Origin: Neptunicoccus sediminis
Lineage (GTDB): Bacteria > Pseudomonadota > Alphaproteobacteria > Rhodobacterales > Rhodobacteraceae
Direction of reading: 5' to 3'
Assembly: GCF_001719615.1 (NCBI RefSeq)
Contig: NZ_MDVX01000001.1
Coordinates: forward strand, 744,001-808,000
Length of the DNA: 64,000 nt
In this document: in pieces, positions 1-64,000 of the stretch
How the letters are laid out: every line of letters begins with the position of its first letter
How positions within the stretch are numbered: the first letter of the stretch is position 1
Translations under genes and position numbers: made by a program
Notes under the pieces: generated by a model
What the model was told of the DNA's origin: nothing
Database searches by the model: none
The model's input: only the letters and a program-made list of their open reading frames with translations

Positions 1-405
1 GGGTTCCTCTGCACCTTCGGGCAGGTTGGTCACACCATCTACGGCGGCTTTCACATCATCGGCGGCCCGCGCCATATCCCAACCCGGCTCAAACTCCAGC
101 GAAAGATTTGCCCTGCCTTGGGTGGCGGAACTTGAGGTGCTCTCGATCCCCTCAAGCGACAGAAGTGCGGGTTCCAAGACCGACACGATCGCGTTGTCCA
201 CATCCTCGGGGCCTGCGCCCTCCCACGTGACAGAAACAGAGATGCTGTCCACGATCACATCGGGAAAAAACTGCGAGCGGATTTGCGTGGTGGACCCAAG
301 TCCGATCACCAGCATCAGCACCAGCAGCAGGTTCGCTGCGGTGCGGTGACGGGTGAAATAGCTCAGCACACCGCCAGCCGCAGGGGGGAGTTGCCGCATC
401 GCCAT
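1..405 (-). CDS. RND-family efflux permease, N-terminal part (cut by window edge)
   Basis: The N-terminal 135 residues of an inner-membrane RND (AcrB/MdtB-type) permease; the rest lies outside the window. The ATG at 405 follows the stop of the adaptor gene by three bases. The translation has a hydrophobic segment at about residues 23-42 and then the typical RND porter-domain start (QFFPDV..D.I.V.V.WEGAGPEDVD). RND pumps use the proton gradient to export drugs, metals or lipophilic compounds together with a periplasmic adaptor, here the preceding gene. Substrate cannot be told from this fragment. Confidence 0.88.
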   Translation of the reverse strand, partial: MAMRQLPPAAGGVLSYFTRHRTAANLLLVLMLVIGLGSTTQIRSQFFPDVIVDSISVSVTWEGAGPEDVDNAIVSVLEPALLSLEGIESTSSSATQGRANLSLEFEPGWDMARAADDVKAAVDGVTNLPEGAEEP

Positions 406-408
406 GAT

Positions 409-1878
409 CTAGCCACCCATCCGTTCTGTGATCCGCTCCAGCATGGCTTTGGGCACACGGGGTTGGCGCAATGTTTCAAGCATCGCGGTCTTGCGGGCTT
501 CGGGAATGCGGGTGTTCTCGGTGATAAAAGCGATCAGTTTGGCGCGCTGTTCTTCGGTGATTGCAACGGTTTCTTCCGGTTTTGGCGCGGCAACAGGGGG
601 GGTGCCCTGACCACCCGGACTGCGCGGCTCTACCCGGATGCCAGCACCCAGTTGCGGCGCGCGGGTCAGGACAATGCGCTGCCCATCCAGACCATTCAGA
701 CGTACAATCAAATCATCGCCCTGTTTGCGCAGAATATCTACAAAGGCCTCTTCCAGACGGTTATCCCCGTTGACCAACAGAACAGCACCATTGGTGGTGG
801 CTGCTGTGGCGGGAATTTTTGCCACATCGCTCAGGGGCGGTTCGCGCAGCACAACGGTCACAAAATCACCCGGCTGGATGCCAAGGTTAGCCGCGTCGCG
901 CAGTCTGGCGAACAGCTCTCGTCCGGTGGTGCCTGCGGCCACCGCTGCCGACACACGATCGATGCGGCCTTTGATGGTTTCGCCGCTCGGGGCTGTGACA
1001 AGCACCTCTGCCTGATCCAGTCCTGTATCCTGAGAGATCAGGGCGCGGTATTCCTGCGCCGAAACCCGAAACGACACTTCCAGCGCCTCCGGGTCGATCA
1101 GACTGCCCAGTTGTTCGTTTGCATTGACCAAACGGCCGAGAACCGCGCTTACCCCGGTGAGAACGCCGTCAAAATCGGCGCGGACGGTGGTTTCTTTCAG
1201 AATGCGTTCGGCCTCGTCGCGGTTGATCTCGCGCCGCCCCAGCAAGGTCTGCGTGCGGGCGATCGTGGCTTGCGCATTGGCCAGTGACAGGCGTTTGGCC
1301 AGCAGGGACTGTTCCGCGGCTGAAACCGCCAGTTCTGCGGTTTCCATCGCGGTATCAGTGCCAAGCCCCCGTGTGCTGAGCGATGTCTGCCGCTCGAACG
1401 CTTTCTTGCGCAGGTCCAATTGGGATTGCGCGGCGGACAGCTCGTCTTCGGCCAATGTCAGGTTGCGGCGTGCATCCAGCAGGTCCGCCTGTGTTTCCAC
1501 CAGCTCGTTTTCCGCCAGCAGCAACTTGGAACGGGCATTTGCGGGATCGGTCTGGAACAGGATCTCCCCCTTGCTGACCCTGCCACCCTCGCGGAAGTTG
1601 TCCGAGAGTTGCACCAGCTCCCCGCTTGCCGCTGCGCGTAATTCCAGCGTGCGCCCGGAAATGACCTCTCCGAAGGTGCGGATTTCGGGCGTATGACTGC
1701 CAAGGGTCAGTTCCGCGACTTCGACCGTGAACACTCTTTCGCGGGCCTGCCGCCCTGCAAACCCGCCGCTGTTACGGTCTTTAAGCGCAGAAACAAGACT
1801 GCTCGCCGCCAGCGCCAGCAGCGCCACCGTCAGGGTCAGAAGAAACAAGCCCAGCAGGCTTCGGGTCACAAATCGCAT
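409..1878 (-). CDS. RND efflux periplasmic adaptor (HlyD/MFP family)
   Basis: Membrane-fusion protein of 489 residues that would bridge the RND permease encoded directly downstream to an outer-membrane channel. A single N-terminal membrane anchor covers about residues 8-30. A lipoyl/barrel-sandwich half follows (R..GELVQLSDNFREGG.V.KGE.LFQ.D), then a long alpha-helical hairpin rich in Leu, Ala and Glu (about 125-240), then the returning half (..T.VRADFDGVLTGV) and a beta-barrel. The C-terminal tail of about 70 residues is Pro/Glu-rich and longer than in standard adaptors. AAGGGA lies upstream of the ATG. Adaptor and permease are three bases apart, so certainly one operon. Confidence 0.88.
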   Translation of the reverse strand: MRFVTRSLLGLFLLTLTVALLALAASSLVSALKDRNSGGFAGRQARERVFTVEVAELTLGSHTPEIRTFGEVISGRTLELRAAASGELVQLSDNFREGGRVSKGEILFQTDPANARSKLLLAENELVETQADLLDARRNLTLAEDELSAAQSQLDLRKKAFERQTSLSTRGLGTDTAMETAELAVSAAEQSLLAKRLSLANAQATIARTQTLLGRREINRDEAERILKETTVRADFDGVLTGVSAVLGRLVNANEQLGSLIDPEALEVSFRVSAQEYRALISQDTGLDQAEVLVTAPSGETIKGRIDRVSAAVAAGTTGRELFARLRDAANLGIQPGDFVTVVLREPPLSDVAKIPATAATTNGAVLLVNGDNRLEEAFVDILRKQGDDLIVRLNGLDGQRIVLTRAPQLGAGIRVEPRSPGGQGTPPVAAPKPEETVAITEEQRAKLIAFITENTRIPEARKTAMLETLRQPRVPKAMLERITERMGG

Positions 1879-1971
1879 CCATATCCCTTAAACGAGAGGC
1901 CCGCAGGCGACAGAGAGTTTCGACTATTATACGCGAGGGTTTTCACATTCCGTCGCGCAAAACCAAAAAAA

Positions 1972-2421
1972 TCAGTCTGACGCATCACAAAGGGTAAAAT
2001 AATGGGCAATGATCTGACCGGCCGCCGGCATCAGGGGCAGGGTTTCGATCTGTGCAGGGGTTAAAAACGCGAAACCTGCACCTTCGCCAAGCCGGATGTC
2101 GCGCGGGTCGACAGGCATCTTCACTGTAAACGCATAAAGCCCTGTGCCACGGGCAGAGACCGCACGGCCCAGCGGGGTCAGTTGATCCTCTGACACCGTG
2201 AGTCCGGTTTCCTCGGCAAATTCGCGTATGGCCGCACGATGCAGCGTTTCCCCCGGTTCTACCTGCCCGCCAAAGATGCTCCACAAACCGGGACCGGCAG
2301 TGCGATCATTGATGTCGCGCAACTGCATCAACAGCCGGTCGTGCTGGTCAATCAGGATAATCCCCGCAGCGGTGTCAGTTGTTTCAGACCATTCGCCAAG
2401 CGTGGTGAACCCGTCCTTCAT
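1972..2421 (-). CDS. Nudix hydrolase
   Basis: Small hydrolase of 149 residues with a perfect Nudix box at residues 52-74 (G-x5-E-x7-REFAEETGL), which binds Mg2+ and cleaves nucleoside diphosphate-linked compounds. The N-terminal part (GIILIDQHDRLLMQLRD) resembles NUDIX proteins acting on NTPs or sugar nucleotides, but the substrate is not predictable. Its ATG overlaps the moaB stop by four bases (ATGA), implying translational coupling in a run of minus-strand genes that starts with the UDG-like gene. Confidence 0.85.
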   Translation of the reverse strand: MKDGFTTLGEWSETTDTAAGIILIDQHDRLLMQLRDINDRTAGPGLWSIFGGQVEPGETLHRAAIREFAEETGLTVSEDQLTPLGRAVSARGTGLYAFTVKMPVDPRDIRLGEGAGFAFLTPAQIETLPLMPAAGQIIAHYFTLCDASD

Positions 2422-2948
2422 TTTCGGCGCTGGTCTTCGGTCAGGCGGGGCATGATTTCCACGAAGTTACACGGCATGTGGCGATAGTCGAGCTGGTAAC
2501 GCAGAATGCCGTCCCAGCCGTCCTTGCACGCGCCCGGGGAGCCGGGCAGCGCAAACAGATAGGTGCCGTTCGCCACCCCGCCACAGGCGCGGGACTGGAT
2601 GGCGGAGGTGCCGATTTTATCAGCCGAGATCATAGTGAAATAGGTTGAAAACGCGTCGATTTCCTTTTCGTAGACATCGCGGTGCGCCTCTACCGTGACA
2701 TCGCGCCCTGTCAGTCCGGTTCCGCCGGTTGAAATCACAGCGTCTACCTCGGGATCGTCACACCATATGCGCAACTGATCGGCAATCATGGCACGCTCGT
2801 CCGGCAGGATCTTGCGGTCTGCAAGGATGTGGTTGTCCGCGATCAGGCGGTCCACAAGGGTCTGGCCGGATTTGTCGCCCTCTGTCGTGCGGGTGTCCGA
2901 CACGGTCAGAACGGCAATGCGGATCGGAATAAACTGGCGGTCGCTCAT
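2418..2948 (-). CDS. moaB: Molybdenum cofactor biosynthesis protein MoaB
   Basis: MoaB/MogA-type protein of 176 residues that binds or adenylylates molybdopterin. Visible family motifs are VLTVSDTR near the N-terminus, STGGTGLTGRDVT in the middle and ALPGSPGACKDGWD near the C-terminus. I chose the ATG at 2948 (MSDRQF) because it begins just before the conserved first strand; an upstream in-frame extension would run into the preceding gene. The 3' end overlaps the Nudix gene by ATGA. No other moa gene is nearby. Confidence 0.9.
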   Translation of the reverse strand: MSDRQFIPIRIAVLTVSDTRTTEGDKSGQTLVDRLIADNHILADRKILPDERAMIADQLRIWCDDPEVDAVISTGGTGLTGRDVTVEAHRDVYEKEIDAFSTYFTMISADKIGTSAIQSRACGGVANGTYLFALPGSPGACKDGWDGILRYQLDYRHMPCNFVEIMPRLTEDQRRK

Positions 2949-2973
2949 GGGGTGTCTCGTGTGTTGGGGCAGC

Positions 2974-3567
2974 TCAGATGTCAAACCAGTTGATGCTTGG
3001 CCCGAGGTTGTAAACTTCCGTATCACCGATTTTACCGGCGGTGCCCCAGCTTTCGTGAATGTGCCCGCAGAAAAAGAATTTCGGCTTCAGTCGTTCGATG
3101 GCTTCGCGCAGGGCGGCGGATCCCACATGCTGCCCCTGCGAGGTCCGGTCCCCCAGATTGATCGGGGGCGAGTGGCTGACGATAATATCTGCCTGATGAC
3201 AGTTTTCCAGCATCTCGGAGGCTTGGGCATCGGTCAAATCCACCGACCAGTCAGTGAAAGGCGACAGCGGGATGCCATAGCCGATACCGAAAATATCCAG
3301 CGTGCCGATGCTGTGGGACTGGCCGTGCAGTACCGTCATACGGGGCGGTGCCGCGGCACACAGCGCATCTGCGGTTTCATGGTTGCCCGGTACGGCAATG
3401 ATCGGGCAGGGGATCGGATCCAGCATAGCGACGGCCTGCTCCAGCCCCTTGTGAAAGTTGCAGAAATCCCCGGCAGCGATGACCAGATCCGCCGATGCAC
3501 TGGCCGCGACCAGTGCATCCGCGTGATCCTGATTGGCATGAAGATCGGAAAACGCGAGTATTCTCAT
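2974..3567 (-). CDS. Calcineurin-like metallophosphoesterase
   Basis: Protein of 198 residues with the binuclear metallophosphatase motifs in order: D-x-H (FSDLHANQ, residues 7-10), GD (AAGDF), GNHE, HSPP and GHIH. It is short and compact like YfcE-type or mammalian MPPED-like phosphodiesterases, acting on an unknown phosphoester in the cytoplasm. The start at 3567 (MRILAF) overlaps the UDG-like gene stop by ATGA; about 25 bases separate its stop from moaB. The set UDG-phosphoesterase-moaB-Nudix appears to be one operon. Confidence 0.85.
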   Translation of the reverse strand: MRILAFSDLHANQDHADALVAASASADLVIAAGDFCNFHKGLEQAVAMLDPIPCPIIAVPGNHETADALCAAAPPRMTVLHGQSHSIGTLDIFGIGYGIPLSPFTDWSVDLTDAQASEMLENCHQADIIVSHSPPINLGDRTSQGQHVGSAALREAIERLKPKFFFCGHIHESWGTAGKIGDTEVYNLGPSINWFDI

Positions 3568-4367
3568 GGGGTCAGCCTTGCCTTGATTGCCAAAAGATCC
3601 GCCCAGCAATCCCGCTTTTTCAGCGGATCACGGAACAGGGCGGCGGGGTGGAACATGGGCAGCACAGGCTTGCCGAACGCCTCGGCCCAAGTACCGCGCA
3701 GACGGGTGATGCCCGTTTTCCCAAGCAGGGCCTTACAGGGAATATTGCCCAGCGGCACGATAATATCAGGATCAACCAGCGCGATATGGCGCTCCAGAAA
3801 CGGTAGCATCATGGCGATTTCCTCGGCGTTCGGGTCGCGGTTTTGCGGCACGCGCCACGGCAGCAGGTTGGTCAGGTAAAGCGCATCAGACGGGTCCTCG
3901 CCTTTGCGCGACAGGCCGATGGCGGCAAACATCCGGTCCAGCAGCTTGCCCGATTCCCCGATGAAGGGCGCGCCTGAACGGTCCTCATCACGGCTCGGCG
4001 CTTCTCCAATGATCATCACCCGCGCGTTCGGGTGGCCTTCTGACAGCACCAGATTGCGCGCGCCTTTCTTGATCGCGCAATGTTCAAATACCGCCAGCGC
4101 ATCGCGCAGCTCTGCAAGGCTGTTACAGCGTCCCGCCATAATACGGGCAATATCCGCACCGGTTTCCTTAACCTGCGGGATAACCGGCATCACATCGACA
4201 GGTTTGATATTGCTGTTCGGTCCGGTTTTCGGCACCGCACCTTTGGCAGGTGTCATCACCTGTTCATAGCGGTTGACGGGCGTATCCTGAATCGCCTCGT
4301 CGGCGCCAAGATCAATCTGCCAGTCAAGGGCAGTCAGGTCGGCAAAATAGCTGGCAGAGTCGGTCAT
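3564..4367 (-). CDS. Uracil-DNA glycosylase superfamily protein lacking the usual Fe-S cysteines
   Basis: Protein of 267 residues with the family 4-type layout: [17 protein letters not shown] at 121-137 (water-activating motif I and substrate pocket), NRDP and the C-terminal [11 protein letters not shown] motif carrying the uracil-binding His. A roughly 75-residue N-terminal extension precedes the domain. Of the four cysteines that normally hold a 4Fe-4S cluster, only C97 remains; the others align with F94, W171 and M187. I recall a similar Fe-S-less glycosylase class from Bradyrhizobium, so this may be a functional variant that excises deaminated bases. The start at 4367 (MTDSAS) was chosen as the first ATG before recognisable homology. 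Confidence 0.8.
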
Positions 4368-4480
4368 GGCGCGCCTTGTGTTCAGCGGGCAGGGTATCAA
4401 AGCCGGAGTGGAGTCGTAAATCCCTTGTTTCGCATTTGCCACCCGCCTATAACGCGACGAAGTCAGCAAAGAGGTCGGCC

Positions 4481-5437
4481 ATGACGTTCACCGCCCAGCA
4501 CCTTTTGGGGATAGAGCATCTTTCCCGCGACGACATCGTTTCCATTCTCGATCTTGCGGAACAATATGTCGAACTGAACCGGCAGCCCCACAAACATGTG
4601 GATACGCTGGCGGGGATGACGCAAATCAACATGTTCTTTGAAAACTCCACCCGCACGCAATCCAGCTTTGAAATCGCCGGAAAGCGGCTTGGGGCGGATG
4701 TGATGAATATGGCGATGGGGGCCAGTTCGATCAAAAAAGGCGAAACGCTGATTGATACGGCGCTGACCCTGAATGCGATGAACCCCGATCTGCTGGTGGT
4801 GCGCCATCCCCATTCCGGCGCGGTTGATCTGCTAAGCGAGAAGGTCAATTGCGCGGTTCTGAACGCGGGTGACGGACGGCACGAACACCCGACACAGGCC
4901 TTGCTGGATGCGCTGACGATCCGCCGCGCCAAGGGGCGTCTGCACCGGCTGAGCGTGGCGATTTGCGGTGATATTGCCCACAGCCGCGTGGCACGCAGCA
5001 ATATTTTCATGCTTAACAAAATGGAAAGCCGCATCCGCCTGATCGCCCCTGTGACCCTGTTGCCTGCCGGCATTGACCAATTCGGCGTCGAGGTGTTTGA
5101 CGACATGGCCGAAGGTCTGGAAGGTGTCGATGTGGTAATGATGCTGCGCCTGCAACGGGAGCGTATGGACGGCGCCTTCATTCCCTCCACCCGCGAATAT
5201 TATCACCGCTGGGGGCTGACCGCCGAAAAGCTGAGCCACGCGAAGGACGATGCCATTGTCATGCACCCCGGTCCGATGAACCGCGGCGTTGAAATCGACG
5301 GAGAGATCGCAGACGACCTGAACCGTTCCGTCATTCAGGAGCAGGTGGAAATGGGCGTCGCGGTGCGTATGGCCGCAATGGAACTGCTGGTGAAAGCCCG
5401 CCGTGACGCGAAACGGGATGTGGGGGTGATGGTGTGA
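4481..5437 (+). CDS. pyrB: Aspartate carbamoyltransferase catalytic subunit
   Basis: Catalyses carbamoyl phosphate + L-aspartate to N-carbamoyl-aspartate, the first committed step of pyrimidine synthesis. The 318-residue protein has the carbamoyl-phosphate loop FFENSTRT (STRT at 56-59), the HP.Q...D motif ([10 protein letters not shown]), and HPGPMNRG near the C-terminus. GAGGTC precedes the ATG; the longer in-frame extension runs into the divergent UDG gene's leader and was rejected. No pyrI follows; instead a pyrC-like gene lies downstream, as in class A ATCases that assemble with (pseudo)dihydroorotase. Confidence 0.95.
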
Positions 5438-5458
5438 TGATCAGGTTAACACAGGCCA

Positions 5459-5490
5459 GCGCCCCACCTCGGGTGGGCGCGCTTTCGTTT
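5459..5490 (+). terminator. Hairpin between pyrB and pyrC-like gene
   Basis: Arms GCGCCCCACC (5459-5468) and GGTGGGCGC (5472-5480) pair with one bulged C, followed by GCTTTCGTTT. It could be a weak terminator or attenuator inside the pyrB-pyrC operon. A second GC-rich hairpin (CCTCCC-GTGG-GGGAGG) lies near 5552-5570, so this spacer of about 185 bases is structured. A frame of about 60 codons overlaps it but shows no family features. Confidence 0.4.
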
Positions 5491-5621
5491 GGGACTGCAT
5501 CTGCCGCAGGTTTCACCGCTCCGGCTGTACCTGCCGCAGCCGCACAACTGCGCCCTCCCGTGGGGGAGGTCAGGCGCGGGCCGTGCGATTGCACGCCCCC
5601 TTTCTGCGGTGAGGTGCTTTG

Positions 5622-6902
5622 ATGACCACGCTTCTGACAAACGCCCGTCTGATCGACCCTGAAACAGCCAGTGAATTTCGCGGCTCTGTTCTGATCGATG
5701 AGGGTCGGATCAGCGGGATCATTGCCGAGGGCGATACACTTTCGCAGGCTGACGAGATCATTGACTGCAACGGCAAATGTCTTGCCCCCGGTATCATTGA
5801 TATTGGCGTCAAGGTTTGCGAACCGGGGGAGCGGCACAAGGAAAGCTTCCGCACCGCCGGAGAGGCCGCTGCTGCGGGCGGGGTCACGACGATGATCGTG
5901 CGCTCTGATACGGAACCTGCCGTGGACAGCCCCGAAACGCTGCAATTCGCCCTGCGCCGTGCGCGGGATGTGTCCAAGGTCAACGTCCTGCCTATGGCGG
6001 CCCTGACCAAAGATCGCGCTGGCAAGGAAATGGCCGAGATCGGCTTTTTGCTGGATGCGGGGGCTGTTGCCTTTAGTGACGGCGATGCGGTCAACCGCAA
6101 CAACAAGATTTTCGGTCGGTGCCTGAGCTATGCGAAGGCGATGGGCGCTTTGGTGATCGGCCATGCGCAGGAACCTGTGATGTCGGACGGGGCCTGCGCC
6201 ACTTCCGGTCCGTTTGCCAGCAAGCTGGGCCTGCCCGCCGTGTCGCCTATGGCGGAGCGTATCCAGTTGGAACGGGACATGGCCTTGGTGGAAATGACCG
6301 GCGTGCGCTATCACGTGGACCAGCTATCAACCGCCGTTTCCCTGCCGGTGCTGGAGCGTGCCAAAGCCGCCGGTCTGCGGGTCACTGCGGGGGTGTCCAT
6401 CCACCATCTGACCCTGAACGAGCTGGACATTGACGGCTATCGCACCTTCTTCAAGCTCAAGCCGCCCTTGCGCCATGAAGACGACCGCATCGCTATGGCG
6501 CAGGCCGTTGCCAGCGGTCTGATCGACGTGATCTGTTCCCAGCACACGCCGCAGGACGAAGAAAGCAAACGCCTGCCCTTTGAAGAAGCCGCCAGCGGTG
6601 CGGTGGGGCTGGAAACCATCCTGCCGGCTGTAATCTCGCTGGTGCACGCGGGGCATCTGGATCTGCCGACCCTGTGGCGGGCGCTATCGCTCAACCCTGC
6701 AAAGGTTATGGGGCTGGAGAGCGGACGGCTGGCTGCGGGTGCGCCTGCGGATCTGGTGGTGTTCGATCCGGACAAACCCTTTGTGATGGACCGTTTCAAA
6801 ATGCTGTCCCGTTGCAAGAATACGCCTTATGATGAACGCCGGATGCAGGGGGCCGTTCTGCGGACCTTCGTGGGTGGCACCGAAGTCTATTGCCGCGATT
6901 GA
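5622..6902 (+). CDS. pyrC: Dihydroorotase-like protein without metal-binding residues (PyrC', probably non-catalytic)
   Basis: A 426-residue type I dihydroorotase homologue. In active enzymes the start of the barrel reads D-x-H-x-H-x-R-E-P-G; here it is DIGVKVCEPG at 60-69, so both zinc-binding His are G62 and K64, and the Arg is C66. The later S-D-H motif is SQH (about residue 300), removing the catalytic Asp. The fold and the tail (AADLVVFDPD, CKNTPYDE) are intact. Such proteins are known beside pyrB in alphaproteobacteria and Pseudomonas, where they support ATCase assembly; a real PyrC is then encoded elsewhere. GAGGTG precedes the ATG. Confidence 0.85.
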   Translation: MTTLLTNARLIDPETASEFRGSVLIDEGRISGIIAEGDTLSQADEIIDCNGKCLAPGIIDIGVKVCEPGERHKESFRTAGEAAAAGGVTTMIVRSDTEPAVDSPETLQFALRRARDVSKVNVLPMAALTKDRAGKEMAEIGFLLDAGAVAFSDGDAVNRNNKIFGRCLSYAKAMGALVIGHAQEPVMSDGACATSGPFASKLGLPAVSPMAERIQLERDMALVEMTGVRYHVDQLSTAVSLPVLERAKAAGLRVTAGVSIHHLTLNELDIDGYRTFFKLKPPLRHEDDRIAMAQAVASGLIDVICSQHTPQDEESKRLPFEEAASGAVGLETILPAVISLVHAGHLDLPTLWRALSLNPAKVMGLESGRLAAGAPADLVVFDPDKPFVMDRFKMLSRCKNTPYDERRMQGAVLRTFVGGTEVYCRD

Positions 6903-6935
6903 CCGGCCAGCGCTGCAAATCTGTAGGAGGCCCTG

Positions 6936-7541
6936 ATGCCCGAACTGACCTTTGATCTTGTGACGGTGCTGCTGGTGCTGGGCGGCTATCTGCTGGGGTC
7001 TGTGCCCTTTGGCATGGTGCTGGCGCGGGTTATGGGATTGGGCAATTTGCGCGACATCGGCTCCGGTAATATCGGCGCGACCAATGTTTTGCGCACAGGC
7101 AATAAAAAAGCCGCTTTCCTGACGCTGGTGTTTGACGCGGGCAAAGGGGCGGTCGCCGTGCTGATCGCCCGTGCCGTAGCGGGCGAGGGGGCGGCGCAAC
7201 TGGCCGGACTCGCCGCGTTTCTGGGGCATCTGTTTCCGGTCTGGCTGGGCTTTCGGGGCGGCAAGGGCGTGGCGACTTATCTAGGTCTGTTGCTGGCGCT
7301 GTCCTTTCCTGTGGGCCTTGCCGCCTGTGCAAGCTGGCTGGTTGCGGCGGCGCTGTTGCGGATCTCTTCGGCCAGTGCGCTGGCCAGTGCGCTTGTCACC
7401 CCGATCTGGGCGCTGGTGCTGGGCTACGGGCAGGGCATCGTTCTGATCGTGCTGCTCGGCCTGCTGATCTTTTGGGGGCATCGCGCCAATATCAGCCGGA
7501 TACTGGCCGGAACCGAGCCGAAGATCGGCAAGAAGTCCTGA
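6936..7541 (+). CDS. plsY: Acyl-phosphate glycerol-3-phosphate acyltransferase
   Basis: Integral membrane enzyme of 201 residues that transfers the acyl group of acyl-phosphate to glycerol-3-phosphate, starting phospholipid synthesis. Three family motifs are visible: GSGNIGATNVLRTG (about 48-61), FDAGKG (68-73) and HLFPVWLGFRGGKGVAT (about 98-114). Several hydrophobic helices alternate with them. A strong AGGAGG stands six bases before the ATG. It follows the pyrC-like gene by 33 bases, an arrangement I recognise from other Rhodobacterales. Confidence 0.95.
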   Translation: MPELTFDLVTVLLVLGGYLLGSVPFGMVLARVMGLGNLRDIGSGNIGATNVLRTGNKKAAFLTLVFDAGKGAVAVLIARAVAGEGAAQLAGLAAFLGHLFPVWLGFRGGKGVATYLGLLLALSFPVGLAACASWLVAAALLRISSASALASALVTPIWALVLGYGQGIVLIVLLGLLIFWGHRANISRILAGTEPKIGKKS

Positions 7542-7613
7542 CACCGAAAGCGCTTGCTGTGTCATGCAATATTCCTAAGGTTGAACCAATTATAGCCGAT
7601 AAGGGACAGTGCA

Positions 7614-7970
7614 ATGGATTTTACAACTGCGGTGAAAACCGTATTCAACAAATATGTGGATTGGAACGGACGCGCCCTGCGCTCTGAATTCTGGTGGTGG
7701 ACGTTATTCACCCTGATCGTGAGCATCATCACAACCATCATCGACAGCGTGCTGGGCATTGCGGCCCTGAACCCGCTATGGTCGCTTGCGACCCTGCTGC
7801 CAAGCATCTTTGTCGCGGTGCGCCGTCTGCATGATCACGGGCGCACAGGTTGGTGGCTGCTGCTGGCCCTGACCGGAATCGGGATGCTTGTTTTACTCTA
7901 CTGGTACATCAAGGAAGGCGACCGCGAAGTAAACGCCTATGGCCCGCCGCCAGTACCTCAGGCCGCCTGA
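7614..7970 (+). CDS. DUF805 family membrane protein
   Basis: Protein of 118 residues with the DUF805 hallmarks: F..Y.D..GRA.RSEFWWW near the N-terminus, VRRLHDHGRTGWW in the middle and a third helix (LLLALTGIGMLVLLYWY). About three membrane segments. Members of this family are small inner-membrane proteins of unknown function. It stands alone between plsY and the convergent DsbD-like gene; GGGACAG before the ATG is only a weak ribosome-binding site. Confidence 0.85.
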   Translation: MDFTTAVKTVFNKYVDWNGRALRSEFWWWTLFTLIVSIITTIIDSVLGIAALNPLWSLATLLPSIFVAVRRLHDHGRTGWWLLLALTGIGMLVLLYWYIKEGDREVNAYGPPPVPQAA

Positions 7971-7998
7971 TAGCGGCGTGTCAGCGCAGATTTAAGGT

Positions 7999-8805
7999 TC
8001 AGGGGCATCCGCGCGATTCGACCGCGCGGGGGCCACCCAAGAGTGTGACAGTGACGCCGTTGCGCTGCACCATCAAAGGCGTGCTGCCATAGGCGAACAG
8101 ATTGGCGCTGGCCGTCAGGGTATTGCCCTCGATCCGGCTGTCCTTTTGTTCGATCCACACATCTCTGCCGGGAAACTCTATCACCGGGAGGGTGCCTGCG
8201 GGCAGAGGCTTGTTGCCGCGCAGCGTCGTGCTGATGCGAAACCCGCCCTTGATCGGAGTGATGTCACAGGACACCGGCGCGATACCATGGGCGTCACCAC
8301 GGGCCGGTTGTTTGCGCAGGGCTGCCTTGATCGCTTTGGTGCTGCGGGCATCGCTGCCCGCCACGTCCATTGAGAACCGCGCCTTTACCGGAATGCAGAC
8401 ATCTTCGCAGACACCGAACAGGACTTCTCCTTTCAAGGAGACCGGAACGCCGGATTTCTGCGGCGTAATGCTGATGGGCAGGACGAGTTCATGCTCGTAG
8501 CCGATGATCTGTTCGCCGTCTTTCACAAAGACACGAGGCTCTGGCCAGTGAAAGGTGACTTCTCTGAGGTTTTTGGACCCGCCCCAGTCAAAGGCAGGCG
8601 GGATGCCGTTGCTGCCGGGCGCACGCCAGTAGGTTTTCCAGCCGGGGGCGAGCTTGATCCGCGCGGCAATCATATGGCCTGATGGTGTCTCATAACCCGG
8701 TAGAATATCCAGACGGGCCACCCCCTGAATCGTATACTCCTGCGCAAAAAGCGCGGCAGGCAGGCCCAGTGCAAGGCCAAGGGCAATAAGACATCTGCGT
8801 ATCAT
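7999..8805 (-). CDS. DsbD N-terminal-domain (thiol-disulfide) periplasmic protein
   Basis: Secreted protein of 268 residues with an N-terminal signal peptide (MIRRCLIALGLALGLPAALFA, likely cleavage after AQ). The family is the stand-alone DsbD-alpha-like domain: GWKTYWRAPGSNGIPP, then F.WP.P..... and FGVCEDVCIPV with two cysteines, the likely redox pair. Such proteins accept electrons from a membrane thiol transporter. I chose the start at 8805, since an upstream extension adds a polar stretch ahead of the signal peptide. It is divergent from yqgE across about 250 bases in which I see no gene. Confidence 0.8.
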   Translation of the reverse strand: MIRRCLIALGLALGLPAALFAQEYTIQGVARLDILPGYETPSGHMIAARIKLAPGWKTYWRAPGSNGIPPAFDWGGSKNLREVTFHWPEPRVFVKDGEQIIGYEHELVLPISITPQKSGVPVSLKGEVLFGVCEDVCIPVKARFSMDVAGSDARSTKAIKAALRKQPARGDAHGIAPVSCDITPIKGGFRISTTLRGNKPLPAGTLPVIEFPGRDVWIEQKDSRIEGNTLTASANLFAYGSTPLMVQRNGVTVTLLGGPRAVESRGCP

Positions 8806-9055
8806 GGGTGGGTGGGTATCCGTTCTTTTGTCCCAAGGATATGGCCGCAACGACCAAAGCGAAAGTCACAAATCAGAGAGAGCGTCGTGACAACCCTGCG
8901 GGTCAGGCTTGAATCTGGAAGGAAACGAACGCATCTTAAGGGGATAAAACAGCTTCGGATGCAGAGGGTTAGCTATGGGCCGACCTGCGCCGGAGCAGGG
9001 GGCGCGTTGTTTGGCGATGGCTGTGCCTCTGCGCAACACTGGAGATGTGGTCAAA

Positions 9056-9634
9056 ATGGCAGAATATTCATCAGAGGCACGGCATCTGGACGGACGGTTG
9101 CTGGTGGCGATGCCGTCTATGGGCGACCCGCGGTTCGACCGTTCTGTGATCTATATCTGCGCCCATTCCGACAACGGGGCGATGGGGTTGATCGTGAACA
9201 AACCCGCAGCTGATCTGAAGTTCTCCGACCTGCTGGACCAGCTTGACATAAAGGCGGATCGCCCGATCGAAGGCATTGATGTGCATTACGGCGGGCCGGT
9301 GGAACATGGGCGCGGCTTTGTGCTGCATTCGCGGGATTACGGGTCGGAGGATTCGACGCTGACCGTGAATGAAGAGTTCGGGATGACCGCGACTCTCGAT
9401 ATTCTCGAAGACATCTCCCAAGGTTTCGGACCGCAAAGCTGCCTGCTGGCGCTGGGCTATGCGGGTTGGGGTCCGGGGCAGTTGGAAGGGGAAATCCGCG
9501 AGAACGGCTGGCTGATTTGCGATGCAGATAAATCGCTGGTGTTTTCCGCAGATCACGAAGGCAAATGGGCCGCAGCGATGAAACAGATCGGCATTGATCC
9601 ACGGGTTTTGTCGATGGAGGGGGGACGCGCCTGA
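9056..9634 (+). CDS. YqgE/AlgH family protein (DUF179)
   Basis: Protein of 192 residues matching the UPF0301/YqgE family: GRLLVAMPSMGDPRFDRSVIYICAHSDNGAMGLIVNKP near the N-terminus, GGPV..GRGFVLH in the middle and LGYAGWGPGQLEGEI.ENGWL toward the end. Function is not established, although AlgH was named for alginate regulation in Pseudomonas. The ATG at 9056 was chosen over an upstream one because conservation begins there and GGAGATG lies before it. Confidence 0.9.
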   Translation: MAEYSSEARHLDGRLLVAMPSMGDPRFDRSVIYICAHSDNGAMGLIVNKPAADLKFSDLLDQLDIKADRPIEGIDVHYGGPVEHGRGFVLHSRDYGSEDSTLTVNEEFGMTATLDILEDISQGFGPQSCLLALGYAGWGPGQLEGEIRENGWLICDADKSLVFSADHEGKWAAAMKQIGIDPRVLSMEGGRA

Positions 9635-9727
9635 GCCCTTCTGCCGTTGCGCGGCGCTGTTCCCGAGCGATTTGGATATTTTAAGAAAATGGAGCCGTTG
9701 CAGGGGCTTGGATACCCCCCAAAAGCA

Positions 9728-9753
9728 AAACCCCCGAACGGATCCGGGGGTTT
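9728..9753 (-). terminator. Rho-independent terminator of rpsU
   Basis: AAACCCCCG (9728-9736) pairs with CGGGGGTTT (9745-9753), and the minus strand continues with TTTTGCTTTT. It lies about 30 bases after the rpsU stop. Confidence 0.85.
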
Positions 9754-9781
9754 AGTGACTTTTCGGTCTGAAGCGTAGTGC

Positions 9782-9988
9782 TTAGAGCATGCCTTCGCGC
9801 TGAAGCTTTTTGCGCGCCAGCTTGCGTGCACGGCGAACTGCCTCGGCCTTTTCACGGGCTTTCTTAACGGAAGGTTTTTCGTAATGCTGCCGAAGCTTCA
9901 TCTCACGGAAAACGCCTTCGCGTTGCAGTTTTTTCTTCAGAGCGCGGAGCGCCTGATCAACGTTGTTGTCGCGTACCGATACCTGCAT
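9782..9988 (-). CDS. rpsU: 30S ribosomal protein S21
   Basis: Small basic protein of 68 residues, full length for S21: [25 protein letters not shown] at the start (read with two splits), then [23 protein letters not shown]. It binds the 30S subunit near the mRNA exit and aids initiation. The start is preceded by AAAGGTGG. The leader has a short inverted repeat (see separate entry) and a strong terminator follows, so the gene is a monocistron. It is divergent from the COQ9 gene. Confidence 0.97.
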
Positions 9989-10001
9989 GTGGTGTCACCA
10001 C
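9989..10001 (-). promoter_or_regulatory. Inverted repeat covering the rpsU ribosome-binding site
   Basis: GTGGTGTCACCAC: six-base complementary arms directly upstream of the rpsU ATG. On the mRNA a GTGG-TGACA-CCAC hairpin would cover part of the AAAGGTGG Shine-Dalgarno. It might allow translational control, but the loop is tight and the case rests on sequence alone. Confidence 0.3.
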
Positions 10002-10352
10002 CTTTCTAGGTTTGAGTTTGCAGAAGTGCAGGAAGGCGCCTTATAGACGCGGATTCTTGATTTGTCCAGTGCGCAGCGCAGGTTTGCTATGCCCTGTCCC
10101 GCAAGTGCGCGATCTGTGTTGCCCGGTGGTGCTGCTATTGCCACCGATAACGGTTGAACGGGTGGGGCTGTGGTATTTCGCGCAGTATCAGGGGCGAAAT
10201 CTGGTTAAAGGTCGATTGGAAAAAATCTGAAAATCGAAATGGAATTTTAACCTGTCAGGCTCATTCTGGCAGAAATTGGCGAAACGCGGGCAAAAATGAC
10301 GCGCTGGCGATCCGGACTTTGCTTTCGGCGGCGCAAAGCCTATTTATAGGGT
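10002..10352. other. Intergenic region between rpsU and the COQ9 gene
   Basis: Divergent spacer of about 350 bases with no convincing gene; open frames here show no family features. At its right end TTGCTT (10319-10324) and TATTTATA (10341-10348) could form a promoter only four bases before the COQ9 ATG, which would give a nearly leaderless mRNA. Confidence 0.4.
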
Positions 10353-11066
10353 ATGACCCAGACACACAAAACCGAAGCCGACCATATTCAGGACACCCGC
10401 GCCGCATTGCTGGAGGCTGCCATCCCCCATGTGGTGTTTGACGGTTGGTCCGATGCCACCTTTGCCGCCGCCGTTGACGAAAGCGGTGTGGATGCGGGGC
10501 TTGCAACACAGGCCTGCCCGCGCAAGGGGCTTGATCTTGCGGTGGCCTATCACCGGCAGGGGGACCGCGAAATGGTTGCTGCGATAGAGACAGCGGACCT
10601 GCAATCCATGCGCTATTCGGAGCGGGTCGCCTTTGCCTTGCGCACCCGCCTGAAGGCGGCCGACCGAGAGCTGGTGCGCCGTGGATCAACCCTATTTGCA
10701 TTGCCTCATCACGCCGCTGAAGGGGCGGGCTTGATCTGGGAAACCTCCGACGCGGTTTGGGATGCGCTGGGCGATACTTCTCGGGATGTGAACTGGTACA
10801 GCAAAAGGGCGATGCTGGCTGCGGTGTATTCCAGCGCGGTATTGTTCTGGTTGGGCGATACCTCGGAGGAGTCTGCGGAAACATGGGCTTTCATCGACCG
10901 GCGTATTGAGGATGTGATGAAGATTGAGACCACCAAAGCCAAACTGCGGGACAATCCGCTGTCCAAAGCCTTTATGGCCGGACCGGGGCGGTTGCTCGAT
11001 CTGATCAAGGCGCCGGATACGGCAGCGCAGGATGATCTGCCGGGGTACGTTGCGCCCAAGTCCTGA
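10353..11066 (+). CDS. COQ9 family ubiquinone biosynthesis accessory protein
   Basis: Protein of 237 residues of the COQ9 family. The N-terminus is TetR-like (RAALLEAAIPHVVFDGWSDATFAAAVDESG), followed by the lipid-binding helical region (MRYSERVAFALRTRLKA, and W.ALGDTSRDVNWYSKRAMLAAVYSS), the latter being the family signature. In mitochondria COQ9 binds lipid and presents intermediates to COQ7; in alphaproteobacteria its role is inferred to be similar. There is no Shine-Dalgarno before the ATG, and a TATTTATA box ends four bases upstream. Confidence 0.88.
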   Translation: MTQTHKTEADHIQDTRAALLEAAIPHVVFDGWSDATFAAAVDESGVDAGLATQACPRKGLDLAVAYHRQGDREMVAAIETADLQSMRYSERVAFALRTRLKAADRELVRRGSTLFALPHHAAEGAGLIWETSDAVWDALGDTSRDVNWYSKRAMLAAVYSSAVLFWLGDTSEESAETWAFIDRRIEDVMKIETTKAKLRDNPLSKAFMAGPGRLLDLIKAPDTAAQDDLPGYVAPKS

Positions 11067-11175
11067 CCTGCGCCGCTGCGTCGGGCGGGCCTTGCGCCAT
11101 TTGCCGCTTGCATCCGCGAACCGATTGCACTTCGTTGCGGGCATATGAAAGACGTTCCCAAAAACAGGAAACCCG

Positions 11176-12051
11176 ATGGCACTTGGCAAACGACAGCTGA
11201 CCTATTTTAACGGAGACTGGCACGAAGGACACACGCCGGTGGTCGGTGCGGCCGATCACGGAGCCTGGCAGGGTACGATGGTTTTCGACGGTGCGCGGTT
11301 CTTTGACGGCGTCACCCCTGATCTGGACCATCACGCCGCCCGTGTGGTGAAATCGGCCGAAGCGATGGGCATGGATGCGCCTGTGGACGGCGATACGATT
11401 GCAGGGTTGATCCGCGACGGTATTGCTCGAATGGATACCAAAGAGGCGCTGTATCTGCGTCCGATGATGTGGAGCCGCGAGGCGTCGCCGGCATTGCTGG
11501 ATGCCGATCCTGCAAGCACCGCCTTTGCCATCTGCCTTGAGACCCTGCCGATGCCCGAACCCGGCGATATGCCGATCACGGTCAGCCCCTTCCGCCGGCC
11601 CCGTCAGGATACCGCTTTGACCGAGGCCAAGGCGGCCTGTCTCTATCCCAATAACGCGCGCATCCTGACCGAAGCCCGCAAACGGGGCTTTCGCAACGCG
11701 CTCTCGCTTGATCTGGACGATCATGTGGCGGAAACCGCATCGACCAACGTATTTATGCTGCGCGACGGCGTGGTGCTGACTCCCCGTCACAACGGAACTT
11801 TCCTGAACGGCATCACGCGGCGCCGTGTGATCGCGCTGTTGCGGGCAGAAGGCTACGATGTGCGCGAAGTCTCGCTGGAGGTGGAGGACTTTCGGGAGGC
11901 AGACGAGATTTTCCTGACGGGCAATGCCTCTAAGGTGATGCCGGTCACACGGCTGGACACGCGGGAATTGACCGCCTCCCCCGTCGCACAGCGTGCCCGT
12001 GAACTCTATTGGGATTTTGCCCACTCAAACTATGAAAGTATGCCCCTATGA
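11176..12051 (+). CDS. Branched-chain amino acid aminotransferase-like (class IV PLP enzyme)
   Basis: Class IV PLP-dependent aminotransferase of 291 residues. The N-terminal GKRQLTYFNGDWHEGHTP and YLRPMMW (substrate-side Arg) match BCAT/D-alanine aminotransferase homologues. The PLP Lys is K168 region (AKAACLYPNNARILTEA), followed by LDLDDHVAETASTNVFMLRDGVVLTP with the ETAS/N motif and FLNGITRR. It is annotated as BCAT in many Rhodobacterales but a role in D-amino acids or aminodeoxychorismate is possible. The stop overlaps the next gene by ATGA. Confidence 0.82.
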   Translation: MALGKRQLTYFNGDWHEGHTPVVGAADHGAWQGTMVFDGARFFDGVTPDLDHHAARVVKSAEAMGMDAPVDGDTIAGLIRDGIARMDTKEALYLRPMMWSREASPALLDADPASTAFAICLETLPMPEPGDMPITVSPFRRPRQDTALTEAKAACLYPNNARILTEARKRGFRNALSLDLDDHVAETASTNVFMLRDGVVLTPRHNGTFLNGITRRRVIALLRAEGYDVREVSLEVEDFREADEIFLTGNASKVMPVTRLDTRELTASPVAQRARELYWDFAHSNYESMPL

Positions 12052-13034
12052 CCCAGATGAACGTTGTTGAAATCACGCAAGCCGGTGCGCCGGAGGTTCT
12101 GAAACCGGCTACCCGCGAGGTGCCGTCGCCGCGCCATGGCGAGATCCTGATCCAAGTGGCCGCTGCTGGTGTGAACCGTCCGGATGCGCTGCAACGGGCT
12201 GGCAAATATGCGCCGCCTCCCGGCGCTTCCGATCTGCCAGGGCTGGAATGTTCCGGCACGGTTGCCGCAATCGGGGAAGGTGTCACGCGCTGGGCCGTGG
12301 GCGACAGCGTTTGCGCCCTGCTGCCCGGTGGTGGTTATGCAGAATATGTCACCACCCCTGCCGACCATGCGCTGCCGGTTCCAGCCGGACTGGACATGGT
12401 GCAGGCAGCGGCCCTGTGTGAGACCTATTTCACCGTTTACTCCAACGTTTTCATGCGCGGCGGATTGAAAGCGGGCGAGGTGTTTCTGGTCCACGGCGGT
12501 TCCAGCGGTATTGGCACGACCGCAATCCAGCTTGCTGTGAAAGCAGGCGCGCGGGTGTTTGCCACGGCCGGTTCTGCAGAGAAATGCGCAAAATGCGTGG
12601 AACTCGGCGCGGAGCGGACGATCAACTACAAGGAAGAAGATTTCGTCGAGGTGATGAAAGAGGCGACCGATGGCGCTGGCATCGACCTGATCCTTGATAT
12701 GGTGGGCGGCAGCTATATTCCGCGCAACATCAAAGCCTTGGCACTTGACGGGCGGCTGGTGCAGATCGCATTTCTGGAAGCCCCCGTGGCCGAGTTGAAC
12801 TTTGCGCAAGTGATGGTGAAGCGGCTGACGATCACCGGCTCTACCCTGCGTCCGCAAAACGATGGGGCAAAGGCGGAAATCGCGCGGGCGTTGGAAGAGA
12901 ACATCTGGCCGATGCTGGCAGACGGGTCTATCGCGCCGGTGATGGACAGCACCTATTCGCTGGCCGAAGCCGCTGCCGCCCATGCGCGGATGGAAGGCTC
13001 CACCCATATCGGCAAGATCGTTCTAACGGTCTGA
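12048..13034 (+). CDS. NAD(P)H quinone oxidoreductase (zinc-free MDR/PIG3 type)
   Basis: Medium-chain reductase of 328 residues. GroES-like N-half (ILIQVAAAGVNRPDALQRAGKYAPPPGASDLPGLECSGTVAAIGEGV) leads into a Rossmann domain (VHGGSSGIGTTAIQLAVKAGARVFATAGS). No catalytic zinc ligands are evident, typical of QOR/PIG3 reductases that reduce quinones with NADPH. It is translationally coupled to the aminotransferase by ATGA, and a strong terminator follows 31 bases after the stop. Confidence 0.88.
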   Translation: MTQMNVVEITQAGAPEVLKPATREVPSPRHGEILIQVAAAGVNRPDALQRAGKYAPPPGASDLPGLECSGTVAAIGEGVTRWAVGDSVCALLPGGGYAEYVTTPADHALPVPAGLDMVQAAALCETYFTVYSNVFMRGGLKAGEVFLVHGGSSGIGTTAIQLAVKAGARVFATAGSAEKCAKCVELGAERTINYKEEDFVEVMKEATDGAGIDLILDMVGGSYIPRNIKALALDGRLVQIAFLEAPVAELNFAQVMVKRLTITGSTLRPQNDGAKAEIARALEENIWPMLADGSIAPVMDSTYSLAEAAAAHARMEGSTHIGKIVLTV

Positions 13035-13064
13035 GGTCTGAAAGCCTGAAAGCCTGAAAGTGGC

Positions 13065-13093
13065 AAAAGCCGGAGGGAGTGCCTCCGGCTTTT
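13065..13093 (+). terminator. Rho-independent terminator after the quinone oxidoreductase gene
   Basis: AAAAGCCGGAGG (13065-13076) and CCTCCGGCTTTT (13082-13093) form a 12-base stem with loop GAGTG, followed by GTGTTTG. Just before it, CTGAAAGC is repeated in tandem (13038-13060). With A/T-runs at both sides it may serve both strands, since the next gene converges. Confidence 0.85.
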
Positions 13094-13123
13094 GTGTTTG
13101 TGTCAACGGGGGATACGCCGGCC

Positions 13124-13810
13124 CTAGCGGGCGACCAACTGGATATGCGCGGGGGTGATCCCCTGAACACCGGCAAGTTTCGCGACGATCACATCGTTAA
13201 TCGCAATATCCGCGTTTTGCCCGTCTTTTGAAGGGATCACCGAAAGCACCGCTGGAAGTGCCGCGCCGGTTTCCGGGTCGGTCATGGCGTCATATTCAAT
13301 CCGAAGCTGGTCTTCTGCCGGATCAAAACCGGCAATTTCGATGGTTTCAGGGTCGGACAGGGCAGGGGAAAAGGGGTCTGTGTCTTCTACCTGATCCGCA
13401 GCGCCAAGCATCAGGATGTCTGCGGTGGATGTGTCAGAGACGGGCACGGTGTCACTGGACCCCCAAAGCATGTCATCGCCGCTGTTGCCATAAAACACGT
13501 CTTCTTCCAGCTTGGGATCTGCGGTTGAAAGCGCGGCGGTTTGCGTGGCCGAAGCCTCTGCAGCCGCATCTGTTTCAAACGTGTGTTCGGCCTGCGTGTC
13601 GATGATTTGCGGCGCCGCCGGAGTTGTATAATGGGGCTGGCTGTCCTGTGAGAAATCGCGCGGCAAAACCGCTCCGCTGTCTTGGGTCTTGGGGAAGGTA
13701 ACTGCCGCCGGTGCCTCGGGTGCGTCCTCTGACCCGATCAGAAACGATGCGCCCATCAGGACCACAAACATCAATGCGTTTGCTACGTGTGCCAAAATAA
13801 ATGCCAGCAT
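13124..13810 (-). CDS. Membrane-anchored protein with RTX-like calcium motif
   Basis: Unrecognised protein of 228 residues. It begins with a hydrophobic segment (LAFILAHVANALMFVVLMGASFLI, about residues 2-25, split by one Asn), then a disordered Pro/Ala/Thr/Asp-rich stretch to about 100. One RTX-type nonapeptide follows (YGNSGDDMLWG near residue 107). The last 75 residues (IEIAGFDPAEDQLRIEYD ... LAGVQGITPAHIQLV) resemble the C-terminal domain found after calcium-binding repeats in roseobacter type I secreted proteins. Here a single repeat and an N-terminal anchor suggest a reduced or exported relative. Overall composition is acidic. Function unknown. Confidence 0.7.
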   Translation of the reverse strand: MLAFILAHVANALMFVVLMGASFLIGSEDAPEAPAAVTFPKTQDSGAVLPRDFSQDSQPHYTTPAAPQIIDTQAEHTFETDAAAEASATQTAALSTADPKLEEDVFYGNSGDDMLWGSSDTVPVSDTSTADILMLGAADQVEDTDPFSPALSDPETIEIAGFDPAEDQLRIEYDAMTDPETGAALPAVLSVIPSKDGQNADIAINDVIVAKLAGVQGITPAHIQLVAR

Positions 13811-13928
13811 GTCATCACCATTTCTGCATGAGTGCGTTTAAGCGTATTCATGGTAAATTATTGGTGAATGTAGGCAGCTTTGCGGCCCGTTCGTGAAGCT
13901 AGTTTGATGATTTGGTGACTGACCTGCC

Positions 13929-14573
13929 TTATCTGATCGGGTTCAGAACCGCCTTGCGCGCGGTGCAATCGCGCAGGGCATCCACACCGCAGCGGCGGGG
14001 GGTCAGGTCCCGTGTCAGACAGATGCGCACCTCCTGTATGTGGTTGCTTTTACAGGTCACGGTGATCTGTTCGGCCTGCAAGTCGGGGTTGGCGTCAAGG
14101 AAAGCATCTTCAATCACGCGGGCGGGCAGAGTGATCGTCCTGTCGAGTTTTCGCAGCACCTCGGGGCGGTTCACACGGGCATAAGCTTCTCTGGATAAAG
14201 CATAATAATCATCAGCACTTAGTCCCGAACAGGTGCCGTGTTTCTTCCACTGGTGCCACGCCAGCCCGCCGGTGCCCATGATGTCGGCCATAGCTGCGGT
14301 CATGGCACGGCTGGGGGCGCGTGTGTTGGCGCTGCAATAGGACGGCCAGCCGCGCTCTTGCTGGGGCCAGAGCCCGTGCAACACCCAGCCGTGATCCTTT
14401 TGCGGTGCGCATTGTGGCGAATTGCGGGCATCCCCCTCTAAAGCGCACCAGTTCGGGGACCATGACAGGGCCATGACATAGTAATCAAAGGTGCCGGGAC
14501 GGGAACCTTGGGCGCGGGCCGGCGTCGCTGTGGCAGCGGCAATCACGAGAAGGGACAGGAGAATACGGATCAT
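13929..14573 (-). CDS. Ribonuclease T2 family protein, secreted
   Basis: Secreted RNase of 214 residues with an N-terminal signal peptide (ends near ATPARA). Both conserved active-site segments are present: CAS I in WVLHGLWPQ (about residue 65) and CAS II in HQWKKHGTCSG (about residue 105), each with a catalytic His. Cysteines around them would form disulfides. Activity would be endonucleolytic cleavage of RNA in the periplasm or outside the cell, for phosphorus or nitrogen scavenging. About 118 bases of spacer separate it from the RTX-like gene. Confidence 0.9.
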   Translation of the reverse strand: MIRILLSLLVIAAATATPARAQGSRPGTFDYYVMALSWSPNWCALEGDARNSPQCAPQKDHGWVLHGLWPQQERGWPSYCSANTRAPSRAMTAAMADIMGTGGLAWHQWKKHGTCSGLSADDYYALSREAYARVNRPEVLRKLDRTITLPARVIEDAFLDANPDLQAEQITVTCKSNHIQEVRICLTRDLTPRRCGVDALRDCTARKAVLNPIR

Positions 14574-14705
14574 TTGGCCTTTTCCTTTGTGCTATCCTTG
14601 TCTATATAGGCTGGGAATTCCCCACCTGAAACGGCAATTCGCGACGGTCCCGACCCGAGCAACCGATTTCTCGGCGCGGGAGAGGTTTATTTGGAGGAAA
14701 GAGAT

Positions 14706-15461
14706 ATGGCGCTTCCGATTATGGCTAAGGCCACCGCTGTCTGGCTGGTGGACAACACTACGTTGAGCTTCAAACAGATCGCGGATTTCTGCGGGCTGCA
14801 CGAACTTGAGGTGAACGGCATTGCCGACGGGGAAGTGGCCCAGGGCATCAAAGGGTTTGACCCGATTGCCAACAACCAGTTGACCCAGGCAGAAATTGAC
14901 ATGGCGGAAAACAATCCCCGCCACAAATTGAAGCTAAAACATAACCCAGCCGCCGATGGTGAGGAAAAACGCCGTGGTCCGCGCTATACGCCGCTGTCCA
15001 AGCGTCAGGACCGTCCTGCTGCGATCCTGTGGCTGGTGAAGTTTCACCCCGAACTGTCCGACGGGCAGATCTCCAAACTGGTTGGCACAACCAAGCCGAC
15101 TATTCAGGCGCTGCGGGACCGCACACACTGGAACATCGCGAATATCTCACCGATTGATCCGGTTGCTCTGGGCCTGTGTAAACAGGGTGAACTGGATAAA
15201 GCTGTGGCAAAAGCAGCTGCCAAAGCCGCCAAAGACGGCACCGCGATTTCTGATGAGGAACGCCTGAAGCTGGTCTCTACCGAACAGTCCCTGCAAATGG
15301 AGGACGAACCGCGCCTGCCGTCCAATATGTCCGGTCTGGAAACCTTCACCCTGTCCAGCTCCGACGAAGACGAGAAAAAAGACGAGCCGGTTGTGGATGC
15401 AGACAGCCTGTTCAACCTGCCCAAAGGCGGCGGTGAGGACGAAGACGAAGACGACGCGTAA
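14706..15461 (+). CDS. trcR: DUF1013 cell-cycle transcriptional regulator (TrcR-like)
   Basis: Protein of 251 residues of the alphaproteobacterial DUF1013 family, to which Caulobacter TrcR belongs. The N-terminus (LPIMAKATAVWLVDNTTLSFKQIADFCGLHELEVNGIADG) has a helix-turn-helix look, and a second helical domain follows (RPAAILWLVKFHPELSDGQISKLVGTTKPTIQALRDR). The C-terminus is very acidic and ends in a run of Glu/Asp. The ATG at 14706 follows TTGGAGGAAAG directly. Involvement in cell-cycle transcription is known for the family; targets here are unknown. A terminator follows. Confidence 0.85.
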   Translation: MALPIMAKATAVWLVDNTTLSFKQIADFCGLHELEVNGIADGEVAQGIKGFDPIANNQLTQAEIDMAENNPRHKLKLKHNPAADGEEKRRGPRYTPLSKRQDRPAAILWLVKFHPELSDGQISKLVGTTKPTIQALRDRTHWNIANISPIDPVALGLCKQGELDKAVAKAAAKAAKDGTAISDEERLKLVSTEQSLQMEDEPRLPSNMSGLETFTLSSSDEDEKKDEPVVDADSLFNLPKGGGEDEDEDDA

Positions 15462-15486
15462 ATGCGCAGCTCGTACTGATCAAATT

Positions 15487-15511
15487 AACCCGGCCCTGCG
15501 CCGGGTTTTTT
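15487..15511 (+). terminator. Rho-independent terminator after trcR-like gene
   Basis: AACCCGG (15487-15493) pairs with CCGGGTT (15501-15507) around a CCCTGCG loop, followed by TTTTTTG. It lies 25 bases after the stop. Confidence 0.85.
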
Positions 15512-15644
15512 GTGTCCGCCCGTGACTTGACGGGTTGCAACCTGAAGTGTGCATTTTTGCTCTGGTCTTACAGGTTGACGCGGCGTAGCTTGCCGTCAAC
15601 CCGCATGTTGCGCGGGCGTTTTCATCAGCCGGAGGAGGGTGCCC

Positions 15645-16607
15645 GTGGAACCTGCACAGCGCGGTGTCGCGTTTGGAATTTCTTGCGCATTGGGCGCGGC
15701 GATTTTCTTTTCTCTGAACGATCTGTCGATTAAATTCCTGAGCGGCGGCTATCCGTTGCACCAGATCGTGTTCCTGCGCGCTGTGGTGGCACTGGCGATA
15801 ACTGTTATTTTCATCGTGCCGCTGGACGGGGGCTGGTCCGCGCTGCGTGCGAAACGACCGTGGGTTCATGTGGTGCGCGGACTTTGTGTGGTGGTGGCGA
15901 ACTCGGCGTTTTTTGCGGGGATCGCGGCCATGCCGCTGGCGGATGCCTCTGCGATCTTCTTTGTGGCGCCCCTGTTTATTACCGGCCTCTCGGCCCTCGT
16001 TCTCAAAGAGCCTGTGGGTCTGCGACGCTGGCTTGCGGTCGGGGTGGGGCTGGCTGGCGTTATTCTGGTGGTCAAACCAACCGGCGCGAGCTTTACCATC
16101 GTGGCGTTGCTGCCGGTTCTGGCCGCCGCCGCCTATGCGGGGTTGCAGGTGCTGACCCGTTACACCGGCATGTCAGAGCGGGCCTCGACCATGTCGGTCT
16201 ATATCCAGATTACCTTTTTGATCGTGTCCGGCGGGCTTGCTGTAGGGCTTGGGGACGGGCGGTTTGCCGGAAGTGACAATGATGCGCTGGAGTTTTTTCT
16301 GCGGGCGTGGCAGTGGCCGGACCTGAAGGACGGTCTGATCATGCTGGCACTGGGGGGAATCAGCGCCTGTGCAGGCTATCTGATCGCGCTGGCCTATCGC
16401 GGGACCAACGCGGCGATTGTCGCGCCGTTTGAATATTCGGCGCTGTTGCTGGCGGTGTTCTGGGGTATCATGATCTGGCAGGAATGGCCAACCGGTACCA
16501 CTTGGGTGGGGATCGTCCTGATTGCGGGATCGGGTGTGTATGTGGCTGTACGCGAGGGACGTGTAGGCAGCAAACCCTCGGCCAAACGGGTTGCGGGCCG
16601 CAGATAG
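15645..16607 (+). CDS. EamA/DMT-family transporter
   Basis: Ten-helix drug/metabolite transporter of 320 residues with the two EamA repeats: SCALGAAIFFSLNDLSIKFLS and VVANSAFFAGIAAMPLADASAIFFVAPLFITGLSALVLKEP in the first half (shown split), FEYSALLLAVFWGIMIWQEWP in the second. Likely exports a small metabolite; the substrate is unknown. The start is GTG at 15645, five bases after a GGAGGAGGG; an upstream in-frame GTG overlaps that site and is less likely. Confidence 0.85.
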   Translation: MEPAQRGVAFGISCALGAAIFFSLNDLSIKFLSGGYPLHQIVFLRAVVALAITVIFIVPLDGGWSALRAKRPWVHVVRGLCVVVANSAFFAGIAAMPLADASAIFFVAPLFITGLSALVLKEPVGLRRWLAVGVGLAGVILVVKPTGASFTIVALLPVLAAAAYAGLQVLTRYTGMSERASTMSVYIQITFLIVSGGLAVGLGDGRFAGSDNDALEFFLRAWQWPDLKDGLIMLALGGISACAGYLIALAYRGTNAAIVAPFEYSALLLAVFWGIMIWQEWPTGTTWVGIVLIAGSGVYVAVREGRVGSKPSAKRVAGRR

Positions 16608-16649
16608 CCCTGCGACAGCCCTGGGCCGTCGCAGGTGCCGGGGGAACCG

Positions 16650-17066
16650 CTATTTGGCAGTGATGACCGACATGACCAGTTTGTCATCTACCTTGACGGG
16701 GCCGTCCTCTTTGGCACCGAGGGTATATTCAAACACACCGGCTTTCATGCCGCCGTCTTCGGCGTGCAACATCAGCATCAGCTTGTCACCGCTGTTGACC
16801 GGCTCTGTCAGGATGGCGCTTACATCCATGTTTTCGCCTTCTTTCAGCGGTGCATGGCCCACCACGGGGCCGGGCTTGCCGCTGTCATCGGTGCGGTGCA
16901 CCACCAGCCAGCCATTGGCGCCAGCGACGATTTTTTCTGCTGTGACAGTGCCGCCGGATACATCTTGATCGGATCCGGCCACCATCAGACCTCCGTGGGC
17001 TTCTGCAAAAGCTGCGCCGGACAGCAGAGTTGCCCCGAATGCCAGTGAGATAATATTACGTTTCAT
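16650..17066 (-). CDS. Secreted DUF7282-like protein
   Basis: Exported protein of 138 residues with a clear signal peptide (MKRNIISLAFGATLLSGAAFA). The mature part is one beta-rich domain: GGTVTAEKIVAGANGWLVVH, GPVVGHAPLKEGEN and a C-terminal VKVDDKLVMSVITAK. The pattern resembles DUF7282 periplasmic domains of unknown function. The upstream minus-strand sequence has AAGGAGGTTT before the ATG, a strong ribosome-binding site that predicts abundant expression. Confidence 0.7.
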   Translation of the reverse strand: MKRNIISLAFGATLLSGAAFAEAHGGLMVAGSDQDVSGGTVTAEKIVAGANGWLVVHRTDDSGKPGPVVGHAPLKEGENMDVSAILTEPVNSGDKLMLMLHAEDGGMKAGVFEYTLGAKEDGPVKVDDKLVMSVITAK

Positions 17067-17215
17067 GCGTAAACCTCCTTGTTTGGCCGCAAATGTTTCG
17101 CGGCTCTGTAAGGGGTACGGCGGTCCGGTCGATGTGGATCAAAAAGAATTCGACGTAGGGTGAATTTAATTGCGGGTTGGCATGGGGTGCGCGTGAAGCA
17201 AAGGGTGTGCGCTGC

Positions 17216-18022
17216 CTAGTGAGCGGCCGTTTCCAGCGGATCAATCAGGGACCGGCCCCCGTCGACGGTGACGACCTGCCCGGTGATAAAGCCGGAGGCG
17301 TCTGTGGACAGGAACTGTGCGGTCTCCGCCACTTCGCGGGCCTCGGCAATGCGGCCCAAGGGGGTTGTCGCAAGGGTGGCGCTGCGCATTTCGGGGTCTT
17401 GTTTCAGGCGGGCTTGCAGGCTTGCGCTCATGACCGAGCCGATGGCGATGGCGTTCACGCGGATACGCTGGTCCGCAAAGGACACCGCCAGAGAGCGGGT
17501 CATCTGGTTGAGCGCGGCACAGGCCACCGAATAGCCCAAAAGCCCTGCATGGGTGCGATCCGCCGCGATGGAGCTGAGGTTGACCACAGCGCCGATAGAG
17601 TTCGCTTCAGGCTTGTCCTTGGCCTGCGTAATCATCCGTTTGGCCACGGCCTGTGTCACCCGCAGATTGGCCAGAACGTTCTGTTGAAACAGTTCTTCAA
17701 AGTGGTCTTCGCTTTCATCCAGCGGATTGGAGGGCAGCACCTGACGGCTGGCATTTACCAGAATGTCGATACTGTCGAACGCGTCGATGGTGGCAGACAG
17801 AAGGTTGGCCACGGTCAGTTTTTCCCGCAAGTCGCCGGAAAAACTGCGCACATTCGTGCCGTCCCCGTCAATGGATTCCACCTCGGCCGAGAGCTTTTCC
17901 TCATCCATATCCACCAGCATGACATTGGCACCGTGATCAGAGAAATGCCGCGCTATTTCCAGCCCGATGCCGTTGGCCGCTCCGGTGATAATGGCGGTCT
18001 TACCCTCAAGCGAAAAACTCAT
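17216..18022 (-). CDS. SDR-family oxidoreductase with the catalytic lysine replaced
   Basis: Short-chain dehydrogenase fold of 268 residues. The cofactor site is intact (TGAANGIG at 13-20, D38 suggesting NAD(H) preference). The active site has S151 and Y164 but YSVAC where YxxxK is expected, so the Lys is C168; the NAG motif is NAS (90-92). The C-terminal FITGQVVTVDGG is standard. Either the enzyme works differently or it has a non-catalytic role. It reads alone on the minus strand between the DUF7282-like and methyltransferase genes. Confidence 0.82.
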   Translation of the reverse strand: MSFSLEGKTAIITGAANGIGLEIARHFSDHGANVMLVDMDEEKLSAEVESIDGDGTNVRSFSGDLREKLTVANLLSATIDAFDSIDILVNASRQVLPSNPLDESEDHFEELFQQNVLANLRVTQAVAKRMITQAKDKPEANSIGAVVNLSSIAADRTHAGLLGYSVACAALNQMTRSLAVSFADQRIRVNAIAIGSVMSASLQARLKQDPEMRSATLATTPLGRIAEAREVAETAQFLSTDASGFITGQVVTVDGGRSLIDPLETAAH

Positions 18023-18079
18023 ATTGCGGACACCTTTTGATGATTCGACCTTTGCCAGTCTAGCAAAACAGGCAGCGGG

Positions 18080-19078
18080 TTACTTGGGTTTTCGGGCGTG
18101 GATAATTTTGTAGCGGCTTGACTGGTTCACCACATCAACACGGCCAAAACATTCGTTCAGTGTGGCTTCGTAGGCCAGCTGCCGGTTCGCCACCAGATAG
18201 AGATGCCCCGCAGGTTTCAGCATGTCGCGGGCGGCTGCGATAAAGGCGCGTCCAAGGGCGGGCTCTGCCTTGCGCCCTGTGTGAAACGGCGGGTTGCTGA
18301 TCACGGCGTCATAGCTGCGTTTGGCATGAACCTCCCGTGCGTCGTCCCAGACAAACCGCGCACGCGGATCGTTGAGGTTCAGTTTTGCACAGTTCAGGGC
18401 CAGATGCTCTGCCTCGATCAGATCGAGACTTTCGATCTCGGGGTTGCTGGAAAGCGCCTGCTGCGCAAGCCAGCCCCAACCGGCGCCAAGATCGGCTACC
18501 CGACCTTTCAGCTTGCCTGCGATCACGGGAGCAAGCTCTGCCGAGCCCTGATCAATCCCGTCGGCAGAAAACACGCCGGCGGCGGTCATGAAACCGTCCT
18601 TGTTCGGGGCAGGGGTCAGCGCCGCTGCCCAGTCGGAAAACGGATTGGCCGGCGCCGATTTCGTCAGCCAGAACACCTTGCCGTGGGCTTTGGAGAGTTG
18701 CCCGTCTACGGGGTGCAGCTTTTTCACGGTCTTCAACAGGCTCTCGATGCCTTCGGTCTTGGCACCGTCCACAACCAGCGTGCCGCCCTGCGCAACCGCG
18801 TCATAGGCCAGCGCCAGCAAAGCACGGTTTTCGTCCTTGGCCTTGGTCAGATGCACGATAGCCATGGCAGCCGTGTCGGGATATTCGGTTGTCGTTTGAT
18901 ACCCTGACGCCTCCAGAAACTGGTGGGTCGGGTAAAAGCCTTGCACGCAGGTCAGCCGATCTCTGGGGAAATCCCCGTAACCTTCGGTTTTTGCGCGAAG
19001 AACGACGATCTGCCCTGAGTCGGGCAGGGCGATTGCCCCTTCATCGAAGGGCAGCGTAAGGCGGTTAACGGTGCTCAT
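18080..19078 (-). CDS. Class I SAM methyltransferase, RsmC/RlmG-like
   Basis: Protein of 332 residues with two domains, as in RsmC (16S rRNA m2G1207 methyltransferase). The C-terminal SAM-binding domain has VADLGAGWGWLAQQAL (motif I), IEAEHLALNCAKLN and the catalytic NPPFHTG, typical of N2-guanine methyltransferases. The N-terminal half (about 1-160) is a degenerate duplicate. Target rRNA base cannot be fixed from sequence alone. The ATG at 19078 is about 85 bases from clpS. Confidence 0.8.
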   Translation of the reverse strand: MSTVNRLTLPFDEGAIALPDSGQIVVLRAKTEGYGDFPRDRLTCVQGFYPTHQFLEASGYQTTTEYPDTAAMAIVHLTKAKDENRALLALAYDAVAQGGTLVVDGAKTEGIESLLKTVKKLHPVDGQLSKAHGKVFWLTKSAPANPFSDWAAALTPAPNKDGFMTAAGVFSADGIDQGSAELAPVIAGKLKGRVADLGAGWGWLAQQALSSNPEIESLDLIEAEHLALNCAKLNLNDPRARFVWDDAREVHAKRSYDAVISNPPFHTGRKAEPALGRAFIAAARDMLKPAGHLYLVANRQLAYEATLNECFGRVDVVNQSSRYKIIHARKPK

Positions 19079-19164
19079 GTGATCCGGCGCGGGGCGCCTG
19101 TTCCTTTTCCAAAGCGCGCAGGTCTTGCGCTGTAAACGCGGCGGCGGGCGTCTGCCTGTTCAGG

Positions 19165-19548
19165 CTATTCTTTTTCCATCGTGCATTGCAGCGGGTGTTC
19201 GTGCTGGCGCGCGCATTCCATCACCTGCATCACTTTGGTCTCTGCAATTTCGTGGCTGAACACGCCGACCACTGCCAGCCCCTTTTTGTGGACCGTCAGC
19301 ATCAGTTCGATTGCACCTGCATGGCCGATCCCGAAAAACCGCTCCAGCACATGCACGACGAACTCCATCGGCGTGTAGTCATCGTTCAGCAGCATCACTT
19401 TATACATCGGTGGACGCGCGGTTTTGGATTTGGGTTTGGTGGCCAGTGCGGTATCGCCGTCCTGATCGCCTACATCCGAATCAGACCCGTCGTTCTGCGC
19501 CCGTATTGTCAGTCTTGAAGTCATGAGATTGGTCTGGGTTGTTTGCAT
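19165..19548 (-). CDS. clpS: ATP-dependent Clp protease adapter ClpS
   Basis: N-recognin of 127 residues that delivers N-degron substrates to ClpAP. The core has [23 protein letters not shown] and the N-end-rule pocket (D-D-Y-T-P-M, V..H, L.VHKKG), then [16 protein letters not shown] 45-residue acidic N-terminal tail precedes it. Start choice is open: ATG 19548 has GGTGA before it, but a TATATA box lies only 10 bases upstream; ATG 19524 (MTSRL) would leave a longer leader but has no ribosome-binding site. Confidence 0.93.
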
Positions 19549-19869
19549 TTCACCATACTATATAGCGTTTCGGGCCAAAGAAAAAAGAGCCGAATGGAGC
19601 GCGGTGATTCCGCTGTGAAGAAGGGGCGGTCAACGCCGGTTTTTCGCTGGTATTTGCAAATAATGAGACACCTGTGTCGGGGTGGTACTACACCTAGTGG
19701 TTGTAAACAGCCTGCTCCCGTCATGTAGTGGACTGTTGCGTTGTAGTCACCGCTAAACCACGGAAAAAGAAAAGGTTTCTCACTCGAACGTGTTTGTGTT
19801 AGCCTAATTTTAATCAATACGCCGAAAATGGCGACGAGGCAGGCAGCAATACAGGACGTCGGAGAACCG
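19549..19869. other. Divergent promoter region clpS / D,D-carboxypeptidase
   Basis: About 320 bases with no supported gene. TATATA at 19559-19564 is a plausible -10 element for clpS on the minus strand. GGAGA at 19861-19865 is the ribosome-binding site of the carboxypeptidase. I see no strong repeat or RNA structure. Confidence 0.5.
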
Positions 19870-21246
19870 ATGCGAATCGCAGTAGCAGTACGGGCGCTAT
19901 GTGCCCTTTATTTTCTTATCGTAGTAACCCTTGGGGCGAACGTGGCACAGGCCGCGCCTTATGCAGCGATGGTCGTGGACGCCAGAACCGGAGAGGTTCT
20001 GCACGCCCGAAACGCCGATGCGCGGTTGCATCCGGCATCGCTGACCAAGATGATGACACTCTACATCGTTTTTGATGCGGTGGAGCGGGGCGTGATCAGT
20101 CTGGACAAACAGATCACCATCTCCCGTCACGCGGCCAGTGAACCGCCTAGCAAACTGGGTTTGCGGGCCGGTCAAAAGATCGCGCTGCGCTATCTGATCC
20201 GCGCCGCGGCTGTGAAATCCGCCAATGATGCGGCCACCGCCCTTGGCGAAGCGATTGCCGGTTCGGAAGCGGAATTTGCCAAGATGATGAACCACACGGC
20301 CAGAGCCATTGGGATGAAGAACTCAACGTTTAAGAACGCCCACGGTCTGACCCAATCGGGGCATTTGTCCACCGCCCGCGACATGACCCTCTTGGGACGG
20401 CGGCTGTTTTATGATTTTCCGCAGTATTACAACCTCTTCTCGCGCAAATCGACCCATGCAGGCATCCGCAATGTGCCTAACACCAACCGCAGGTTCCTGA
20501 GCGCCTATAAAGGGGCGGACGGGATCAAGACCGGTTTCACCAATGCGGCGGGCTTCAATCTGGTGGCCTCCGCCGAGCGGGGAAACAAACGGGTGATTGC
20601 GACTGTATTTGGCGGGCGCACAACCGCATGGCGGAATGCCCGCGTTGCCGAACTGCTCGATATGGGGTTCCAACGCTCCAAGAACCGTGTAGCCGTGCGC
20701 AAACCGCCCAAAGTGGATCTGGGCGTGCAGGCGAAACGGATACGCGTGGCCAATTCCGGCGCGGTGAAATCCAGCCCGCGGCCCAAGTTGCGCACAGCAC
20801 CCACGACCACCACCACGACCTTGATGGCCGAAGCGCAGTTGAAAGCGATTGAAGCGGCGGTGAAGGCGGCCAACCGGGAAGCGCAGGCAACCGGCGTTGT
20901 GAAAACCAGCAGCAGCGGCAAGCTGACCTCTATCGCAGCGGCGGCACAGGCCGAACAGCCCCTGCGCGTGGTCAGCCGTGTCTCTACAGCCGGAAATCAG
21001 TATTGGGGTGTGCAGGTCGGGGCGTTTTCCTCGCGTCATCAGGCGGAAAAAGCCCTGTTGCAAACAGCGCTGCGGGAATTGCAGTCGCTGGACGGGTCCG
21101 AACGCCGGATAGATTACGCCACAGTGAACGGTTACAAGAAATACCGCGCCCGCTTTGTGGGGTTGAATCAGGCCGAAGCCAATCTCGCCTGTGCCAGACT
21201 GCGCGCCCGCAACCAGCCCTGCCTGCCGATCGCTCCGGGCTCCTGA
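19870..21246 (+). CDS. D-alanyl-D-alanine carboxypeptidase with SPOR domain (DacA/PBP5-like)
   Basis: Periplasmic penicillin-binding protein of 458 residues that trims the terminal D-Ala from peptidoglycan stem peptides. A signal peptide ends near AQA (about residue 30). The serine-peptidase motifs are SLTK (about 57-60), SAN (about 117-119) and KTG (about 219-221). A linker rich in Ala, Lys and Thr (about 285-380) leads to a C-terminal SPOR domain (YWGVQVGAFSSRHQAEKAL...), which binds denuded glycan strands at the division site. The ATG at 19870 follows GGAGAACC. Confidence 0.92.
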   Translation: MRIAVAVRALCALYFLIVVTLGANVAQAAPYAAMVVDARTGEVLHARNADARLHPASLTKMMTLYIVFDAVERGVISLDKQITISRHAASEPPSKLGLRAGQKIALRYLIRAAAVKSANDAATALGEAIAGSEAEFAKMMNHTARAIGMKNSTFKNAHGLTQSGHLSTARDMTLLGRRLFYDFPQYYNLFSRKSTHAGIRNVPNTNRRFLSAYKGADGIKTGFTNAAGFNLVASAERGNKRVIATVFGGRTTAWRNARVAELLDMGFQRSKNRVAVRKPPKVDLGVQAKRIRVANSGAVKSSPRPKLRTAPTTTTTTLMAEAQLKAIEAAVKAANREAQATGVVKTSSSGKLTSIAAAAQAEQPLRVVSRVSTAGNQYWGVQVGAFSSRHQAEKALLQTALRELQSLDGSERRIDYATVNGYKKYRARFVGLNQAEANLACARLRARNQPCLPIAPGS

Positions 21247-21484
21247 AGCAAGGCGTTTATAGCGATGAATGATCGAACCCGTTCGGACATTGGTCCGGAG
21301 GGGTTTTCTTTTGGGTTTGGCCAGTAATATTGGCCGGCCCCTGATCGGATGCTTCAATCAGGTCAAACGGCCTCTACAGGCCCGTCAGAGCACTGCACCG
21401 CGCGTCGCTGTCATGGTGTTAAGCAGGGGGATGAGAGCCGTGCAGCAGGCGTTGACCGCGCCTGTGCGCACACAGGCAAGAGCG

Positions 21485-22060
21485 CTAGTTGCGGCCTTCG
21501 TCAGTCTCAATGACTTTGGTGGTGATCACACCGGGAAGTTCCGCGAAATTCCGCATCAGTTTGGCAGGAAAATAAGTTCGCCGGATCGCTTCAAAACCCT
21601 CAAGCTGCATCAGTAGACCGGAAATATTGAGCGTACATTGCGCATCAAGCGAGGGACCGGCAGCCTTGGCAAGCGCAAAGGCTTTCTCCGCCGTGGCGCT
21701 GCTGACGTAGATTTTCTGGTTCACCACGTGATGGGTCACGCGGGCGTGCCAGTTGTCGTAATTCTGTTCCAATTCCGGAAACATGCCGTAAACCACGTCA
21801 TTGCGCTCCGGCCCCAGAGGATGGGACCAACGGCCTGCGGGATCATACATCACGGTTTCGCTGGCATTGATCACCAAAGAGGCATGACCACCGGACCCTG
21901 TCCGGTTGTTGATCATGGTTTTCAGCATCAAATAGGGGTCATCCGGACTGACATAACGGCGTTTTTCCACTTCGACGTCGGGCGCCCAAACGGATTTCCC
22001 GCCACAGGCGGAGACAGTGATCGACAGCAGGATGAGAAGAAGGACGCGGAAAAAAGACAT
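21485..22060 (-). CDS. Putative lipoprotein of unknown function
   Basis: Protein of 191 residues with a lipoprotein signal peptide (LLLILLSITVSAC, lipobox SAC at about 17-19 then GG). The mature domain includes NNRTGSGGHASLVINASETVMYDPAGRW, a pattern seen in hypothetical roseobacter lipoproteins in which a cysteine-less NlpC-like or DUF fold has been proposed; I do not recognise catalytic residues with certainty. The 238 bases downstream, before the carboxypeptidase stop, contain no supported gene. Confidence 0.7.
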   Translation of the reverse strand: MSFFRVLLLILLSITVSACGGKSVWAPDVEVEKRRYVSPDDPYLMLKTMINNRTGSGGHASLVINASETVMYDPAGRWSHPLGPERNDVVYGMFPELEQNYDNWHARVTHHVVNQKIYVSSATAEKAFALAKAAGPSLDAQCTLNISGLLMQLEGFEAIRRTYFPAKLMRNFAELPGVITTKVIETDEGRN

Positions 22061-22103
22061 TAAACCCGTTCGGCGGTCCGGCTTTTCCGGCGCCCCTTAG
22101 TAT

Positions 22104-22238
22104 TCAGGAATTGAAAAGCGCAAGGAAGATCAGAACGCCGATGGAGAAGACCGTGATACGGATGGTCCAGCGGATGAAGCCTTCAAATGCCGCTTCTTGC
22201 GCTTCGATGTTCATTTTACCATGTTCGTGGTTGGCCAT
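22104..22238 (-). CDS. aa3-type cytochrome c oxidase subunit IV
   Basis: Tiny membrane protein of 44 residues: a short polar N-terminus (MANHEHGKMNIEAQEAAFEGF) followed by one transmembrane helix (TIRITVFSIGVLIFLALF). This matches the bacterial cytochrome oxidase subunit IV family of Paracoccus and Rhodobacter, which sits beside subunits I-III but is not essential for activity. GAAAGGG precedes the ATG at 22238; the longer in-frame extension is not needed. No other cox genes are nearby. Confidence 0.85.
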   Translation of the reverse strand: MANHEHGKMNIEAQEAAFEGFIRWTIRITVFSIGVLIFLALFNS

Positions 22239-22324
22239 AGTGGTGCCCTTTCTAATCCCGTGGTTGGCAGAGGTTTTGACCGAATTTTTGGGACAATGCA
22301 ATTGTCAGTTTGCCGCGTTTACGC

Positions 22325-22804
22325 TTAGAGAACCGGTTCGTCCCATTTTTGGTTCAGTTTTGCCGCCAGCCGAAAGCCGATCCGCTGCGGTTCGGCTTTT
22401 TCGTCCTCTTTCGGGGCGGAAACCAGCATGACATTCAACTGGCTGACGTGTTGTACCAGTTGGGTTTTGGACCCGTTTGGCGCCTCGCCGTAAAAGGTGA
22501 TCAGATCGGGTGCAAAAAACCCCATGCCCTGAATGCGCAGGGTGCCCACATCGCCGCCGACAAAGCCCATGCCGACCTCTTGGTCGGAATCCAGCGTTTC
22601 CTCAAACTTCTGGATATACATGACGATCCGTTCATAGGCCCATTCTGCCTCGGATTTGGGGCGGGCCTGTTGTCCGCCTTCCCCGCTGGAGACAACGTGA
22701 TTCTCGGTTCTGGTTTCCCCGTCCCGATCCACTTTGGCCGAATACAGCTCCCACAGGGCAGAGCTTTCCAGCGCCTCTGCGGTGGTTTTGATCTTGTTGT
22801 CCAT
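22325..22804 (-). CDS. DUF6173-like hypothetical protein
   Basis: Cytoplasmic protein of 159 residues without signal or membrane segments. The region MGFFAPDLITFYGEAPNGSK.QLVQHVSQLNVMLV is the conserved part I recognise from DUF6173 proteins in Rhodobacterales. Function is unknown. It lies nine bases after the MBL-fold gene stop and is probably cotranscribed with it. Confidence 0.7.
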   Translation of the reverse strand: MDNKIKTTAEALESSALWELYSAKVDRDGETRTENHVVSSGEGGQQARPKSEAEWAYERIVMYIQKFEETLDSDQEVGMGFVGGDVGTLRIQGMGFFAPDLITFYGEAPNGSKTQLVQHVSQLNVMLVSAPKEDEKAEPQRIGFRLAAKLNQKWDEPVL

Positions 22805-22813
22805 GTGACCCCC

Positions 22814-23842
22814 TCAGGCAGCCTGATAAACCCATGCACCCGCGTCATTGCGGGTGCGGGTGATTTTGCCTTGCTGGTGAAGATGGTTCAAATGGGCAAT
22901 AGATTCAACCAGCGCCAGCCCGTATTCGCCATCTCCGATCTTGCGTTTGAACAGGGGCAGGAAACATTGCGACGCTGTGGCAGGTGTTTCGAGATGATCC
23001 AGCAAACGGTCAAGCGCATGATGGTGGTTGTCGATCAACTGACGCATGCGGGCAGGCAGGCCGGTAAAGGGCAGCTTGTGGCCGGGCAGGACGAAATGAT
23101 CCTCACGGGCGATGTCAGCGAATCTTTCGCAAGCCTCCAGCCAGCCCTGCACCGGATCGGCCTCCGGTTCTGTGGCATAGACGCCAAGGTTGGGGGAAAT
23201 GCCCGGCAGGATCTGGTCGCCGGCAATGACAATATTGTCGTCGCGTGACCAGAGCGTTGCGTGCTCTGGCGCATGTCCGTTGCCGATCCGCACGTCAAAG
23301 GTGCGTGCGCCGATGGTCAGCGTGTCGCCTTCCTGTATGCGTCGGAAGCCCAGCGGCATAGGGTGGACTATATCGGCGTAATTGAACGGTTTCTGGGTGC
23401 TGCGCTCTCGCAGCAGGCGCGGCTCCATATCCGCGCTTTCGTAAAAGGCGATGGTTTCGGGGGGCGGGGTTTCCTGCGCATCGAGCAGCAGCATCCGCGC
23501 AAACAGCCAGCTGGTGCGGGTTGCGACCAGTTCCGCCTGATGATGGGTCTGTAGCCAGCCCGCCATGCCTACGTGATCGGGGTGGTGGTGGGTGATCAGC
23601 ACGCGGGTCACAGGCTTGTCCCCCAGCGTCTCGGTCACGATTTTCTTCCAGGTGGCAACCATCCGTTTGGAATAAAAGCCGGTGTCGATAATGCACCAGC
23701 CGTCCCCGTCATCCAGCGCGTAGACATTGACGTGATCCAGCTTCATCGGCAGCGGCAGGCGTAGCCATTTTATGCCGGGCGCAATGTCGATTGCTTCGCC
23801 TTCAGCGGGCGGGGTCTCATGGGGGAATTTTATGTTTTCCAA
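22814..23842 (-). CDS. MBL-fold metallo-hydrolase
   Basis: Metallo-beta-lactamase-fold hydrolase of about 342 residues. Metal motifs are HHHPDH (THHHPDHVGMAGWL), a His in GHAPEH, an Asp in IVIAGDQ and HxG/LPGHKLPF. A C-terminal winged-helix-like part (GEYGLALVESIAHLNHLHQQGKI) is typical of the glyoxalase II-like/LACTB2 type. The start is uncertain: TTG at 23842 lies four bases after the acyl-CoA dehydrogenase stop, while ATG 23878 would overlap that gene by 32 bases. The close coupling suggests a joint role in acyl-CoA metabolism. Confidence 0.85.
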   Translation of the reverse strand: MENIKFPHETPPAEGEAIDIAPGIKWLRLPLPMKLDHVNVYALDDGDGWCIIDTGFYSKRMVATWKKIVTETLGDKPVTRVLITHHHPDHVGMAGWLQTHHQAELVATRTSWLFARMLLLDAQETPPPETIAFYESADMEPRLLRERSTQKPFNYADIVHPMPLGFRRIQEGDTLTIGARTFDVRIGNGHAPEHATLWSRDDNIVIAGDQILPGISPNLGVYATEPEADPVQGWLEACERFADIAREDHFVLPGHKLPFTGLPARMRQLIDNHHHALDRLLDHLETPATASQCFLPLFKRKIGDGEYGLALVESIAHLNHLHQQGKITRTRNDAGAWVYQAA

Positions 23843-23846
23843 GGGA

Positions 23847-25526
23847 CTATCCTGCCAATGCGTCTGTGTCCAAAGCATAGAGCAACGCATCTCCGGCTGT
23901 GGCGGCGGCGCAAAGCGCGTCGACCTGTGGCAGCAAATGCGCGGCATAAAAATCGCTCAGGGCGCGGCGGTTTTCGGTGTCCGCACCGCGCGTCAGATAG
24001 TGACCGCCAAGGGTGATGGCAAAGGCGCGCAGGAAGGATGTTGCCCCCGCAAACCGTGCATTCATCTCTGAGGCAAGCAGCGCCTTGGTGGTTTCGCGCA
24101 GGGTGGCCTCTGCTTTGGCGAGCGCCTCGTTCCCTTTCGCAGTCGCTGCGATTTCATCCAACATGGCAAAGGCAGCATCGCCCCCGTCCATCAGCTTGCG
24201 CCCCACCAGATCCATTGCCTGAATACCGTTGGTGCCCTCATAAATACGGGTCACGCGCACATCGCGGGCGAATTGCGCTGCGCCGGTTTCTTCAACAAAG
24301 CCCATGCCGCCGTGCACCTGAATGCCAAGGTCTGCGACCTCTGATCCGGTGTCTGTGCCAAAGGCTTTGGCGATCGGGGTCAGGAAGGCGGCGCGGGCCT
24401 TGAAGCTTGCGTCTTGTGTGGCGTTGAACAGATCAGTGCTCATGGCGGTGTCAAGGATGATGGCGCGGGCCACAGCGGTTTGCGCCTTCATGGTCAGCAA
24501 CATGCGGCGCACGTCTGCGTGATCCGCGATCGTGCCGGTGCCGCCGTCCACAGGGGTCTTGCCCTGTTTGCGTTCCAGTGCGAATTCCAGCGCCTTCTGA
24601 TAGGCCGCTTCCGCCACGCCAAGCCCTTCGGTCCCGACACCGAGCCGCGCATTGTTCATCATGGTGAACATCGCCGCCATGCCACCGTGGGGCGGTCCGA
24701 CCATCCAGCCGGTGGCGCCGTCAAATTCCATCACCGCAGTGGGGGAACCATGCAGCCCGAGCTTGTGTTCCAGCGACACAACCCGCAGGCTGTTGGCCTC
24801 GCCCAGATTGCCGTCTGCATCGGGGATGAATTTCGGAACGATAAACAGGGAAATCCCCTTGGTGCCGGGAACGCCGTCGGGCAGGCGGGCCAAAACAAGG
24901 TGGCAGACGTTGCCGCCGAAATCGTGATCGCCCCAGCTGATGTAAATCTTCTGGCCGCTGATCGCGAAGGTGCCATCGCCGTTGTCCACCGCCTTGGAGC
25001 GCAGCGCCCCCACATCCGAACCGGCCTGCGGTTCGGTCAGGTTCATGGTGCCGGTCCATTCACCGGAAATCAGCTTGGGCAGGTAAAGCGCCTTGATTGC
25101 GTCCGAGCCATGGGCCTCTAACGCTTCGATCTGGCCTTGGGTCATCAGCGGGTTCAGCGACAGCGACAGACAGGCCGAGGCCATCATTTCCCCGACCAGC
25201 GTTGTGATCGTCAGGGGCAGGCCCATGCCGCCGTGTTCGGGATCAGCGGCTGCACCGACCCAGCCGCCCTCGGCAATCGCCTTGTAACCATCGTGGAAAC
25301 CGGGGGCGGTGCGCACCACGCCGTTTTCCAGATGGGCCGGTTCCAAATCGCCGGGCCGTTGCAATGGTGCCAGCACGTCCTGCGCCATTTTTGCGGCTTC
25401 GGACAGGATCGCCGCAATCATATCGTCGCCGGCATCCTCGAACTTCTCGGTGCTGCTGATGCGATCATACCCGAGCACATTGCGCAGAAGGTGAAGGTGT
25501 TCGTCTGTCGGGGCGGTGTAGGGCAT
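23847..25526 (-). CDS. Acyl-CoA dehydrogenase, long form (DmdC-like)
   Basis: FAD-dependent acyl-CoA dehydrogenase of 559 residues, longer than the usual 380 because of an N-terminal helical extension and a C-terminal domain. Core motifs: MNLTEPQAGSDVGALRSKA, KIYISWGDHD, LEHKLGLHGSPTAVMEFDGA and IYEGTNGIQAMDLVGRK (with the catalytic-region Glu). This long type includes DmdC, the methylmercaptopropionyl-CoA dehydrogenase of DMSP demethylation, but also other enzymes; no dmdB or dmdD lies nearby, so the substrate is open. AAGGACAAG precedes the ATG. Confidence 0.88.
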   Translation of the reverse strand: MPYTAPTDEHLHLLRNVLGYDRISSTEKFEDAGDDMIAAILSEAAKMAQDVLAPLQRPGDLEPAHLENGVVRTAPGFHDGYKAIAEGGWVGAAADPEHGGMGLPLTITTLVGEMMASACLSLSLNPLMTQGQIEALEAHGSDAIKALYLPKLISGEWTGTMNLTEPQAGSDVGALRSKAVDNGDGTFAISGQKIYISWGDHDFGGNVCHLVLARLPDGVPGTKGISLFIVPKFIPDADGNLGEANSLRVVSLEHKLGLHGSPTAVMEFDGATGWMVGPPHGGMAAMFTMMNNARLGVGTEGLGVAEAAYQKALEFALERKQGKTPVDGGTGTIADHADVRRMLLTMKAQTAVARAIILDTAMSTDLFNATQDASFKARAAFLTPIAKAFGTDTGSEVADLGIQVHGGMGFVEETGAAQFARDVRVTRIYEGTNGIQAMDLVGRKLMDGGDAAFAMLDEIAATAKGNEALAKAEATLRETTKALLASEMNARFAGATSFLRAFAITLGGHYLTRGADTENRRALSDFYAAHLLPQVDALCAAATAGDALLYALDTDALAG

Positions 25527-25683
25527 CTGGTCTTGTCCTTTGCGGCGCAGGCTTGCATTACGAAGTCATTCGGGTAAACGCACGGTAACGGCGGTTTCGG
25601 GACAACCTAAACTGCCCGTTGCGTCACGACAACTGGTACACAACGTCATTGTGAAGCTTTTGAGCGGCCGGAACAGGAACAGA

Positions 25684-26637
25684 ATGGACAAGCAGACAGA
25701 GCGTTTGGAGCGCCATCAGGTGGATCAAGCTGCCGAAATTTTGCGGCGCGGCGGCTTGCTGGCTTTCGCCACCGAGACCGTTTACGGGCTTGGCGCGGAT
25801 GCGTGCAACGGAACCGCGGTTGCAGGGGTCTATGCCGCTAAGGGGCGGCCTGCGTTTAATCCGCTGATTATCCACCTTCCCGATCTCGCCGCGGCGGAAC
25901 GTTTCGGCGTGTTTTCCCCCCTTGCCCGCAAGCTGGCAGAAGCGTTTTGGCCCGGCCCGCTTAGCCTTGTTGTTCCGGTGCGCGAAGGTGCTGGGCTGTC
26001 GTCTCTGGTGACGGCGGGTCTTGATACCGTGGCGATCCGTGTGCCGGCCCATGACGGGGCGCGGGCGTTACTGTCCGCTTTCGGCGGTCCGGTTGCAGCA
26101 CCATCGGCCAATCCGTCCGGCGGGATCAGCCCGACACGGATGTCCCATGTGCTGGACGGTCTGGACGGAAAAATCGACGGTGTGCTGGAAGGTGGCGACT
26201 GCGATGTGGGGCTGGAATCCACTATCGTTCTGGCGGGGGAAGACGTCGCGCTGTTGCGGGCGGGCGGGGTGACGGTAGAGGATTTGGAGGCGGTGCTCGG
26301 ACAGGCTGTGGCCCGTCCCGAAGACCCTGATACGCCGAAATCCCCTGGCCAGTTGGCGTCCCATTATGCGCCGGATGCGAAGGTCCGGATCAACGCGAGA
26401 GAGCGTCGGGCGGATGAGGTGCTGATCGGTTTTGGCGCTGTGGCAGGGGCTGATCTGAACCTGTCCGAAGCAGGTGATCTGGCGGAGGCGGCGGCCAATC
26501 TGTTTGATATGTTGCGTCAGGCGGATGGGTTGGCGCGACAGCAGGGGCGCAGCATCGCGGTCTCTCCGGTGCCGATGACGGGGCTGGGGCTGGCGATCAA
26601 TGACCGTTTGACCCGCGCTGCGGCCGAACGGCGTTGA
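25684..26637 (+). CDS. L-threonylcarbamoyladenylate synthase (Sua5 type)
   Basis: Makes threonylcarbamoyl-AMP for the t6A37 modification of ANN-decoding tRNAs. The 317-residue protein has the YrdC domain (LLAFATETVYGLGADA, AAKGRPAFNPLIIHL, WPGPLSLVV, APSANPSGGISPT, ESTIV) and then the C-terminal Sua5 domain, linked by SPGQLASHYAPDAKVR. This two-domain length is Sua5 rather than the short TsaC. The ATG at 25684 was chosen because the upstream in-frame sequence lacks conservation. It is divergent from the acyl-CoA dehydrogenase. Confidence 0.93.
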   Translation: MDKQTERLERHQVDQAAEILRRGGLLAFATETVYGLGADACNGTAVAGVYAAKGRPAFNPLIIHLPDLAAAERFGVFSPLARKLAEAFWPGPLSLVVPVREGAGLSSLVTAGLDTVAIRVPAHDGARALLSAFGGPVAAPSANPSGGISPTRMSHVLDGLDGKIDGVLEGGDCDVGLESTIVLAGEDVALLRAGGVTVEDLEAVLGQAVARPEDPDTPKSPGQLASHYAPDAKVRINARERRADEVLIGFGAVAGADLNLSEAGDLAEAAANLFDMLRQADGLARQQGRSIAVSPVPMTGLGLAINDRLTRAAAERR

Positions 26638-26668
26638 GGCGGGTCAATTTCCTAACAAATGCTTAATC

Positions 26669-26724
26669 ATGAAGCTTCATTTAACACGCGTCTAATATGA
26701 AGCGTCTTGTATGACGCTTCATAT
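26669..26724. terminator. Two palindromes between convergent tsaC-like and dioxygenase genes
   Basis: ATGAAGCTTCAT (26669-26680) is a perfect 12-base palindrome. ATATGAAGCGTC (26695-26706) and GACGCTTCATAT (26713-26724) form a 12-base perfect stem with loop TTGTAT. Both share ATGAAGC half-sites in an AT-rich spacer. Because the genes converge here, bidirectional termination is the simplest reading; no clear T-run follows on either strand. Confidence 0.5.
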
Positions 26725-26796
26725 TTGCAGGGTGATAATCCTGATTTTCTTTATCTATCAACAGGATACTTTTTCGAGAGGGACAGGTTGCCCGGT

Positions 26797-27594
26797 TCAG
26801 CGCTGGTAGATTACCGGAAACCAGTCCTCGCGCAGTTTCTGTCCAGCGGTCATATCATGCCCCGGAAATGGCGGAGACGTCGGCCCCGGACGTTCAACAT
26901 ACCGTGCATCATCGCCCACCAGCCGCAGGGAAAACGCGCGGCGGCGCCGGTCGGACACATTGGCCCGCGCCCCGTGCAAAATGCCGTAATTAAAGGCCAC
27001 CGCATCCCCCGGTTCCATTGCCCATTCAGTAATCTCCATGCCTTCCGCATCCGGATCGGGCACCGACATATAGGCATCGCTGTCCGGGTAGAAATTATCC
27101 TCGTTCAGCCAACGGGTCGGCAGCACCTGCTTTTCCCATTTGTGGCTACCCGCCACACACCGCAGTGACGCATCTGTCACCGGATCAAGTGGCGACCAAA
27201 AGCTGATGGTCTGCTGGCCTTCGACAAAATAATAGGGCGCATCCTGATGCCATGGTGTCGGCTTGGAGGTGCCGGGCTCTTTCACCAGAACGTGGTCGTG
27301 GAACACCTGCACAGAATTCGACTGCATCAAATCCGCCGCAACCGCCGCTGCAGGAGAGTTGCGGATTACGTCCTCAAACTGGGAAATCCGCGTCCAGTTG
27401 CAGTAATCGTCAAAAAACCGGCCGGTGTCCCCGCTCTTGAGGTTTTCAGCCGCATAGGGACCGGGCTCTTGCATGTTCACCTCAACCCCGTCGCGCAGGG
27501 TTTCAACGTGATCGGCAAACAGCCCTTTGATCAGGACCACGCCGTCCCGTTGGTAGGTGTCGATATGGTCTTGGGTAATCAGCGGATGGTGCAT
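26797..27594 (-). CDS. Phytanoyl-CoA dioxygenase (PhyH) family protein
   Basis: Fe(II)/2-oxoglutarate-dependent oxygenase of 265 residues. The iron triad is H116-x-D118 (PTPWHQDAPYY) and H207 (NYGILHGARAN), with an Arg about 11 residues further for 2-oxoglutarate. The substrate is not predictable; relatives hydroxylate lipids, ectoine or small secondary metabolites. It is divergent from the LysR gene by 84 bases, a layout typical of a regulator controlling its neighbour. Confidence 0.88.
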   Translation of the reverse strand: MHHPLITQDHIDTYQRDGVVLIKGLFADHVETLRDGVEVNMQEPGPYAAENLKSGDTGRFFDDYCNWTRISQFEDVIRNSPAAAVAADLMQSNSVQVFHDHVLVKEPGTSKPTPWHQDAPYYFVEGQQTISFWSPLDPVTDASLRCVAGSHKWEKQVLPTRWLNEDNFYPDSDAYMSVPDPDAEGMEITEWAMEPGDAVAFNYGILHGARANVSDRRRRAFSLRLVGDDARYVERPGPTSPPFPGHDMTAGQKLREDWFPVIYQR

Positions 27595-27678
27595 GTTTTA
27601 TCTCCTTTGTCTGATGACAGGGATGGCCGTTTCATGGCATAGTTTCAAATCATAATTAACTAACTCAAGTATAATGAC

Positions 27679-28599
27679 ATGTTATACCTTACCCTGCGCC
27701 AGTATGAATATGTGGTGGCGGTTTCCAAGTCCGGCAGCATGAGCGCAGCCGCACAGATGCTCAACATATCCCAACCGGCGCTTTCTGTGGCGGTGGCCAC
27801 CGTAGAGACCCATCTCGGCCGGCCCTTGTTCATCCGGCGCAAGGGGGCGCCGATCCGTCCAACCGGTTTTGCCAAAGGGTTTCTGGCCGAGGCAGAAACC
27901 CTGCTTGCAAAGGCGGCGCAACTGGAAAACCCCCGTGCCGATTTCAGCAAACCCCCGCAAAAGCTGCGGATCGGTTGCTTTTCCGATCTTGCGCCGGTCT
28001 GGCTGGCCCCGTCGCTGAAACGATTGCGGGCCGCGTTTGCGGATATTGAACTGCTTCCTCTTGTAGCGGATTTTGAAACACTGGCCGAGGGCATGGCCGA
28101 AGGGCAGCTTGATCTTGCGATCACCTATGATCTCGGGCTTGATGCGCGTTTTACCCGTCACAAGCTCTCGGCGGTGGCGCCGGGCGCTTTTGTGGCTGCA
28201 GATGATCCGCTCGCAGAGCAAAATTCCATCCCTCTGAAACAGCTTGCCACACGGGATCTGATCCTGTTTGACGAAGGACTTTCCGTGCGCCACATGCTTG
28301 CCCTGTTCTCGCAAGAAGGCGTGCGGCCCCGTGTGGCGCACCGCGTTTCCTCGCTTGAGGTGATGCGCTCTTTCGCGGCCAACGGAGAAGGTGTCGGCAT
28401 CAGCTACACAACGCCCCTGTCGGATTACAGCTATGACGGATTGCCCCTGACACGGGTGGAAATCAGCGACCCCCGCGCACGGGAAAACATCGTGGCCGCC
28501 TATCGCAGCGATATGGCCGAGGTGCTGGCGCTGCCCCGGATCTTGACCGCGCTGATGGGAGAGGCGCGCAGAGATTGCGATCCTGAGGCGCAATGTTAA
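27679..28599 (+). CDS. LysR-family transcriptional regulator
   Basis: Regulator of 306 residues with an N-terminal winged helix-turn-helix (LRQYEYVVAVSKSGSMSAAAQMLNISQPALSVAVATVE, about residues 6-45) and a periplasmic-binding-protein-like effector domain (from LRIGCFSDLAPVWL). It could control the divergent PhyH-type gene, or the sugar genes that follow on the same strand about 60 bases later. The effector is unknown. Confidence 0.9.
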   Translation: MLYLTLRQYEYVVAVSKSGSMSAAAQMLNISQPALSVAVATVETHLGRPLFIRRKGAPIRPTGFAKGFLAEAETLLAKAAQLENPRADFSKPPQKLRIGCFSDLAPVWLAPSLKRLRAAFADIELLPLVADFETLAEGMAEGQLDLAITYDLGLDARFTRHKLSAVAPGAFVAADDPLAEQNSIPLKQLATRDLILFDEGLSVRHMLALFSQEGVRPRVAHRVSSLEVMRSFAANGEGVGISYTTPLSDYSYDGLPLTRVEISDPRARENIVAAYRSDMAEVLALPRILTALMGEARRDCDPEAQC

Positions 28600-28660
28600 A
28601 AGGGGGAAACACAGATTCAATAGGATCGCCCCGCCGGTCCCAGACGCCTAAGGAACTTAC

Positions 28661-29431
28661 ATGAGCGATACCGTCACATTCCACGACCTGAAAGACAAAA
28701 GCGTTTTCATCACCGGCGGAGGATCGGGTATCGGGGCGAGCCTGACGGAAGGGTTCTTGCAGCAGGGCGCCAGAGTCGCCTTCGTGCAGCGTTCCGACGC
28801 CAGTGATTTTGCTGCGAAAATGGGGTCGAAATACGGGATCACGCCTGTGTTCATCCAATGCGACATCAGCGATATTGCCGCGTTGAAAGAGTCTATGGCC
28901 CAAGCGGCCAGCGTGATTGGTGCCTTTGATGTGGTGGTGAACAATGCAGCCAATGACAGCCGCCACCAGCTTGGCGATATTACACCGGAAAGCTGGGACA
29001 TGGGGCAGGCGGTGAACCTGCGCCCCCATGTGTTTACCGCACAGGCCGCCGCAGACGGCATGAAGGAAGCGGGCGGCGGCTCTATCATCAACTTTTCCTC
29101 GGTGTCCTACATGATGGGGAACGGCGATTATCCCGGCTATGTGGCAGCCAAGGCGGGGATTACCGGCCTGACCCGTGGTCTGGCCCGCGAACTTGGCCCC
29201 CATAACATCCGCGTCAATGCGTTGATGCCCGGATGGGTGCTGACAGACCGGCAGATGGAGCTCTGGGCCACGCCCGAAGGTCTGGCGGCGCATCTGGAAA
29301 AACAATGTCTGAAGGAGCATCTTGTGGCCGATGACATCGTAGACGCCACTTTGTTCCTCGCGTCCAAGGCCAGCCGGATGATGACCGGACAAGCCCTTGT
29401 CGTGGATGGCGGCGTGGTGGTGACGGGCTGA
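28661..29431 (+). CDS. SDR-family NAD(P) dehydrogenase (candidate sugar dehydrogenase)
   Basis: Classical SDR of 256 residues: TGGGSGIGAS (cofactor), NNAAND, catalytic S (FSSVSY) and YVAAK, and a C-terminal TGQALVVDGG. Its stop overlaps the KDGal kinase start by one base (TGATG), and a lactonase gene follows. Context suggests oxidation of D-galactose or a similar aldose to the lactone in a De Ley-Doudoroff-type pathway. That substrate is inferred, not visible in the sequence. Confidence 0.85.
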   Translation: MSDTVTFHDLKDKSVFITGGGSGIGASLTEGFLQQGARVAFVQRSDASDFAAKMGSKYGITPVFIQCDISDIAALKESMAQAASVIGAFDVVVNNAANDSRHQLGDITPESWDMGQAVNLRPHVFTAQAAADGMKEAGGGSIINFSSVSYMMGNGDYPGYVAAKAGITGLTRGLARELGPHNIRVNALMPGWVLTDRQMELWATPEGLAAHLEKQCLKEHLVADDIVDATLFLASKASRMMTGQALVVDGGVVVTG

Positions 29432-30354
29432 TGTCCCTGCGTGAAAAAACCGAATGGATCGCCGTTGACTGGGGACAGACAAACCTGCGGATCTGGGTGA
29501 TGGGGGCAGGGGGAAACCTGCTGGCAGAGCGGAGCGCCGATCAGGGCACAGGGGCGCTGGCCTCTGACGGGTTTGAACCCGCTTTGCTGGCGATGATCGA
29601 AGATTTCCTCAGCGATGGCAAAACCACGCCGGTGCTTTGCACGGGCAGGGCAGGCGCGGCCGGTGGCTGGGTAGAGGCCCCGTTCCAGCCGGTGCCATGT
29701 GCGCCCCTGACCCATACGTCTTTTGTCACGGCCCCGACCCGCGACCCGCGGATCGCAGTGTCGGTTGTGCCGGGGCTTAGCCAGATCAGCCCCGCGCCGG
29801 ATATTATGCAGGGCGAGGAAACACAGATCGCCGGATTTTTGCAGGCGAACCCGAAATTTGACGGCGTTCTGGTACTGCCCGGCATCCATACTAAATGGGT
29901 CCACATCAGCGCCGAGGAAGTTGTCTCCTTCCAGAGCTTCCTGACCGGCGAACTTTATGCCTTGCTTGCCCGTCAATCGCTGTTACGCCCTGCCATAGCG
30001 CTAAGCGGTTGGGATGATGCCGCCTTTGAGGACGGTCTTGGCGAGTCGATTTCCCGCCCCGAATCTGTAGCGGCCAAACTCTTTGGGCTGCACGCTGCGG
30101 CGCAACTCTCCACGCTATCGCCCCAAGCCGCCCGCGCCCGTTTGTCCGGTTTGCTGATCGGGCTGGAACTGGCCGCGACGCGACCCTACTGGCTGGGACA
30201 GAACCTTGCTATTCTGGCCACGCCCGAAATCGGAGAGATTTACGCCCGCGCCTTGTCTCTGCAAGGTCTGACCGCGCCTGTGTCCGACGTCACACCCCTG
30301 ATCCGCGAGGGTCTGATGGCCGCTTACGAGTCCCTGATTGCCCCGCAGGATTAG
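29431..30354 (+). CDS. dgoK: 2-dehydro-3-deoxygalactonokinase
   Basis: Sugar kinase of 307 residues that phosphorylates 2-keto-3-deoxygalactonate. The N-terminus WIAVDWGQTNLRIWVMG is the DgoK signature, with LPGIHTKWVHI, TGELYALL and a late GLLIGLELA. The expected partner, KDPGal aldolase (dgoA), is often fused or adjacent but is absent here, as is a galactonate dehydratase. It is coupled to the SDR gene by a one-base overlap. Confidence 0.9.
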   Translation: MSLREKTEWIAVDWGQTNLRIWVMGAGGNLLAERSADQGTGALASDGFEPALLAMIEDFLSDGKTTPVLCTGRAGAAGGWVEAPFQPVPCAPLTHTSFVTAPTRDPRIAVSVVPGLSQISPAPDIMQGEETQIAGFLQANPKFDGVLVLPGIHTKWVHISAEEVVSFQSFLTGELYALLARQSLLRPAIALSGWDDAAFEDGLGESISRPESVAAKLFGLHAAAQLSTLSPQAARARLSGLLIGLELAATRPYWLGQNLAILATPEIGEIYARALSLQGLTAPVSDVTPLIREGLMAAYESLIAPQD

Positions 30355-30438
30355 ACGTCGTCGCCGCCTGACATTCCCCCGTTGACGCGGCAGCGCCTGC
30401 AGGCAACAGTAATGCAGCCAAAGACAGGAGCCTGCCCC

Positions 30439-31272
30439 ATGACCGTCACCGTTTACGATTCCCGCCAGTGCATTCTGGGTGAGGGCCCGCTTTGGCATCC
30501 CTTGCGCAAGCAGTTGTTCTGGTTTGATATTCTGGGAAAGAAACTGTTGTGTGACACTGGGGAGGACTGGACCTTTAGCGGCCATGTCTCGGCGGCGGGT
30601 TGGGTGGATGCGGACCGCTTGCTGGTGGCGGGCGAGACCGCTTTGTTCACGTTTGATCTTAACACACAGGCGGTCACGGATATTGTCGGGCTAGAGGCTG
30701 AGAACCCGCTGACCCGCTCAAATGACGGGCGTGCCGACCCGCAGGGCGGCTTCTGGATCGGGACGATGGGCAAAGAAGCCCAAAGCTATGCCGGTGCGAT
30801 CTATCGCTATTATCGCGGCGAATTGCGCCAGTTGTTCGACCGGATCACCATTAGCAATTCCATCTGCTTTGCCCCGAACGGAGATCGCGCCTATTTCACC
30901 GACACCCGCGGACGGCGGATCATGCGGGTCACGCTCGACGCCGAAGGTTGGCCGGTAGGCGAGCCGGAGCTTTACCTTGATTTGCGGGCCGATGCGCTTA
31001 ATCCGGACGGGTCGGTTGTGGATGCACAGGGCTGTCTGTGGAACGCCCAATGGGGCGCCCATCGCGTGGCCCGCTATGATGCCGATGGTGCGTTTCTCGA
31101 GGCGGTCGAATTTCCGGCGGCGCAAATATCCTGTCCGGCCTTTGGCGGGGACGGATTAAAAACCCTGTTCGCCACATCTGCAGCAGACGGGCTGGAGGGC
31201 CAAAGCGAAGGCCAGACCTTCGCCATTTCGCTAGAGGTGGCAGGCCAACAGGAACACCGCGTCATCCTGTAA
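30439..31272 (+). CDS. SMP-30/gluconolactonase family lactonase
   Basis: Six-bladed beta-propeller lactonase of 277 residues. Family motifs: LGEGPLWHP (metal Glu), NDGRADPQGGFWIGTMG (metal Asn and substrate residues), SNSICFAPNGDRAYFTDT and ALNPDGSVVDAQGCLWNAQWGAHRV (metal Asp). It would open an aldonolactone made by the SDR two genes upstream. CAGGAG stands eight bases before the ATG at 30439. Confidence 0.9.
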   Translation: MTVTVYDSRQCILGEGPLWHPLRKQLFWFDILGKKLLCDTGEDWTFSGHVSAAGWVDADRLLVAGETALFTFDLNTQAVTDIVGLEAENPLTRSNDGRADPQGGFWIGTMGKEAQSYAGAIYRYYRGELRQLFDRITISNSICFAPNGDRAYFTDTRGRRIMRVTLDAEGWPVGEPELYLDLRADALNPDGSVVDAQGCLWNAQWGAHRVARYDADGAFLEAVEFPAAQISCPAFGGDGLKTLFATSAADGLEGQSEGQTFAISLEVAGQQEHRVIL

Positions 31273-31378
31273 AATCCGTTCCTTGGTTTTTATGAGGATA
31301 TTAAGCTCTTAAAACTGTTTTTCCAAACAGAGGCCGCGCCGTAGTCTTTCTGAAAACAGCCAGATCGGGACTTTTGAG

Positions 31379-33022
31379 ATGTCACAGACCACAATTTATT
31401 CCGCACGCAAGATTATCACGATGAATCCGAACCAGCCGGAAGTCAGTCATGTAGCTGTGCGCGAAGGACGGGTGCTTGGGGCGGGCAGCCTTGAGGAACT
31501 GGCAGTTTGGGGCGATTACACTCTGGACGCGCGTTTCGCGGACAAAGTGCTGATGCCCGGCTTTGTCGAGGGTCATGCCCACACGATGGAAGGCACCATG
31601 TGGCGCAATGTGTATTGCGGTTTCTTTGACCGGATGGACCCGAACGGCAAGGTCTGGGCGGGTGTGAAGTCCATTGAGGCCATGCTGGAGCGGCTGAAAG
31701 AGGCCGAAGCCAAACTGGATGATCCGGATGCGCCGCTTCCGGGCTGGCAACTCGACCCGATCTATATGGATAATGCGCTGGTCAGCCGTGCCGATCTGGA
31801 CAGGGTTTCATCTACCCGCGCGATCGGGGTGCTGCATGCCTCGGGCCACATTATGAACGTGAACACCAAGGGGCTGGAACTGGCCGGACTGATGAAAACC
31901 GGCATCAACCATCCGGGCATTCCGCTTGGGCCGGACGGCTATCCCACCGGAGAGCTGCGCGGGCCGGATGCCTATATGCCTGTGGGAGAACACGTCGGCT
32001 TTGACCGCGATGTGCTGGGCTGTGATGCAGAGGGCTTGCGCGACTTTGGCAAACTATGTGTGCGCACCGGCACTACGACCATCACCGATCTTGCGGCACG
32101 TCTGGGCGATGAGGCGGTGGAAATGATGCTGGAGGTTACGTCCGAAGCGGATTTCCCCAGTCGCATCGTGCCGTTGCGCCATTTCATGGGCCTGACACCG
32201 GAAGAGCTGATCGCCCATGCCAAGGAACTGAAGGATAAATCCACCGATCAGTTGCGCCTTGGCATGATCAAGGTTGTGGCGGACGGATCGATTCAGGGGT
32301 TTTCCGCCCGTCTGCGCTGGCCCGGCTATCACAACGGGGCGGACAATGGTTTGTGGTACATCACACCGGATCACCTGTCGCAAATCCTGAACCTCGCGCT
32401 GGAAAACGATCTGCACATCCACACCCATACCAATGGGGATCAGGCGACCGAATTGGTGCTGGAAACGATGGAAGAGGCTTTGCGCAACCACCCGACACCG
32501 GATCATCGCTATACGTTGCAACACTGCCAACTGGCGGATGCGGCGCAATTCCGCAAGATGAAACAGCTTGGCATGTGTGTGAATCTGTTTGCCAACCACC
32601 ATTTCTACTGGGGCGACGAACATTACACCCTGACCGTCGGTCCGGAACGGGCGCTACGCATGAATGCCTGCCGCACCGCGCTGGAGACCGGCGTTCCGAT
32701 GGCGATCCACTCGGATGCGCCGGTGACGCCGCTTGGCCCGCTGTTCACGGCCTGGTGTGCGGTAAACCGGCTGACAGCCTCGGGGCGTGTGCAGGGCGAG
32801 GGAGAGAAGATTTCTGTTGCGGATGCGCTTTATGCGATCACCATCGGCGCGGCCTATACGTTAAAGCTGGACGGGGAAGTCGGGTCCATCGAGGTCGGCA
32901 AGAAGGCGGATTTCGCGGTGCTGGAGGATGATCCAACAGCCGTCGATCCGTCAGATCTGAAAGATGTGAAGGTCTGGGGAACAGTACAGGGCGGACGCGT
33001 CTTTGCGGCGGCAGACCTTTGA
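31379..33022 (+). CDS. Amidohydrolase, YtcJ-like
   Basis: Metal-dependent hydrolase of 547 residues in the YtcJ/exoenzyme-regulatory AepA group. Metal motifs: MPGFVEGHAHT (HxH), IHTHTNGDQA, LQHCQ and IHSDAPVTPLGP (Asp). Ends with GSIEVGKKADFAVLEDDP, the usual beta-sandwich closure. Substrate unknown, probably an N-acyl or formamide compound. Its stop overlaps the next gene's ATG by one base, and a COG0523 GTPase follows, which may supply its metal. Confidence 0.88.
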   Translation: MSQTTIYSARKIITMNPNQPEVSHVAVREGRVLGAGSLEELAVWGDYTLDARFADKVLMPGFVEGHAHTMEGTMWRNVYCGFFDRMDPNGKVWAGVKSIEAMLERLKEAEAKLDDPDAPLPGWQLDPIYMDNALVSRADLDRVSSTRAIGVLHASGHIMNVNTKGLELAGLMKTGINHPGIPLGPDGYPTGELRGPDAYMPVGEHVGFDRDVLGCDAEGLRDFGKLCVRTGTTTITDLAARLGDEAVEMMLEVTSEADFPSRIVPLRHFMGLTPEELIAHAKELKDKSTDQLRLGMIKVVADGSIQGFSARLRWPGYHNGADNGLWYITPDHLSQILNLALENDLHIHTHTNGDQATELVLETMEEALRNHPTPDHRYTLQHCQLADAAQFRKMKQLGMCVNLFANHHFYWGDEHYTLTVGPERALRMNACRTALETGVPMAIHSDAPVTPLGPLFTAWCAVNRLTASGRVQGEGEKISVADALYAITIGAAYTLKLDGEVGSIEVGKKADFAVLEDDPTAVDPSDLKDVKVWGTVQGGRVFAAADL

Positions 33023-33921
33023 TGAAACCGCTTCCGGTTACGGTGATCGGCGGGTATCTGGGGGCGGGGAAAACCTCGCTCGTCAATCATCTGCTGCGCA
33101 ATGCGGACGGGCTGCGGCTGGCGGTGCTGGTCAATGAATTTGGCGCGCTGCCGATCGACGAAGACCTGATCGTGGCGCAGGACGACGACATCATCTCTAT
33201 CGCGGGGGGCTGTGTCTGCTGTTCCTACGGCTCTGATATGGCGGCGGCGCTGTCCGACCTGCGCAAGCTGGATCCTGCACCGGATCATGTGGTGCTGGAA
33301 GCCTCCGGCGTGGCGCTTCCCGGTGCGATTGCGGGATCTGTCGGGTTGATGCAGGGCTATAGCATGGATGGTGTCGTGATCGTGGCGGACGCAGAAACCT
33401 TGCAAGCTAATGCCAACCATAAATACATGGGCGATACCGTGACGCGGCAGCTTGCTGATGCGGATATTGTGGTTCTGAACAAGGTGGATCTGGTCAACGA
33501 CAAGACCCGCGCAGAGAGCGAGGCTTTCGCGCGGTCCTACGCCAAAAACGCGCAGCTTTTAATGGCAGAGCATGGTGCCCTACCGCCGGAAGTTCTGTTG
33601 CAAAGCTTTGTCGAACGTAACCGCGACAGCGGCACAGGGCATGACACCAGCGTTTTTGACTCTGTCAGTCTGTCTTTGGATAGCCCGTGTGATCCGGCGG
33701 CGCTGGGCCAGCTTTTGGCATCAGAGGAATTGGATCTGGTGCGGGCAAAAGGCTTTGTGCGGGATGCAGACGGGGCCATCCATGCGGTGCAATCCGTTTC
33801 GCGCCGCTGGAGCAGTGAAGCTGCCCCCGAGGACTCCCCCATAGGACTGGTCTGCATCGGCTTGAAGCCTGCTTTTGATGGGGATGCTGTGGCGCGGAAA
33901 ATTGCGGAATTGACCGGCTAG
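33022..33921 (+). CDS. COG0523 (CobW-like) GTPase / metallochaperone
   Basis: G3E GTPase of 299 residues. Walker A is GGYLGAGKTS (about 10-19), the metal-binding motif is GGCVCCS (about 64-70), Walker B-like VVLEASG and the guanine-specificity NKVD (about 156-159) follow. The second domain is short. COG0523 members insert Zn, Co or Fe into target enzymes; the neighbour to the left, a metal-dependent amidohydrolase with one-base overlap, is the natural client. This pairing is inference. The ATG at 33022 is preferred over TTG at 33019. Confidence 0.9.
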   Translation: MKPLPVTVIGGYLGAGKTSLVNHLLRNADGLRLAVLVNEFGALPIDEDLIVAQDDDIISIAGGCVCCSYGSDMAAALSDLRKLDPAPDHVVLEASGVALPGAIAGSVGLMQGYSMDGVVIVADAETLQANANHKYMGDTVTRQLADADIVVLNKVDLVNDKTRAESEAFARSYAKNAQLLMAEHGALPPEVLLQSFVERNRDSGTGHDTSVFDSVSLSLDSPCDPAALGQLLASEELDLVRAKGFVRDADGAIHAVQSVSRRWSSEAAPEDSPIGLVCIGLKPAFDGDAVARKIAELTG

Positions 33922-33927
33922 GTCAGG

Positions 33928-34365
33928 CTATTTTTCCAGCCAGATTGTCACCGGACCGTCATTAACCAGCGCCACCTGCATATCCGCACCGAACCGTCCT
34001 TTACCAACGGTGATCCCCATATCTGAAAGGGTGGAGCAAAGCAGCTCGTACAGCCGTTCGCCCTGATCGGGTGGGGCGGCAGCGGAAAAACCGGGTCGGT
34101 TGCCGCTTTTGGTGTCTGCGGCAAGCGTGAACTGGCTGACCACCAGAACGCTACCTCCGGTATCCAGCAGCGAGCGGTTCATCCGCCCCTCTTCGTCCTT
34201 AAAGATGCGCAAGGCGCCGATTTTCTTTGCCATGCCGTGCACATTGGCTTCGGTATCCCCCTGCATCGCGCAGGCGAGAATAACGAGGCCCGGTCCGGTT
34301 TCCCCGATAACCGTACCGTCTACCGAAACCGAGCCCTGCCGGACCCGTTGCAACAAACAACGCAT
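33928..34365 (-). CDS. dtd: D-aminoacyl-tRNA deacylase
   Basis: Removes D-amino acids wrongly attached to tRNA. The 145-residue protein has [17 protein letters not shown] at the start, SQFTLAADT (specificity SQFTL) and [12 protein letters not shown], and ends in [11 protein letters not shown] with the Gly-cisPro-like chiral-proofreading partner NDGPVT. It is one base downstream of ytoQ and likely cotranscribed. The end is only six bases from the convergent GTPase stop. Confidence 0.96.
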
Positions 34366-34366
34366 A

Positions 34367-34819
34367 TCAGCCGAGCTTGCCTGTCAGAACATAGGACAGG
34401 CATTTCGCCACTTGCGATGGGGTAGAGCAGACAGCCTGCGCTGCGGCGTCAACTTCCTTTAGGGCGTGCTGGTGTTCGTCCATCTGCAACACGATCAGGG
34501 ATTTGCCGAGCGCATGGGCAAAGCCTGCATCAAAGGCGGCGTTCCACTGGCGGTATTTCTCACCGAAGCGTACGACGACCACATCCGCATCCTTGATCGC
34601 CTTTCGGGTGCGGATGGAATTCAGGTTCGCGCCCTTGCTGTCGTGCCAGAATTTGTCGTCTTCCGCGCCGAGGATTTCCACGCCGCAATCATCCGACGCG
34701 CCGTGGTCGGTGACGGGGGCCGTAAAGGTGATGTCCAGCTTTTGCGCTTCGCATTCGGCAATGATCTCTTCACGCCATGAGGTGTGGATTTCGCCGGCAA
34801 GATATACGTTCAGTTTCAT
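34367..34819 (-). CDS. ytoQ: YtoQ family protein
   Basis: Protein of 150 residues of the conserved YtoQ family (nucleoside 2-deoxyribosyltransferase-like fold). Seen: [51 protein letters not shown] and a C-terminal region [18 protein letters not shown], which in related folds carries the catalytic Glu; here it reads DAGFA. Biochemical role is not established. It directly precedes dtd. Confidence 0.88.
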
Positions 34820-34828
34820 GGGAGGGTC

Positions 34829-35389
34829 TTAAAATCCTTCAACTTTTTTCATCAGCTCTGCCAATTGTTGCTTCACAGCAGAGAGTTCTTCATCCGCATC
34901 GGATTTCGGGTCCGCTTCGTCAGCAGGGGTTTGTTGCGCCGCAGCAGCGCTGTTTTGCAGTTGCGGCATCCACGCAGCCATCATGGATTGCATCAGATCC
35001 GCCTGTTGTTTCTGCCAGTTGGTACCAGCGCCCATGCCCGAACTCATGCCCGGAATCCGCTCCATCATGGCGGCCTGCTGTTCGGAAAACATCTCATAGG
35101 ATTTGGACAGGAAGTCCGGCAGCACCCCTTGGGCCGCCGTGCTGTAAGAGCGCACGAGTCCTGTCAACACATTGACGGGTAAGACGTTTTCGCCCTTACT
35201 TTCCTGCTCGGTGATGATCTGCAACAGAAACTGACGGGTCAGATCCTCGCCGGTTTTACGGTCCTTGATCTCGACATCGTTGCCCTGTTTGATCAGTTCC
35301 GCGATTTCGTCAAGCGTCACATATTCGCTGGTCTGCGTGTTATACAGCCGGCGGCTTGCATAGCGATTGATTAAAATCGTGTTGGTCAT
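34829..35389 (-). CDS. phaR: Polyhydroxyalkanoate synthesis repressor PhaR
   Basis: Repressor of 186 residues that senses PHA granules and binds phasin promoters. The N-terminal PhaR DNA-binding/PHB-sensing domain is TILINRYASRRLYNTQTSEYVTLDEIAELI followed by DRKTGEDLTRQFLLQIITEQE (about residues 3-65, split here). The C-terminal half is Gln/Met/Ala-rich, as in granule-binding regulators. GGGGAAACC precedes the ATG at 35389; a longer in-frame extension overlaps the terminator and is not coding. A candidate autoregulatory site lies 24 bases upstream. Confidence 0.93.
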   Translation of the reverse strand: MTNTILINRYASRRLYNTQTSEYVTLDEIAELIKQGNDVEIKDRKTGEDLTRQFLLQIITEQESKGENVLPVNVLTGLVRSYSTAAQGVLPDFLSKSYEMFSEQQAAMMERIPGMSSGMGAGTNWQKQQADLMQSMMAAWMPQLQNSAAAAQQTPADEADPKSDADEELSAVKQQLAELMKKVEGF

Positions 35390-35412
35390 GGTTTCCCCGA
35401 AATGCGCGGTAA

Positions 35413-35430
35413 TGCTGCACCGTAGCGCAG
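35413..35430. promoter_or_regulatory. Candidate PhaR operator upstream of phaR
   Basis: TGCTGCACCGTAGCGCAG lies 24 bases before the phaR start. It contains CTGC ... GCAG halves with eight bases between, a wider spacing than the CTGC-N3-GCAG pattern, so the match is partial. It fits autoregulation of phaR, known in related bacteria. Confidence 0.5.
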
Positions 35431-35465
35431 TTTTTTGCGTATTCAAAGGGGGAAACCTAAAACGC

Positions 35466-35496
35466 AAAAAGGGGCACCGTCGCGCGGTACCCCTTT
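35466..35496 (-). terminator. Rho-independent terminator after phaP
   Basis: AAAGGGGCACCG (35468-35479) and CGGTACCCCTTT (35485-35496) form an 11/12 stem; the minus strand continues with TTTTTGCG. It lies about 40 bases after the phaP stop and separates it from phaR. Confidence 0.85.
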
Positions 35497-35537
35497 GTGT
35501 GCAGTTTCCGTGGGAGGTCGGAACCCGCGGTAAAAGC

Positions 35538-35963
35538 TTAGGCAGCTTTCGCTTTTGCTGTAACGTCTTTGGTTGCAGCAGCAACTTCGGCTTGAATGTC
35601 TTTGCCAGCAGCTACGAACAGTTCAACAGCTTCCAGTTGGGCAGCTTTTGCAACTTCGGCGTAAGCAGCCAGTTTTTCGGGCAGGGATTGTGCCTGAGCA
35701 GAAGCAAAGTCGGAAACAACTGTGGAGTAAGCGGAAGGGTCTTTTTGAACCTTGTTCGCAGCTTCAACAGATTTCAGCGTTTCGGCTGTCCATGCGTTGG
35801 TCAGTTCTGCGTTTTTCTTCGCAGCGGCCAGTGCGATCTTGCCCATTTTGACGTTGAATTCAGCGGCATTTTTTGTCGCGTCGTCAAACATCTTTGTGTC
35901 CATTTTGAAAGCAGCGAAGAATTCTTCAGTTGCTTTTGCGAAATCGAAGTCTTGGTTTGCCAT
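35538..35963 (-). CDS. phaP: Phasin PhaP
   Basis: Granule-coating protein of 141 residues, almost all helical, Ala/Lys-rich, without signal peptide: FAKATEEFFAAFKMDTKMFDDATKNAAEFN then ALAAAKKNAELTNAWTAETLKSVE (split). Phasins cover PHA granules and set their number and size. AAGGA precedes the ATG. Codons are strikingly biased toward GCA/GCT and AAA, as in highly expressed genes, unlike the neighbouring GC-rich genes. A PhaR-controlled promoter is seen upstream. Confidence 0.93.
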   Translation of the reverse strand: MANQDFDFAKATEEFFAAFKMDTKMFDDATKNAAEFNVKMGKIALAAAKKNAELTNAWTAETLKSVEAANKVQKDPSAYSTVVSDFASAQAQSLPEKLAAYAEVAKAAQLEAVELFVAAGKDIQAEVAAATKDVTAKAKAA

Positions 35964-36019
35964 CGTTATGATCCTTTGATCGGAATTTCGGAGCCAGCAT
36001 GATCGCTGTCTGTGAGGAA

Positions 36020-36048
36020 GATATAGATGCTGCGCTGCGGCATTTCAA
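36020..36048 (-). promoter_or_regulatory. phaP promoter with an operator in the spacer
   Basis: On the minus strand, TTGAAA (36043-36048) and TATATC (36020-36025) are separated by exactly 17 bases. The spacer consists almost entirely of the operator-like TGCCGCAGCGCAGCA (36028-36042). Predicted transcription start is about 50 bases before the phaP ATG. Confidence 0.7.
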
Positions 36049-36056
36049 CAATTTTA

Positions 36057-36072
36057 TGCTGCAGCGCAGAAT
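36057..36072 (+). promoter_or_regulatory. phaR: PhaR operator upstream of phaP
   Basis: TGCTGCAGCGCAGAAT contains the exact CTGC-AGC-GCAG pattern at 36059-36069. Together with the inverted copy in the promoter spacer (minus TGCCGCAGCGCAGCAT, 14 of 16 positions equal) it forms a pair of inverted sites about 29 bases apart. The same 16 bases recur at 63491. Confidence 0.7.
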
Positions 36073-36079
36073 AAATCTC

Positions 36080-37858
36080 CTAAACTCCTGGTTTCAGAAC
36101 ATAACTTCCGGGTGCAGGTTCGATTGGAGGGTTGTTTTTATTGCCAGGCTTGCGGGGGGAGGTCGATTTTTGCTCCCCCTCGGACAGCCAGTCCGACCAG
36201 CGGTGCCACCATGATTCCTTTACATATGTCGCGTTTTCCAGCCAGAATTCCGGATCGCGGGGCGGCTCTGGATTGTGCCAGTGGCCGTATTTGTCCCGTG
36301 ACGCCGGATTGACGATGCCAGCGATATGGCCGCTCTCGGACAGGATAAAGGTGCGGTCGCCCCGCGTTTTGGTCAGCCCGCGGAAGGTGCTCGCCCACGG
36401 TGCGATGTGGTCCTGAATGGTAGAGACCGCGAAAATTGGCCGGTTGATCTGGGCCAGACGGATCTTTTCCCCCAGCAGTTCGAATTTGCCTTCCGCCAGT
36501 TCGTTATCCACATAAAGCTTTTGTAGATACTCCACCGCCATGCGACCGGGCAGGTTGGTGGAGTCGGCATTCCATTGCAGCAGATCAAAGGCAGGAGGCG
36601 CTTCACCCATCATGTAGGACCGCACGGCAGGGGCATAGACCAGATCCCGTGCCCGCAGGAAGCTGAAGGCGCGGGACATGAAGTAGCTTTCCAGATAGCC
36701 GGTCTCTTCCACCTGCGCTTCGATCCCTTTAAGGAAGCCCGGCTCAAGGAAGTTGCCCAGCTCTCCGGGGTTTTTGAAGTCGGTCATGGTGGTAAAGAAA
36801 GTGGCCTTGTTGATCTTGTCGTCCTCACCAATCGCGGTGAGATAGGCCATTGTACAGGCCAGCAGCGTGCCGCCGATGCAATAGCCCGCGACATTGGCAG
36901 ATTTCTGTTTGGTGATCTCCAGCACCTTGTCGAGCGCGACAAGAAGGCCCTCTTCCAGATAGGTGTCAAATCCGCAATCCGCATAGCTGGCATCCGGATT
37001 GACCCAAGACACCACGAATACTGTGTGGCCCTGATCGACGGCGTATTTGATCAGGCTGTTTTCGGGGCGCAGGTCCAGAATGTAGAATTTGTTGATCCAC
37101 GGCGGGGTGATCAGCAGCGGCTTTTTATAGACCTTATCCGTGCTCGGATTATACTGGATCAACTGGAACATCCGGTTCTGGAACACAACCGACCCCTGTG
37201 TGGTGGCAATATCCTTGCCCACAACAAAAGCGTCCGGATCCGCCAGACGCACGGCAATCCCCTGCTGGTTGCTCTCCAGATCGGCCACGAAATTCTGCAA
37301 CCCGTCCACAAGCGATTGACCATTGGTTTCCATCGCCCGCTCCAGCGCATCCGGATTGGACGCCAGAAAGTTGGTTGGCGCAAACATATCCACCACCTGT
37401 TTGGCAAAGAAATTCACCTTCTCCCGTTCCCGCTCGGGCAGGTGGGACATATCTTTGGTAATGGTTTCAATGGTCTTGGAGGACAGTAGATACTGCTGCT
37501 TGATCATTTTGAAATAGGGGTTCTTTTCCCAGTTCTCGTTCTTGAACCGCTTGTCGGTTACAGGTTCAGGGTCTGAATTTTGGGCAGTGCCCCCCAATTG
37601 TTGCTGAATTTCCGACCAGTTTTTCAAACTCTGGGTCCAGAAGCCCACCTGCGCCTCTATTATGCGGCTCGGGTCGCTCATCATTTCGGCAAAATAGGCG
37701 GCTGCGGCTTTGGCATAGAACTGGTGATCGGGGGTTTCGAGGTTCGGACTGTGACTTTTCCGTTCCGCCAGCGCAGCCATCATTCTTTTAGTTAATTCGT
37801 TAATTTTGCTTAAATTTTTCTCTAAAATCTCGGCATCGGGTGACGTTTGGTCAGTCAT
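36080..37858 (-). CDS. phaC: Class I polyhydroxyalkanoate synthase
   Basis: Polymerises hydroxyacyl-CoA into PHA on the granule surface. The 592-residue protein has the lipase-like box GYCIGG with nucleophile C327, the general-base pair D483 (QDHIAPW) and H511 (SGHIAGIVNP), and W-rich tail (KESWWHRWSDWL). Length and the single subunit mark class I. The ATG at 37858 (MTDQTS) follows AATGGAGG; upstream extension is less likely. It is divergent from the depolymerase, so synthesis and degradation share one regulatory spacer. Confidence 0.96.
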   Translation of the reverse strand: MTDQTSPDAEILEKNLSKINELTKRMMAALAERKSHSPNLETPDHQFYAKAAAAYFAEMMSDPSRIIEAQVGFWTQSLKNWSEIQQQLGGTAQNSDPEPVTDKRFKNENWEKNPYFKMIKQQYLLSSKTIETITKDMSHLPEREREKVNFFAKQVVDMFAPTNFLASNPDALERAMETNGQSLVDGLQNFVADLESNQQGIAVRLADPDAFVVGKDIATTQGSVVFQNRMFQLIQYNPSTDKVYKKPLLITPPWINKFYILDLRPENSLIKYAVDQGHTVFVVSWVNPDASYADCGFDTYLEEGLLVALDKVLEITKQKSANVAGYCIGGTLLACTMAYLTAIGEDDKINKATFFTTMTDFKNPGELGNFLEPGFLKGIEAQVEETGYLESYFMSRAFSFLRARDLVYAPAVRSYMMGEAPPAFDLLQWNADSTNLPGRMAVEYLQKLYVDNELAEGKFELLGEKIRLAQINRPIFAVSTIQDHIAPWASTFRGLTKTRGDRTFILSESGHIAGIVNPASRDKYGHWHNPEPPRDPEFWLENATYVKESWWHRWSDWLSEGEQKSTSPRKPGNKNNPPIEPAPGSYVLKPGV

Positions 37859-37946
37859 AATTAAACCTCCATTAATGAGGATTGCACTAGTATTCACCTA
37901 TCACTTTACGCAACATGCGGTCAAAGAGACAACAAAAGGTTCTACT

Positions 37947-39266
37947 GTGACCATTTATGATATGAGCGAAAGCATCCGCCAGACCAATGTCTGGGTCGGT
38001 GCGACAACGAAAGCCTTCTGGCAAAACCCTGCCTTTGCCGTGACCATGAGCCCGCTACCGGCGCTCTTCTCCGCTTGGGGTGAGGTCACGGAACGCAGTT
38101 TTGAAAAAGTAGCGACAAAACCCTCTTGGGGGATCGACAGCGTTGTGTCCGCGGATTCCGATTATCCGGTGACCAAACAGATCGAACTGGAGCTGCCCTT
38201 TTGCAACCTGATCCATTTCACCGCCGAACGGGACCGTCCGGTTCGCCGCCGCGTTCTGCTGGTGGCGCCCATGTCGGGGCATTACGCAACCCTGTGCCGC
38301 AAGACTGTGGCAAGCCTGCTGCCCAACTGTGATGTCTACGTAACAGAGTGGAAAAACGCGCGGGATGTGCCCCTGTCTGCGGGCAAATTCGATGTCGAGG
38401 ATTACACCAAATATGTGGTGAAAATGCTGCGGCATCTGGGCGAGAATATCCACGTGATCGCCGTGTGCCAGCCTGTCCCTCTGGCGCTGGTGGCCACAGC
38501 CATGCTCGCCGCCGATGAAACCGCGCCGCAGCCGCGCACCCTGACGCTGATCGGTGGTCCGGTGGATCCGGATGCCAACCCGACCGAAGTGACGGATTTC
38601 GGCAACCGCGTCACAATGGGCCAGTTGGAACACAGCGTCATCACCCCTGTCGGCTTTGCCTTTGCCGGTGTCGGGCGCAAGGTCTATCCGGGTGCGGTTC
38701 AGCTGTCGTCGTTCATTGCGATGAACGCACAAACCCACGCCAAAGCCTTTGCCGACCAGATCGGTGCTGTGGCCCGTGGCGAAGCAGCGGATCTCGACCG
38801 TCACAACAAATTCTATGATGAGTATCTGGCCGTGATGGACATGCCTGCGGAGTTTTATCTCTCCACTGTGGACCGTGTCTTCAAACGCCGTGAAGTAGCG
38901 CGTAACGTGTTCAAAGTGGACGGCAAGCGGGTGGACATCAGCAAGATCACCAAAACCGCTGTCAAAATTGTCGAAGGCGGGCGGGACGATATTTCGGCGC
39001 CGGGCCAATGTCTCGCGGCGCTGGATCTGCTGCCTGATCTGCCCGAAGATATGCAGGAAACCTTTCTGGCACCGGATGCCGGTCATTATGGCATCTTCAG
39101 CGGAAGCGCATGGCGCAATGACATCCGCCCTGCTGTGCTGAACTTCATCGACAAACACAACGATGCACCGGAGACGTCGAAAAACGCCTCCGCCACCGGC
39201 AAGGCTGCAAAGGTTGTGGACAAACTGGCGCGAACTGACGCCGCGACAAAAGCGAAGAAGGCTTAA
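37947..39266 (+). CDS. phaZ: Intracellular polyhydroxyalkanoate depolymerase
   Basis: PhaZ-type depolymerase of 439 residues that mobilises intracellular PHB. The nucleophile motif is VCQP (Cys in HVIAVCQPVPLAL), as in PhaZ of Cupriavidus; C-terminal DAGHYGIFSG carries the catalytic His. A Lys/Ala-rich tail of about 45 residues follows. GTG at 37947 has AAAAGG seven bases before it; ATG 37962 is an alternative start. The spacer to divergent phaC is 88 bases. Confidence 0.88.
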   Translation: MTIYDMSESIRQTNVWVGATTKAFWQNPAFAVTMSPLPALFSAWGEVTERSFEKVATKPSWGIDSVVSADSDYPVTKQIELELPFCNLIHFTAERDRPVRRRVLLVAPMSGHYATLCRKTVASLLPNCDVYVTEWKNARDVPLSAGKFDVEDYTKYVVKMLRHLGENIHVIAVCQPVPLALVATAMLAADETAPQPRTLTLIGGPVDPDANPTEVTDFGNRVTMGQLEHSVITPVGFAFAGVGRKVYPGAVQLSSFIAMNAQTHAKAFADQIGAVARGEAADLDRHNKFYDEYLAVMDMPAEFYLSTVDRVFKRREVARNVFKVDGKRVDISKITKTAVKIVEGGRDDISAPGQCLAALDLLPDLPEDMQETFLAPDAGHYGIFSGSAWRNDIRPAVLNFIDKHNDAPETSKNASATGKAAKVVDKLARTDAATKAKKA

Positions 39267-39318
39267 CAGGCCTTCTTCCAGCGTGCAGGGTAAGGCATCC
39301 ACAGGAGGAGCCTTACCC

Positions 39319-40392
39319 ATGCCCGCAGTCACCCGTGTCCTGACCGACCAGAAAACCATTACCCGACAAAAGCTGGACCAAAGCGCAGCCGCAACGCTCG
39401 ACGACGGGCAGGTGCGTCTGGCGATTGAGAGTTTTGCGCTGACCGCCAATAACGTGACCTATGCAGCGACAGGGTTTGACATCGGCTACTGGAAGTTCTT
39501 TCCGGTGGAAGAGGACGGGCAGGGGCTGGTTCCGGTCTGGGGCTTTGCCCGCGTGGTCGAGAGCCGATCGGAGGCACTGGAGGTTGGTGCGCGGTTGTAC
39601 GGGTTTTACCCGATGGCCTCTGAACTGGTGATAACACCTGTTGCCCACGGACGCAGCGCAGTGCGGGACACGGCGCCCCATCGGGACGGTCTGCCGGAGG
39701 TTTACAACCTCTATTCCCGCGTTGGTCCCGCCGCATCCTCTGATCCCTATCAGGCACTGATGCAGCCGCTGATTGCCACCTCTTACCTGCTGTTTGACTG
39801 GCTGTCGGATAACGAATGGTTCGGCGCACAGCAAATCATCATCGGCTCTGCGTCCTCGAAAACGGGCCTCGGGCTTTGCGCCTTTCTGTCGGAACAGGTT
39901 GGCCGGCCATACCAAGTCGTCGGACTGACCGGCGACAAGAATGCGGAATTTGTCAGGGAACTGGGGTTTTGTGACCAAGTGCTGACCTATGGAGACGTCG
40001 GCCAACTGGATCGGGTGGAATCTGTCTATGTGGATATGGCGGGCAACGCGACGGTCAAACAGGCACTGCATGCGCGGCTCGACGGTGTGTTGAAACATTC
40101 CAGCGCTGTCGGGCTGAGCCATTGGGACCAATTCGCAAAATCCGAAGGGTTGGCCGGACCCAAACCGCAATTCTTCTTTGCTCCCGCCCAGATCGCCAAG
40201 CGCAAGGCGGATTGGGGGAAAGGTGTGATTGAGGGCAAGATTACAGAGGTCACCGCGCAAATCGTGGCAGATGCAGCGCGGTGGCTGACGCTGGAGACCC
40301 ACGATGGTCTGGAGGCTGCCTTGCAGCCTTTTACCGATCTGGCCGAAGGACGGGCCGATCCAAAGACAGGGCATATTGTGCGGCTCAGTTAG
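39319..40392 (+). CDS. DUF2855 family protein
   Basis: Protein of 357 residues of the DUF2855 family: FALTANNVTYAATGFDIGYWKFFP near the N-terminus, then a Rossmann-like half (IIIGSASSKTGLGLCAFLS.Q and VVGLTGDKNAEFVRELGF). It looks like a degenerate medium-chain reductase. It is 52 bases behind phaZ with its own strong GGAGGAG, so could be read with it; a role in PHA or crotonyl-type metabolism is only suggested by position. Confidence 0.82.
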   Translation: MPAVTRVLTDQKTITRQKLDQSAAATLDDGQVRLAIESFALTANNVTYAATGFDIGYWKFFPVEEDGQGLVPVWGFARVVESRSEALEVGARLYGFYPMASELVITPVAHGRSAVRDTAPHRDGLPEVYNLYSRVGPAASSDPYQALMQPLIATSYLLFDWLSDNEWFGAQQIIIGSASSKTGLGLCAFLSEQVGRPYQVVGLTGDKNAEFVRELGFCDQVLTYGDVGQLDRVESVYVDMAGNATVKQALHARLDGVLKHSSAVGLSHWDQFAKSEGLAGPKPQFFFAPAQIAKRKADWGKGVIEGKITEVTAQIVADAARWLTLETHDGLEAALQPFTDLAEGRADPKTGHIVRLS

Positions 40393-40443
40393 GATTGCCT
40401 GCGGCGCGGATATTTTCGGAAAATGGAGGCGGGATTATGCCGG

Positions 40444-42867
40444 TCAGCCCCGCATTCTAAGCATTTCGGGGTCGAACAATTGGGTCGTGATCCGTTTCGC
40501 GGGGCGCATCTGGCCAAGGATTTCGATTTCCACCTGAAGGTCGTCTGTGATCCGGTTGCTCGGCACAAAACCGAAAGCGATGGATTTCTGCGCGTGGTGG
40601 GAATAGCCGCCCGACGTGCAAAAGCCGATAACCTCGCCGTTGAACCAGATAGGCTCATAGGCGTTTACGTCTGCATCCCGTGCGTCCACTTCAAAGGTGC
40701 AGAGTTTGCGGGCGGGACCGTTTTCCCGCTCCGCCAGTGCTGCTTGTTTTCCGATGAAATCTGCCGGTTTGTCATAGCTGACAAACCGGTCCATGCCGGT
40801 TTCCGCAGGGGTGTAGTCCGGCGAAAATTCTGCGTTCCACGAGCCGAAAAAGCGGTCCAGTCGCAGCGACATCATCGCCCGCATCCCAAAGGGCTTCAGC
40901 CCGAGGTCTGCGCCAGCGGTTGCCAGTGTTTGGTAAAGCGCGCGCTGGTTCTCTGCGTCCACATAAATTTCATACCCGAGGTCTCCGGTATAGCTGACCC
41001 TTTGCACCAGCGCATCGCAGAGGCCAACGGAGAGGTGTTTTGCATGCATAAAACGGAACGCCGTGTTCGAGACATCCGCGCGGGTGCAACGGGTCAGCAG
41101 GTCCCGCGCGTTCGGACCGGCAATTTGAAAACCGATCCGTTGTGTAGAGACGTTTTCGACCTGCACATCGCCCGACAGGTTCCGGAGGAACCAGCGCATA
41201 TGGATCGCTTGCATCCCGAAGCTTGCCGTCAGTTGAAAGCGGGTTTCCGACAGGCAGGTTACGGTAAAATCCCCCAGCAGTTTGCCCTTGGGTGACAGCA
41301 TCGGCGTCAGTGCGATACGGCCCTGTTTCGGGATGCTCCCTGCCATGATCCGGTCAAGCCAACTGCGGGCATCCCTGCCGGAGACGATGTATTTGCCGAA
41401 GTTATGGATTTCGTTGATGCCGACAGCCTCGCGCACGGCTTTTACCTCTGCGGCTGTGGCGTCCCATGCGTTGGAGCGGCGAAAGCTCGGGGTTTCAACA
41501 CGCGGTTCGCCTTCGCGCGCGAAGTAATTGACGACTTCCATTCCGTATTGTGCCCCGAAAACGGCATTTTGCTGATCCCAGATGCCATAGGCCGGCGTGG
41601 TCTGGAACGGCCGCCCCGCGGGGAGTTCTTCGTTCGGGTAGGACACGGAAAAGCGTTTTTGGTAGTTTTCAACCACTTTGGGCCGTGTGTATCCCGGTGT
41701 GATCCAGTCCCCAAAGCGGGCCACATCCATCGCATAGACGTCTCTTTCGGTTTCACCCTCCACCATCCATTGCGCCAGCATCAACCCGACGCCACCGCCT
41801 TGGGAAAACCCTGCCATGACACCGCAGGCGGACCAGTAGTTGCGCAGTCCGGCGATCGGTCCGACCAGCGGATTGCCATCAGGGGCAAAGGTGAAAGGGC
41901 CGTGGATCACCGATTTGACACCTGCGGTTTCCAGCGCCGGAAAGCGCCTGTAGGCAAAGGCGATGCTGTCTTCGATCTTGTCGAAATCGTCTGGCAGCAG
42001 TTCATGGCCAAAGTCCCAGGATGTACCGTCCACGGCCCAGGGGCGGCAGGGTTGTTCGTAAAAGCCAATACACAGGCCACGGCCTTCCTGCCGCAGATAG
42101 CTTTCGCCGGAGGGGTCCATCACATGGGGGTGTTCCCCGCCGCTGTCGATTATGTCCGAGATCATCGGGATGGCATCGGTCACAAGATACTGGTGTTCCA
42201 TCGGGTGCAGCGGCAGATAGACCCCTGCCATCGCGCCCACTTCCCGCGCCCAGAGACCGGCGGCATTGACGATATGTTCCGCGTGGATCGTGCCTTTGTC
42301 CGTCACCACATCCCATGTGCCATCCGCCCGCTGGTTTGTTTCGCGCACCATGCAGTGGGTCTCAACCGTTGCGCCGCCCATGCGTGCCGCTTTGGCGTAG
42401 GCGTGGGTGGTGCCAGAGGGATCGAGATGCCCGTCGAGCGGATCGTAGAGCCCGCCGATCACGCCTTTGGTATTGGTCACAGGGGCAATGCGGGCGATTT
42501 CGTCCGGTGTGACGATTTCCGTCTCCAGCCCCATGTAGCGGTGCTTTGCCCGCTCTGCGAGCAGCATGTCCATCCGCTCCGGCGTGTCGGCCAGTGTCAC
42601 GCCGCCCACATGGTGCAGCCCGCAGGACATGCCGGTGAGCGCCTCCAGTTCCTTGTAGAGCCGGATGGTATAGCCTTGCAGCGCCGCCATATTGGTATCG
42701 CCATTCAGCGTGTGAAACCCGCCTGCCGCGTGCCACGTAGAACCGGATGTCAGTTCCGAACGTTCCACCAGCAGCACATCGGACCAGCCGAGTTTGGTGA
42801 GGTGGTAGAGCACCGAGCAGCCGACAACGCCGCCGCCGATGACACAGACCCGAGTGGTGGTTTTCAT
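40444..42867 (-). CDS. FAD-dependent oxidoreductase fused to GcvT-like domain (dimethylglycine/sarcosine dehydrogenase type)
   Basis: Two-domain enzyme of 807 residues. The N-terminal half is a DAO-type flavoprotein (VCVIGGGVVGCSVLYHL, then SGSTWHAAGGFH, the latter near the covalent-FAD His seen in DMGDH). The C-terminal half (from about 430) is a GcvT/aminomethyltransferase-like folate domain (IAGPNARDLL, YTGDLGYEIYV, LRLD). Known members oxidise dimethylglycine, sarcosine or related N-methyl amines and pass the methyl to tetrahydrofolate. It follows an ABC importer operon on the same strand. Confidence 0.88.
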   Translation of the reverse strand: MKTTTRVCVIGGGVVGCSVLYHLTKLGWSDVLLVERSELTSGSTWHAAGGFHTLNGDTNMAALQGYTIRLYKELEALTGMSCGLHHVGGVTLADTPERMDMLLAERAKHRYMGLETEIVTPDEIARIAPVTNTKGVIGGLYDPLDGHLDPSGTTHAYAKAARMGGATVETHCMVRETNQRADGTWDVVTDKGTIHAEHIVNAAGLWAREVGAMAGVYLPLHPMEHQYLVTDAIPMISDIIDSGGEHPHVMDPSGESYLRQEGRGLCIGFYEQPCRPWAVDGTSWDFGHELLPDDFDKIEDSIAFAYRRFPALETAGVKSVIHGPFTFAPDGNPLVGPIAGLRNYWSACGVMAGFSQGGGVGLMLAQWMVEGETERDVYAMDVARFGDWITPGYTRPKVVENYQKRFSVSYPNEELPAGRPFQTTPAYGIWDQQNAVFGAQYGMEVVNYFAREGEPRVETPSFRRSNAWDATAAEVKAVREAVGINEIHNFGKYIVSGRDARSWLDRIMAGSIPKQGRIALTPMLSPKGKLLGDFTVTCLSETRFQLTASFGMQAIHMRWFLRNLSGDVQVENVSTQRIGFQIAGPNARDLLTRCTRADVSNTAFRFMHAKHLSVGLCDALVQRVSYTGDLGYEIYVDAENQRALYQTLATAGADLGLKPFGMRAMMSLRLDRFFGSWNAEFSPDYTPAETGMDRFVSYDKPADFIGKQAALAERENGPARKLCTFEVDARDADVNAYEPIWFNGEVIGFCTSGGYSHHAQKSIAFGFVPSNRITDDLQVEIEILGQMRPAKRITTQLFDPEMLRMRG

Positions 42868-42910
42868 GGTGAAACTCCCGCGTGGTGGACGGGATCAGGC
42901 TGGACGGGTT

Positions 42911-42939
42911 TGTCGCAATTGGCAAACCGGTTTGCGACA
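42911..42939. promoter_or_regulatory. Nested palindrome upstream of the dehydrogenase gene
   Basis: GCAAACCGGTTTGC (42922-42935) is a perfect 14-base palindrome, flanked by TGTCGCAA (42911-42918) and TTGCGACA (42932-42939), another inverted pair; TGTCGCGA follows. The CCGG-centred core resembles LacI-family operators. No LacI gene is nearby. It lies about 45-70 bases before the gene start. Confidence 0.45.
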
Positions 42940-42965
42940 GGTTTTGTCGCGAACTCCGGTGGAAT

Positions 42966-42992
42966 GCCAGAGGGCTTGAACAGCCCTCTGGC
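42966..42992 (-). terminator. Hairpin after livM
   Basis: GCCAGAGGGCT (42966-42976) and AGCCCTCTGGC (42982-42992) form a perfect 11-base stem with loop TGAAC just after the livM stop. No T-run follows, so it may stabilise the 3' end or act as an incomplete terminator. Confidence 0.5.
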
Positions 42993-43007
42993 GGCAGGGC
43001 GTGCCTG

Positions 43008-44393
43008 CTATTTTTCCGGGATCAACCCGCGCGGGCTGAACCGCAGGACCAGAAGCAGGATAAGCCCCATGGTCATCAGGCGCATGTGCGCTGTGGAGTT
43101 TAGCAGATGGATGCGCAGGGCGTTATCCTCTGCCATGCCCGATGTGATGGTCTGCATCAGCCATGTTCCGATCGGCTCTGCCTGAATCCAGAAGAACCAG
43201 ACCACAAAGCCCCCCAGAACCGCGCCCCAGTTGTTACCGGAACCGCCAAGGATCACCATGACCCAGATCAGGAAGGTAAAGCGCAGCGGCTGGTAGGCGC
43301 CGGGTGTAAGCTGCCCGTCGAGCGTGGTCAGCATCGCTCCGGCAATGCCCACAACGATAGAGCCGAGCACGAAGACCTGAAGGTGGCGGGCCACAACATC
43401 CTTGCCCATCGCATTGGCCGAGACTTCGTTGTCACGGATCGCACGCATCATCCGCCCCCAAGGGGAGTTCAGCGCCCGTTCTGACAGCCACAGCACAATC
43501 AGCAGTACCACGGTAAACAGGATCGCATAGCAGAGTTTGACAAAGACCGATGACGACAATGCGGGATCCTGCCCCAGTCGGGTCGCCAGATCCACGAACC
43601 ATTGGGACTGTTGCAGGTCGATTTCATAAGGCACGGGCCGTGGCAGGCCGGAAACGTTTTTGACGCCCCGGGTCAGCCAGTCTTCGTGCTTGATGATCGC
43701 CACGATGATTTCGGCAATACCCAGCGTCGCAATCGCCAGATAGTCCGAGCGCAGGCCAAGGGCGGTCTTGCCGATCAGCCATGCGGCCAGTCCTGCAAAG
43801 ACGCCGCCAACCGGCCATGCCAGAATAATCGGCAGCCCCAGCCCGCCGAGATAGCCTTCGGAGGCGGGGTTCACGTCTTCGATGGCGTCTCTGGCCGGGC
43901 CGTAGAAGTAGCGGATCACGATCAATCCGATCACGATAATGGCAAACAGCGTCAGGCCACGGGCCATAGAGGGTGCCATATTGCGGTAAGCGTAGATCGC
44001 CGCCATGACCGTGACCACGGCAAGGATAAACGACACGAAAATCCCCAAGGCTCCGGCGGCCCAGGCATCGGCAACAGGATCGGCAGAGATCAGAACCGCA
44101 GCAACGCCGCCAAGGGCGGCAAACCCCATGATCCCTACGTTGAGAAGGCCCGCATAGCCCCACTGGATATTCACCCCGAGCGCCATGATCGAAGAGATCA
44201 AGCAAAGGTTCAGTAGCGCCAGCGCGACGTTCCAGCTTTGGATCATGCCGACAATGATGATCAACAGCGCCATGATCGCAAACAGCGATACATTCCTGAT
44301 CCGGTCCGGCAGCGGTGCCAGCCCCACCAGACGGGGGGCCAGTGACACCACCAGCAGCGCAAAACAGGCGAGTCCGAGAAGTGTTACAATCAT
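43008..44393 (-). CDS. livM: Branched-chain-type ABC transporter permease LivM
   Basis: Inner-membrane permease of 461 residues, larger than usual LivM (about 320-420), with many hydrophobic helices. The LivM signature is visible in INIQWGYAGLLNVGIMGFAALGGVAAVL and RSDYLAIATLGIAEI (EAA-like region), later GLAGAMLTTLDGQLTPGAY (read GIAGAML). A central extra loop includes DVNPASEGYLGGLG. It pairs with LivH, whose stop overlaps its start by ATGA. Substrate is likely amino-acid-like. Confidence 0.88.
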   Translation of the reverse strand: MIVTLLGLACFALLVVSLAPRLVGLAPLPDRIRNVSLFAIMALLIIIVGMIQSWNVALALLNLCLISSIMALGVNIQWGYAGLLNVGIMGFAALGGVAAVLISADPVADAWAAGALGIFVSFILAVVTVMAAIYAYRNMAPSMARGLTLFAIIVIGLIVIRYFYGPARDAIEDVNPASEGYLGGLGLPIILAWPVGGVFAGLAAWLIGKTALGLRSDYLAIATLGIAEIIVAIIKHEDWLTRGVKNVSGLPRPVPYEIDLQQSQWFVDLATRLGQDPALSSSVFVKLCYAILFTVVLLIVLWLSERALNSPWGRMMRAIRDNEVSANAMGKDVVARHLQVFVLGSIVVGIAGAMLTTLDGQLTPGAYQPLRFTFLIWVMVILGGSGNNWGAVLGGFVVWFFWIQAEPIGTWLMQTITSGMAEDNALRIHLLNSTAHMRLMTMGLILLLVLRFSPRGLIPEK

Positions 44394-45400
44394 ACCGATT
44401 TCCCCGCGAAAATACCTGTGGGACGGAACAGCAGCACCAGCAGAAGGATCATAAAGCTGACCGCGAATTTATAGTCTGTGGACAAAAGCTGCACCAGCGT
44501 ATCAGGCTCCCAGCTTTCGGGGACCAGATAGGCGATGAATTTCTTATAGGCATAAGTGACCATGATTTCCGAAAAGGCGATCACAAAGCCCCCCGCAATC
44601 GCCCCGAGCGGCGAGCCGAGGCCGCCGACAATCGCCGCCGCAAAGATCGGCAGCAGCAGTTGCAGATAGGTGAACGGCTTGAAGGATTTATCCAGCCCGT
44701 AAAGCGTACCGGCGATGGTGGCCAGTGTTGCGGCGATGATCCACGCAACCATGACCACTTTGTCAGGGTTGATGCCTGACAGCAGGGCCAGATCTTCGTT
44801 ATCGGAATAGGCGCGCATGGATTTGCCGGTGCGGGTGCGGTTCAGGAACCAGAACAGCGCGATCACCACCAGAATGGCAGTCACAACCGTGATCCCCTGA
44901 GAGACCTTGAAGGACAGGCCTTCTTCCAATCCGGTCATCTGCTTGAAGGTCCGGGCCTTGATGATAAATCGCTCGCCATCAGCAAATTTCTGGTCGTTCG
45001 GTCCAATGATAAAACGGACAACACCGTTGGTAACAAACATCACACCCATCGAGGCGATCAGAAAAATAACCGGCGCGGCCTTCTGGCGGCGGTAAAAGCG
45101 ATAGACGATCCGGTCCGTTGCCAGCACGAAGCCGATGCAGAACAGGATGCCAAAGGGCAGGGCCAGCAGGGCGGTGGGCAGCGGATCAATGCTGATCCCC
45201 ATAGACTGGAACCACCATGTAAACAGGATCGTGACCATGGCACCAAAGGCCATTGTGTCGCCGTGGGCGAAGTTGGAGAAGCGCAGGATACCGTAAATCA
45301 GCGTGACCCCGAGCGCCCCCAGCGCAAGTTGGGAGCCATAGGCGATTGCGGGCACCAGCACGAAATTTGACAATAGGATAAAGGCGTTCAGGAGTTCCAT
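44390..45400 (-). CDS. livH: Branched-chain-type ABC transporter permease LivH
   Basis: Permease of 336 residues. The signature GSQLALGALGVTLIYGILRFSNFAHGD at the start and GINPDKVVMVAWIIAATLATIAGTLYGLD in the EAA region are LivH. About eight membrane helices. Overlaps livM by four bases and follows livF by 97 bases. Forms the channel with LivM. Confidence 0.9.
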   Translation of the reverse strand: MELLNAFILLSNFVLVPAIAYGSQLALGALGVTLIYGILRFSNFAHGDTMAFGAMVTILFTWWFQSMGISIDPLPTALLALPFGILFCIGFVLATDRIVYRFYRRQKAAPVIFLIASMGVMFVTNGVVRFIIGPNDQKFADGERFIIKARTFKQMTGLEEGLSFKVSQGITVVTAILVVIALFWFLNRTRTGKSMRAYSDNEDLALLSGINPDKVVMVAWIIAATLATIAGTLYGLDKSFKPFTYLQLLLPIFAAAIVGGLGSPLGAIAGGFVIAFSEIMVTYAYKKFIAYLVPESWEPDTLVQLLSTDYKFAVSFMILLLVLLFRPTGIFAGKSV

Positions 45401-45497
45401 GACAAGGCTTTCTGATGGCTGGCGGAACGGACGGGCGTCACCGTTGTTCCGGAAAAGAGAGGGCGGGCCGCAGAGCGGGGCGGGACAGTGCTGCGCA

Positions 45498-46205
45498 TCA
45501 TCCCCCCAAAAAGCTCTTGCGGACTTCGGGGTCGTTCATCAGCGCTTCGCCGGTGTCGGTAAAGCGGTTGCGACCCTGCACCAGAACATACCCTTTGTCC
45601 GCGATGTTCAGCGCCTGACGGGCGTTCTGTTCCACCATCAGGATGGAAATGCCGGTACGGGCCACCTCGATGATGCGGTCGAACAACTCGTCCATCACAA
45701 TCGGAGAAACCCCCGCAGTGGGTTCATCCAGCATCAGCAGTTTGGGCTGGGTCATCAGGGCACGGCCCACGGCGACCTGCTGGCGCTGCCCGCCGGACAG
45801 TTCGCCGGCATTCTGGCGGCGCTTTTCCTTCAGGATGGGAAACAGTTCGTAGACCTGCTCCATCGTGCCGTTAATATTGTCACGGCGCAGGAAAGCCCCC
45901 ATTTCGAGGTTCTCTTCCACGCTCATGGACGGAAACACATTGGAGGTCTGGGGCACAAATGCCATGCCCTTGGCCACGCGGTCTTGCGGTGTCAGATGGG
46001 TAATATCCTCACCATCCAGTGTTACGCTGCCTTCACGCAGGTTCAGCATTCCGAAGACGGCTTTCATCGCGGTGGATTTGCCCGCACCGTTGGGTCCGAC
46101 GATAACAGCGATTTCGCCCTCGGCGGCCTCAATTGTGCAATCGTGCAGGATGTCCGCACCACGGCCATAGCCGCCGGTCATGTTGCTGGCTGAAAGATAG
46201 CTCAT
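45498..46205 (-). CDS. livF: Branched-chain-type ABC transporter ATPase LivF
   Basis: ATPase of 235 residues: Walker A GPNGAGKST, signature LSGGQRQQVAVGRAL, Walker B LLMLDEPTAGVSP and the switch His region (MVEQNA replaces the D-loop/His context as usual for LivF). The ATG overlaps the livG stop by four bases. Drives transport with LivG. Confidence 0.9.
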   Translation of the reverse strand: MSYLSASNMTGGYGRGADILHDCTIEAAEGEIAVIVGPNGAGKSTAMKAVFGMLNLREGSVTLDGEDITHLTPQDRVAKGMAFVPQTSNVFPSMSVEENLEMGAFLRRDNINGTMEQVYELFPILKEKRRQNAGELSGGQRQQVAVGRALMTQPKLLMLDEPTAGVSPIVMDELFDRIIEVARTGISILMVEQNARQALNIADKGYVLVQGRNRFTDTGEALMNDPEVRKSFLGG

Positions 46206-46984
46206 GCGCTCACCTGCGGCTTGTTCTTCAGGCCGGTGCCGAGATAGGCTTCGATCACCTGCTCGTTGGCCTTGATTTCGTCGATGGAGCCTTCGGCCAG
46301 CACGGTGCCCTCAGCCATGACAATCACCGGATCACACAGACGTCCGATGAAATCCATATCGTGCTCGATCATGCAAAAAGTATAGCCCCGTTCCTGATTG
46401 AGACGCAGGATGGCATCCCCGATGGTGTTCAGCAGGGTGCGGTTCACACCGGCGCCCACTTCGTCCAGAAACACGATCTTGGCATCGACCATCATGGTGC
46501 GGCCCAGTTCCAGCAGCTTTTTCTGACCGCCAGACAGATTGCCCGCCAGTTCGTCGGCTACATGGGAAATTTCCAGAAATTCGATCACCTCATCCGCTTT
46601 CTTGCGGATTTCGGCCTCTTGACTGCGCACAAGGCCCGGTTTGAACCAAGCGTCCCACAGACGTTCGCCCGCCTGATCGGGGGGAACCATCATCAGGTTC
46701 TCGCGCACGGTCATGGTGGAAAACTCATGGGCGATCTGGAAGGTGCGCAGCAGACCGCGGTCAAACAGGGAATGGGGGGGAAGGCCGGTGATGTCCTCTC
46801 CGTCCAGCAGCACCCGTCCACCGCTGGGTTTGTGAACCCCTGCAATCACGTTAAAGAGTGTAGTTTTGCCCGCGCCATTCGGGCCGATCAGCCCCGTGAT
46901 GGAGCCTTTGGCGATTTCAAGCGAAGCGTCGTTCACAGCATAAAAGCCGCCGAACCGCTTCACCAGATTTTCAACTTTGATCAT
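46202..46984 (-). CDS. livG: Branched-chain-type ABC transporter ATPase LivG
   Basis: ATPase of 260 residues: Walker [17 protein letters not shown], signature [13 protein letters not shown] (with Gly-Gln), Walker [13 protein letters not shown] and IEHDMDFI. Walker B reads DEV where most LivG have DEP. First gene after the binding-protein gene; a hairpin terminator between them probably reduces its level relative to the binding protein. Confidence 0.9.
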
Positions 46985-47006
46985 GGTGTGTCAGCCGATC
47001 TAAAAA

Positions 47007-47037
47007 AAGCAGCCCGCAAGGTGATTGCGGGCTGCTT
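47007..47037 (-). terminator. Attenuating terminator between binding-protein gene and livG
   Basis: AAGCAGCCCGCAA (47007-47019) and TTGCGGGCTGCTT (47025-47037) form a perfect 13-base stem with loop GGTGA; the minus strand continues TTTTTA. In ABC operons such a site lets the binding protein be made in excess over the membrane parts. Confidence 0.85.
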
Positions 47038-47055
47038 AGATGCGTCAATGAGCGA

Positions 47056-48243
47056 TTATCGGAAACCGACCGTGGACAGCGCACCGTCCTTGATCTCGAT
47101 CTCGCGGTAGCTACCGGCACTTTCACCTGCGCCGATCAGTTCCACGTTGGACGCGCCAACATAGTCCACGTCACCGCCACCTGCGATGATTTCCAGCGCC
47201 TTGCCCAGTTCACCCGGCATGATTTTTTCGCCCGGTGCGTTGGCCACATCCATGATCTTCTCTTTGTAAACAGAAGGATCGGTGGAGTCTGCGGCCTGCA
47301 TCGCCAGTGCGATCAGCGCTGCGGCGTCATAGGATTCCGCAACATAAGGTGCAGATGCGTCCACATCAGCCATCTGGTCGTTCAGCATGCCAGCGCCTTC
47401 GCTGTCTGTGCCCGGGGCCTGACCGAAAGAACCATCAAGGTCCGAACCGATCGCTTCGGGCAGGCTGTCACCAACCATACCGTCGGACAGTACGAATGTG
47501 TCAAAAGCACCGGAATCAAGCGAACCTTCAATCACGCCTTTACCACCTTGGTCGAGGTAGCCGACAACAACCAGAACATCACCACCGGCAGCGGCCAGTG
47601 CGCCAACCTCGGCAGAGTAATCCGCCTTGCCGTCTTCGTGTGCAGCAGAGATGGTCACAGTGCCACCGGCAGCTTCAAAGGAAGACTGGAACGCATCGGC
47701 AAGACCTTTGCCGTAGTCGTTGTTGGTGTAGGTGATCGCAACGGATTTGATGTCGCGGTCCATAATCACTTCGGTCATCACCTCACCCTGACGGGCATCG
47801 GAAGGGGATGTACGGAAGAACAGGCCGTTGTCTTCAACATCGGACAGCGCCGGCGACGTCGCGGATGGAGAGATCATCACCATGCCGTTGGCAACAGCAA
47901 CGTTGGTCAGGATCGCAGTTGTCACACCGGAGCAGTCAGCGCCTACAATGCCGGACACACCGTCGGATGTGATCAGACGTTCGGCAGCGGCGCTGGCCGC
48001 AGCAGAGTCAACACAGGTGCTGTCTGCACGGACCGGCGTGATGGACTTGCCGCCCATGAACTTGCCGGATTCAGAAACTTCGGACATTGCTTTTTCCGCA
48101 CCGGCAGCCATTGCGGGTGTGAGCGATTCAATCGGACCTGTAAAGCCGAGGATCACGCCCAGTTTGACGTCTCCGTGGGCTTCGCCAAAGGCGGTTCCGG
48201 CCAGCGCAACAGTGGCGGCGGACGCGAGCAGTAGTTTTTTCAT
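47056..48243 (-). CDS. ABC transporter substrate-binding protein (LivJ/LivK type)
   Basis: Periplasmic binding protein of 395 residues with signal peptide (MKKLLLASAATVALAGTAFG). The mature protein has LGVILGFTGPIESLTPAMAAGAEKAMSE and PVRADSTCVDSAAASAAAERLI, matching the Leu/Ile/Val-binding family (shown split). Asp/Glu-rich and low in GC-rich Arg codons, suggesting high expression. GGGAGAG precedes the ATG. The ligand could be a branched-chain or N-methylated amino acid; the downstream dehydrogenase makes the latter worth testing. Confidence 0.9.
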   Translation of the reverse strand: MKKLLLASAATVALAGTAFGEAHGDVKLGVILGFTGPIESLTPAMAAGAEKAMSEVSESGKFMGGKSITPVRADSTCVDSAAASAAAERLITSDGVSGIVGADCSGVTTAILTNVAVANGMVMISPSATSPALSDVEDNGLFFRTSPSDARQGEVMTEVIMDRDIKSVAITYTNNDYGKGLADAFQSSFEAAGGTVTISAAHEDGKADYSAEVGALAAAGGDVLVVVGYLDQGGKGVIEGSLDSGAFDTFVLSDGMVGDSLPEAIGSDLDGSFGQAPGTDSEGAGMLNDQMADVDASAPYVAESYDAAALIALAMQAADSTDPSVYKEKIMDVANAPGEKIMPGELGKALEIIAGGGDVDYVGASNVELIGAGESAGSYREIEIKDGALSTVGFR

Positions 48244-48398
48244 GTGTTCTCTCCCTGCATGAATAGTAGGCAGGGACACTAGAGAATACGGTGCCAATTG
48301 CAAGGGTATCCTTGCTGTACCAAGGGTCAAATGGCATCCTTGTCCAGAGCCAGTTTTGCCGCAGGTAATATAGTGAAAGCCGGAAAGGGATTTTTGTA

Positions 48399-49499
48399 AT
48401 GAAAATGATATTAATGGCCGTAATGCTTTGCTTTTCTTCCGCTGGCGTGCTGGCGCAAACCGTAAAAACCTCGCTTGGAACCTTGCAGGTGACACAGCTT
48501 GCCAAAGGGCTGGACGAGCCTTGGGCCGTTGCGATTCTTCCCGATGGACAGTTTCTGGTGACAGAGCGCAAGGGACGGCTCTGGCTGTTTGACGGCAAAG
48601 GCGGCAAGACCCGCGTATCCGGCGTGCCAAAGGTCTATGCCAAGGGGCAGGGCGGCTTGCTTGATGTGGTGCTTGCACGGGATTTCGCCCAAAGCGGAGA
48701 GCTGTTTTTGACCTATGCGAAATCTCAATCGGGCGGGGCGGGCACAGCGCTTGCCGTGGCGCGGCTTGATGGGCAAGCTGCCGCCCTAAGGGATGTTCGC
48801 CTGTTGTTTGAGATGAAACCGGGCAATCGCGGCGGGCGGCATTTTGGGTCGCGCGTGGTCGAGGCTGAGGATGGTACGTTGTTTGTAACCCTGGGGGAGC
48901 GGGGTAATCGCCCGCTGGCGCAGGATCTGTCCACCCATAATGGAACGGTCATTCGGGTGGCCCGTACCGGTGGTGTGCCCAAGTCGAACCCTTTCATTGA
49001 CACCAAAGGGGCGCTGCCTGAAATCTGGTCCTACGGTCATCGCAACGCACAGGGCGCGGCGCTGGATAAATCGGGGCAGTTGTGGCTGGTGGAACATGGC
49101 GCAAAAGGCGGGGATGAGGTGAACCGCGTAGAAAGAGGGGCGAACTACGGCTGGCCCGTGATTTCCTACGGCGAGCATTATTCAGGCGGCAAGATCGGGG
49201 AAGGCACGTCCAAGGCAGGGATGGAGCAGCCGGACTTCTACTGGGACCCCTCTATCGCGCCATCGGGCATGATGATCTATTCGGGACAGATGTTTTCAGA
49301 ATGGAAGGGCGATATTTTTGTCGGATCACTGAAATTCGACCATATCGCACGGCTGGACCGCTCCGGCACGAAACTCTCTGCCGGAGAGCAGTTGAAGTCC
49401 CGCGAAACCGGACGGGTCCGCGACATCCGGCAGGCACCGGACGGGTCGATCTGGTTTCTCAGCGTGGATCGGGGTGGCTTGTTCCGGATCAGTCGTTAG
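48399..49499 (+). CDS. PQQ-dependent sugar dehydrogenase-like protein
   Basis: Exported six-bladed propeller of 366 residues (GDH-B/Asd type) with a signal peptide ending near VLA-QT. Conserved pieces: GLDEPWAVAILPDGQFLVTERKGRL, HFGSRVVEAEDGTLFVTLGERG, SYGHRNAQG (catalytic-His region GHRN) and NYGWP. It would oxidise aldose sugars in the periplasm if PQQ is available; many homologues are untested. Its 3' end overlaps the convergent regulator gene by 11 bases. Confidence 0.87.
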   Translation: MKMILMAVMLCFSSAGVLAQTVKTSLGTLQVTQLAKGLDEPWAVAILPDGQFLVTERKGRLWLFDGKGGKTRVSGVPKVYAKGQGGLLDVVLARDFAQSGELFLTYAKSQSGGAGTALAVARLDGQAAALRDVRLLFEMKPGNRGGRHFGSRVVEAEDGTLFVTLGERGNRPLAQDLSTHNGTVIRVARTGGVPKSNPFIDTKGALPEIWSYGHRNAQGAALDKSGQLWLVEHGAKGGDEVNRVERGANYGWPVISYGEHYSGGKIGEGTSKAGMEQPDFYWDPSIAPSGMMIYSGQMFSEWKGDIFVGSLKFDHIARLDRSGTKLSAGEQLKSRETGRVRDIRQAPDGSIWFLSVDRGGLFRISR

Positions 49500-50496
49500 G
49501 TTTCAGGTCCGGATTGCGCGACGCCTGCGAGCCCCGTTCGCGGTAGGGGGTGGTGTCGTACTGTGCGCGGTAGCATTTTGAAAAATGTGATGGCGAGGCA
49601 AAGCCGCAGGCCAGCGCCACATTGATCACTGACATCTCTGTCTGCATCAGCAGGTTGCGCGCCTTTTGCAGCCGCAATTCCATATAGTACCGTTTGGGGG
49701 ACCGGCTGAGATAGCGGCTGAACAGACGCTCCAACTGGCGGGTGGACATGCCCACATCCTGCGCCAGCACTGACGGGCTGACTGGTTCTTCGATGTTGCT
49801 CTCCATCATCTGGATCACAGTGGACAGTTTGGGATGCCGTACCCCGATGCGGGTCGGAATCGACAGGCGCTGTTCGTCCCTTTCACTGCGGATGTTGGTG
49901 TGCAAACACTGGTCCGCCACCCAGTTGGCAATATCTTCACCGTCGCGGGTAGCCATCAGTTTCAGCATCAGGTCCAGCGATGACGTGCCACCGGCGGACG
50001 TGAACCGGTTGCCGTCAATCATGTAGACCGACTTATACAACTCTACCTCGTCAAATTCCTCGGTGAAACTGTCGTAGTTTTCCCAGTGGATTGTACATTT
50101 CTTACCGTCCAGCAATCCGGCCTTGGCCATCGTATGCGCACCCGTACACAGCCCGCCAATGGACACGCCCTTGCGCGCCTCGCGGCGCAGCCAGTTCATC
50201 ACCGGTTTTGTCGAGGTCCGGTCGATCTCCAGCCCGCCACAAATCATGACGGTGTCTTCCCGCGCGATGTCCCCTAGTCCGGCATCGGGCATGATGCGGG
50301 TGCCGTTGGAACAGGCCACCGGCCCGCCGTCCTCGGTTATGATGCTCCAGCTGTAGCGCAGGCGTTTGTCAAAACGGTTCGCGATACGCAAGGAATCGAG
50401 TGCCGTAGCAAACGGCACCAGCGAAAACTGGTCAAGCAACAGAAAGACGTATTTGCGTGTTTTGGTTTCGACGAGGGAAGGTCTGGCTATGGGCAT
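49489..50496 (-). CDS. GlxA-family AraC-type transcriptional regulator
   Basis: Regulator of 335 residues: an N-terminal DJ-1/PfpI-like domain (KYVFLLLDQFSLVPFATALDSLRIAN, GGLCTGAHTMAKAGLLDG with the elbow Cys) and a C-terminal AraC double helix-turn-helix (LAQDVGMSTRQLERLFSRYLSRSPKRYYMELRL..A..LL, VALACGFASPSHFSKCYR). Relatives such as GbdR and CdhR control glycine-betaine or carnitine catabolism. With the dehydrogenase and Liv-type importer next door, control of a methylated-amine pathway is plausible but inferred. Confidence 0.88.
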   Translation of the reverse strand: MPIARPSLVETKTRKYVFLLLDQFSLVPFATALDSLRIANRFDKRLRYSWSIITEDGGPVACSNGTRIMPDAGLGDIAREDTVMICGGLEIDRTSTKPVMNWLRREARKGVSIGGLCTGAHTMAKAGLLDGKKCTIHWENYDSFTEEFDEVELYKSVYMIDGNRFTSAGGTSSLDLMLKLMATRDGEDIANWVADQCLHTNIRSERDEQRLSIPTRIGVRHPKLSTVIQMMESNIEEPVSPSVLAQDVGMSTRQLERLFSRYLSRSPKRYYMELRLQKARNLLMQTEMSVINVALACGFASPSHFSKCYRAQYDTTPYRERGSQASRNPDLKPND

Positions 50497-50717
50497 GGCG
50501 GCAACGTTTGATAGGCCCGAATCACCGGGGCAGTTTGTGTCGTGGTCAACTTGTAAGTTTTTGCAAATTTGTCACAAGGGGTTAACGTTACCATCCGAAT
50601 GCTTTTCAGACCCGTCAAAAACCGCCAATCCCCGATGATACGATCCAAGGGGTTCTGGTCAAAGGGCAGGGGCTGTTGTATGACCGGAATTCCGATACCC
50701 CACCAAGGAGAGACCCG

Positions 50718-52088
50718 ATGACTTCGGCTTGGAAAAAATCTGACTGGCGTTCCAAAGAGCGGATTCAGATGCCGGACTATACCGACGCGGCTGCACTGCA
50801 AGCAGTGGAGACCCGGTTGTCCAGCTATCCACCGCTGGTTTTTGCGGGCGAGGCCCGTGCGCTGAAGGCGAAACTGGCGGCTGTTTCCCGTGGGGAGGCG
50901 TTTTTGCTACAAGGCGGCGATTGCGCCGAAAGCTTTGCGGAATTCAACGCCGACATGCTGCGTGACACCTATAAGGTGATGCTGCAGATGGCGGTGGTGC
51001 TGACCTATGGCGCCAAAGTGCCTGTGGTCAAAGTGGGCCGTGTTGCCGGCCAATTCGCCAAGCCCCGCTCTGCCGGGACAGAAACCGTTGATGGTGTGGA
51101 ATTGCCGTCCTACCGCGGTGACATCATCAATGACATTGATTTCACACCGGATTCGCGCATTCCCGATCCGAACCGCATGCTGCAGGCCTACACACAGGCG
51201 GCGGCGTCTTTGAACCTGCTGCGCGCGTTCTCTATGGGCGGTTTTGCAGATATTCACCGTGTCCATGAATGGAACCTCGGCTTTGCCAATGCTGCGGGCG
51301 CGGCCGAGAAATACACCCAGCTTGCCAACCGGATTTCCGACAGTCTGGATTTCATGACAGCGGCGGGTGTCACGTCTGACAATACGTCCTCGCTGCATAC
51401 GGTGAATTTCTACACCAGCCACGAGGCCCTGCTGCTGGAATACGAAGAAGCGCTGTGCCGGATTGATTCCACCAGCGGCCTGCCGGTTGCAGGCTCCGGT
51501 CACATGATCTGGATCGGGGATCGCACCCGCCAGCCTGATGGCGCCCATGTAGAGTTCTGTCGCGGCGTGCAAAACCCGATTGGCCTGAAATGCGGTCCAA
51601 CCACAACGGCCGAGGATCTGAAGGTTCTCATGGCCAAGCTGAACCCTGAAAATGAAGCGGGGCGCCTGACCCTGATCGCCCGCTTTGGCGCCGGTTCCGT
51701 GGCGGATCACCTGCCGCGCCTGATTAAAACAGTGCGCGAAGAAGGGGCCAATGTGGTCTGGTCCTGTGATCCGATGCACGGCAACACGATCAAATCCTCT
51801 TCGGGTTACAAAACACGCCCCTTCGACAGTATTCTGCGCGAAGTGCAGGAGTTCTTTGGCATCCACAAAGCCGAAGGCTCGGTTCCCGGCGGTGTGCATT
51901 TTGAGATGACCGGCAAAGACGTAACCGAATGCACAGGTGGTGTACGCGCGGTTACGGATGAGGATCTGTCAGACCGCTACCACACCGCATGTGATCCGCG
52001 TCTTAACGCGTCACAGGCGCTGGAACTGGCGTTTCTGGTGGCAGAGCAACTGGAAGAACGTGTCGAGGCACAACGTCAGGCTATCTGA
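50718..52088 (+). CDS. 3-deoxy-7-phosphoheptulonate synthase, class II
   Basis: Plant-like (class II) DAHP synthase of 456 residues, first enzyme of the shikimate pathway. Motifs: [78 protein letters not shown] and [15 protein letters not shown] (metal and substrate residues, each shown in parts). CAAGGAGAG precedes the ATG at 50718. A strong terminator follows. Confidence 0.94.
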
Positions 52089-52111
52089 TCTGTAAACCTC
52101 ACTGGAAAATA

Positions 52112-52140
52112 AAAAACGCGGCTTTCGGGGCCGCGTTTTT
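52112..52140 (+). terminator. Rho-independent terminator after DAHP synthase gene
   Basis: AAAAACGCGGC (52112-52122) and GCCGCGTTTTT (52130-52140) form an 11-base stem, loop TTTCGGG, followed by TT. Confidence 0.9.
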
Positions 52141-52171
52141 TTATGGATAATCGGAATGCCTCCGGTTTTGT

Positions 52172-53005
52172 TTACTCATTCTTAATCAATCGCAGGTAGG
52201 GTTTCCCTACTGCCAGACGTCGGGTGGTGGATTTAGTACCGGATTTGGGTCGGTGAAGGCCCTCAAATTGCGGGGCAGGGTCTTGGAACCCTTTCGGTTT
52301 GTCGGATGCCGAAGGGATGGTATGTCCGGAATCCTGCTGGCGTCCCTGTGGTGAACCCTGCGCCGGTCTGTGCGCCAGGCTGTCGGGGGGTGTCGGGTCT
52401 CGCCCGTCGAAACCCAAGGCTCCCCTGTGCGTGGCGTTCACGTCCATGGCCCCAACGATGCGAGTCGTCTTGACGTCGTGTATGTCGAATCGGGCGGGAC
52501 GCTGTAGCGGCGGGTCGTCAGACACCAGACAGCCCAATATCCGCGAATACTGGCCCTCTGCATTCTGCATGGGCAGCAAAAGCATGCGGGCGTTCAAGGT
52601 CGGTGCGTCATGGGAAGGAGACTTTAGAACCAGTTCGATAATCTTGGGCGCTGTAACCATATCATCTAACACGCGGCCCAATTCGTCCCGATGGCCAATT
52701 TCAAACAAGGCCCGTGCCGGCATTCCGCGCAATTCCATGCCTAACATCCTGCACAGCCCCATACCGGCAAGCCTGAAACGCACAACTAGCGGGTTTTTAT
52801 ACTCCAGCACGAACACATGGTCGATGACATGGCTGATCTTGTATGGGTCCAGTTCCGATCGCAGCGGGGCAAGGCGGCCCGCCCGCAAACCTTCCCAGTA
52901 ATTAAAGACGTCGCGGATGACTGGATCCTGCATATCGGTGTGCTTTCGGGCCAGATGCAATACCTCTGCATCGCCCCTTCCTATCTTTGAGATATGATAT
53001 CGCAT
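52172..53005 (-). CDS. PAS_5-type (DUF1419-like) PAS domain protein
   Basis: Protein of 277 residues in an alphaproteobacterial PAS_5 family. The PAS-like core is DPVIRDVFNYWEGLRAGRLAPLRSELDPYKI followed by VFVLEYKNPLVVRFRLAGMGLCRMLGMELRGM (about residues 27-95, split). The C-terminal third is disordered and Pro/Gln/Arg-rich. No output domain is attached, so it may sense a ligand for a partner or modulate polysaccharide production; function unknown. Confidence 0.78.
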   Translation of the reverse strand: MRYHISKIGRGDAEVLHLARKHTDMQDPVIRDVFNYWEGLRAGRLAPLRSELDPYKISHVIDHVFVLEYKNPLVVRFRLAGMGLCRMLGMELRGMPARALFEIGHRDELGRVLDDMVTAPKIIELVLKSPSHDAPTLNARMLLLPMQNAEGQYSRILGCLVSDDPPLQRPARFDIHDVKTTRIVGAMDVNATHRGALGFDGRDPTPPDSLAHRPAQGSPQGRQQDSGHTIPSASDKPKGFQDPAPQFEGLHRPKSGTKSTTRRLAVGKPYLRLIKNE

Positions 53006-53133
53006 AAGTCACCCTTGCGTATTTTGCACGCATTTGTTGAGAACCGTAGTGTATTTTGATAGGGATTTTTTAACAGTCCCCTTGCCGACTATCTGGCACA
53101 AAATCGATTCAAAAGTGAGGCATATCTTCATAA

Positions 53134-54018
53134 ATGGTTAATTCTATGACGGCCTTCGCGTCGGCCAACGGCAGTAGTGGCGCAGTGTCCTGGGCTTGGG
53201 AAATCCGCAGTGTTAACGGGCGCGGGCTGGATGTGCGGATGCGTCTCGCGGATGGTTTTGACGGGCTGGAGGCTGACGCCAGAAAGCAGATCGCCGCGAT
53301 TTGCAAGCGGGGCACGCTTACCATTGCGCTGCGGGTCAGACGCAACACCGTGGCCCGCTTTGCACAGCTTAACCCTGAAGGTTTGCAACGGGCACTCGAT
53401 GCCGCCAGAACCGCAACACAAGCGGCCAATGTCGAAACTGCCCCGCTCGACATTGCAGCCATCCTTGCGCTGCCCGGTGTGTTTGGCACAGCAGAGACAG
53501 AGGCCGACCCGCTCGGCGCGTTGAATGATCCGGTGAAGAAAGATTTTGAAACCGCGCTAACGGCTTTCGCGCAGGCCCGCGCCTCTGAAGGTAAGGCGCT
53601 GGCAGAGGTGCTAGCACAACAGATCGACCGGATCGACAGGCTGTGCGCCCAGGCGGGTGAAGTGCTCGACCGGCGGCGGGATCACGTGGCGGAGACCATG
53701 AAACAGAACCTTGCCCGTGTTCTGGGCAGCACGGATGCGGTGGACGAACAGCGTCTGGAGCAGGAACTTGCCCTGCTTGCGGTGAAGGCGGATGTTTCGG
53801 AAGAACTGGACAGGTTGCAGGCCCATGTCAGCGCTGCCCGCGATCTGCTGGAGCAGGAAGGACCTGTTGGCCGCAAGTTCGATTTTCTCACGCAGGAGTT
53901 CAACCGCGAGGCCAATACCCTGTGTTCCAAGGCCAATTTCACTGATCTGACAGGGATCGGACTTGACCTGAAAGCTGTAATCGACCAGATGCGCGAGCAG
54001 GTGCAAAATGTGGAGTAA
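53134..54018 (+). CDS. yicC: YicC/YloC family endoribonuclease
   Basis: Protein of 294 residues of the YicC family, recently linked to RNA cleavage and sRNA decay. N-terminal SMTAFASANGSSGAVSWAWEIRSVNGRGLDVRMRL and C-terminal GRKFDFLTQEFNREANTLCSKANF are the family signatures, the latter carrying likely catalytic residues. Starts MVNSM, the usual form. It leads a plus-strand cluster with gmk (two-base gap) and gamma-carbonic anhydrase. Confidence 0.93.
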   Translation: MVNSMTAFASANGSSGAVSWAWEIRSVNGRGLDVRMRLADGFDGLEADARKQIAAICKRGTLTIALRVRRNTVARFAQLNPEGLQRALDAARTATQAANVETAPLDIAAILALPGVFGTAETEADPLGALNDPVKKDFETALTAFAQARASEGKALAEVLAQQIDRIDRLCAQAGEVLDRRRDHVAETMKQNLARVLGSTDAVDEQRLEQELALLAVKADVSEELDRLQAHVSAARDLLEQEGPVGRKFDFLTQEFNREANTLCSKANFTDLTGIGLDLKAVIDQMREQVQNVE

Positions 54019-54020
54019 CC

Positions 54021-54668
54021 ATGTCTGAACAGATACGATCCGGGCTTCTGATCATTATTTCATCGCCTTCGGGTGCGGGAAAATCCACGCTGGCGAAACG
54101 GCTGCTGGCCAAAGATCCGGCGATTGATTTTTCGGTCTCCGCCACCACCCGCCCGATGCGTCCGCAAGAGGTTGAGGGCAAGGATTATTACTTCAAATCC
54201 AAAGATGAATTTCTGCGCATGGTTGCGGATGGTGAAATGCTGGAACATGCCGAGGTGTTTGGCAATCACTACGGCTCGCCGCTCGCCCCTGTTGCAGCGG
54301 CGGTTGCGACTGGGCAGGACGTGCTGTTTGATGTGGACTGGCAGGGCGGCCAGCAGATTCGCGCCTCCAGCCTGCGGGATAATGTGGTGTCGATCTTCTT
54401 GTTGCCCCCGTCGATTGCAGAACTGGAAAGCCGTCTCAACGCCCGCGGACAGGACAGTGAGGAAGTGGTTAACAACCGCATGGCCAAAGCGCGGGACGAA
54501 ATCAGCCACTGGCCGGAATACGACTATGTGCTGGTGAACGAGAATCTGGAAGCTTGCGAAACCCAGTTGCGCTCTATTGTGACGGCAGAGCGTTTGCGGC
54601 GCGACCGTCAACCCGGTCTGGTGGAGCGGGTTCGCGAACTGAATGCAGAATGTGAGGCAATGTTATGA
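54021..54668 (+). CDS. gmk: Guanylate kinase
   Basis: Phosphorylates GMP to GDP. The 215-residue protein has P-loop [10 protein letters not shown] (12-21), GMP-binding SATTRPMR and DYYF with [18 protein letters not shown] and the lid region [17 protein letters not shown]. It follows yicC by two bases and its stop overlaps the next ATG by ATGA. Confidence 0.97.
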
Positions 54669-55198
54669 TCTACGAACTGGATGGAATCGCACCGGAACTG
54701 GCGGCGGACGGGGATTACTGGATCGCGCCGAGCGCCCAGTTGATGGGGCGCGTGCGGATCGAAAGCGGCGCCTCGGTCTGGTTCGGGGCCGTGCTGCGCG
54801 GCGATAATGAGCTGATTCTCTTGGGGGAAGGCTCTAACATTCAGGAAAATTCAGTGCTGCACACGGATATGGGGTATCCGTTAGCGATCGGTAAAAACTG
54901 TACCATCGGGCATAAGGCGATGCTGCACGGCTGTACCATCGGGGATAATTCCCTGATCGGAATGGGTGCAACGGTGTTGAACGGCGCAGTGATTGGTAAA
55001 AATTGCCTGATCGGTGCAAATGCGCTGATTACAGAGAATAAAGTCATTCCGGATAATTCTCTGGTAATGGGCGCACCCGGTAAGGTCGTGCGAGAGTTGG
55101 ACGCGGCGGCTCAGGCCATGCTGACCAAATCCGCCGAAGGCTATCAGGCAAATATGCGGCGCTTTCGCAAGGGGCTGGTTCCGGTGGATGCCGGATAA
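54665..55198 (+). CDS. Gamma-class carbonic anhydrase family protein
   Basis: Left-handed beta-helix protein of 177 residues with hexapeptide repeats ([27 protein letters not shown]). Metal-binding His are visible at SVLHTD and [10 protein letters not shown]; the Arg/Asp pair VLRGDNE is present. Typical of gamma-CA/YrdA proteins, which hydrate CO2 or act as metal-binding acyl-type proteins. The ATG overlaps gmk by four bases. Stop is 13 bases before the convergent chpT. Confidence 0.92.
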
Positions 55199-55211
55199 TC
55201 CGCCCACCCCG

Positions 55212-55814
55212 TTAATGAATTGTTATGTCCAGTGTGGTGTCGCTGAACCGCACATCGATGTCCCGCCCGAGTTTCAGAGCCTGCAAGCGGGCCAATTCAA
55301 AATGCACTAATGACGACGTCAGGGTTGGCTGGGCAGTTTCCGCAGACAGACACCCCCAGAGTGCCGGATCATGCCGCACCTCCTTGGCGTTGGTGTGTAA
55401 GTCAATCACATCGTCCCTTTGGTGGAGCTGGATTTCCCCGCCATAGGGCAGTGCGCTTTCACAGCATTGTATTAGTAAAAACAGCAGCTTGGTCAACGGT
55501 TTCGCCGTGTCTTGCGAAATCCGCCACTGGATGGCGATCTTGCGTTCCGCAAAGTTTGCGGACAACAACTGCTGCGCCTGTGACGGGGCCATTTTGGTCT
55601 GGCTATTGGCAAACCCGTAGGCAACGCGAATGAACGCCATCCGTGCAGTTGCGCAATTTACACTATCCGCAAGCAAGACCGCTTCGGGGCAATCTGCTAC
55701 GCCGGACAGTTCCAGCAGCTCCACACCATTGGCGATAGCGCCAAGCGGACTGGCAAGGTCATGGCAGATTCTGGCGCTGATGAGGGCTGTAATATCGTCG
55801 GAAGTATCATACAT
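55212..55814 (-). CDS. chpT: ChpT-like histidine phosphotransferase
   Basis: Protein of about 200 residues of the ChpT family, which passes phosphate from CckA to CtrA and CpdR in alphaproteobacteria. The H-box is CHDLASPLGAIANGVELL (His about residue 20). The C-terminal pseudo-kinase domain lacks ATP-binding motifs, as usual. ATG 55814 follows GGTGACG; an ATG at 55850 would overlap the divergent DUF3553 gene and is less likely. In roseobacters this phosphorelay controls motility and gene-transfer agents. Confidence 0.88.
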   Translation of the reverse strand: MYDTSDDITALISARICHDLASPLGAIANGVELLELSGVADCPEAVLLADSVNCATARMAFIRVAYGFANSQTKMAPSQAQQLLSANFAERKIAIQWRISQDTAKPLTKLLFLLIQCCESALPYGGEIQLHQRDDVIDLHTNAKEVRHDPALWGCLSAETAQPTLTSSLVHFELARLQALKLGRDIDVRFSDTTLDITIH

Positions 55815-55848
55815 AGGCGTCACCAATAGGTTTAACAAAAGGCTTTCC

Positions 55849-56013
55849 ATGATTGAGTTTCTGACACCCGGCCAGTTGGTGCGCAATCCCGAGCATCCTG
55901 AATGGGGGCTGGGGCAGGTTCAATCTGTTATAGACGGCAAAATAACCGTCAATTTCGAAGAGGTCGGCAAAGTGGTAATCAATGGCGACCATGTGGCCCT
56001 GGAGCCAGTGTAG
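55849..56013 (+). CDS. DUF3553 small protein
   Basis: Protein of 54 residues with the DUF3553 pattern: FLTPGQLVRNPEHPEWGLGQVQSV and NFEEVGKVVINGD (a short SH3-like fold also found at the end of UvrD/PcrA-type helicases). Stand-alone copies are common next to chpT in Rhodobacterales. Starts at ATG 55849, between the chpT leader and olsB. Function unknown. Confidence 0.8.
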   Translation: MIEFLTPGQLVRNPEHPEWGLGQVQSVIDGKITVNFEEVGKVVINGDHVALEPV

Positions 56014-56140
56014 CTGGCGTGCTGTGGAATGAGTATGCTACTTTCAGTTGAGTTTTCAAGTTTTTTTCCTGACGTGCGGTTTGTCTGCAAAAATACGCCG
56101 ATTGGGTTAATAATTTCCTAATTGGCAGGGGAGGTCCCAG

Positions 56141-56917
56141 ATGATCGTGAATACATCACATTTCACCCTGAAGCTGGCAGAGAGCGAACAAGAGCTCGCC
56201 GCCGCCCAGCGCCTGCGGTATCGCGTTTTTGTCCAGGAAATGGGCGCCCGTCCCGCCTTTGACGGAGAGGCTGCGAACCGCGAGTCCGATGCTTTTGATC
56301 CCTATTTCGATCATCTCCTTTTAATGGACACGCGGATTCCGGACACTGACAATAACGTCGTTGGGGCCTATCGCATGATGCGCAGTGAAACTGCCGCAAA
56401 GGCGCAGGGATTTTACGGTGCGCAGGAATATGATTTGGGTCCGATCATCCGGTCGGGACGCTCTGCTGTGGAACTCGGGCGCAGCTGTATTGATCCGGCC
56501 TATCGCAACGGCATTGCGCTGCATCTTTTGTGGCAGGGGGTGGCGGAATATGTGTTGCGCAACCGGATTGAACTGCTGTTCGGCGTGGCTTCGTTTGCCG
56601 GAACCGATCCGACGGCTTATGCCGACGGTCTGTCCTACCTGCACCACGGCCATCTCGCCCCGCCGCAGCTGCGGGTGGTCGCGCGGCAAAGCGCCCGTGT
56701 CCGAATGGACATGAAGCAAGCCGATGCGATTGACCGCGTAACTGCGGTGCGTCAGATCCCCGCGCTGATCAAAAGCTATATCCGGCTTGGGGGCTGGGTC
56801 GGAGAAGGGGCCTATGTGGATCGGGATTTCAACACGATTGATGTGTGTCTCGTGCTCGACCAGCAGAATATTCCTGCCAAACAGAGGGCGCAACTGTTGC
56901 AGGGGCTGGCGGCATGA
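56141..56917 (+). CDS. olsB: Ornithine lipid synthase subunit OlsB (N-acyltransferase)
   Basis: GNAT-related acyltransferase of 258 residues that makes lyso-ornithine lipid from ornithine and acyl-ACP. Family features: LAESEQELAAAQRLRYRVFVQEMGA, FDPYFDHLLLMD, VGAYRMMR and VELGRSCIDPAYRNG (cut here). Its stop overlaps olsA by ATGA, giving the conserved olsBA pair, which supplies phosphorus-free lipids in roseobacters. Confidence 0.92.
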   Translation: MIVNTSHFTLKLAESEQELAAAQRLRYRVFVQEMGARPAFDGEAANRESDAFDPYFDHLLLMDTRIPDTDNNVVGAYRMMRSETAAKAQGFYGAQEYDLGPIIRSGRSAVELGRSCIDPAYRNGIALHLLWQGVAEYVLRNRIELLFGVASFAGTDPTAYADGLSYLHHGHLAPPQLRVVARQSARVRMDMKQADAIDRVTAVRQIPALIKSYIRLGGWVGEGAYVDRDFNTIDVCLVLDQQNIPAKQRAQLLQGLAA

Positions 56918-57717
56918 CCACTTGGGATGACGGCAGTCGCGCCGTGGTCAAGCCATTCGGCGTTATGGGCTGGCTGCGCTGTTGCCTGCGTGTGGCGGCG
57001 ATGGCGGTGATTATTTTCGGTCTGATGGGGCCAATGGTTATGCTGCGGATTTCAGGATTCACCGCGGCGGCACAATGGGTTGTCGGGCTGGCCTGTCGCG
57101 GTGTGTTGCGGGTGATCGGCCTACCTGTGATCCTTACAGGCACCCCTATGCCCTATGGTGGCGCGGTGGTGGCAAACCATTGTTCGTGGCTGGATATTTT
57201 CACGCTGAACGCAGTGCAAAAGGTGTTGTTTGTAGCCAAAGCCGAGGTGCAGCACTGGCCGCTGATCGGCCTGATCGCCCGCTCGGTGGGCACGATCTTT
57301 ATTGAGCGGCGTACCAGTCATGCCGCCCGCCACCGCGCCCTTGTGCTGGACTATATCGCGCGGGGGCATCGGTTGTTGTTCTTTCCCGAAGGCACCAGCA
57401 CGGACGGGCAGCGGGTGCTGCCGTTCCGCTCTACCTTGTTTGCGGCCTTTATGGAGCCTGATGTGCGAGAGCGACTTTGGGTGCAGCCGGTTACACTGAA
57501 TTACATCGCGCCCGCGGGAGAAGATCCGCGGTTCTACGGCTGGTGGGGGGATACGGCCTTTGCGCAGGACCTGTTCCGCGTGTTGGCCCAAGGGCGGCAG
57601 GGGCGGGTCGAGGTGGTATTTCACCCGCCGGTTCAGGCCGCCACTGTGGCATGTCGCAAGGATATGGCGCGGCTCTGTGAGGCCGCCGTGCGCAGTGGGC
57701 TACACAATCCGCTCTAG
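56914..57717 (+). CDS. olsA: 1-acyl-glycerol-3-phosphate/lyso-ornithine lipid acyltransferase OlsA
   Basis: Acyltransferase of 267 residues with one N-terminal membrane anchor (about 25-50). Motifs: NHCSWLDIF (NHx4D), ERRTSHAARH and FPEGTSTDG. It completes ornithine lipid made by OlsB and may also serve phospholipid synthesis. The ATG at 56914 is set by the ATGA overlap with olsB. Its 3' end overlaps the convergent ThiE-like gene by 18 bases. Confidence 0.9.
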   Translation: MTTWDDGSRAVVKPFGVMGWLRCCLRVAAMAVIIFGLMGPMVMLRISGFTAAAQWVVGLACRGVLRVIGLPVILTGTPMPYGGAVVANHCSWLDIFTLNAVQKVLFVAKAEVQHWPLIGLIARSVGTIFIERRTSHAARHRALVLDYIARGHRLLFFPEGTSTDGQRVLPFRSTLFAAFMEPDVRERLWVQPVTLNYIAPAGEDPRFYGWWGDTAFAQDLFRVLAQGRQGRVEVVFHPPVQAATVACRKDMARLCEAAVRSGLHNPL

Positions 57718-58323
57718 ATAGGCTTTCAGCGCGGCGTCCGGCCCGTCCTTTGCAGACCAGAGTTCCGGACCAAAGGCAAAGAAATCTGTGACAGGGGCCA
57801 GTTTCGCAGCCATCTCAAGGGTAATCGCGCCTTCGGCAACCACCGGAAGCTCGATCATTTCGGACCACCATTCAAAGGTGTCAAAATCCACTGGATCGGA
57901 CACAGACAGCGGGTTTTCCGCCAGCGGACCAAAGGAAATGTAGTCGGCACCGGCCTCGCCCGCGGCCATGCCGGTATGACGGGAGTTTTCACAAAAGCTG
58001 CCGACAATCGCATCGTCGCCCAGAAGTTTGCGCATGTCGCGCACCTGTCGCGGCCCGTCCGTCAGATGAACCCCGTCCAACCCGTGAACCGCCGCGATCT
58101 TGCCGTGGTTTTCCACCACCAGTGGCACATCGCGGGCATGGCAGACTTCGCGCAGGTTATCAGCCGCGCGGCCAATATCCTCTGCCGCTTCGGAAGCACA
58201 GCGCAAGCGCACGCAGGCCACCTCAAAATTGTCGAGCATCCGGCTCAGCTCTGCCGAGAAGGCGGAAAGCTCGAACTGCGGGGGGGTGATAAGGTAAATC
58301 TGGGGATGTTCTGGATCGGCCAT
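57700..58323 (-). CDS. ThiE-like protein with degenerate active site
   Basis: TIM-barrel protein of 207 residues of the thiamine-phosphate synthase family. The expected QLREK is RLRCA (lost Gln and Lys), the HIND/NDR region is VVENH, the late phosphate-binding GPxFxTxTK is GPLAENP without the Lys. DGVHLTDG and GADYISFGP keep the fold. It is probably not an active ThiE; role unknown. Its gene overlaps olsA at the 3' ends. Confidence 0.75.
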   Translation of the reverse strand: MADPEHPQIYLITPPQFELSAFSAELSRMLDNFEVACVRLRCASEAAEDIGRAADNLREVCHARDVPLVVENHGKIAAVHGLDGVHLTDGPRQVRDMRKLLGDDAIVGSFCENSRHTGMAAGEAGADYISFGPLAENPLSVSDPVDFDTFEWWSEMIELPVVAEGAITLEMAAKLAPVTDFFAFGPELWSAKDGPDAALKAYLERIV

Positions 58324-58475
58324 GACTGCACCTTTGGACTTGTGACGGGTGTCTTATCGCCTGCGTAGCCTGTCGTCCAGCAATTTAGCAAGAGCCGCAG
58401 CGCCCAAGCACGGTTCCGAGACCAAAATGGCACATTTCCAGCGCCGGATTACCGAAGGAGCAGACCGCGCCCCAT

Positions 58476-58505
58476 AAAAAACCGGACGCACGCGCCCGGT
58501 TTTTT
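58476..58505 (-). terminator. Terminator of the enolase gene
   Basis: AAAAAACCGG (58476-58485) and CCGGTTTTTT (58496-58505) with loop ACGCACGCGC; both strands read a T-run after the stem. It is the only feature seen in the 200 bases between eno and the ThiE-like gene. Confidence 0.85.
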
Positions 58506-58525
58506 GTGTTTGCAAAGGGGGAGGC

Positions 58526-59818
<1,293 letters not shown>

Positions 59819-59848
59819 TCAGTTCGTTCGGTTAACAGGGCATGTGGC

Positions 59849-60775
59849 TTATGCCGCTACGGTTTGGGGAGGGATGGCGCGGGCCAGTCTGCGTTCGCGC
59901 AGCCAGACATAAAGTCCGGCCGCTACAATCACAGCGGCGCCAAACAGGGTTTGCAGGGTCAACACCTCGTCAAAAACGATGACAGAGAGGGTGAAGGCAA
60001 AGATGATGCGGGAATAGCGGAAGGGGGCCACGGCGGAAATATCCCCGATGCGCATGGCTGAGGTGATCGCGAAATACCCGATCCCCGAAAACACGATCAG
60101 TCCGCAAATATAGCCCGCAGTCAGCAGGTCCGGAATCTGCCACGGCGCACCGAACAGGGACAGGATCACACCGGCGATTGCCACCGTGAAGAATCCCCAT
60201 GTGGAGGCTTGCAGGTTGGGTACGTCCTTTGGGATGAACCGCGTGGACAGATCCCGCCCCGCAAGGCCGAACACGCCGATAATCGCCAGCAGGGAGCCGG
60301 TGGAAAACAGGGCGGGATGGGCCTCGGTTGTTTCTGCAAAAGGGTTGAGAATAATAAGAACGCCGCTCATCCCTACAAAAATCGCGCTCCAGCGCCGCCA
60401 GCTTACAGATTCCCGCAGGAACAGTGCCGCGCCAAGCGTGACCAGCAGCGGGGTGACTTGCAGGATCGAAGAGGCGGTTGAGAACGGCAGGATGGTCAGC
60501 GCCATCAAGAAACCGCAAGCGGCGACGATTTCTGCAACGCCGCGGCTGAGGATCGCAGGGTGCAAAATACGCCGCGACAGAACCGGTGTACCGCTGGCTT
60601 TGGTCAAAAGCCCGAACAGCACCGTGCCGCCAATCCCCATAAAAAACATCACTTCGGACGGGGGCAGCGTCAGCGCGGCCAGTTTGACAAACATATCCGT
60701 CGCGGCGAAGGCCGCCATTGACAGGATCATCATCATGATCGCGCGCAACGTGTCGCTTTGTGGGGCGAATATCAC
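59849..60775 (-). CDS. EamA/DMT-family transporter
   Basis: Ten-helix transporter of 308 residues with two EamA repeats (FAATDMFVKLAALTLPPSEVMFF and GDISAVAPFRYSRIIFAFTLSVIVFDE). The start is GTG at 60775, which overlaps the fur-like gene's stop as GTGA; this suggests the exporter is translated with, and possibly controlled by, the metal regulator. Confidence 0.85.
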   Translation of the reverse strand: MIFAPQSDTLRAIMMMILSMAAFAATDMFVKLAALTLPPSEVMFFMGIGGTVLFGLLTKASGTPVLSRRILHPAILSRGVAEIVAACGFLMALTILPFSTASSILQVTPLLVTLGAALFLRESVSWRRWSAIFVGMSGVLIILNPFAETTEAHPALFSTGSLLAIIGVFGLAGRDLSTRFIPKDVPNLQASTWGFFTVAIAGVILSLFGAPWQIPDLLTAGYICGLIVFSGIGYFAITSAMRIGDISAVAPFRYSRIIFAFTLSVIVFDEVLTLQTLFGAAVIVAAGLYVWLRERRLARAIPPQTVAA

Positions 60776-61206
60776 TTCTTCGACCGTTCTTTCCCAGTAT
60801 CGCGGGGGACGCCGTAAAGTTCCATTTTATGACCGCGCAAATCATAGCCGAGCTTGGCGGCGATGCGTTCCTGCAATGCCTCGATTTCGGGATCGACAAA
60901 TTCGATAACCTCGCCGGAGTGCAGGTCGATCAGGTGGTCGTGGTGGTCGCGCTCTGCGTCTTCATAGCGGGCGCGGCCATCGCCAAATTCCAACCGCTCC
61001 AGAATGCCCGATTCCTCAAACAGTTTCACGGTGCGGTAAACGGTTGCGATGGAAATTCCGCCGTCCACCTCGGAGGCGCGGGCGTAGAGTTCTTCCACAT
61101 CGGGATGGTCTTCGCTGTTCTGCAAGACACGGGCAATCACACGGCGCTGCTCCGTCATGCGCAGGCCCGCAGCCTCGCATCGCTCTATGATTGTGGGTGG
61201 TGTCAT
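60772..61206 (-). CDS. Fur-family metalloregulator (Fur/Mur-like)
   Basis: Regulator of 144 residues: winged HTH (GLRMTEQRRVIARVL ... ATVYRTVKLFEESG) and a dimer domain with HHDHLIDLHSGEVIEFVD. The usual Fur CxxC zinc pairs are absent, as in alphaproteobacterial Mur, which responds to Mn2+/Fe2+. HHDHL is like Fur rather than the Irr HHHF type. ATG 61206 chosen; an upstream in-frame ATG exists at 61245. Confidence 0.88.
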   Translation of the reverse strand: MTPPTIIERCEAAGLRMTEQRRVIARVLQNSEDHPDVEELYARASEVDGGISIATVYRTVKLFEESGILERLEFGDGRARYEDAERDHHDHLIDLHSGEVIEFVDPEIEALQERIAAKLGYDLRGHKMELYGVPRDTGKERSKK

Positions 61207-61327
61207 GGCCGAGTCCCTCTTGTTGTGAGGGGTTTTAGCGGCCATGGCGTTTGGTGCAACCCTGTTAACGTTCGCAGTGCTTCAAAAACATGGCGTAGCA
61301 GGCCGGTTTACCCAGCGGTTTAGCGGC

Positions 61328-62578
61328 TTACAGAAGTTCCGGCGTGCGGCCCAGTCGACGGGCCAGCGGTGCGATGGTCAGGCCCTGAATGATAATGCTG
61401 AACAACACCACCATATAGGTCATCGACAGCAGCAGCGGCTTCCATTCTGTGTCCGGCAGGGTCAGCACAAGCGCAACAGAGATACCACCTTTCAGACCGC
61501 CCCATGTCATGATCGGAATCACATCGCGGGGGAAGGTCTTGAACGGTTTGAGCATCAGAACCGGCACCGCGACCGCCACCAGCCGCGCCGTCAGTGCCAC
61601 GCCGATGGCAAACAGTCCGGCCCAAAGCGCACTGACGTTAAAGGCCACGGCAAAGACTTCTACGCCGATCAGCAGGAACAGGATGGCGTTCAGGATTTCG
61701 TCGATCAACGACCAGAAGGCATCAAGATATTTGCGGGTTTCATCGCTCATCCCGTATTTCACGCCCACATCCCCGATGAACAGACCGGCGACCACCGCGA
61801 AAATCGGGCCGGACAGGTGGAAATAGGTTGCCAGTTGATACCCCCCGAAGGCCAGCCCGAGCGAGAGCAGAACCTCCAGCGGGTAGTCGTCGATCCGCCG
61901 CATCACCGCGAAGGTCAGATAACCGAGGATACCGCCAAGGGCCGCACCGCCAAAGGCTTCCTGTCCGAACAGCATGAATGCGCCGGCAAATGTTGTTGCG
62001 TGGCTGTCCTGACCGCTTGGAAAGGCGAGCCCGACAAGGATCAGAAACACCACATAGGCCACGCCATCGTTGAACAGGCTTTCCCCTGCGATTTTGGTTT
62101 CCAGTTCCTTGCGCAGGTTGGCCGCGCGCAGCACGCCCAGAACCGCAACCGGATCGGTCGGGGAAATCAACGCGCCGAACACCAGCGCAATCATCAAAGG
62201 AACACCAAGGACAAGGGTCACAGCCCCCCCGACAATCGCCGTGGACAGACCAACGCCAATGGTCGCCATCAGCACAACCACCCACGCCTGCTGTCTCAGA
62301 TCACCGATTTTCACATGCAGCGCACCGGCAAAAAGCAGCAGGCCCAGCATCCCTTCAAGCAGCGCGGAGGAAAACTCCAGATCAATCACGAAACTGCGCA
62401 CCGTGTCGCGAATTTCCAGAACGGGATAGATCGCATCAACCCCCATAATCGCCAGAGACGCCAACAACGCTATGATCATGATGCCAATGGCCGAGGGTAA
62501 TCTGAAAAACAGGTAGTTGATCGCGCCGAACACCCCTGCAAGGACGATCAGCAACGATGCAATCTGAAGTTCGTTCAT
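61328..62578 (-). CDS. Na+/H+ antiporter, CPA1/NhaP type
   Basis: Cation:proton antiporter of 416 residues, about 12 helices. The CPA1 motifs are GALISPTDPVAVLGVLR and ESLFNDGVAYVVF (paired acidic residues for Na+/H+ exchange). AGGAAGAG precedes the ATG, and the start overlaps an upstream CxxC-CxxC frame by ATGA, which may couple translation. Confidence 0.92.
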   Translation of the reverse strand: MNELQIASLLIVLAGVFGAINYLFFRLPSAIGIMIIALLASLAIMGVDAIYPVLEIRDTVRSFVIDLEFSSALLEGMLGLLLFAGALHVKIGDLRQQAWVVVLMATIGVGLSTAIVGGAVTLVLGVPLMIALVFGALISPTDPVAVLGVLRAANLRKELETKIAGESLFNDGVAYVVFLILVGLAFPSGQDSHATTFAGAFMLFGQEAFGGAALGGILGYLTFAVMRRIDDYPLEVLLSLGLAFGGYQLATYFHLSGPIFAVVAGLFIGDVGVKYGMSDETRKYLDAFWSLIDEILNAILFLLIGVEVFAVAFNVSALWAGLFAIGVALTARLVAVAVPVLMLKPFKTFPRDVIPIMTWGGLKGGISVALVLTLPDTEWKPLLLSMTYMVVLFSIIIQGLTIAPLARRLGRTPELL

Positions 62579-62823
62579 GGGGGCTCTTCCTGTTGTTTAT
62601 CCCACTGCATGTAGCATTCGGGGCAACCGGACGGAAGATAATTACGCACGCTGTGAAAACACGTGCGACAGGGTTCTGGTTCGGGGAGGGATGAAACCGG
62701 CCCCTCCGGGAGGAGGAGGAGGGACCGGCATCTGTACCATGCGGGATCTGGGAGGAACGACCGCGCGGTATTCTGGTGTATTATGATGCCGGTCCCACCG
62801 GGAGGAGGTGGCGGGACCGGCAT
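62575..62823 (-). CDS. Possible zinc-ribbon peptide joined to the last sRNA unit
   Basis: The last 33 codons read EPCRTCFHSVRNYLPSG then CPECYMQWDKQQEEPP (split), with two CxxC pairs 11 residues apart, a zinc-ribbon pattern. The stop overlaps the antiporter ATG as ATGA, normally a sign of real coding. Upstream the frame runs through the sRNA hairpins, giving an unlikely Pro-rich N-terminus from an ATG inside unit 2 (62823); no better ATG/GTG/TTG exists that keeps both CxxC pairs. It may be a remnant whose start was replaced, or a coupled leader. Confidence 0.35.
   Translation of the reverse strand: MPVPPPPPGGTGIIIHQNTARSFLPDPAWYRCRSLLLLPEGPVSSLPEPEPCRTCFHSVRNYLPSGCPECYMQWDKQQEEPP
62642..62668 (-). 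terminator. Hairpin downstream of the sRNA units
   Basis: CGCACG and CGTGCG arms flank a CTGTGAAAACA-type loop after the third unit; the minus strand then reads TAATTATC. It could end the sRNA operon, but falls inside the zinc-ribbon frame. Confidence 0.3.
62697..62763 (-). ncRNA. CcsR-like sRNA unit 3
   Basis: The last transcribed of three tandem units. On the minus strand it begins with GGTCGTTCCTCCCAGATCC, a short hairpin exposing CCTCCC, followed after about 14 bases by the long hairpin (62697-62728) with arms CCGGTCCCTCC / GGAGGGGCCGG and CCTCCTCC in the loop. CCTCC is identical to the 16S anti-Shine-Dalgarno core, so such loops could pair with GGAGG in mRNAs. Layout and motif match R. 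sphaeroides CcsR RNAs. Confidence 0.72.
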
Positions 62824-62855
62824 CTATACCTAACGGGATCTGGGAGGAACGACCG
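62788..62855 (-). ncRNA. CcsR-like sRNA unit 2
   Basis: Same organisation as its neighbours. The long hairpin (62788-62821) has perfect arms GCCGGTCCC / GGGACCGGC extended by an inner ACC/GGT, with CCTCCTCCC in the loop. The conserved TCTGGGAGGAACGACC (plus strand) lies at 62838-62853. The changes between units keep stem pairing (for example CCCACC against GGTGG here, CCCTCC against GGAGG in the others), which supports an RNA function. Confidence 0.72.
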
Positions 62856-62879
62856 CCGGGTAATCTGGTGTGTTTGTTT

Positions 62880-62948
62880 GCCGGCCCCTCCGGGAGGAGG
62901 ATAGAGGGACCGGCGTGTTTACGAAACGGGATCTGGGAGGAACGACCG
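62880..62948 (-). ncRNA. CcsR-like sRNA unit 1
   Basis: First unit after the DUF1127 genes. Short conserved element at about 62928-62948 and long hairpin at 62880-62914 (GCCGGTCCCTC / GAGGGGCCGGC with CCTCCTCCC in the loop). The conserved elements of the three units are 92 and 93 bases apart. In R. sphaeroides the homologous sRNAs are cut from a joint transcript with the DUF1127 mRNA. Confidence 0.72.
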
Positions 62949-62953
62949 TTTTG

Positions 62954-62981
62954 TAAAAGGCGCTTGAAAGGACAGGCGCCT
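62954..62981 (-). terminator. Hairpin between second DUF1127 gene and sRNA units
   Basis: AGGCGC (62958-62963) and GCGCCT (62976-62981); the minus strand then reads TTTTAC. It could be a leaky terminator or a processing site separating mRNA from sRNAs. Confidence 0.5.
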
Positions 62982-62988
62982 ATCCGAA

Positions 62989-63237
62989 TTATTGATCCTG
63001 AACGACCAGCGTGCGTGCGTAGGCCGGAATGTCAGCGCGTTTCACGCCAATCTGGTGCAATTGCTCGTTGCTCATGCCTTGCAGGGCAGAGATCATCCGT
63101 GCGGTTTGCAGGCGCAGCAGGGACGCGGATGCCCGTGCTGAAACGCCGGACCAACCCGCAGCGAATGCTTCGGCAGAGCGTTTCTTGAAGGCTGCGAAGC
63201 CGGATTCAGAGATGTTGTCGTATGTTACAGTTTTCAT
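62989..63237 (-). CDS. Second DUF1127-like small protein
   Basis: Protein of 82 residues. The C-terminal part (LQGMSNEQLHQIGVKRADIPAYARTLV) is DUF1127-like; the N-terminal half is Ala/Ser-rich. It starts four bases after the first DUF1127 gene and precedes the sRNA units. R. sphaeroides has one DUF1127 gene here; a second is unusual. Possible RNA-binding, by analogy. Confidence 0.8.
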   Translation of the reverse strand: MKTVTYDNISESGFAAFKKRSAEAFAAGWSGVSARASASLLRLQTARMISALQGMSNEQLHQIGVKRADIPAYARTLVVQDQ

Positions 63238-63241
63238 TGTC

Positions 63242-63472
63242 TTAAGCCATTTCTGCCGCTTCACGAGCGACCCGTCTGATGTCACCACGGGAAAACCCGA
63301 GGTCTGCGAGATCGCGGGCAGAGAGGCCTGCAAGCTCGGCAAATGTGTTTGTGTACGCCTTGCGTTTGCGGCGATATGTGCTCCAGCTTTCGGCGGTGTT
63401 CTTGAGCGCCGATGCGAACTTGTTCTTAAGGTCGCCGAGTGCTGTGCCATTATGTGTGCTAGAGATCGACAT
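63242..63472 (-). CDS. DUF1127 small protein (CcaF1-like)
   Basis: Protein of 76 residues. WSTYRRKRKAYTNTFAELAGLSARDLADLGFSRGDIRRVAREAA (split in two here: basic RRKRKAY part, then the DUF1127 helix pair) is typical. In R. sphaeroides the equivalent CcaF1 binds RNA and helps mature the CcsR sRNAs encoded downstream. AAGGA lies before the ATG. Upstream is a heat-shock-like promoter and a candidate PhaR operator. Confidence 0.88.
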   Translation of the reverse strand: MSISSTHNGTALGDLKNKFASALKNTAESWSTYRRKRKAYTNTFAELAGLSARDLADLGFSRGDIRRVAREAAEMA

Positions 63473-63490
63473 TTCGACTTTCCTTCATTT

Positions 63491-63506
63491 TGCTGCAGCG
63501 CAGAAT
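63491..63506 (+). promoter_or_regulatory. Candidate PhaR operator upstream of DUF1127-sRNA operon
   Basis: TGCTGCAGCGCAGAAT is identical over 16 bases to the phaP-upstream site at 36057. It contains CTGC-AGC-GCAG. A related copy, TGCTGCAATGCAACAA, begins at 63511 (12 of 16 positions equal). Both lie between the predicted transcription start and the DUF1127 ribosome-binding site, where a bound repressor would block transcription. Confidence 0.65.
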
Positions 63507-63524
63507 TTCTTGCTGCAATGCAAC

Positions 63525-63552
63525 AATATGAACGATCCCCCCCGGTTTCAAC
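63525..63552 (-). promoter_or_regulatory. RpoH-like (heat-shock) promoter of the DUF1127-sRNA operon
   Basis: Minus strand GTTGAAA (63546-63552), 14 bases, then TCATATT (63525-63531). This is close to the CTTGAAA / CCATAT pattern used by RpoH factors, which drive the homologous locus in R. sphaeroides. About 45-55 bases upstream of the first DUF1127 ATG. Confidence 0.6.
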
Positions 63553-63826
63553 GTATCTCTGCGCAAAGGGGGTATGCATAAACGGAAAGGCAGTTCTCCT
63601 TGAAAATAAAGCTCTTGCCCTATGGCTGCGCCTTTATCGGGCAGATCCGGCGGGTCCTGAGCGATATTTGCGCAGGGTTTGCACGCAGTCCCGAAAATTT
63701 TGTGATCACAGCAAGTGACGGGACGTTTCCGGCGTGGATGACGCCTTGCGCGGGATTCGCGGCTTTTGCGAATTGCCAAGCGATTCAATGCGTGATGATC
63801 TGCGCCTGTCTGGGAAAAGGTGCAGT
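63553..63826. other. Intergenic region before the EamA gene
   Basis: About 270 bases, divergent. Open frames here lack ribosome-binding sites or conservation that I can recognise. Only the promoter of the DUF1127 operon is identified, at its left boundary. Confidence 0.4.
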
Positions 63827-64000
63827 ATGGAAAAGAAAGATCGTATAGATTTGCTCGGTGCCGGCTTGCTGGTCGGGGTTTCCCTGTTGCTCGGACTGAA
63901 TCAGGTTTTGGTAAAGATCGTCGGGCAGGGGATGCATCCCGCGCTGCAAGCCGGATTGCGCAGTGCGATGGCGGTGCTTCCTGTTCTGGCGCTGGCGGTG
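63827..64000 (+). CDS. EamA-type transporter, N-terminal part (cut by window edge)
   Basis: The first 58 residues: polar MEKKDRID then two hydrophobic helices (LLGAGLLVGVSLLLGLNQVLVK and AGLRSAMAVLPVLALAV) separated by GQGMHPALQ. The N-terminal pattern L..G..LG.NQV..K....G..P....LR. is that of the DMT/EamA family. The rest is outside the window; AAAAGG precedes the ATG. Confidence 0.72.
   Translation, partial: MEKKDRIDLLGAGLLVGVSLLLGLNQVLVKIVGQGMHPALQAGLRSAMAVLPVLALAV

Follow-up and report, generated by a model that had tools for sequence, protein, structure and literature searches.

Tandem PhaR-type operators at a DUF1127–sRNA operon of Neptunicoccus sediminis suggest control by the PHB-responsive repressor PhaR

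The pha gene cluster and the DUF1127–sRNA operon

The stretch of DNA analysed here (the window, 64 kb of the Neptunicoccus sediminis genome) carries a pha gene cluster with the following features.

34829 to 35398, minus strand: phaR, PHB-responsive repressor (PF07879, 91 bits; PF05233, 45 bits; TIGR01848, 143 bits, cut-off 109)
35538 to 35963, minus strand: putative phaP (phasin), a 141-aa ORF between phaC and phaR
36027 to 36042, minus strand: second, weaker PhaR-type operator at phaP, an inverted copy of the 16-mer with two mismatches
36057 to 36072, plus strand: PhaR-type operator at phaP, the 16-mer (sequence match)
36080 to 37858, minus strand: phaC, PHA synthase (PhaC_N, 243 bits)
37962 to 39266, plus strand: phaZ, PHB depolymerase (TIGR01849, 516 bits; start codon chosen by us)

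There was one PF07879 match in this genome. The putative phaP was named from its position and size because it had no match in the Pfam and NCBIfam profile search. The PhaR consensus TGCRNYGCASMA was deduced from footprints in Bradyrhizobium (PMC6201568), and no site of this consensus was found in the phaC–phaZ spacer of the window. The ribosome-binding site of phaC contains GGAGG and that of phaP AGGA alone, a generic potential for anti-Shine–Dalgarno (anti-SD) pairing.

The window also carries two DUF1127-type genes followed by an sRNA array.

62685 to 62988, minus strand: anti-SD sRNA array of three units of about 92 nt, with CCUCCUCCC in the hairpin loops
62892 to 62900, 62800 to 62808 and 62708 to 62716, minus strand: the CCUCCUCCC loops (hairpin z −3.2, −5.5 and −2.9, respectively)
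62989 to 63237, minus strand: DUF1127-like protein 2, 82 aa (PF06568, 19.1 bits, below the cut-off of 23.3)
63242 to 63472, minus strand: DUF1127 protein 1, 76 aa (PF06568, 41.5 bits, cut-off 23.3)
63491 to 63506, plus strand: operator 2 (proximal), the same 16-mer TGCTGCAGCGCAGAAT, 18 nt upstream of the ATG of DUF1127 protein 1; unchanged in G305 and G295, two congeners
63510 to 63526, plus strand: operator 1 (distal), at a 20-bp spacing from operator 2, TTGCTGCAATGCAACAA; same in congeners G305 and G295
63525 to 63551, minus strand: predicted promoter, read from the sequence (−35 TTGAAA, 63546 to 63551; −10 CATATT, 63525 to 63530)

The TTG of the −35 element and the CATATT were retained in the congeners, and the operators would begin at about the predicted +1. 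Both operators are CTGC-RNY-GCAG-type palindromes, and each is an exact TGCRNYGCASMA site on at least one strand. Across 62 aa, DUF1127-like protein 2 was 44% identical to the product of the second ORF at a locus with tandem operators from a different genus. The sRNA array scored 45.2 bits (E 2.7e-6) against Rfam ar14 (RF02344) and 23.2 bits against CcsR1 (RF02791), below the gathering scores of 58.8 and 65.3, respectively. The gene order, a DUF1127 gene and then CCUCCUCCC hairpin sRNAs, is that of a CIN1/CcsR locus.

The shared 16-mer and the PhaR consensus in the genome

The preliminary description had placed the same 16-mer at phaP and at the DUF1127 operon, each with a related second copy nearby. 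This was borne out: TGCTGCAGCGCAGAAT is letter-identical at exactly the two positions reported, and the inverted copy at 36027–36042 and TTGCTGCAATGCAACAA at 63510–63526 are the related sites. The 12-bp core TGCAGCGCAGAA was present at three places in the genome among all TGCRNYGCASMA matches. The third place (C67:196277) is unlike the 16-mer outside the core, and the 16-mer therefore occurs twice in the 3.86 Mb searched. With equal base use assumed, 0.95 shared 16-mers are expected by chance per 64 kb, and about seven separate repeated 16-mers were found in the window, the sRNA repeats counted in. A window of this size should by chance hold roughly one such pair, which makes the single shared 16-mer weak evidence.

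CTGC-N3/4-GCAG is the binding pattern of Rhodobacter PhaR. The genome search for CTGC-N3-GCAG that had been suggested gave 142 occurrences against 60 for the reversed pattern, an enrichment, while the window alone had three against 2.0 expected and was not enriched. The consensus TGCRNYGCASMA gave 91 strand-matches genome-wide and its reversed control 14. A standalone ar14-like sRNA at an unlinked position (G000:C59:135335) has the same palindrome pair upstream with the same 20-bp spacing. Among the TGCRNYGCASMA matches listed, two separate consensus sites within 50 bp were found only at the DUF1127 operon and at this sRNA. It is the placement and tandem arrangement of the sites, rather than the sharing of a 16-mer, that is above chance. 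Further consensus sites of this genome adjoin pyruvate carboxylase and methylmalonyl-CoA mutase-like genes; pyc is given as a PhaR target in Sinorhizobium meliloti (PMC12542648).

Conservation of the operators in relatives

The 45-nt operator block was unchanged in three congeneric species, the window species included. In the family, 16 tandem PhaR-type places were found in 14 of 388 genomes, against 2 genomes for the reversed-pattern control; the tandem type is rare. Ten of the 16 places start 15–25 nt upstream of a DUF1127 ORF, with PF06568 above its cut-off in all ten, and one belongs to the standalone ar14-like sRNA described above. CCTCCTCCC was present 590–690 nt downstream in seven of these ten DUF1127 loci and was not found in the stretch searched at the other three. 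Surveys of relatives covered 70 of 116 phaR loci for the phaP zone, 29 loci for phaZ and 110 matched DUF1127 loci, a set without some of the lower-scoring or overlapping ones; a further family scan of at least 117 stretches was taken from its table only. CTGC-N3-GCAG occurred in the phaP zones of 51 of the 70 loci, the centre of these palindromes was RNY in 87 of 88 sites, and they mostly lie 26–30 bp apart.

VtlR-type boxes at other DUF1127–CcsR loci

VtlR of Brucella activates DUF1127 genes and AbcR2, with the reported motif CAATGCAGCCATGCA (PMC12595884), and LsrB activates NfeR1 through TGCA-N6-GCAT (PMC10746234). PhaR-like sites were initially found at 49 of 64 DUF1127 loci with at least two CCTCCTCCC (reversed-pattern control 9/64), mostly with an ATR centre. 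The centre was RNY in 14 of 15 DUF1127 sites without a LysR-type second box versus 7 of 51 with one (44/51 non-RNY). The second box stood without the CTGC-N3-GCAG palindrome at 14 of the 64 loci, and TGCR-N6-GCAT occurred 104 times across them. Twenty matches of the second-box element TTGTGCANNYGCAGCA were examined; the window genome has no copy of this box as found at other family loci.

Mismatches to the two motifs were compared in 63 other loci with at least two CCTCCTCCC, five tandem-type loci and the 70 phaP zones. The VtlR box was present at two mismatches or fewer in 50 of the 63 loci (reversed control 0/63) and the exact PhaR consensus in four. The PhaR consensus at one mismatch or less was present in 47 of 63 promoters (reversed control 9/63), so weak binding of PhaR may occur there. 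The five tandem-type promoters differed from the VtlR motif at 3–5 positions, the window promoter at five and thus outside the box definition, in a comparison that is partly circular because these promoters were picked for RNY-centred sites. A LysR-type look-alike is the better explanation for the CTGCATRGCAG palindrome at many DUF1127–CcsR loci, and caution is needed before it is assigned to PhaR.

The proposal that PhaR acts at a DUF1127–sRNA operon thus gained sequence support at this locus but did not in general carry over to the promoters examined in other Rhodobacterales, most of which have a VtlR/LsrB-type box. Control of CcsR loci by PhaR throughout the family was rejected; the published VtlR motif fits better. 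Because 50 of 63 other loci are VtlR-like and only four have the exact PhaR consensus, control by PhaR looks like lineage-specific wiring. At phaZ, CTGC-N4-GCAG sites (9/29 loci) were set aside as proof of an N4 PhaR site, since TGCA-N6-GCAT fits them equally.

Eight genomes, each at least 90% complete, lack phaR. Three of them (G003, G150 and G393) retain DUF1127–CCTCCTCCC loci in which the family element is absent, compared with its presence in 60 of 63 other loci (Fisher p 0.0004; the 63 include L203 of G098, a genome that is 84% complete and in which phaR was not found). These genomes were set aside as proof of PhaR control: VtlR-like boxes with 3–4 mismatches persist in two of them, and the lineages may be non-independent. 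The TTGTGCANNYGCAGCA matches in the complete phaR-less genomes G003, G136 and G410 were, by eye, seemingly coding with no CCTCCTCCC nearby.

Proposed regulation and alternative explanations

The tandem palindromes at 63491–63526 are probably PhaR operators, through which PhaR would repress the DUF1127–DUF1127–sRNA operon until PHB granules titrate it away. This reading is well supported by sequence, because of the consensus match, the tandem sites at the predicted start, the conservation in congeners, the second sRNA and the phaP palindromes of relatives. As for a member of a PhaR regulon, two exact consensus sites were found, PhaR is encoded in the genome and the operator is conserved in relatives. 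In cells without PHB, free PhaR would occupy the start site of this operon and keep it repressed, in the same way as at phaP. Granule formation would titrate PhaR and thereby free the CCUCCUCCC sRNAs, the DUF1127 proteins and the phasin from repression at the same time. The sRNAs would then block the ribosome-binding sites of target mRNAs, and the DUF1127 protein would perhaps aid their processing, as CcaF1 does. In this genome and some relatives, a set of translation-blocking sRNAs may thus be under the direct control of carbon storage.

It is unlikely that the sites are PhaR look-alikes that serve a VtlR/LsrB-type LysR regulator. In Rhizobiales, such regulators are known to activate DUF1127 genes as well as anti-SD sRNAs (PMC12595884, PMC10746234), and they account for most of the family promoters examined, but the mismatches of the window and tandem-type promoters, the RNY preference of sites without a second box, the lack of TTGTGCANNYGCAGCA in this genome and the position of the window sites at the predicted transcription start argue against them here. 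A divergently encoded LysR-like regulator, of the kind found at the tandem-operator loci of other genera, that binds the sites and controls the operon without PhaR is similarly improbable. Such a gene was seen by eye at all 11 tandem-type DUF1127/sRNA loci, and LysR domains were confirmed at L076, L366 and L363 (the L076 and L366 proteins are 48% identical); however, the window locus and that of G305 have an EamA gene as neighbour although their operators have not changed, and the same type of palindrome also lies in phaP zones.

Conservation of the block as a hairpin in the 5′-UTR rather than as DNA operators is quite unlikely, even though the 5′ region of the operon folds well (z −5.6) and pairing between the two palindromes of a tandem is possible, with two of three centre positions pairable in most loci. 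The centres pair fully in only one of 11 tandem-type loci and not at the window locus, both palindromes keep RNY, and phaP-zone palindromes of the same kind have another spacing, mostly 26–30 bp. That such sites might turn up by chance anywhere in this genome is barely credible: the expected shared 16-mer and the unenriched pattern in the window would agree with it, but not the recurrence of tandem sites at DUF1127 and sRNA starts (10 and 1 of 16 places) or the full conservation in congeners.

If repression by PhaR is true, an sRNA/DUF1127 module that has so far been connected with LysR activators and with sigma factors of the stress response would come under a sensor of stored carbon, and the effect of PHB storage on translation would become experimentally approachable. 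More tentatively, and with somewhat less than even likelihood, the module may have been rewired in several Rhodobacteraceae lineages, with PhaR as direct repressor in place of VtlR/LsrB-type regulators, so that granules trigger a broad translation brake together with an RNA-processing partner and the phasin; PhaR control of anti-SD sRNAs (mmgR in rhizobia and those described here) would then be a recurrent way of linking carbon storage to post-transcriptional control.

Comparison with known systems

The link between PhaR and an sRNA operon had been thought undescribed. In the literature searched this appears to hold for the DUF1127-operon variant, but not for an anti-SD sRNA as such: the passages of PMC12542648 on mmgR report that AniA/PhaR represses this sRNA in S. 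meliloti, with binding by gel shift, and Table 3 lists its operator 13 nt from the start site. Both systems have a PhaR-type operator near the start of an anti-SD sRNA and a YGCR-N-YGCR core. Unlike MmgR, an alpha-r8 sRNA with one operator listed there, the window locus has tandem operators, an ar14/CcsR-like array and DUF1127 genes, and belongs to Rhodobacteraceae.

The locus also resembles CcaF1–CcsR1-4 (CIN1) of Rhodobacter sphaeroides, where a DUF1127 gene and a CcsR array form one transcript; that operon is described with an RpoHI/RpoHII promoter (PMC10253847), whereas the window locus combines PhaR-type operators in tandem with a pair of DUF1127-like genes. PhaR is absent from the text of PMC10253847 and was not found in the R. 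sphaeroides CcsR/CcaF1 literature searched, most subscription papers lying outside the search; one of the papers searched, PMC9230146, has PhaR and DUF1127 each as a complete word. VtlR/LsrB control in Rhizobiales has the same kind of target, DUF1127 with an anti-SD sRNA (AbcR/NfeR1), but its activator box (PMC12595884, PMC10746234) has another centre and place and is not matched at the window locus. The PhaR–phaP phasin circuit, as outlined in PMC6201568, has the same type of operator and is present in the same genome, but its target is a granule protein, whereas the target in the window would be an RNA operon.

Putative tandem operators at the DUF1127-sRNA operon

The 16-mer TGCTGCAGCGCAGAAT occurs at 36057-36072 and, as the preliminary description had stated, is repeated letter for letter at 63491-63506. 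The first copy sits between phaC and a 141-aa ORF that adjoins phaR and is named phaP by its position; phaZ lies divergently beyond phaC. The second copy is 18 nt upstream of the DUF1127 ATG, and downstream of this gene follow another DUF1127-like ORF and three units of about 92 nt carrying CCUCCUCCC in hairpin loops. These units scored 45.2 bits for ar14 and 23.2 bits for CcsR1 in Rfam, both under the gathering scores, so the sRNAs are ar14/CcsR-like but fall outside these families as Rfam defines them. The array is closely followed, on the same strand, by a Na+/H+ antiporter gene (61328-62578); the junction (62578-62690) shows no obvious T-run terminator, and transcription may read through into this gene.

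The shared 16-mer had been offered as evidence of a common regulator, but taken by itself it does not exceed chance, since chance predicts 0.95 such pairs per 64 kb and the window has about seven separate repeats. The published PhaR consensus TGCRNYGCASMA is enriched in the genome, since it gave 91 strand-hits versus 14 for the reversed pattern. The DUF1127 promoter of the window carries two TGCRNYGCASMA sites 20 bp apart. Among the TGCRNYGCASMA matches of the genome, the only other place with two separate sites less than 50 bp apart was C59:135335/135355, on a different contig, where the same operator pair precedes a standalone sRNA with the anti-SD loop sequence CCTCCTCCC. This sRNA scored 43.4 bits for ar14, under gathering, and forms two hairpins (z -4.9); a divergent LysR gene adjoins it. 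The sRNA is listed below with three further sites of the same genome (G000), the latter being candidates for a PhaR regulon.

PhaR-type features outside the window
L076:1330-1500 (G000:C59:135330-135500), standalone ar14/CcsR-like sRNA, two CCUCCUCCC hairpins behind tandem PhaR-type operators
L093 (G000:C65:9789), PhaR-type site, seemingly intergenic, by a pyruvate carboxylase gene
L083 (G000:C59:2843), PhaR-type site, seemingly intergenic, by methylmalonyl-CoA mutase-like/acyltransferase genes
L019 (G000:C2:23815), PhaR-type site, seemingly intergenic, by an acyl-CoA dehydrogenase gene

The 45-nt block with both palindromes is unchanged in congeners G305 and G295, while flanking bases drift. 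The congeners retain three and six CCTCCTCCC copies downstream (three in the window), and in each of them, judged by its first residues, the antiporter gene follows the sRNAs. The EamA neighbour gene is common to the window and G305. Upstream of the promoter, 63557-63578 (TGCATACCCCCTTTGCGCAGAG on the minus strand) is also identical in these two congeners.

DUF1127-CcsR promoters across the family

The survey covered 120 genomes, 97 of them with a DUF1127 match, and scored 110 loci. Of the 64 loci with at least two CCTCCTCCC copies, 49 showed a broad PhaR-like pattern (control 9/64), with CTGCATRGCAG as the recurrent sequence. Family-wide PhaR control was rejected, as this pattern is part of a longer element that fits the VtlR motif better. 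TGCR-N6-GCAT was counted 104 times in these promoters and was absent from 70 phaP zones. Two such boxes 37-41 bp apart were present in 39 of the 64, and we infer that they are the two half-sites for a LysR activator, with an RpoH-like promoter lying downstream. In 50/63 promoters the VtlR motif reported in PMC12595884 was found within two mismatches (reversed control 0/63), versus 4/63 with the exact PhaR consensus; the phaP zones reversed the pattern, with 1/70 and 51/70, respectively. The LsrB motif TGCA-N6-GCAT at NfeR1 agrees (PMC10746234). Because of these counts and this agreement, most examined DUF1127-CcsR promoters are best read as VtlR/LsrB-type, and the expectation of PhaR-type promoters at these loci in other Rhodobacterales was for the most part not borne out. 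A weak PhaR contribution there is possible, since 47/63 matched the PhaR consensus with at most one mismatch (control 9/63).

The double box CTGCATRGCRGCATTG plus ATTGTGCANNYGCAGCA, of VtlR/LsrB type, is widespread upstream of DUF1127 (L047-L075, L171-L250), and TTGTGCANNYGCAGCA was also seen before a gene for GAPDH (L341) and one of LacI type (L336), each in a single genome. Three nearly complete phaR-less genomes (L352, L353, L354) retained DUF1127-CCTCCTCCC loci with the upstream boxes lost or degraded. Loci differ greatly in how many CCTCCTCCC copies follow DUF1127, with as many as 17 in 1 kb (L240) and 26 over 2 kb (L345). At phaZ promoters (L303-L331), YGCANNYGCAGCA sites with an N4 spacer were seen in about 9/29 and N3 sites in others; a VtlR-type input to this PHB depolymerase gene is possible.

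A rare class with RNY-centred palindromes

The window belongs to a second class, together with the standalone sRNA and DUF1127 loci of other genera, marked by tandem RNY-centred palindromes. All five survey loci of this class, including the window, matched the PhaR consensus exactly, a partly circular count as they were picked for such sites, and carried the VtlR motif at 3-5 mismatches. Independently of the survey, 388 genomes were searched by pattern: 14 of them contained tandem places, 16 in all, and 2 contained the control pattern. The window pair is not among the 16, as the distal site starts TTGC. The class is rare. Ten places, four of them loci that the survey had covered, start 15-25 nt before an ORF; all ten ORFs passed the DUF1127 cut-off, and seven had CCTCCTCCC within 590-690 nt downstream. 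One place was the standalone sRNA. Of the remaining five, two are at genes for a short-chain dehydrogenase (L365) and an E1-dehydrogenase (L374), and three have no clear assignment. The RNY centre was present in 14/15 DUF1127 sites without a LysR-type second box versus 7/51 with it, and in 87/88 phaP-zone sites.

A divergent LysR-like gene stands at 11/11 tandem-type DUF1127/sRNA loci and could own the sites, although at the window such ownership is not obvious, the neighbour being the EamA gene. That the conserved block acts instead as a 5' RNA fold is unlikely; the 5' region of the window operon does fold as RNA, but complete pairing between the centres of the palindromes is seen in just 1/11 tandem-type loci.

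Proposed mechanism and known systems

Under PhaR control of the window operon, a protein bound at the operators would cover the start site, because the predicted -10 (63525-63530) directly precedes them. PhaR of S. meliloti represses phasins, phaZ and mmgR from near-promoter sites, 13 nt from the start at mmgR (Table 3), and binds and is titrated by PHB (PMC12542648). By analogy, PHB accumulation would jointly release phaP and the DUF1127-sRNA operon, and the anti-SD loops may then act on ribosome-binding sites. According to PMC10253847, the CcsR RNAs of R. sphaeroides modulate C1 metabolism and CcaF1 aids their maturation; going by the title of one study cited there, they also modulate the pyruvate dehydrogenase complex. 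The PhaR link had been put forward as one not known to be described, and our literature search found no paper connecting PhaR with DUF1127 or with CcsR, CcsR1 or CcaF1; among the papers searched, PMC9230146 alone contains PhaR and DUF1127 together as whole words. PhaR control of an sRNA is not new in kind, however, because PhaR control of mmgR has already been published.
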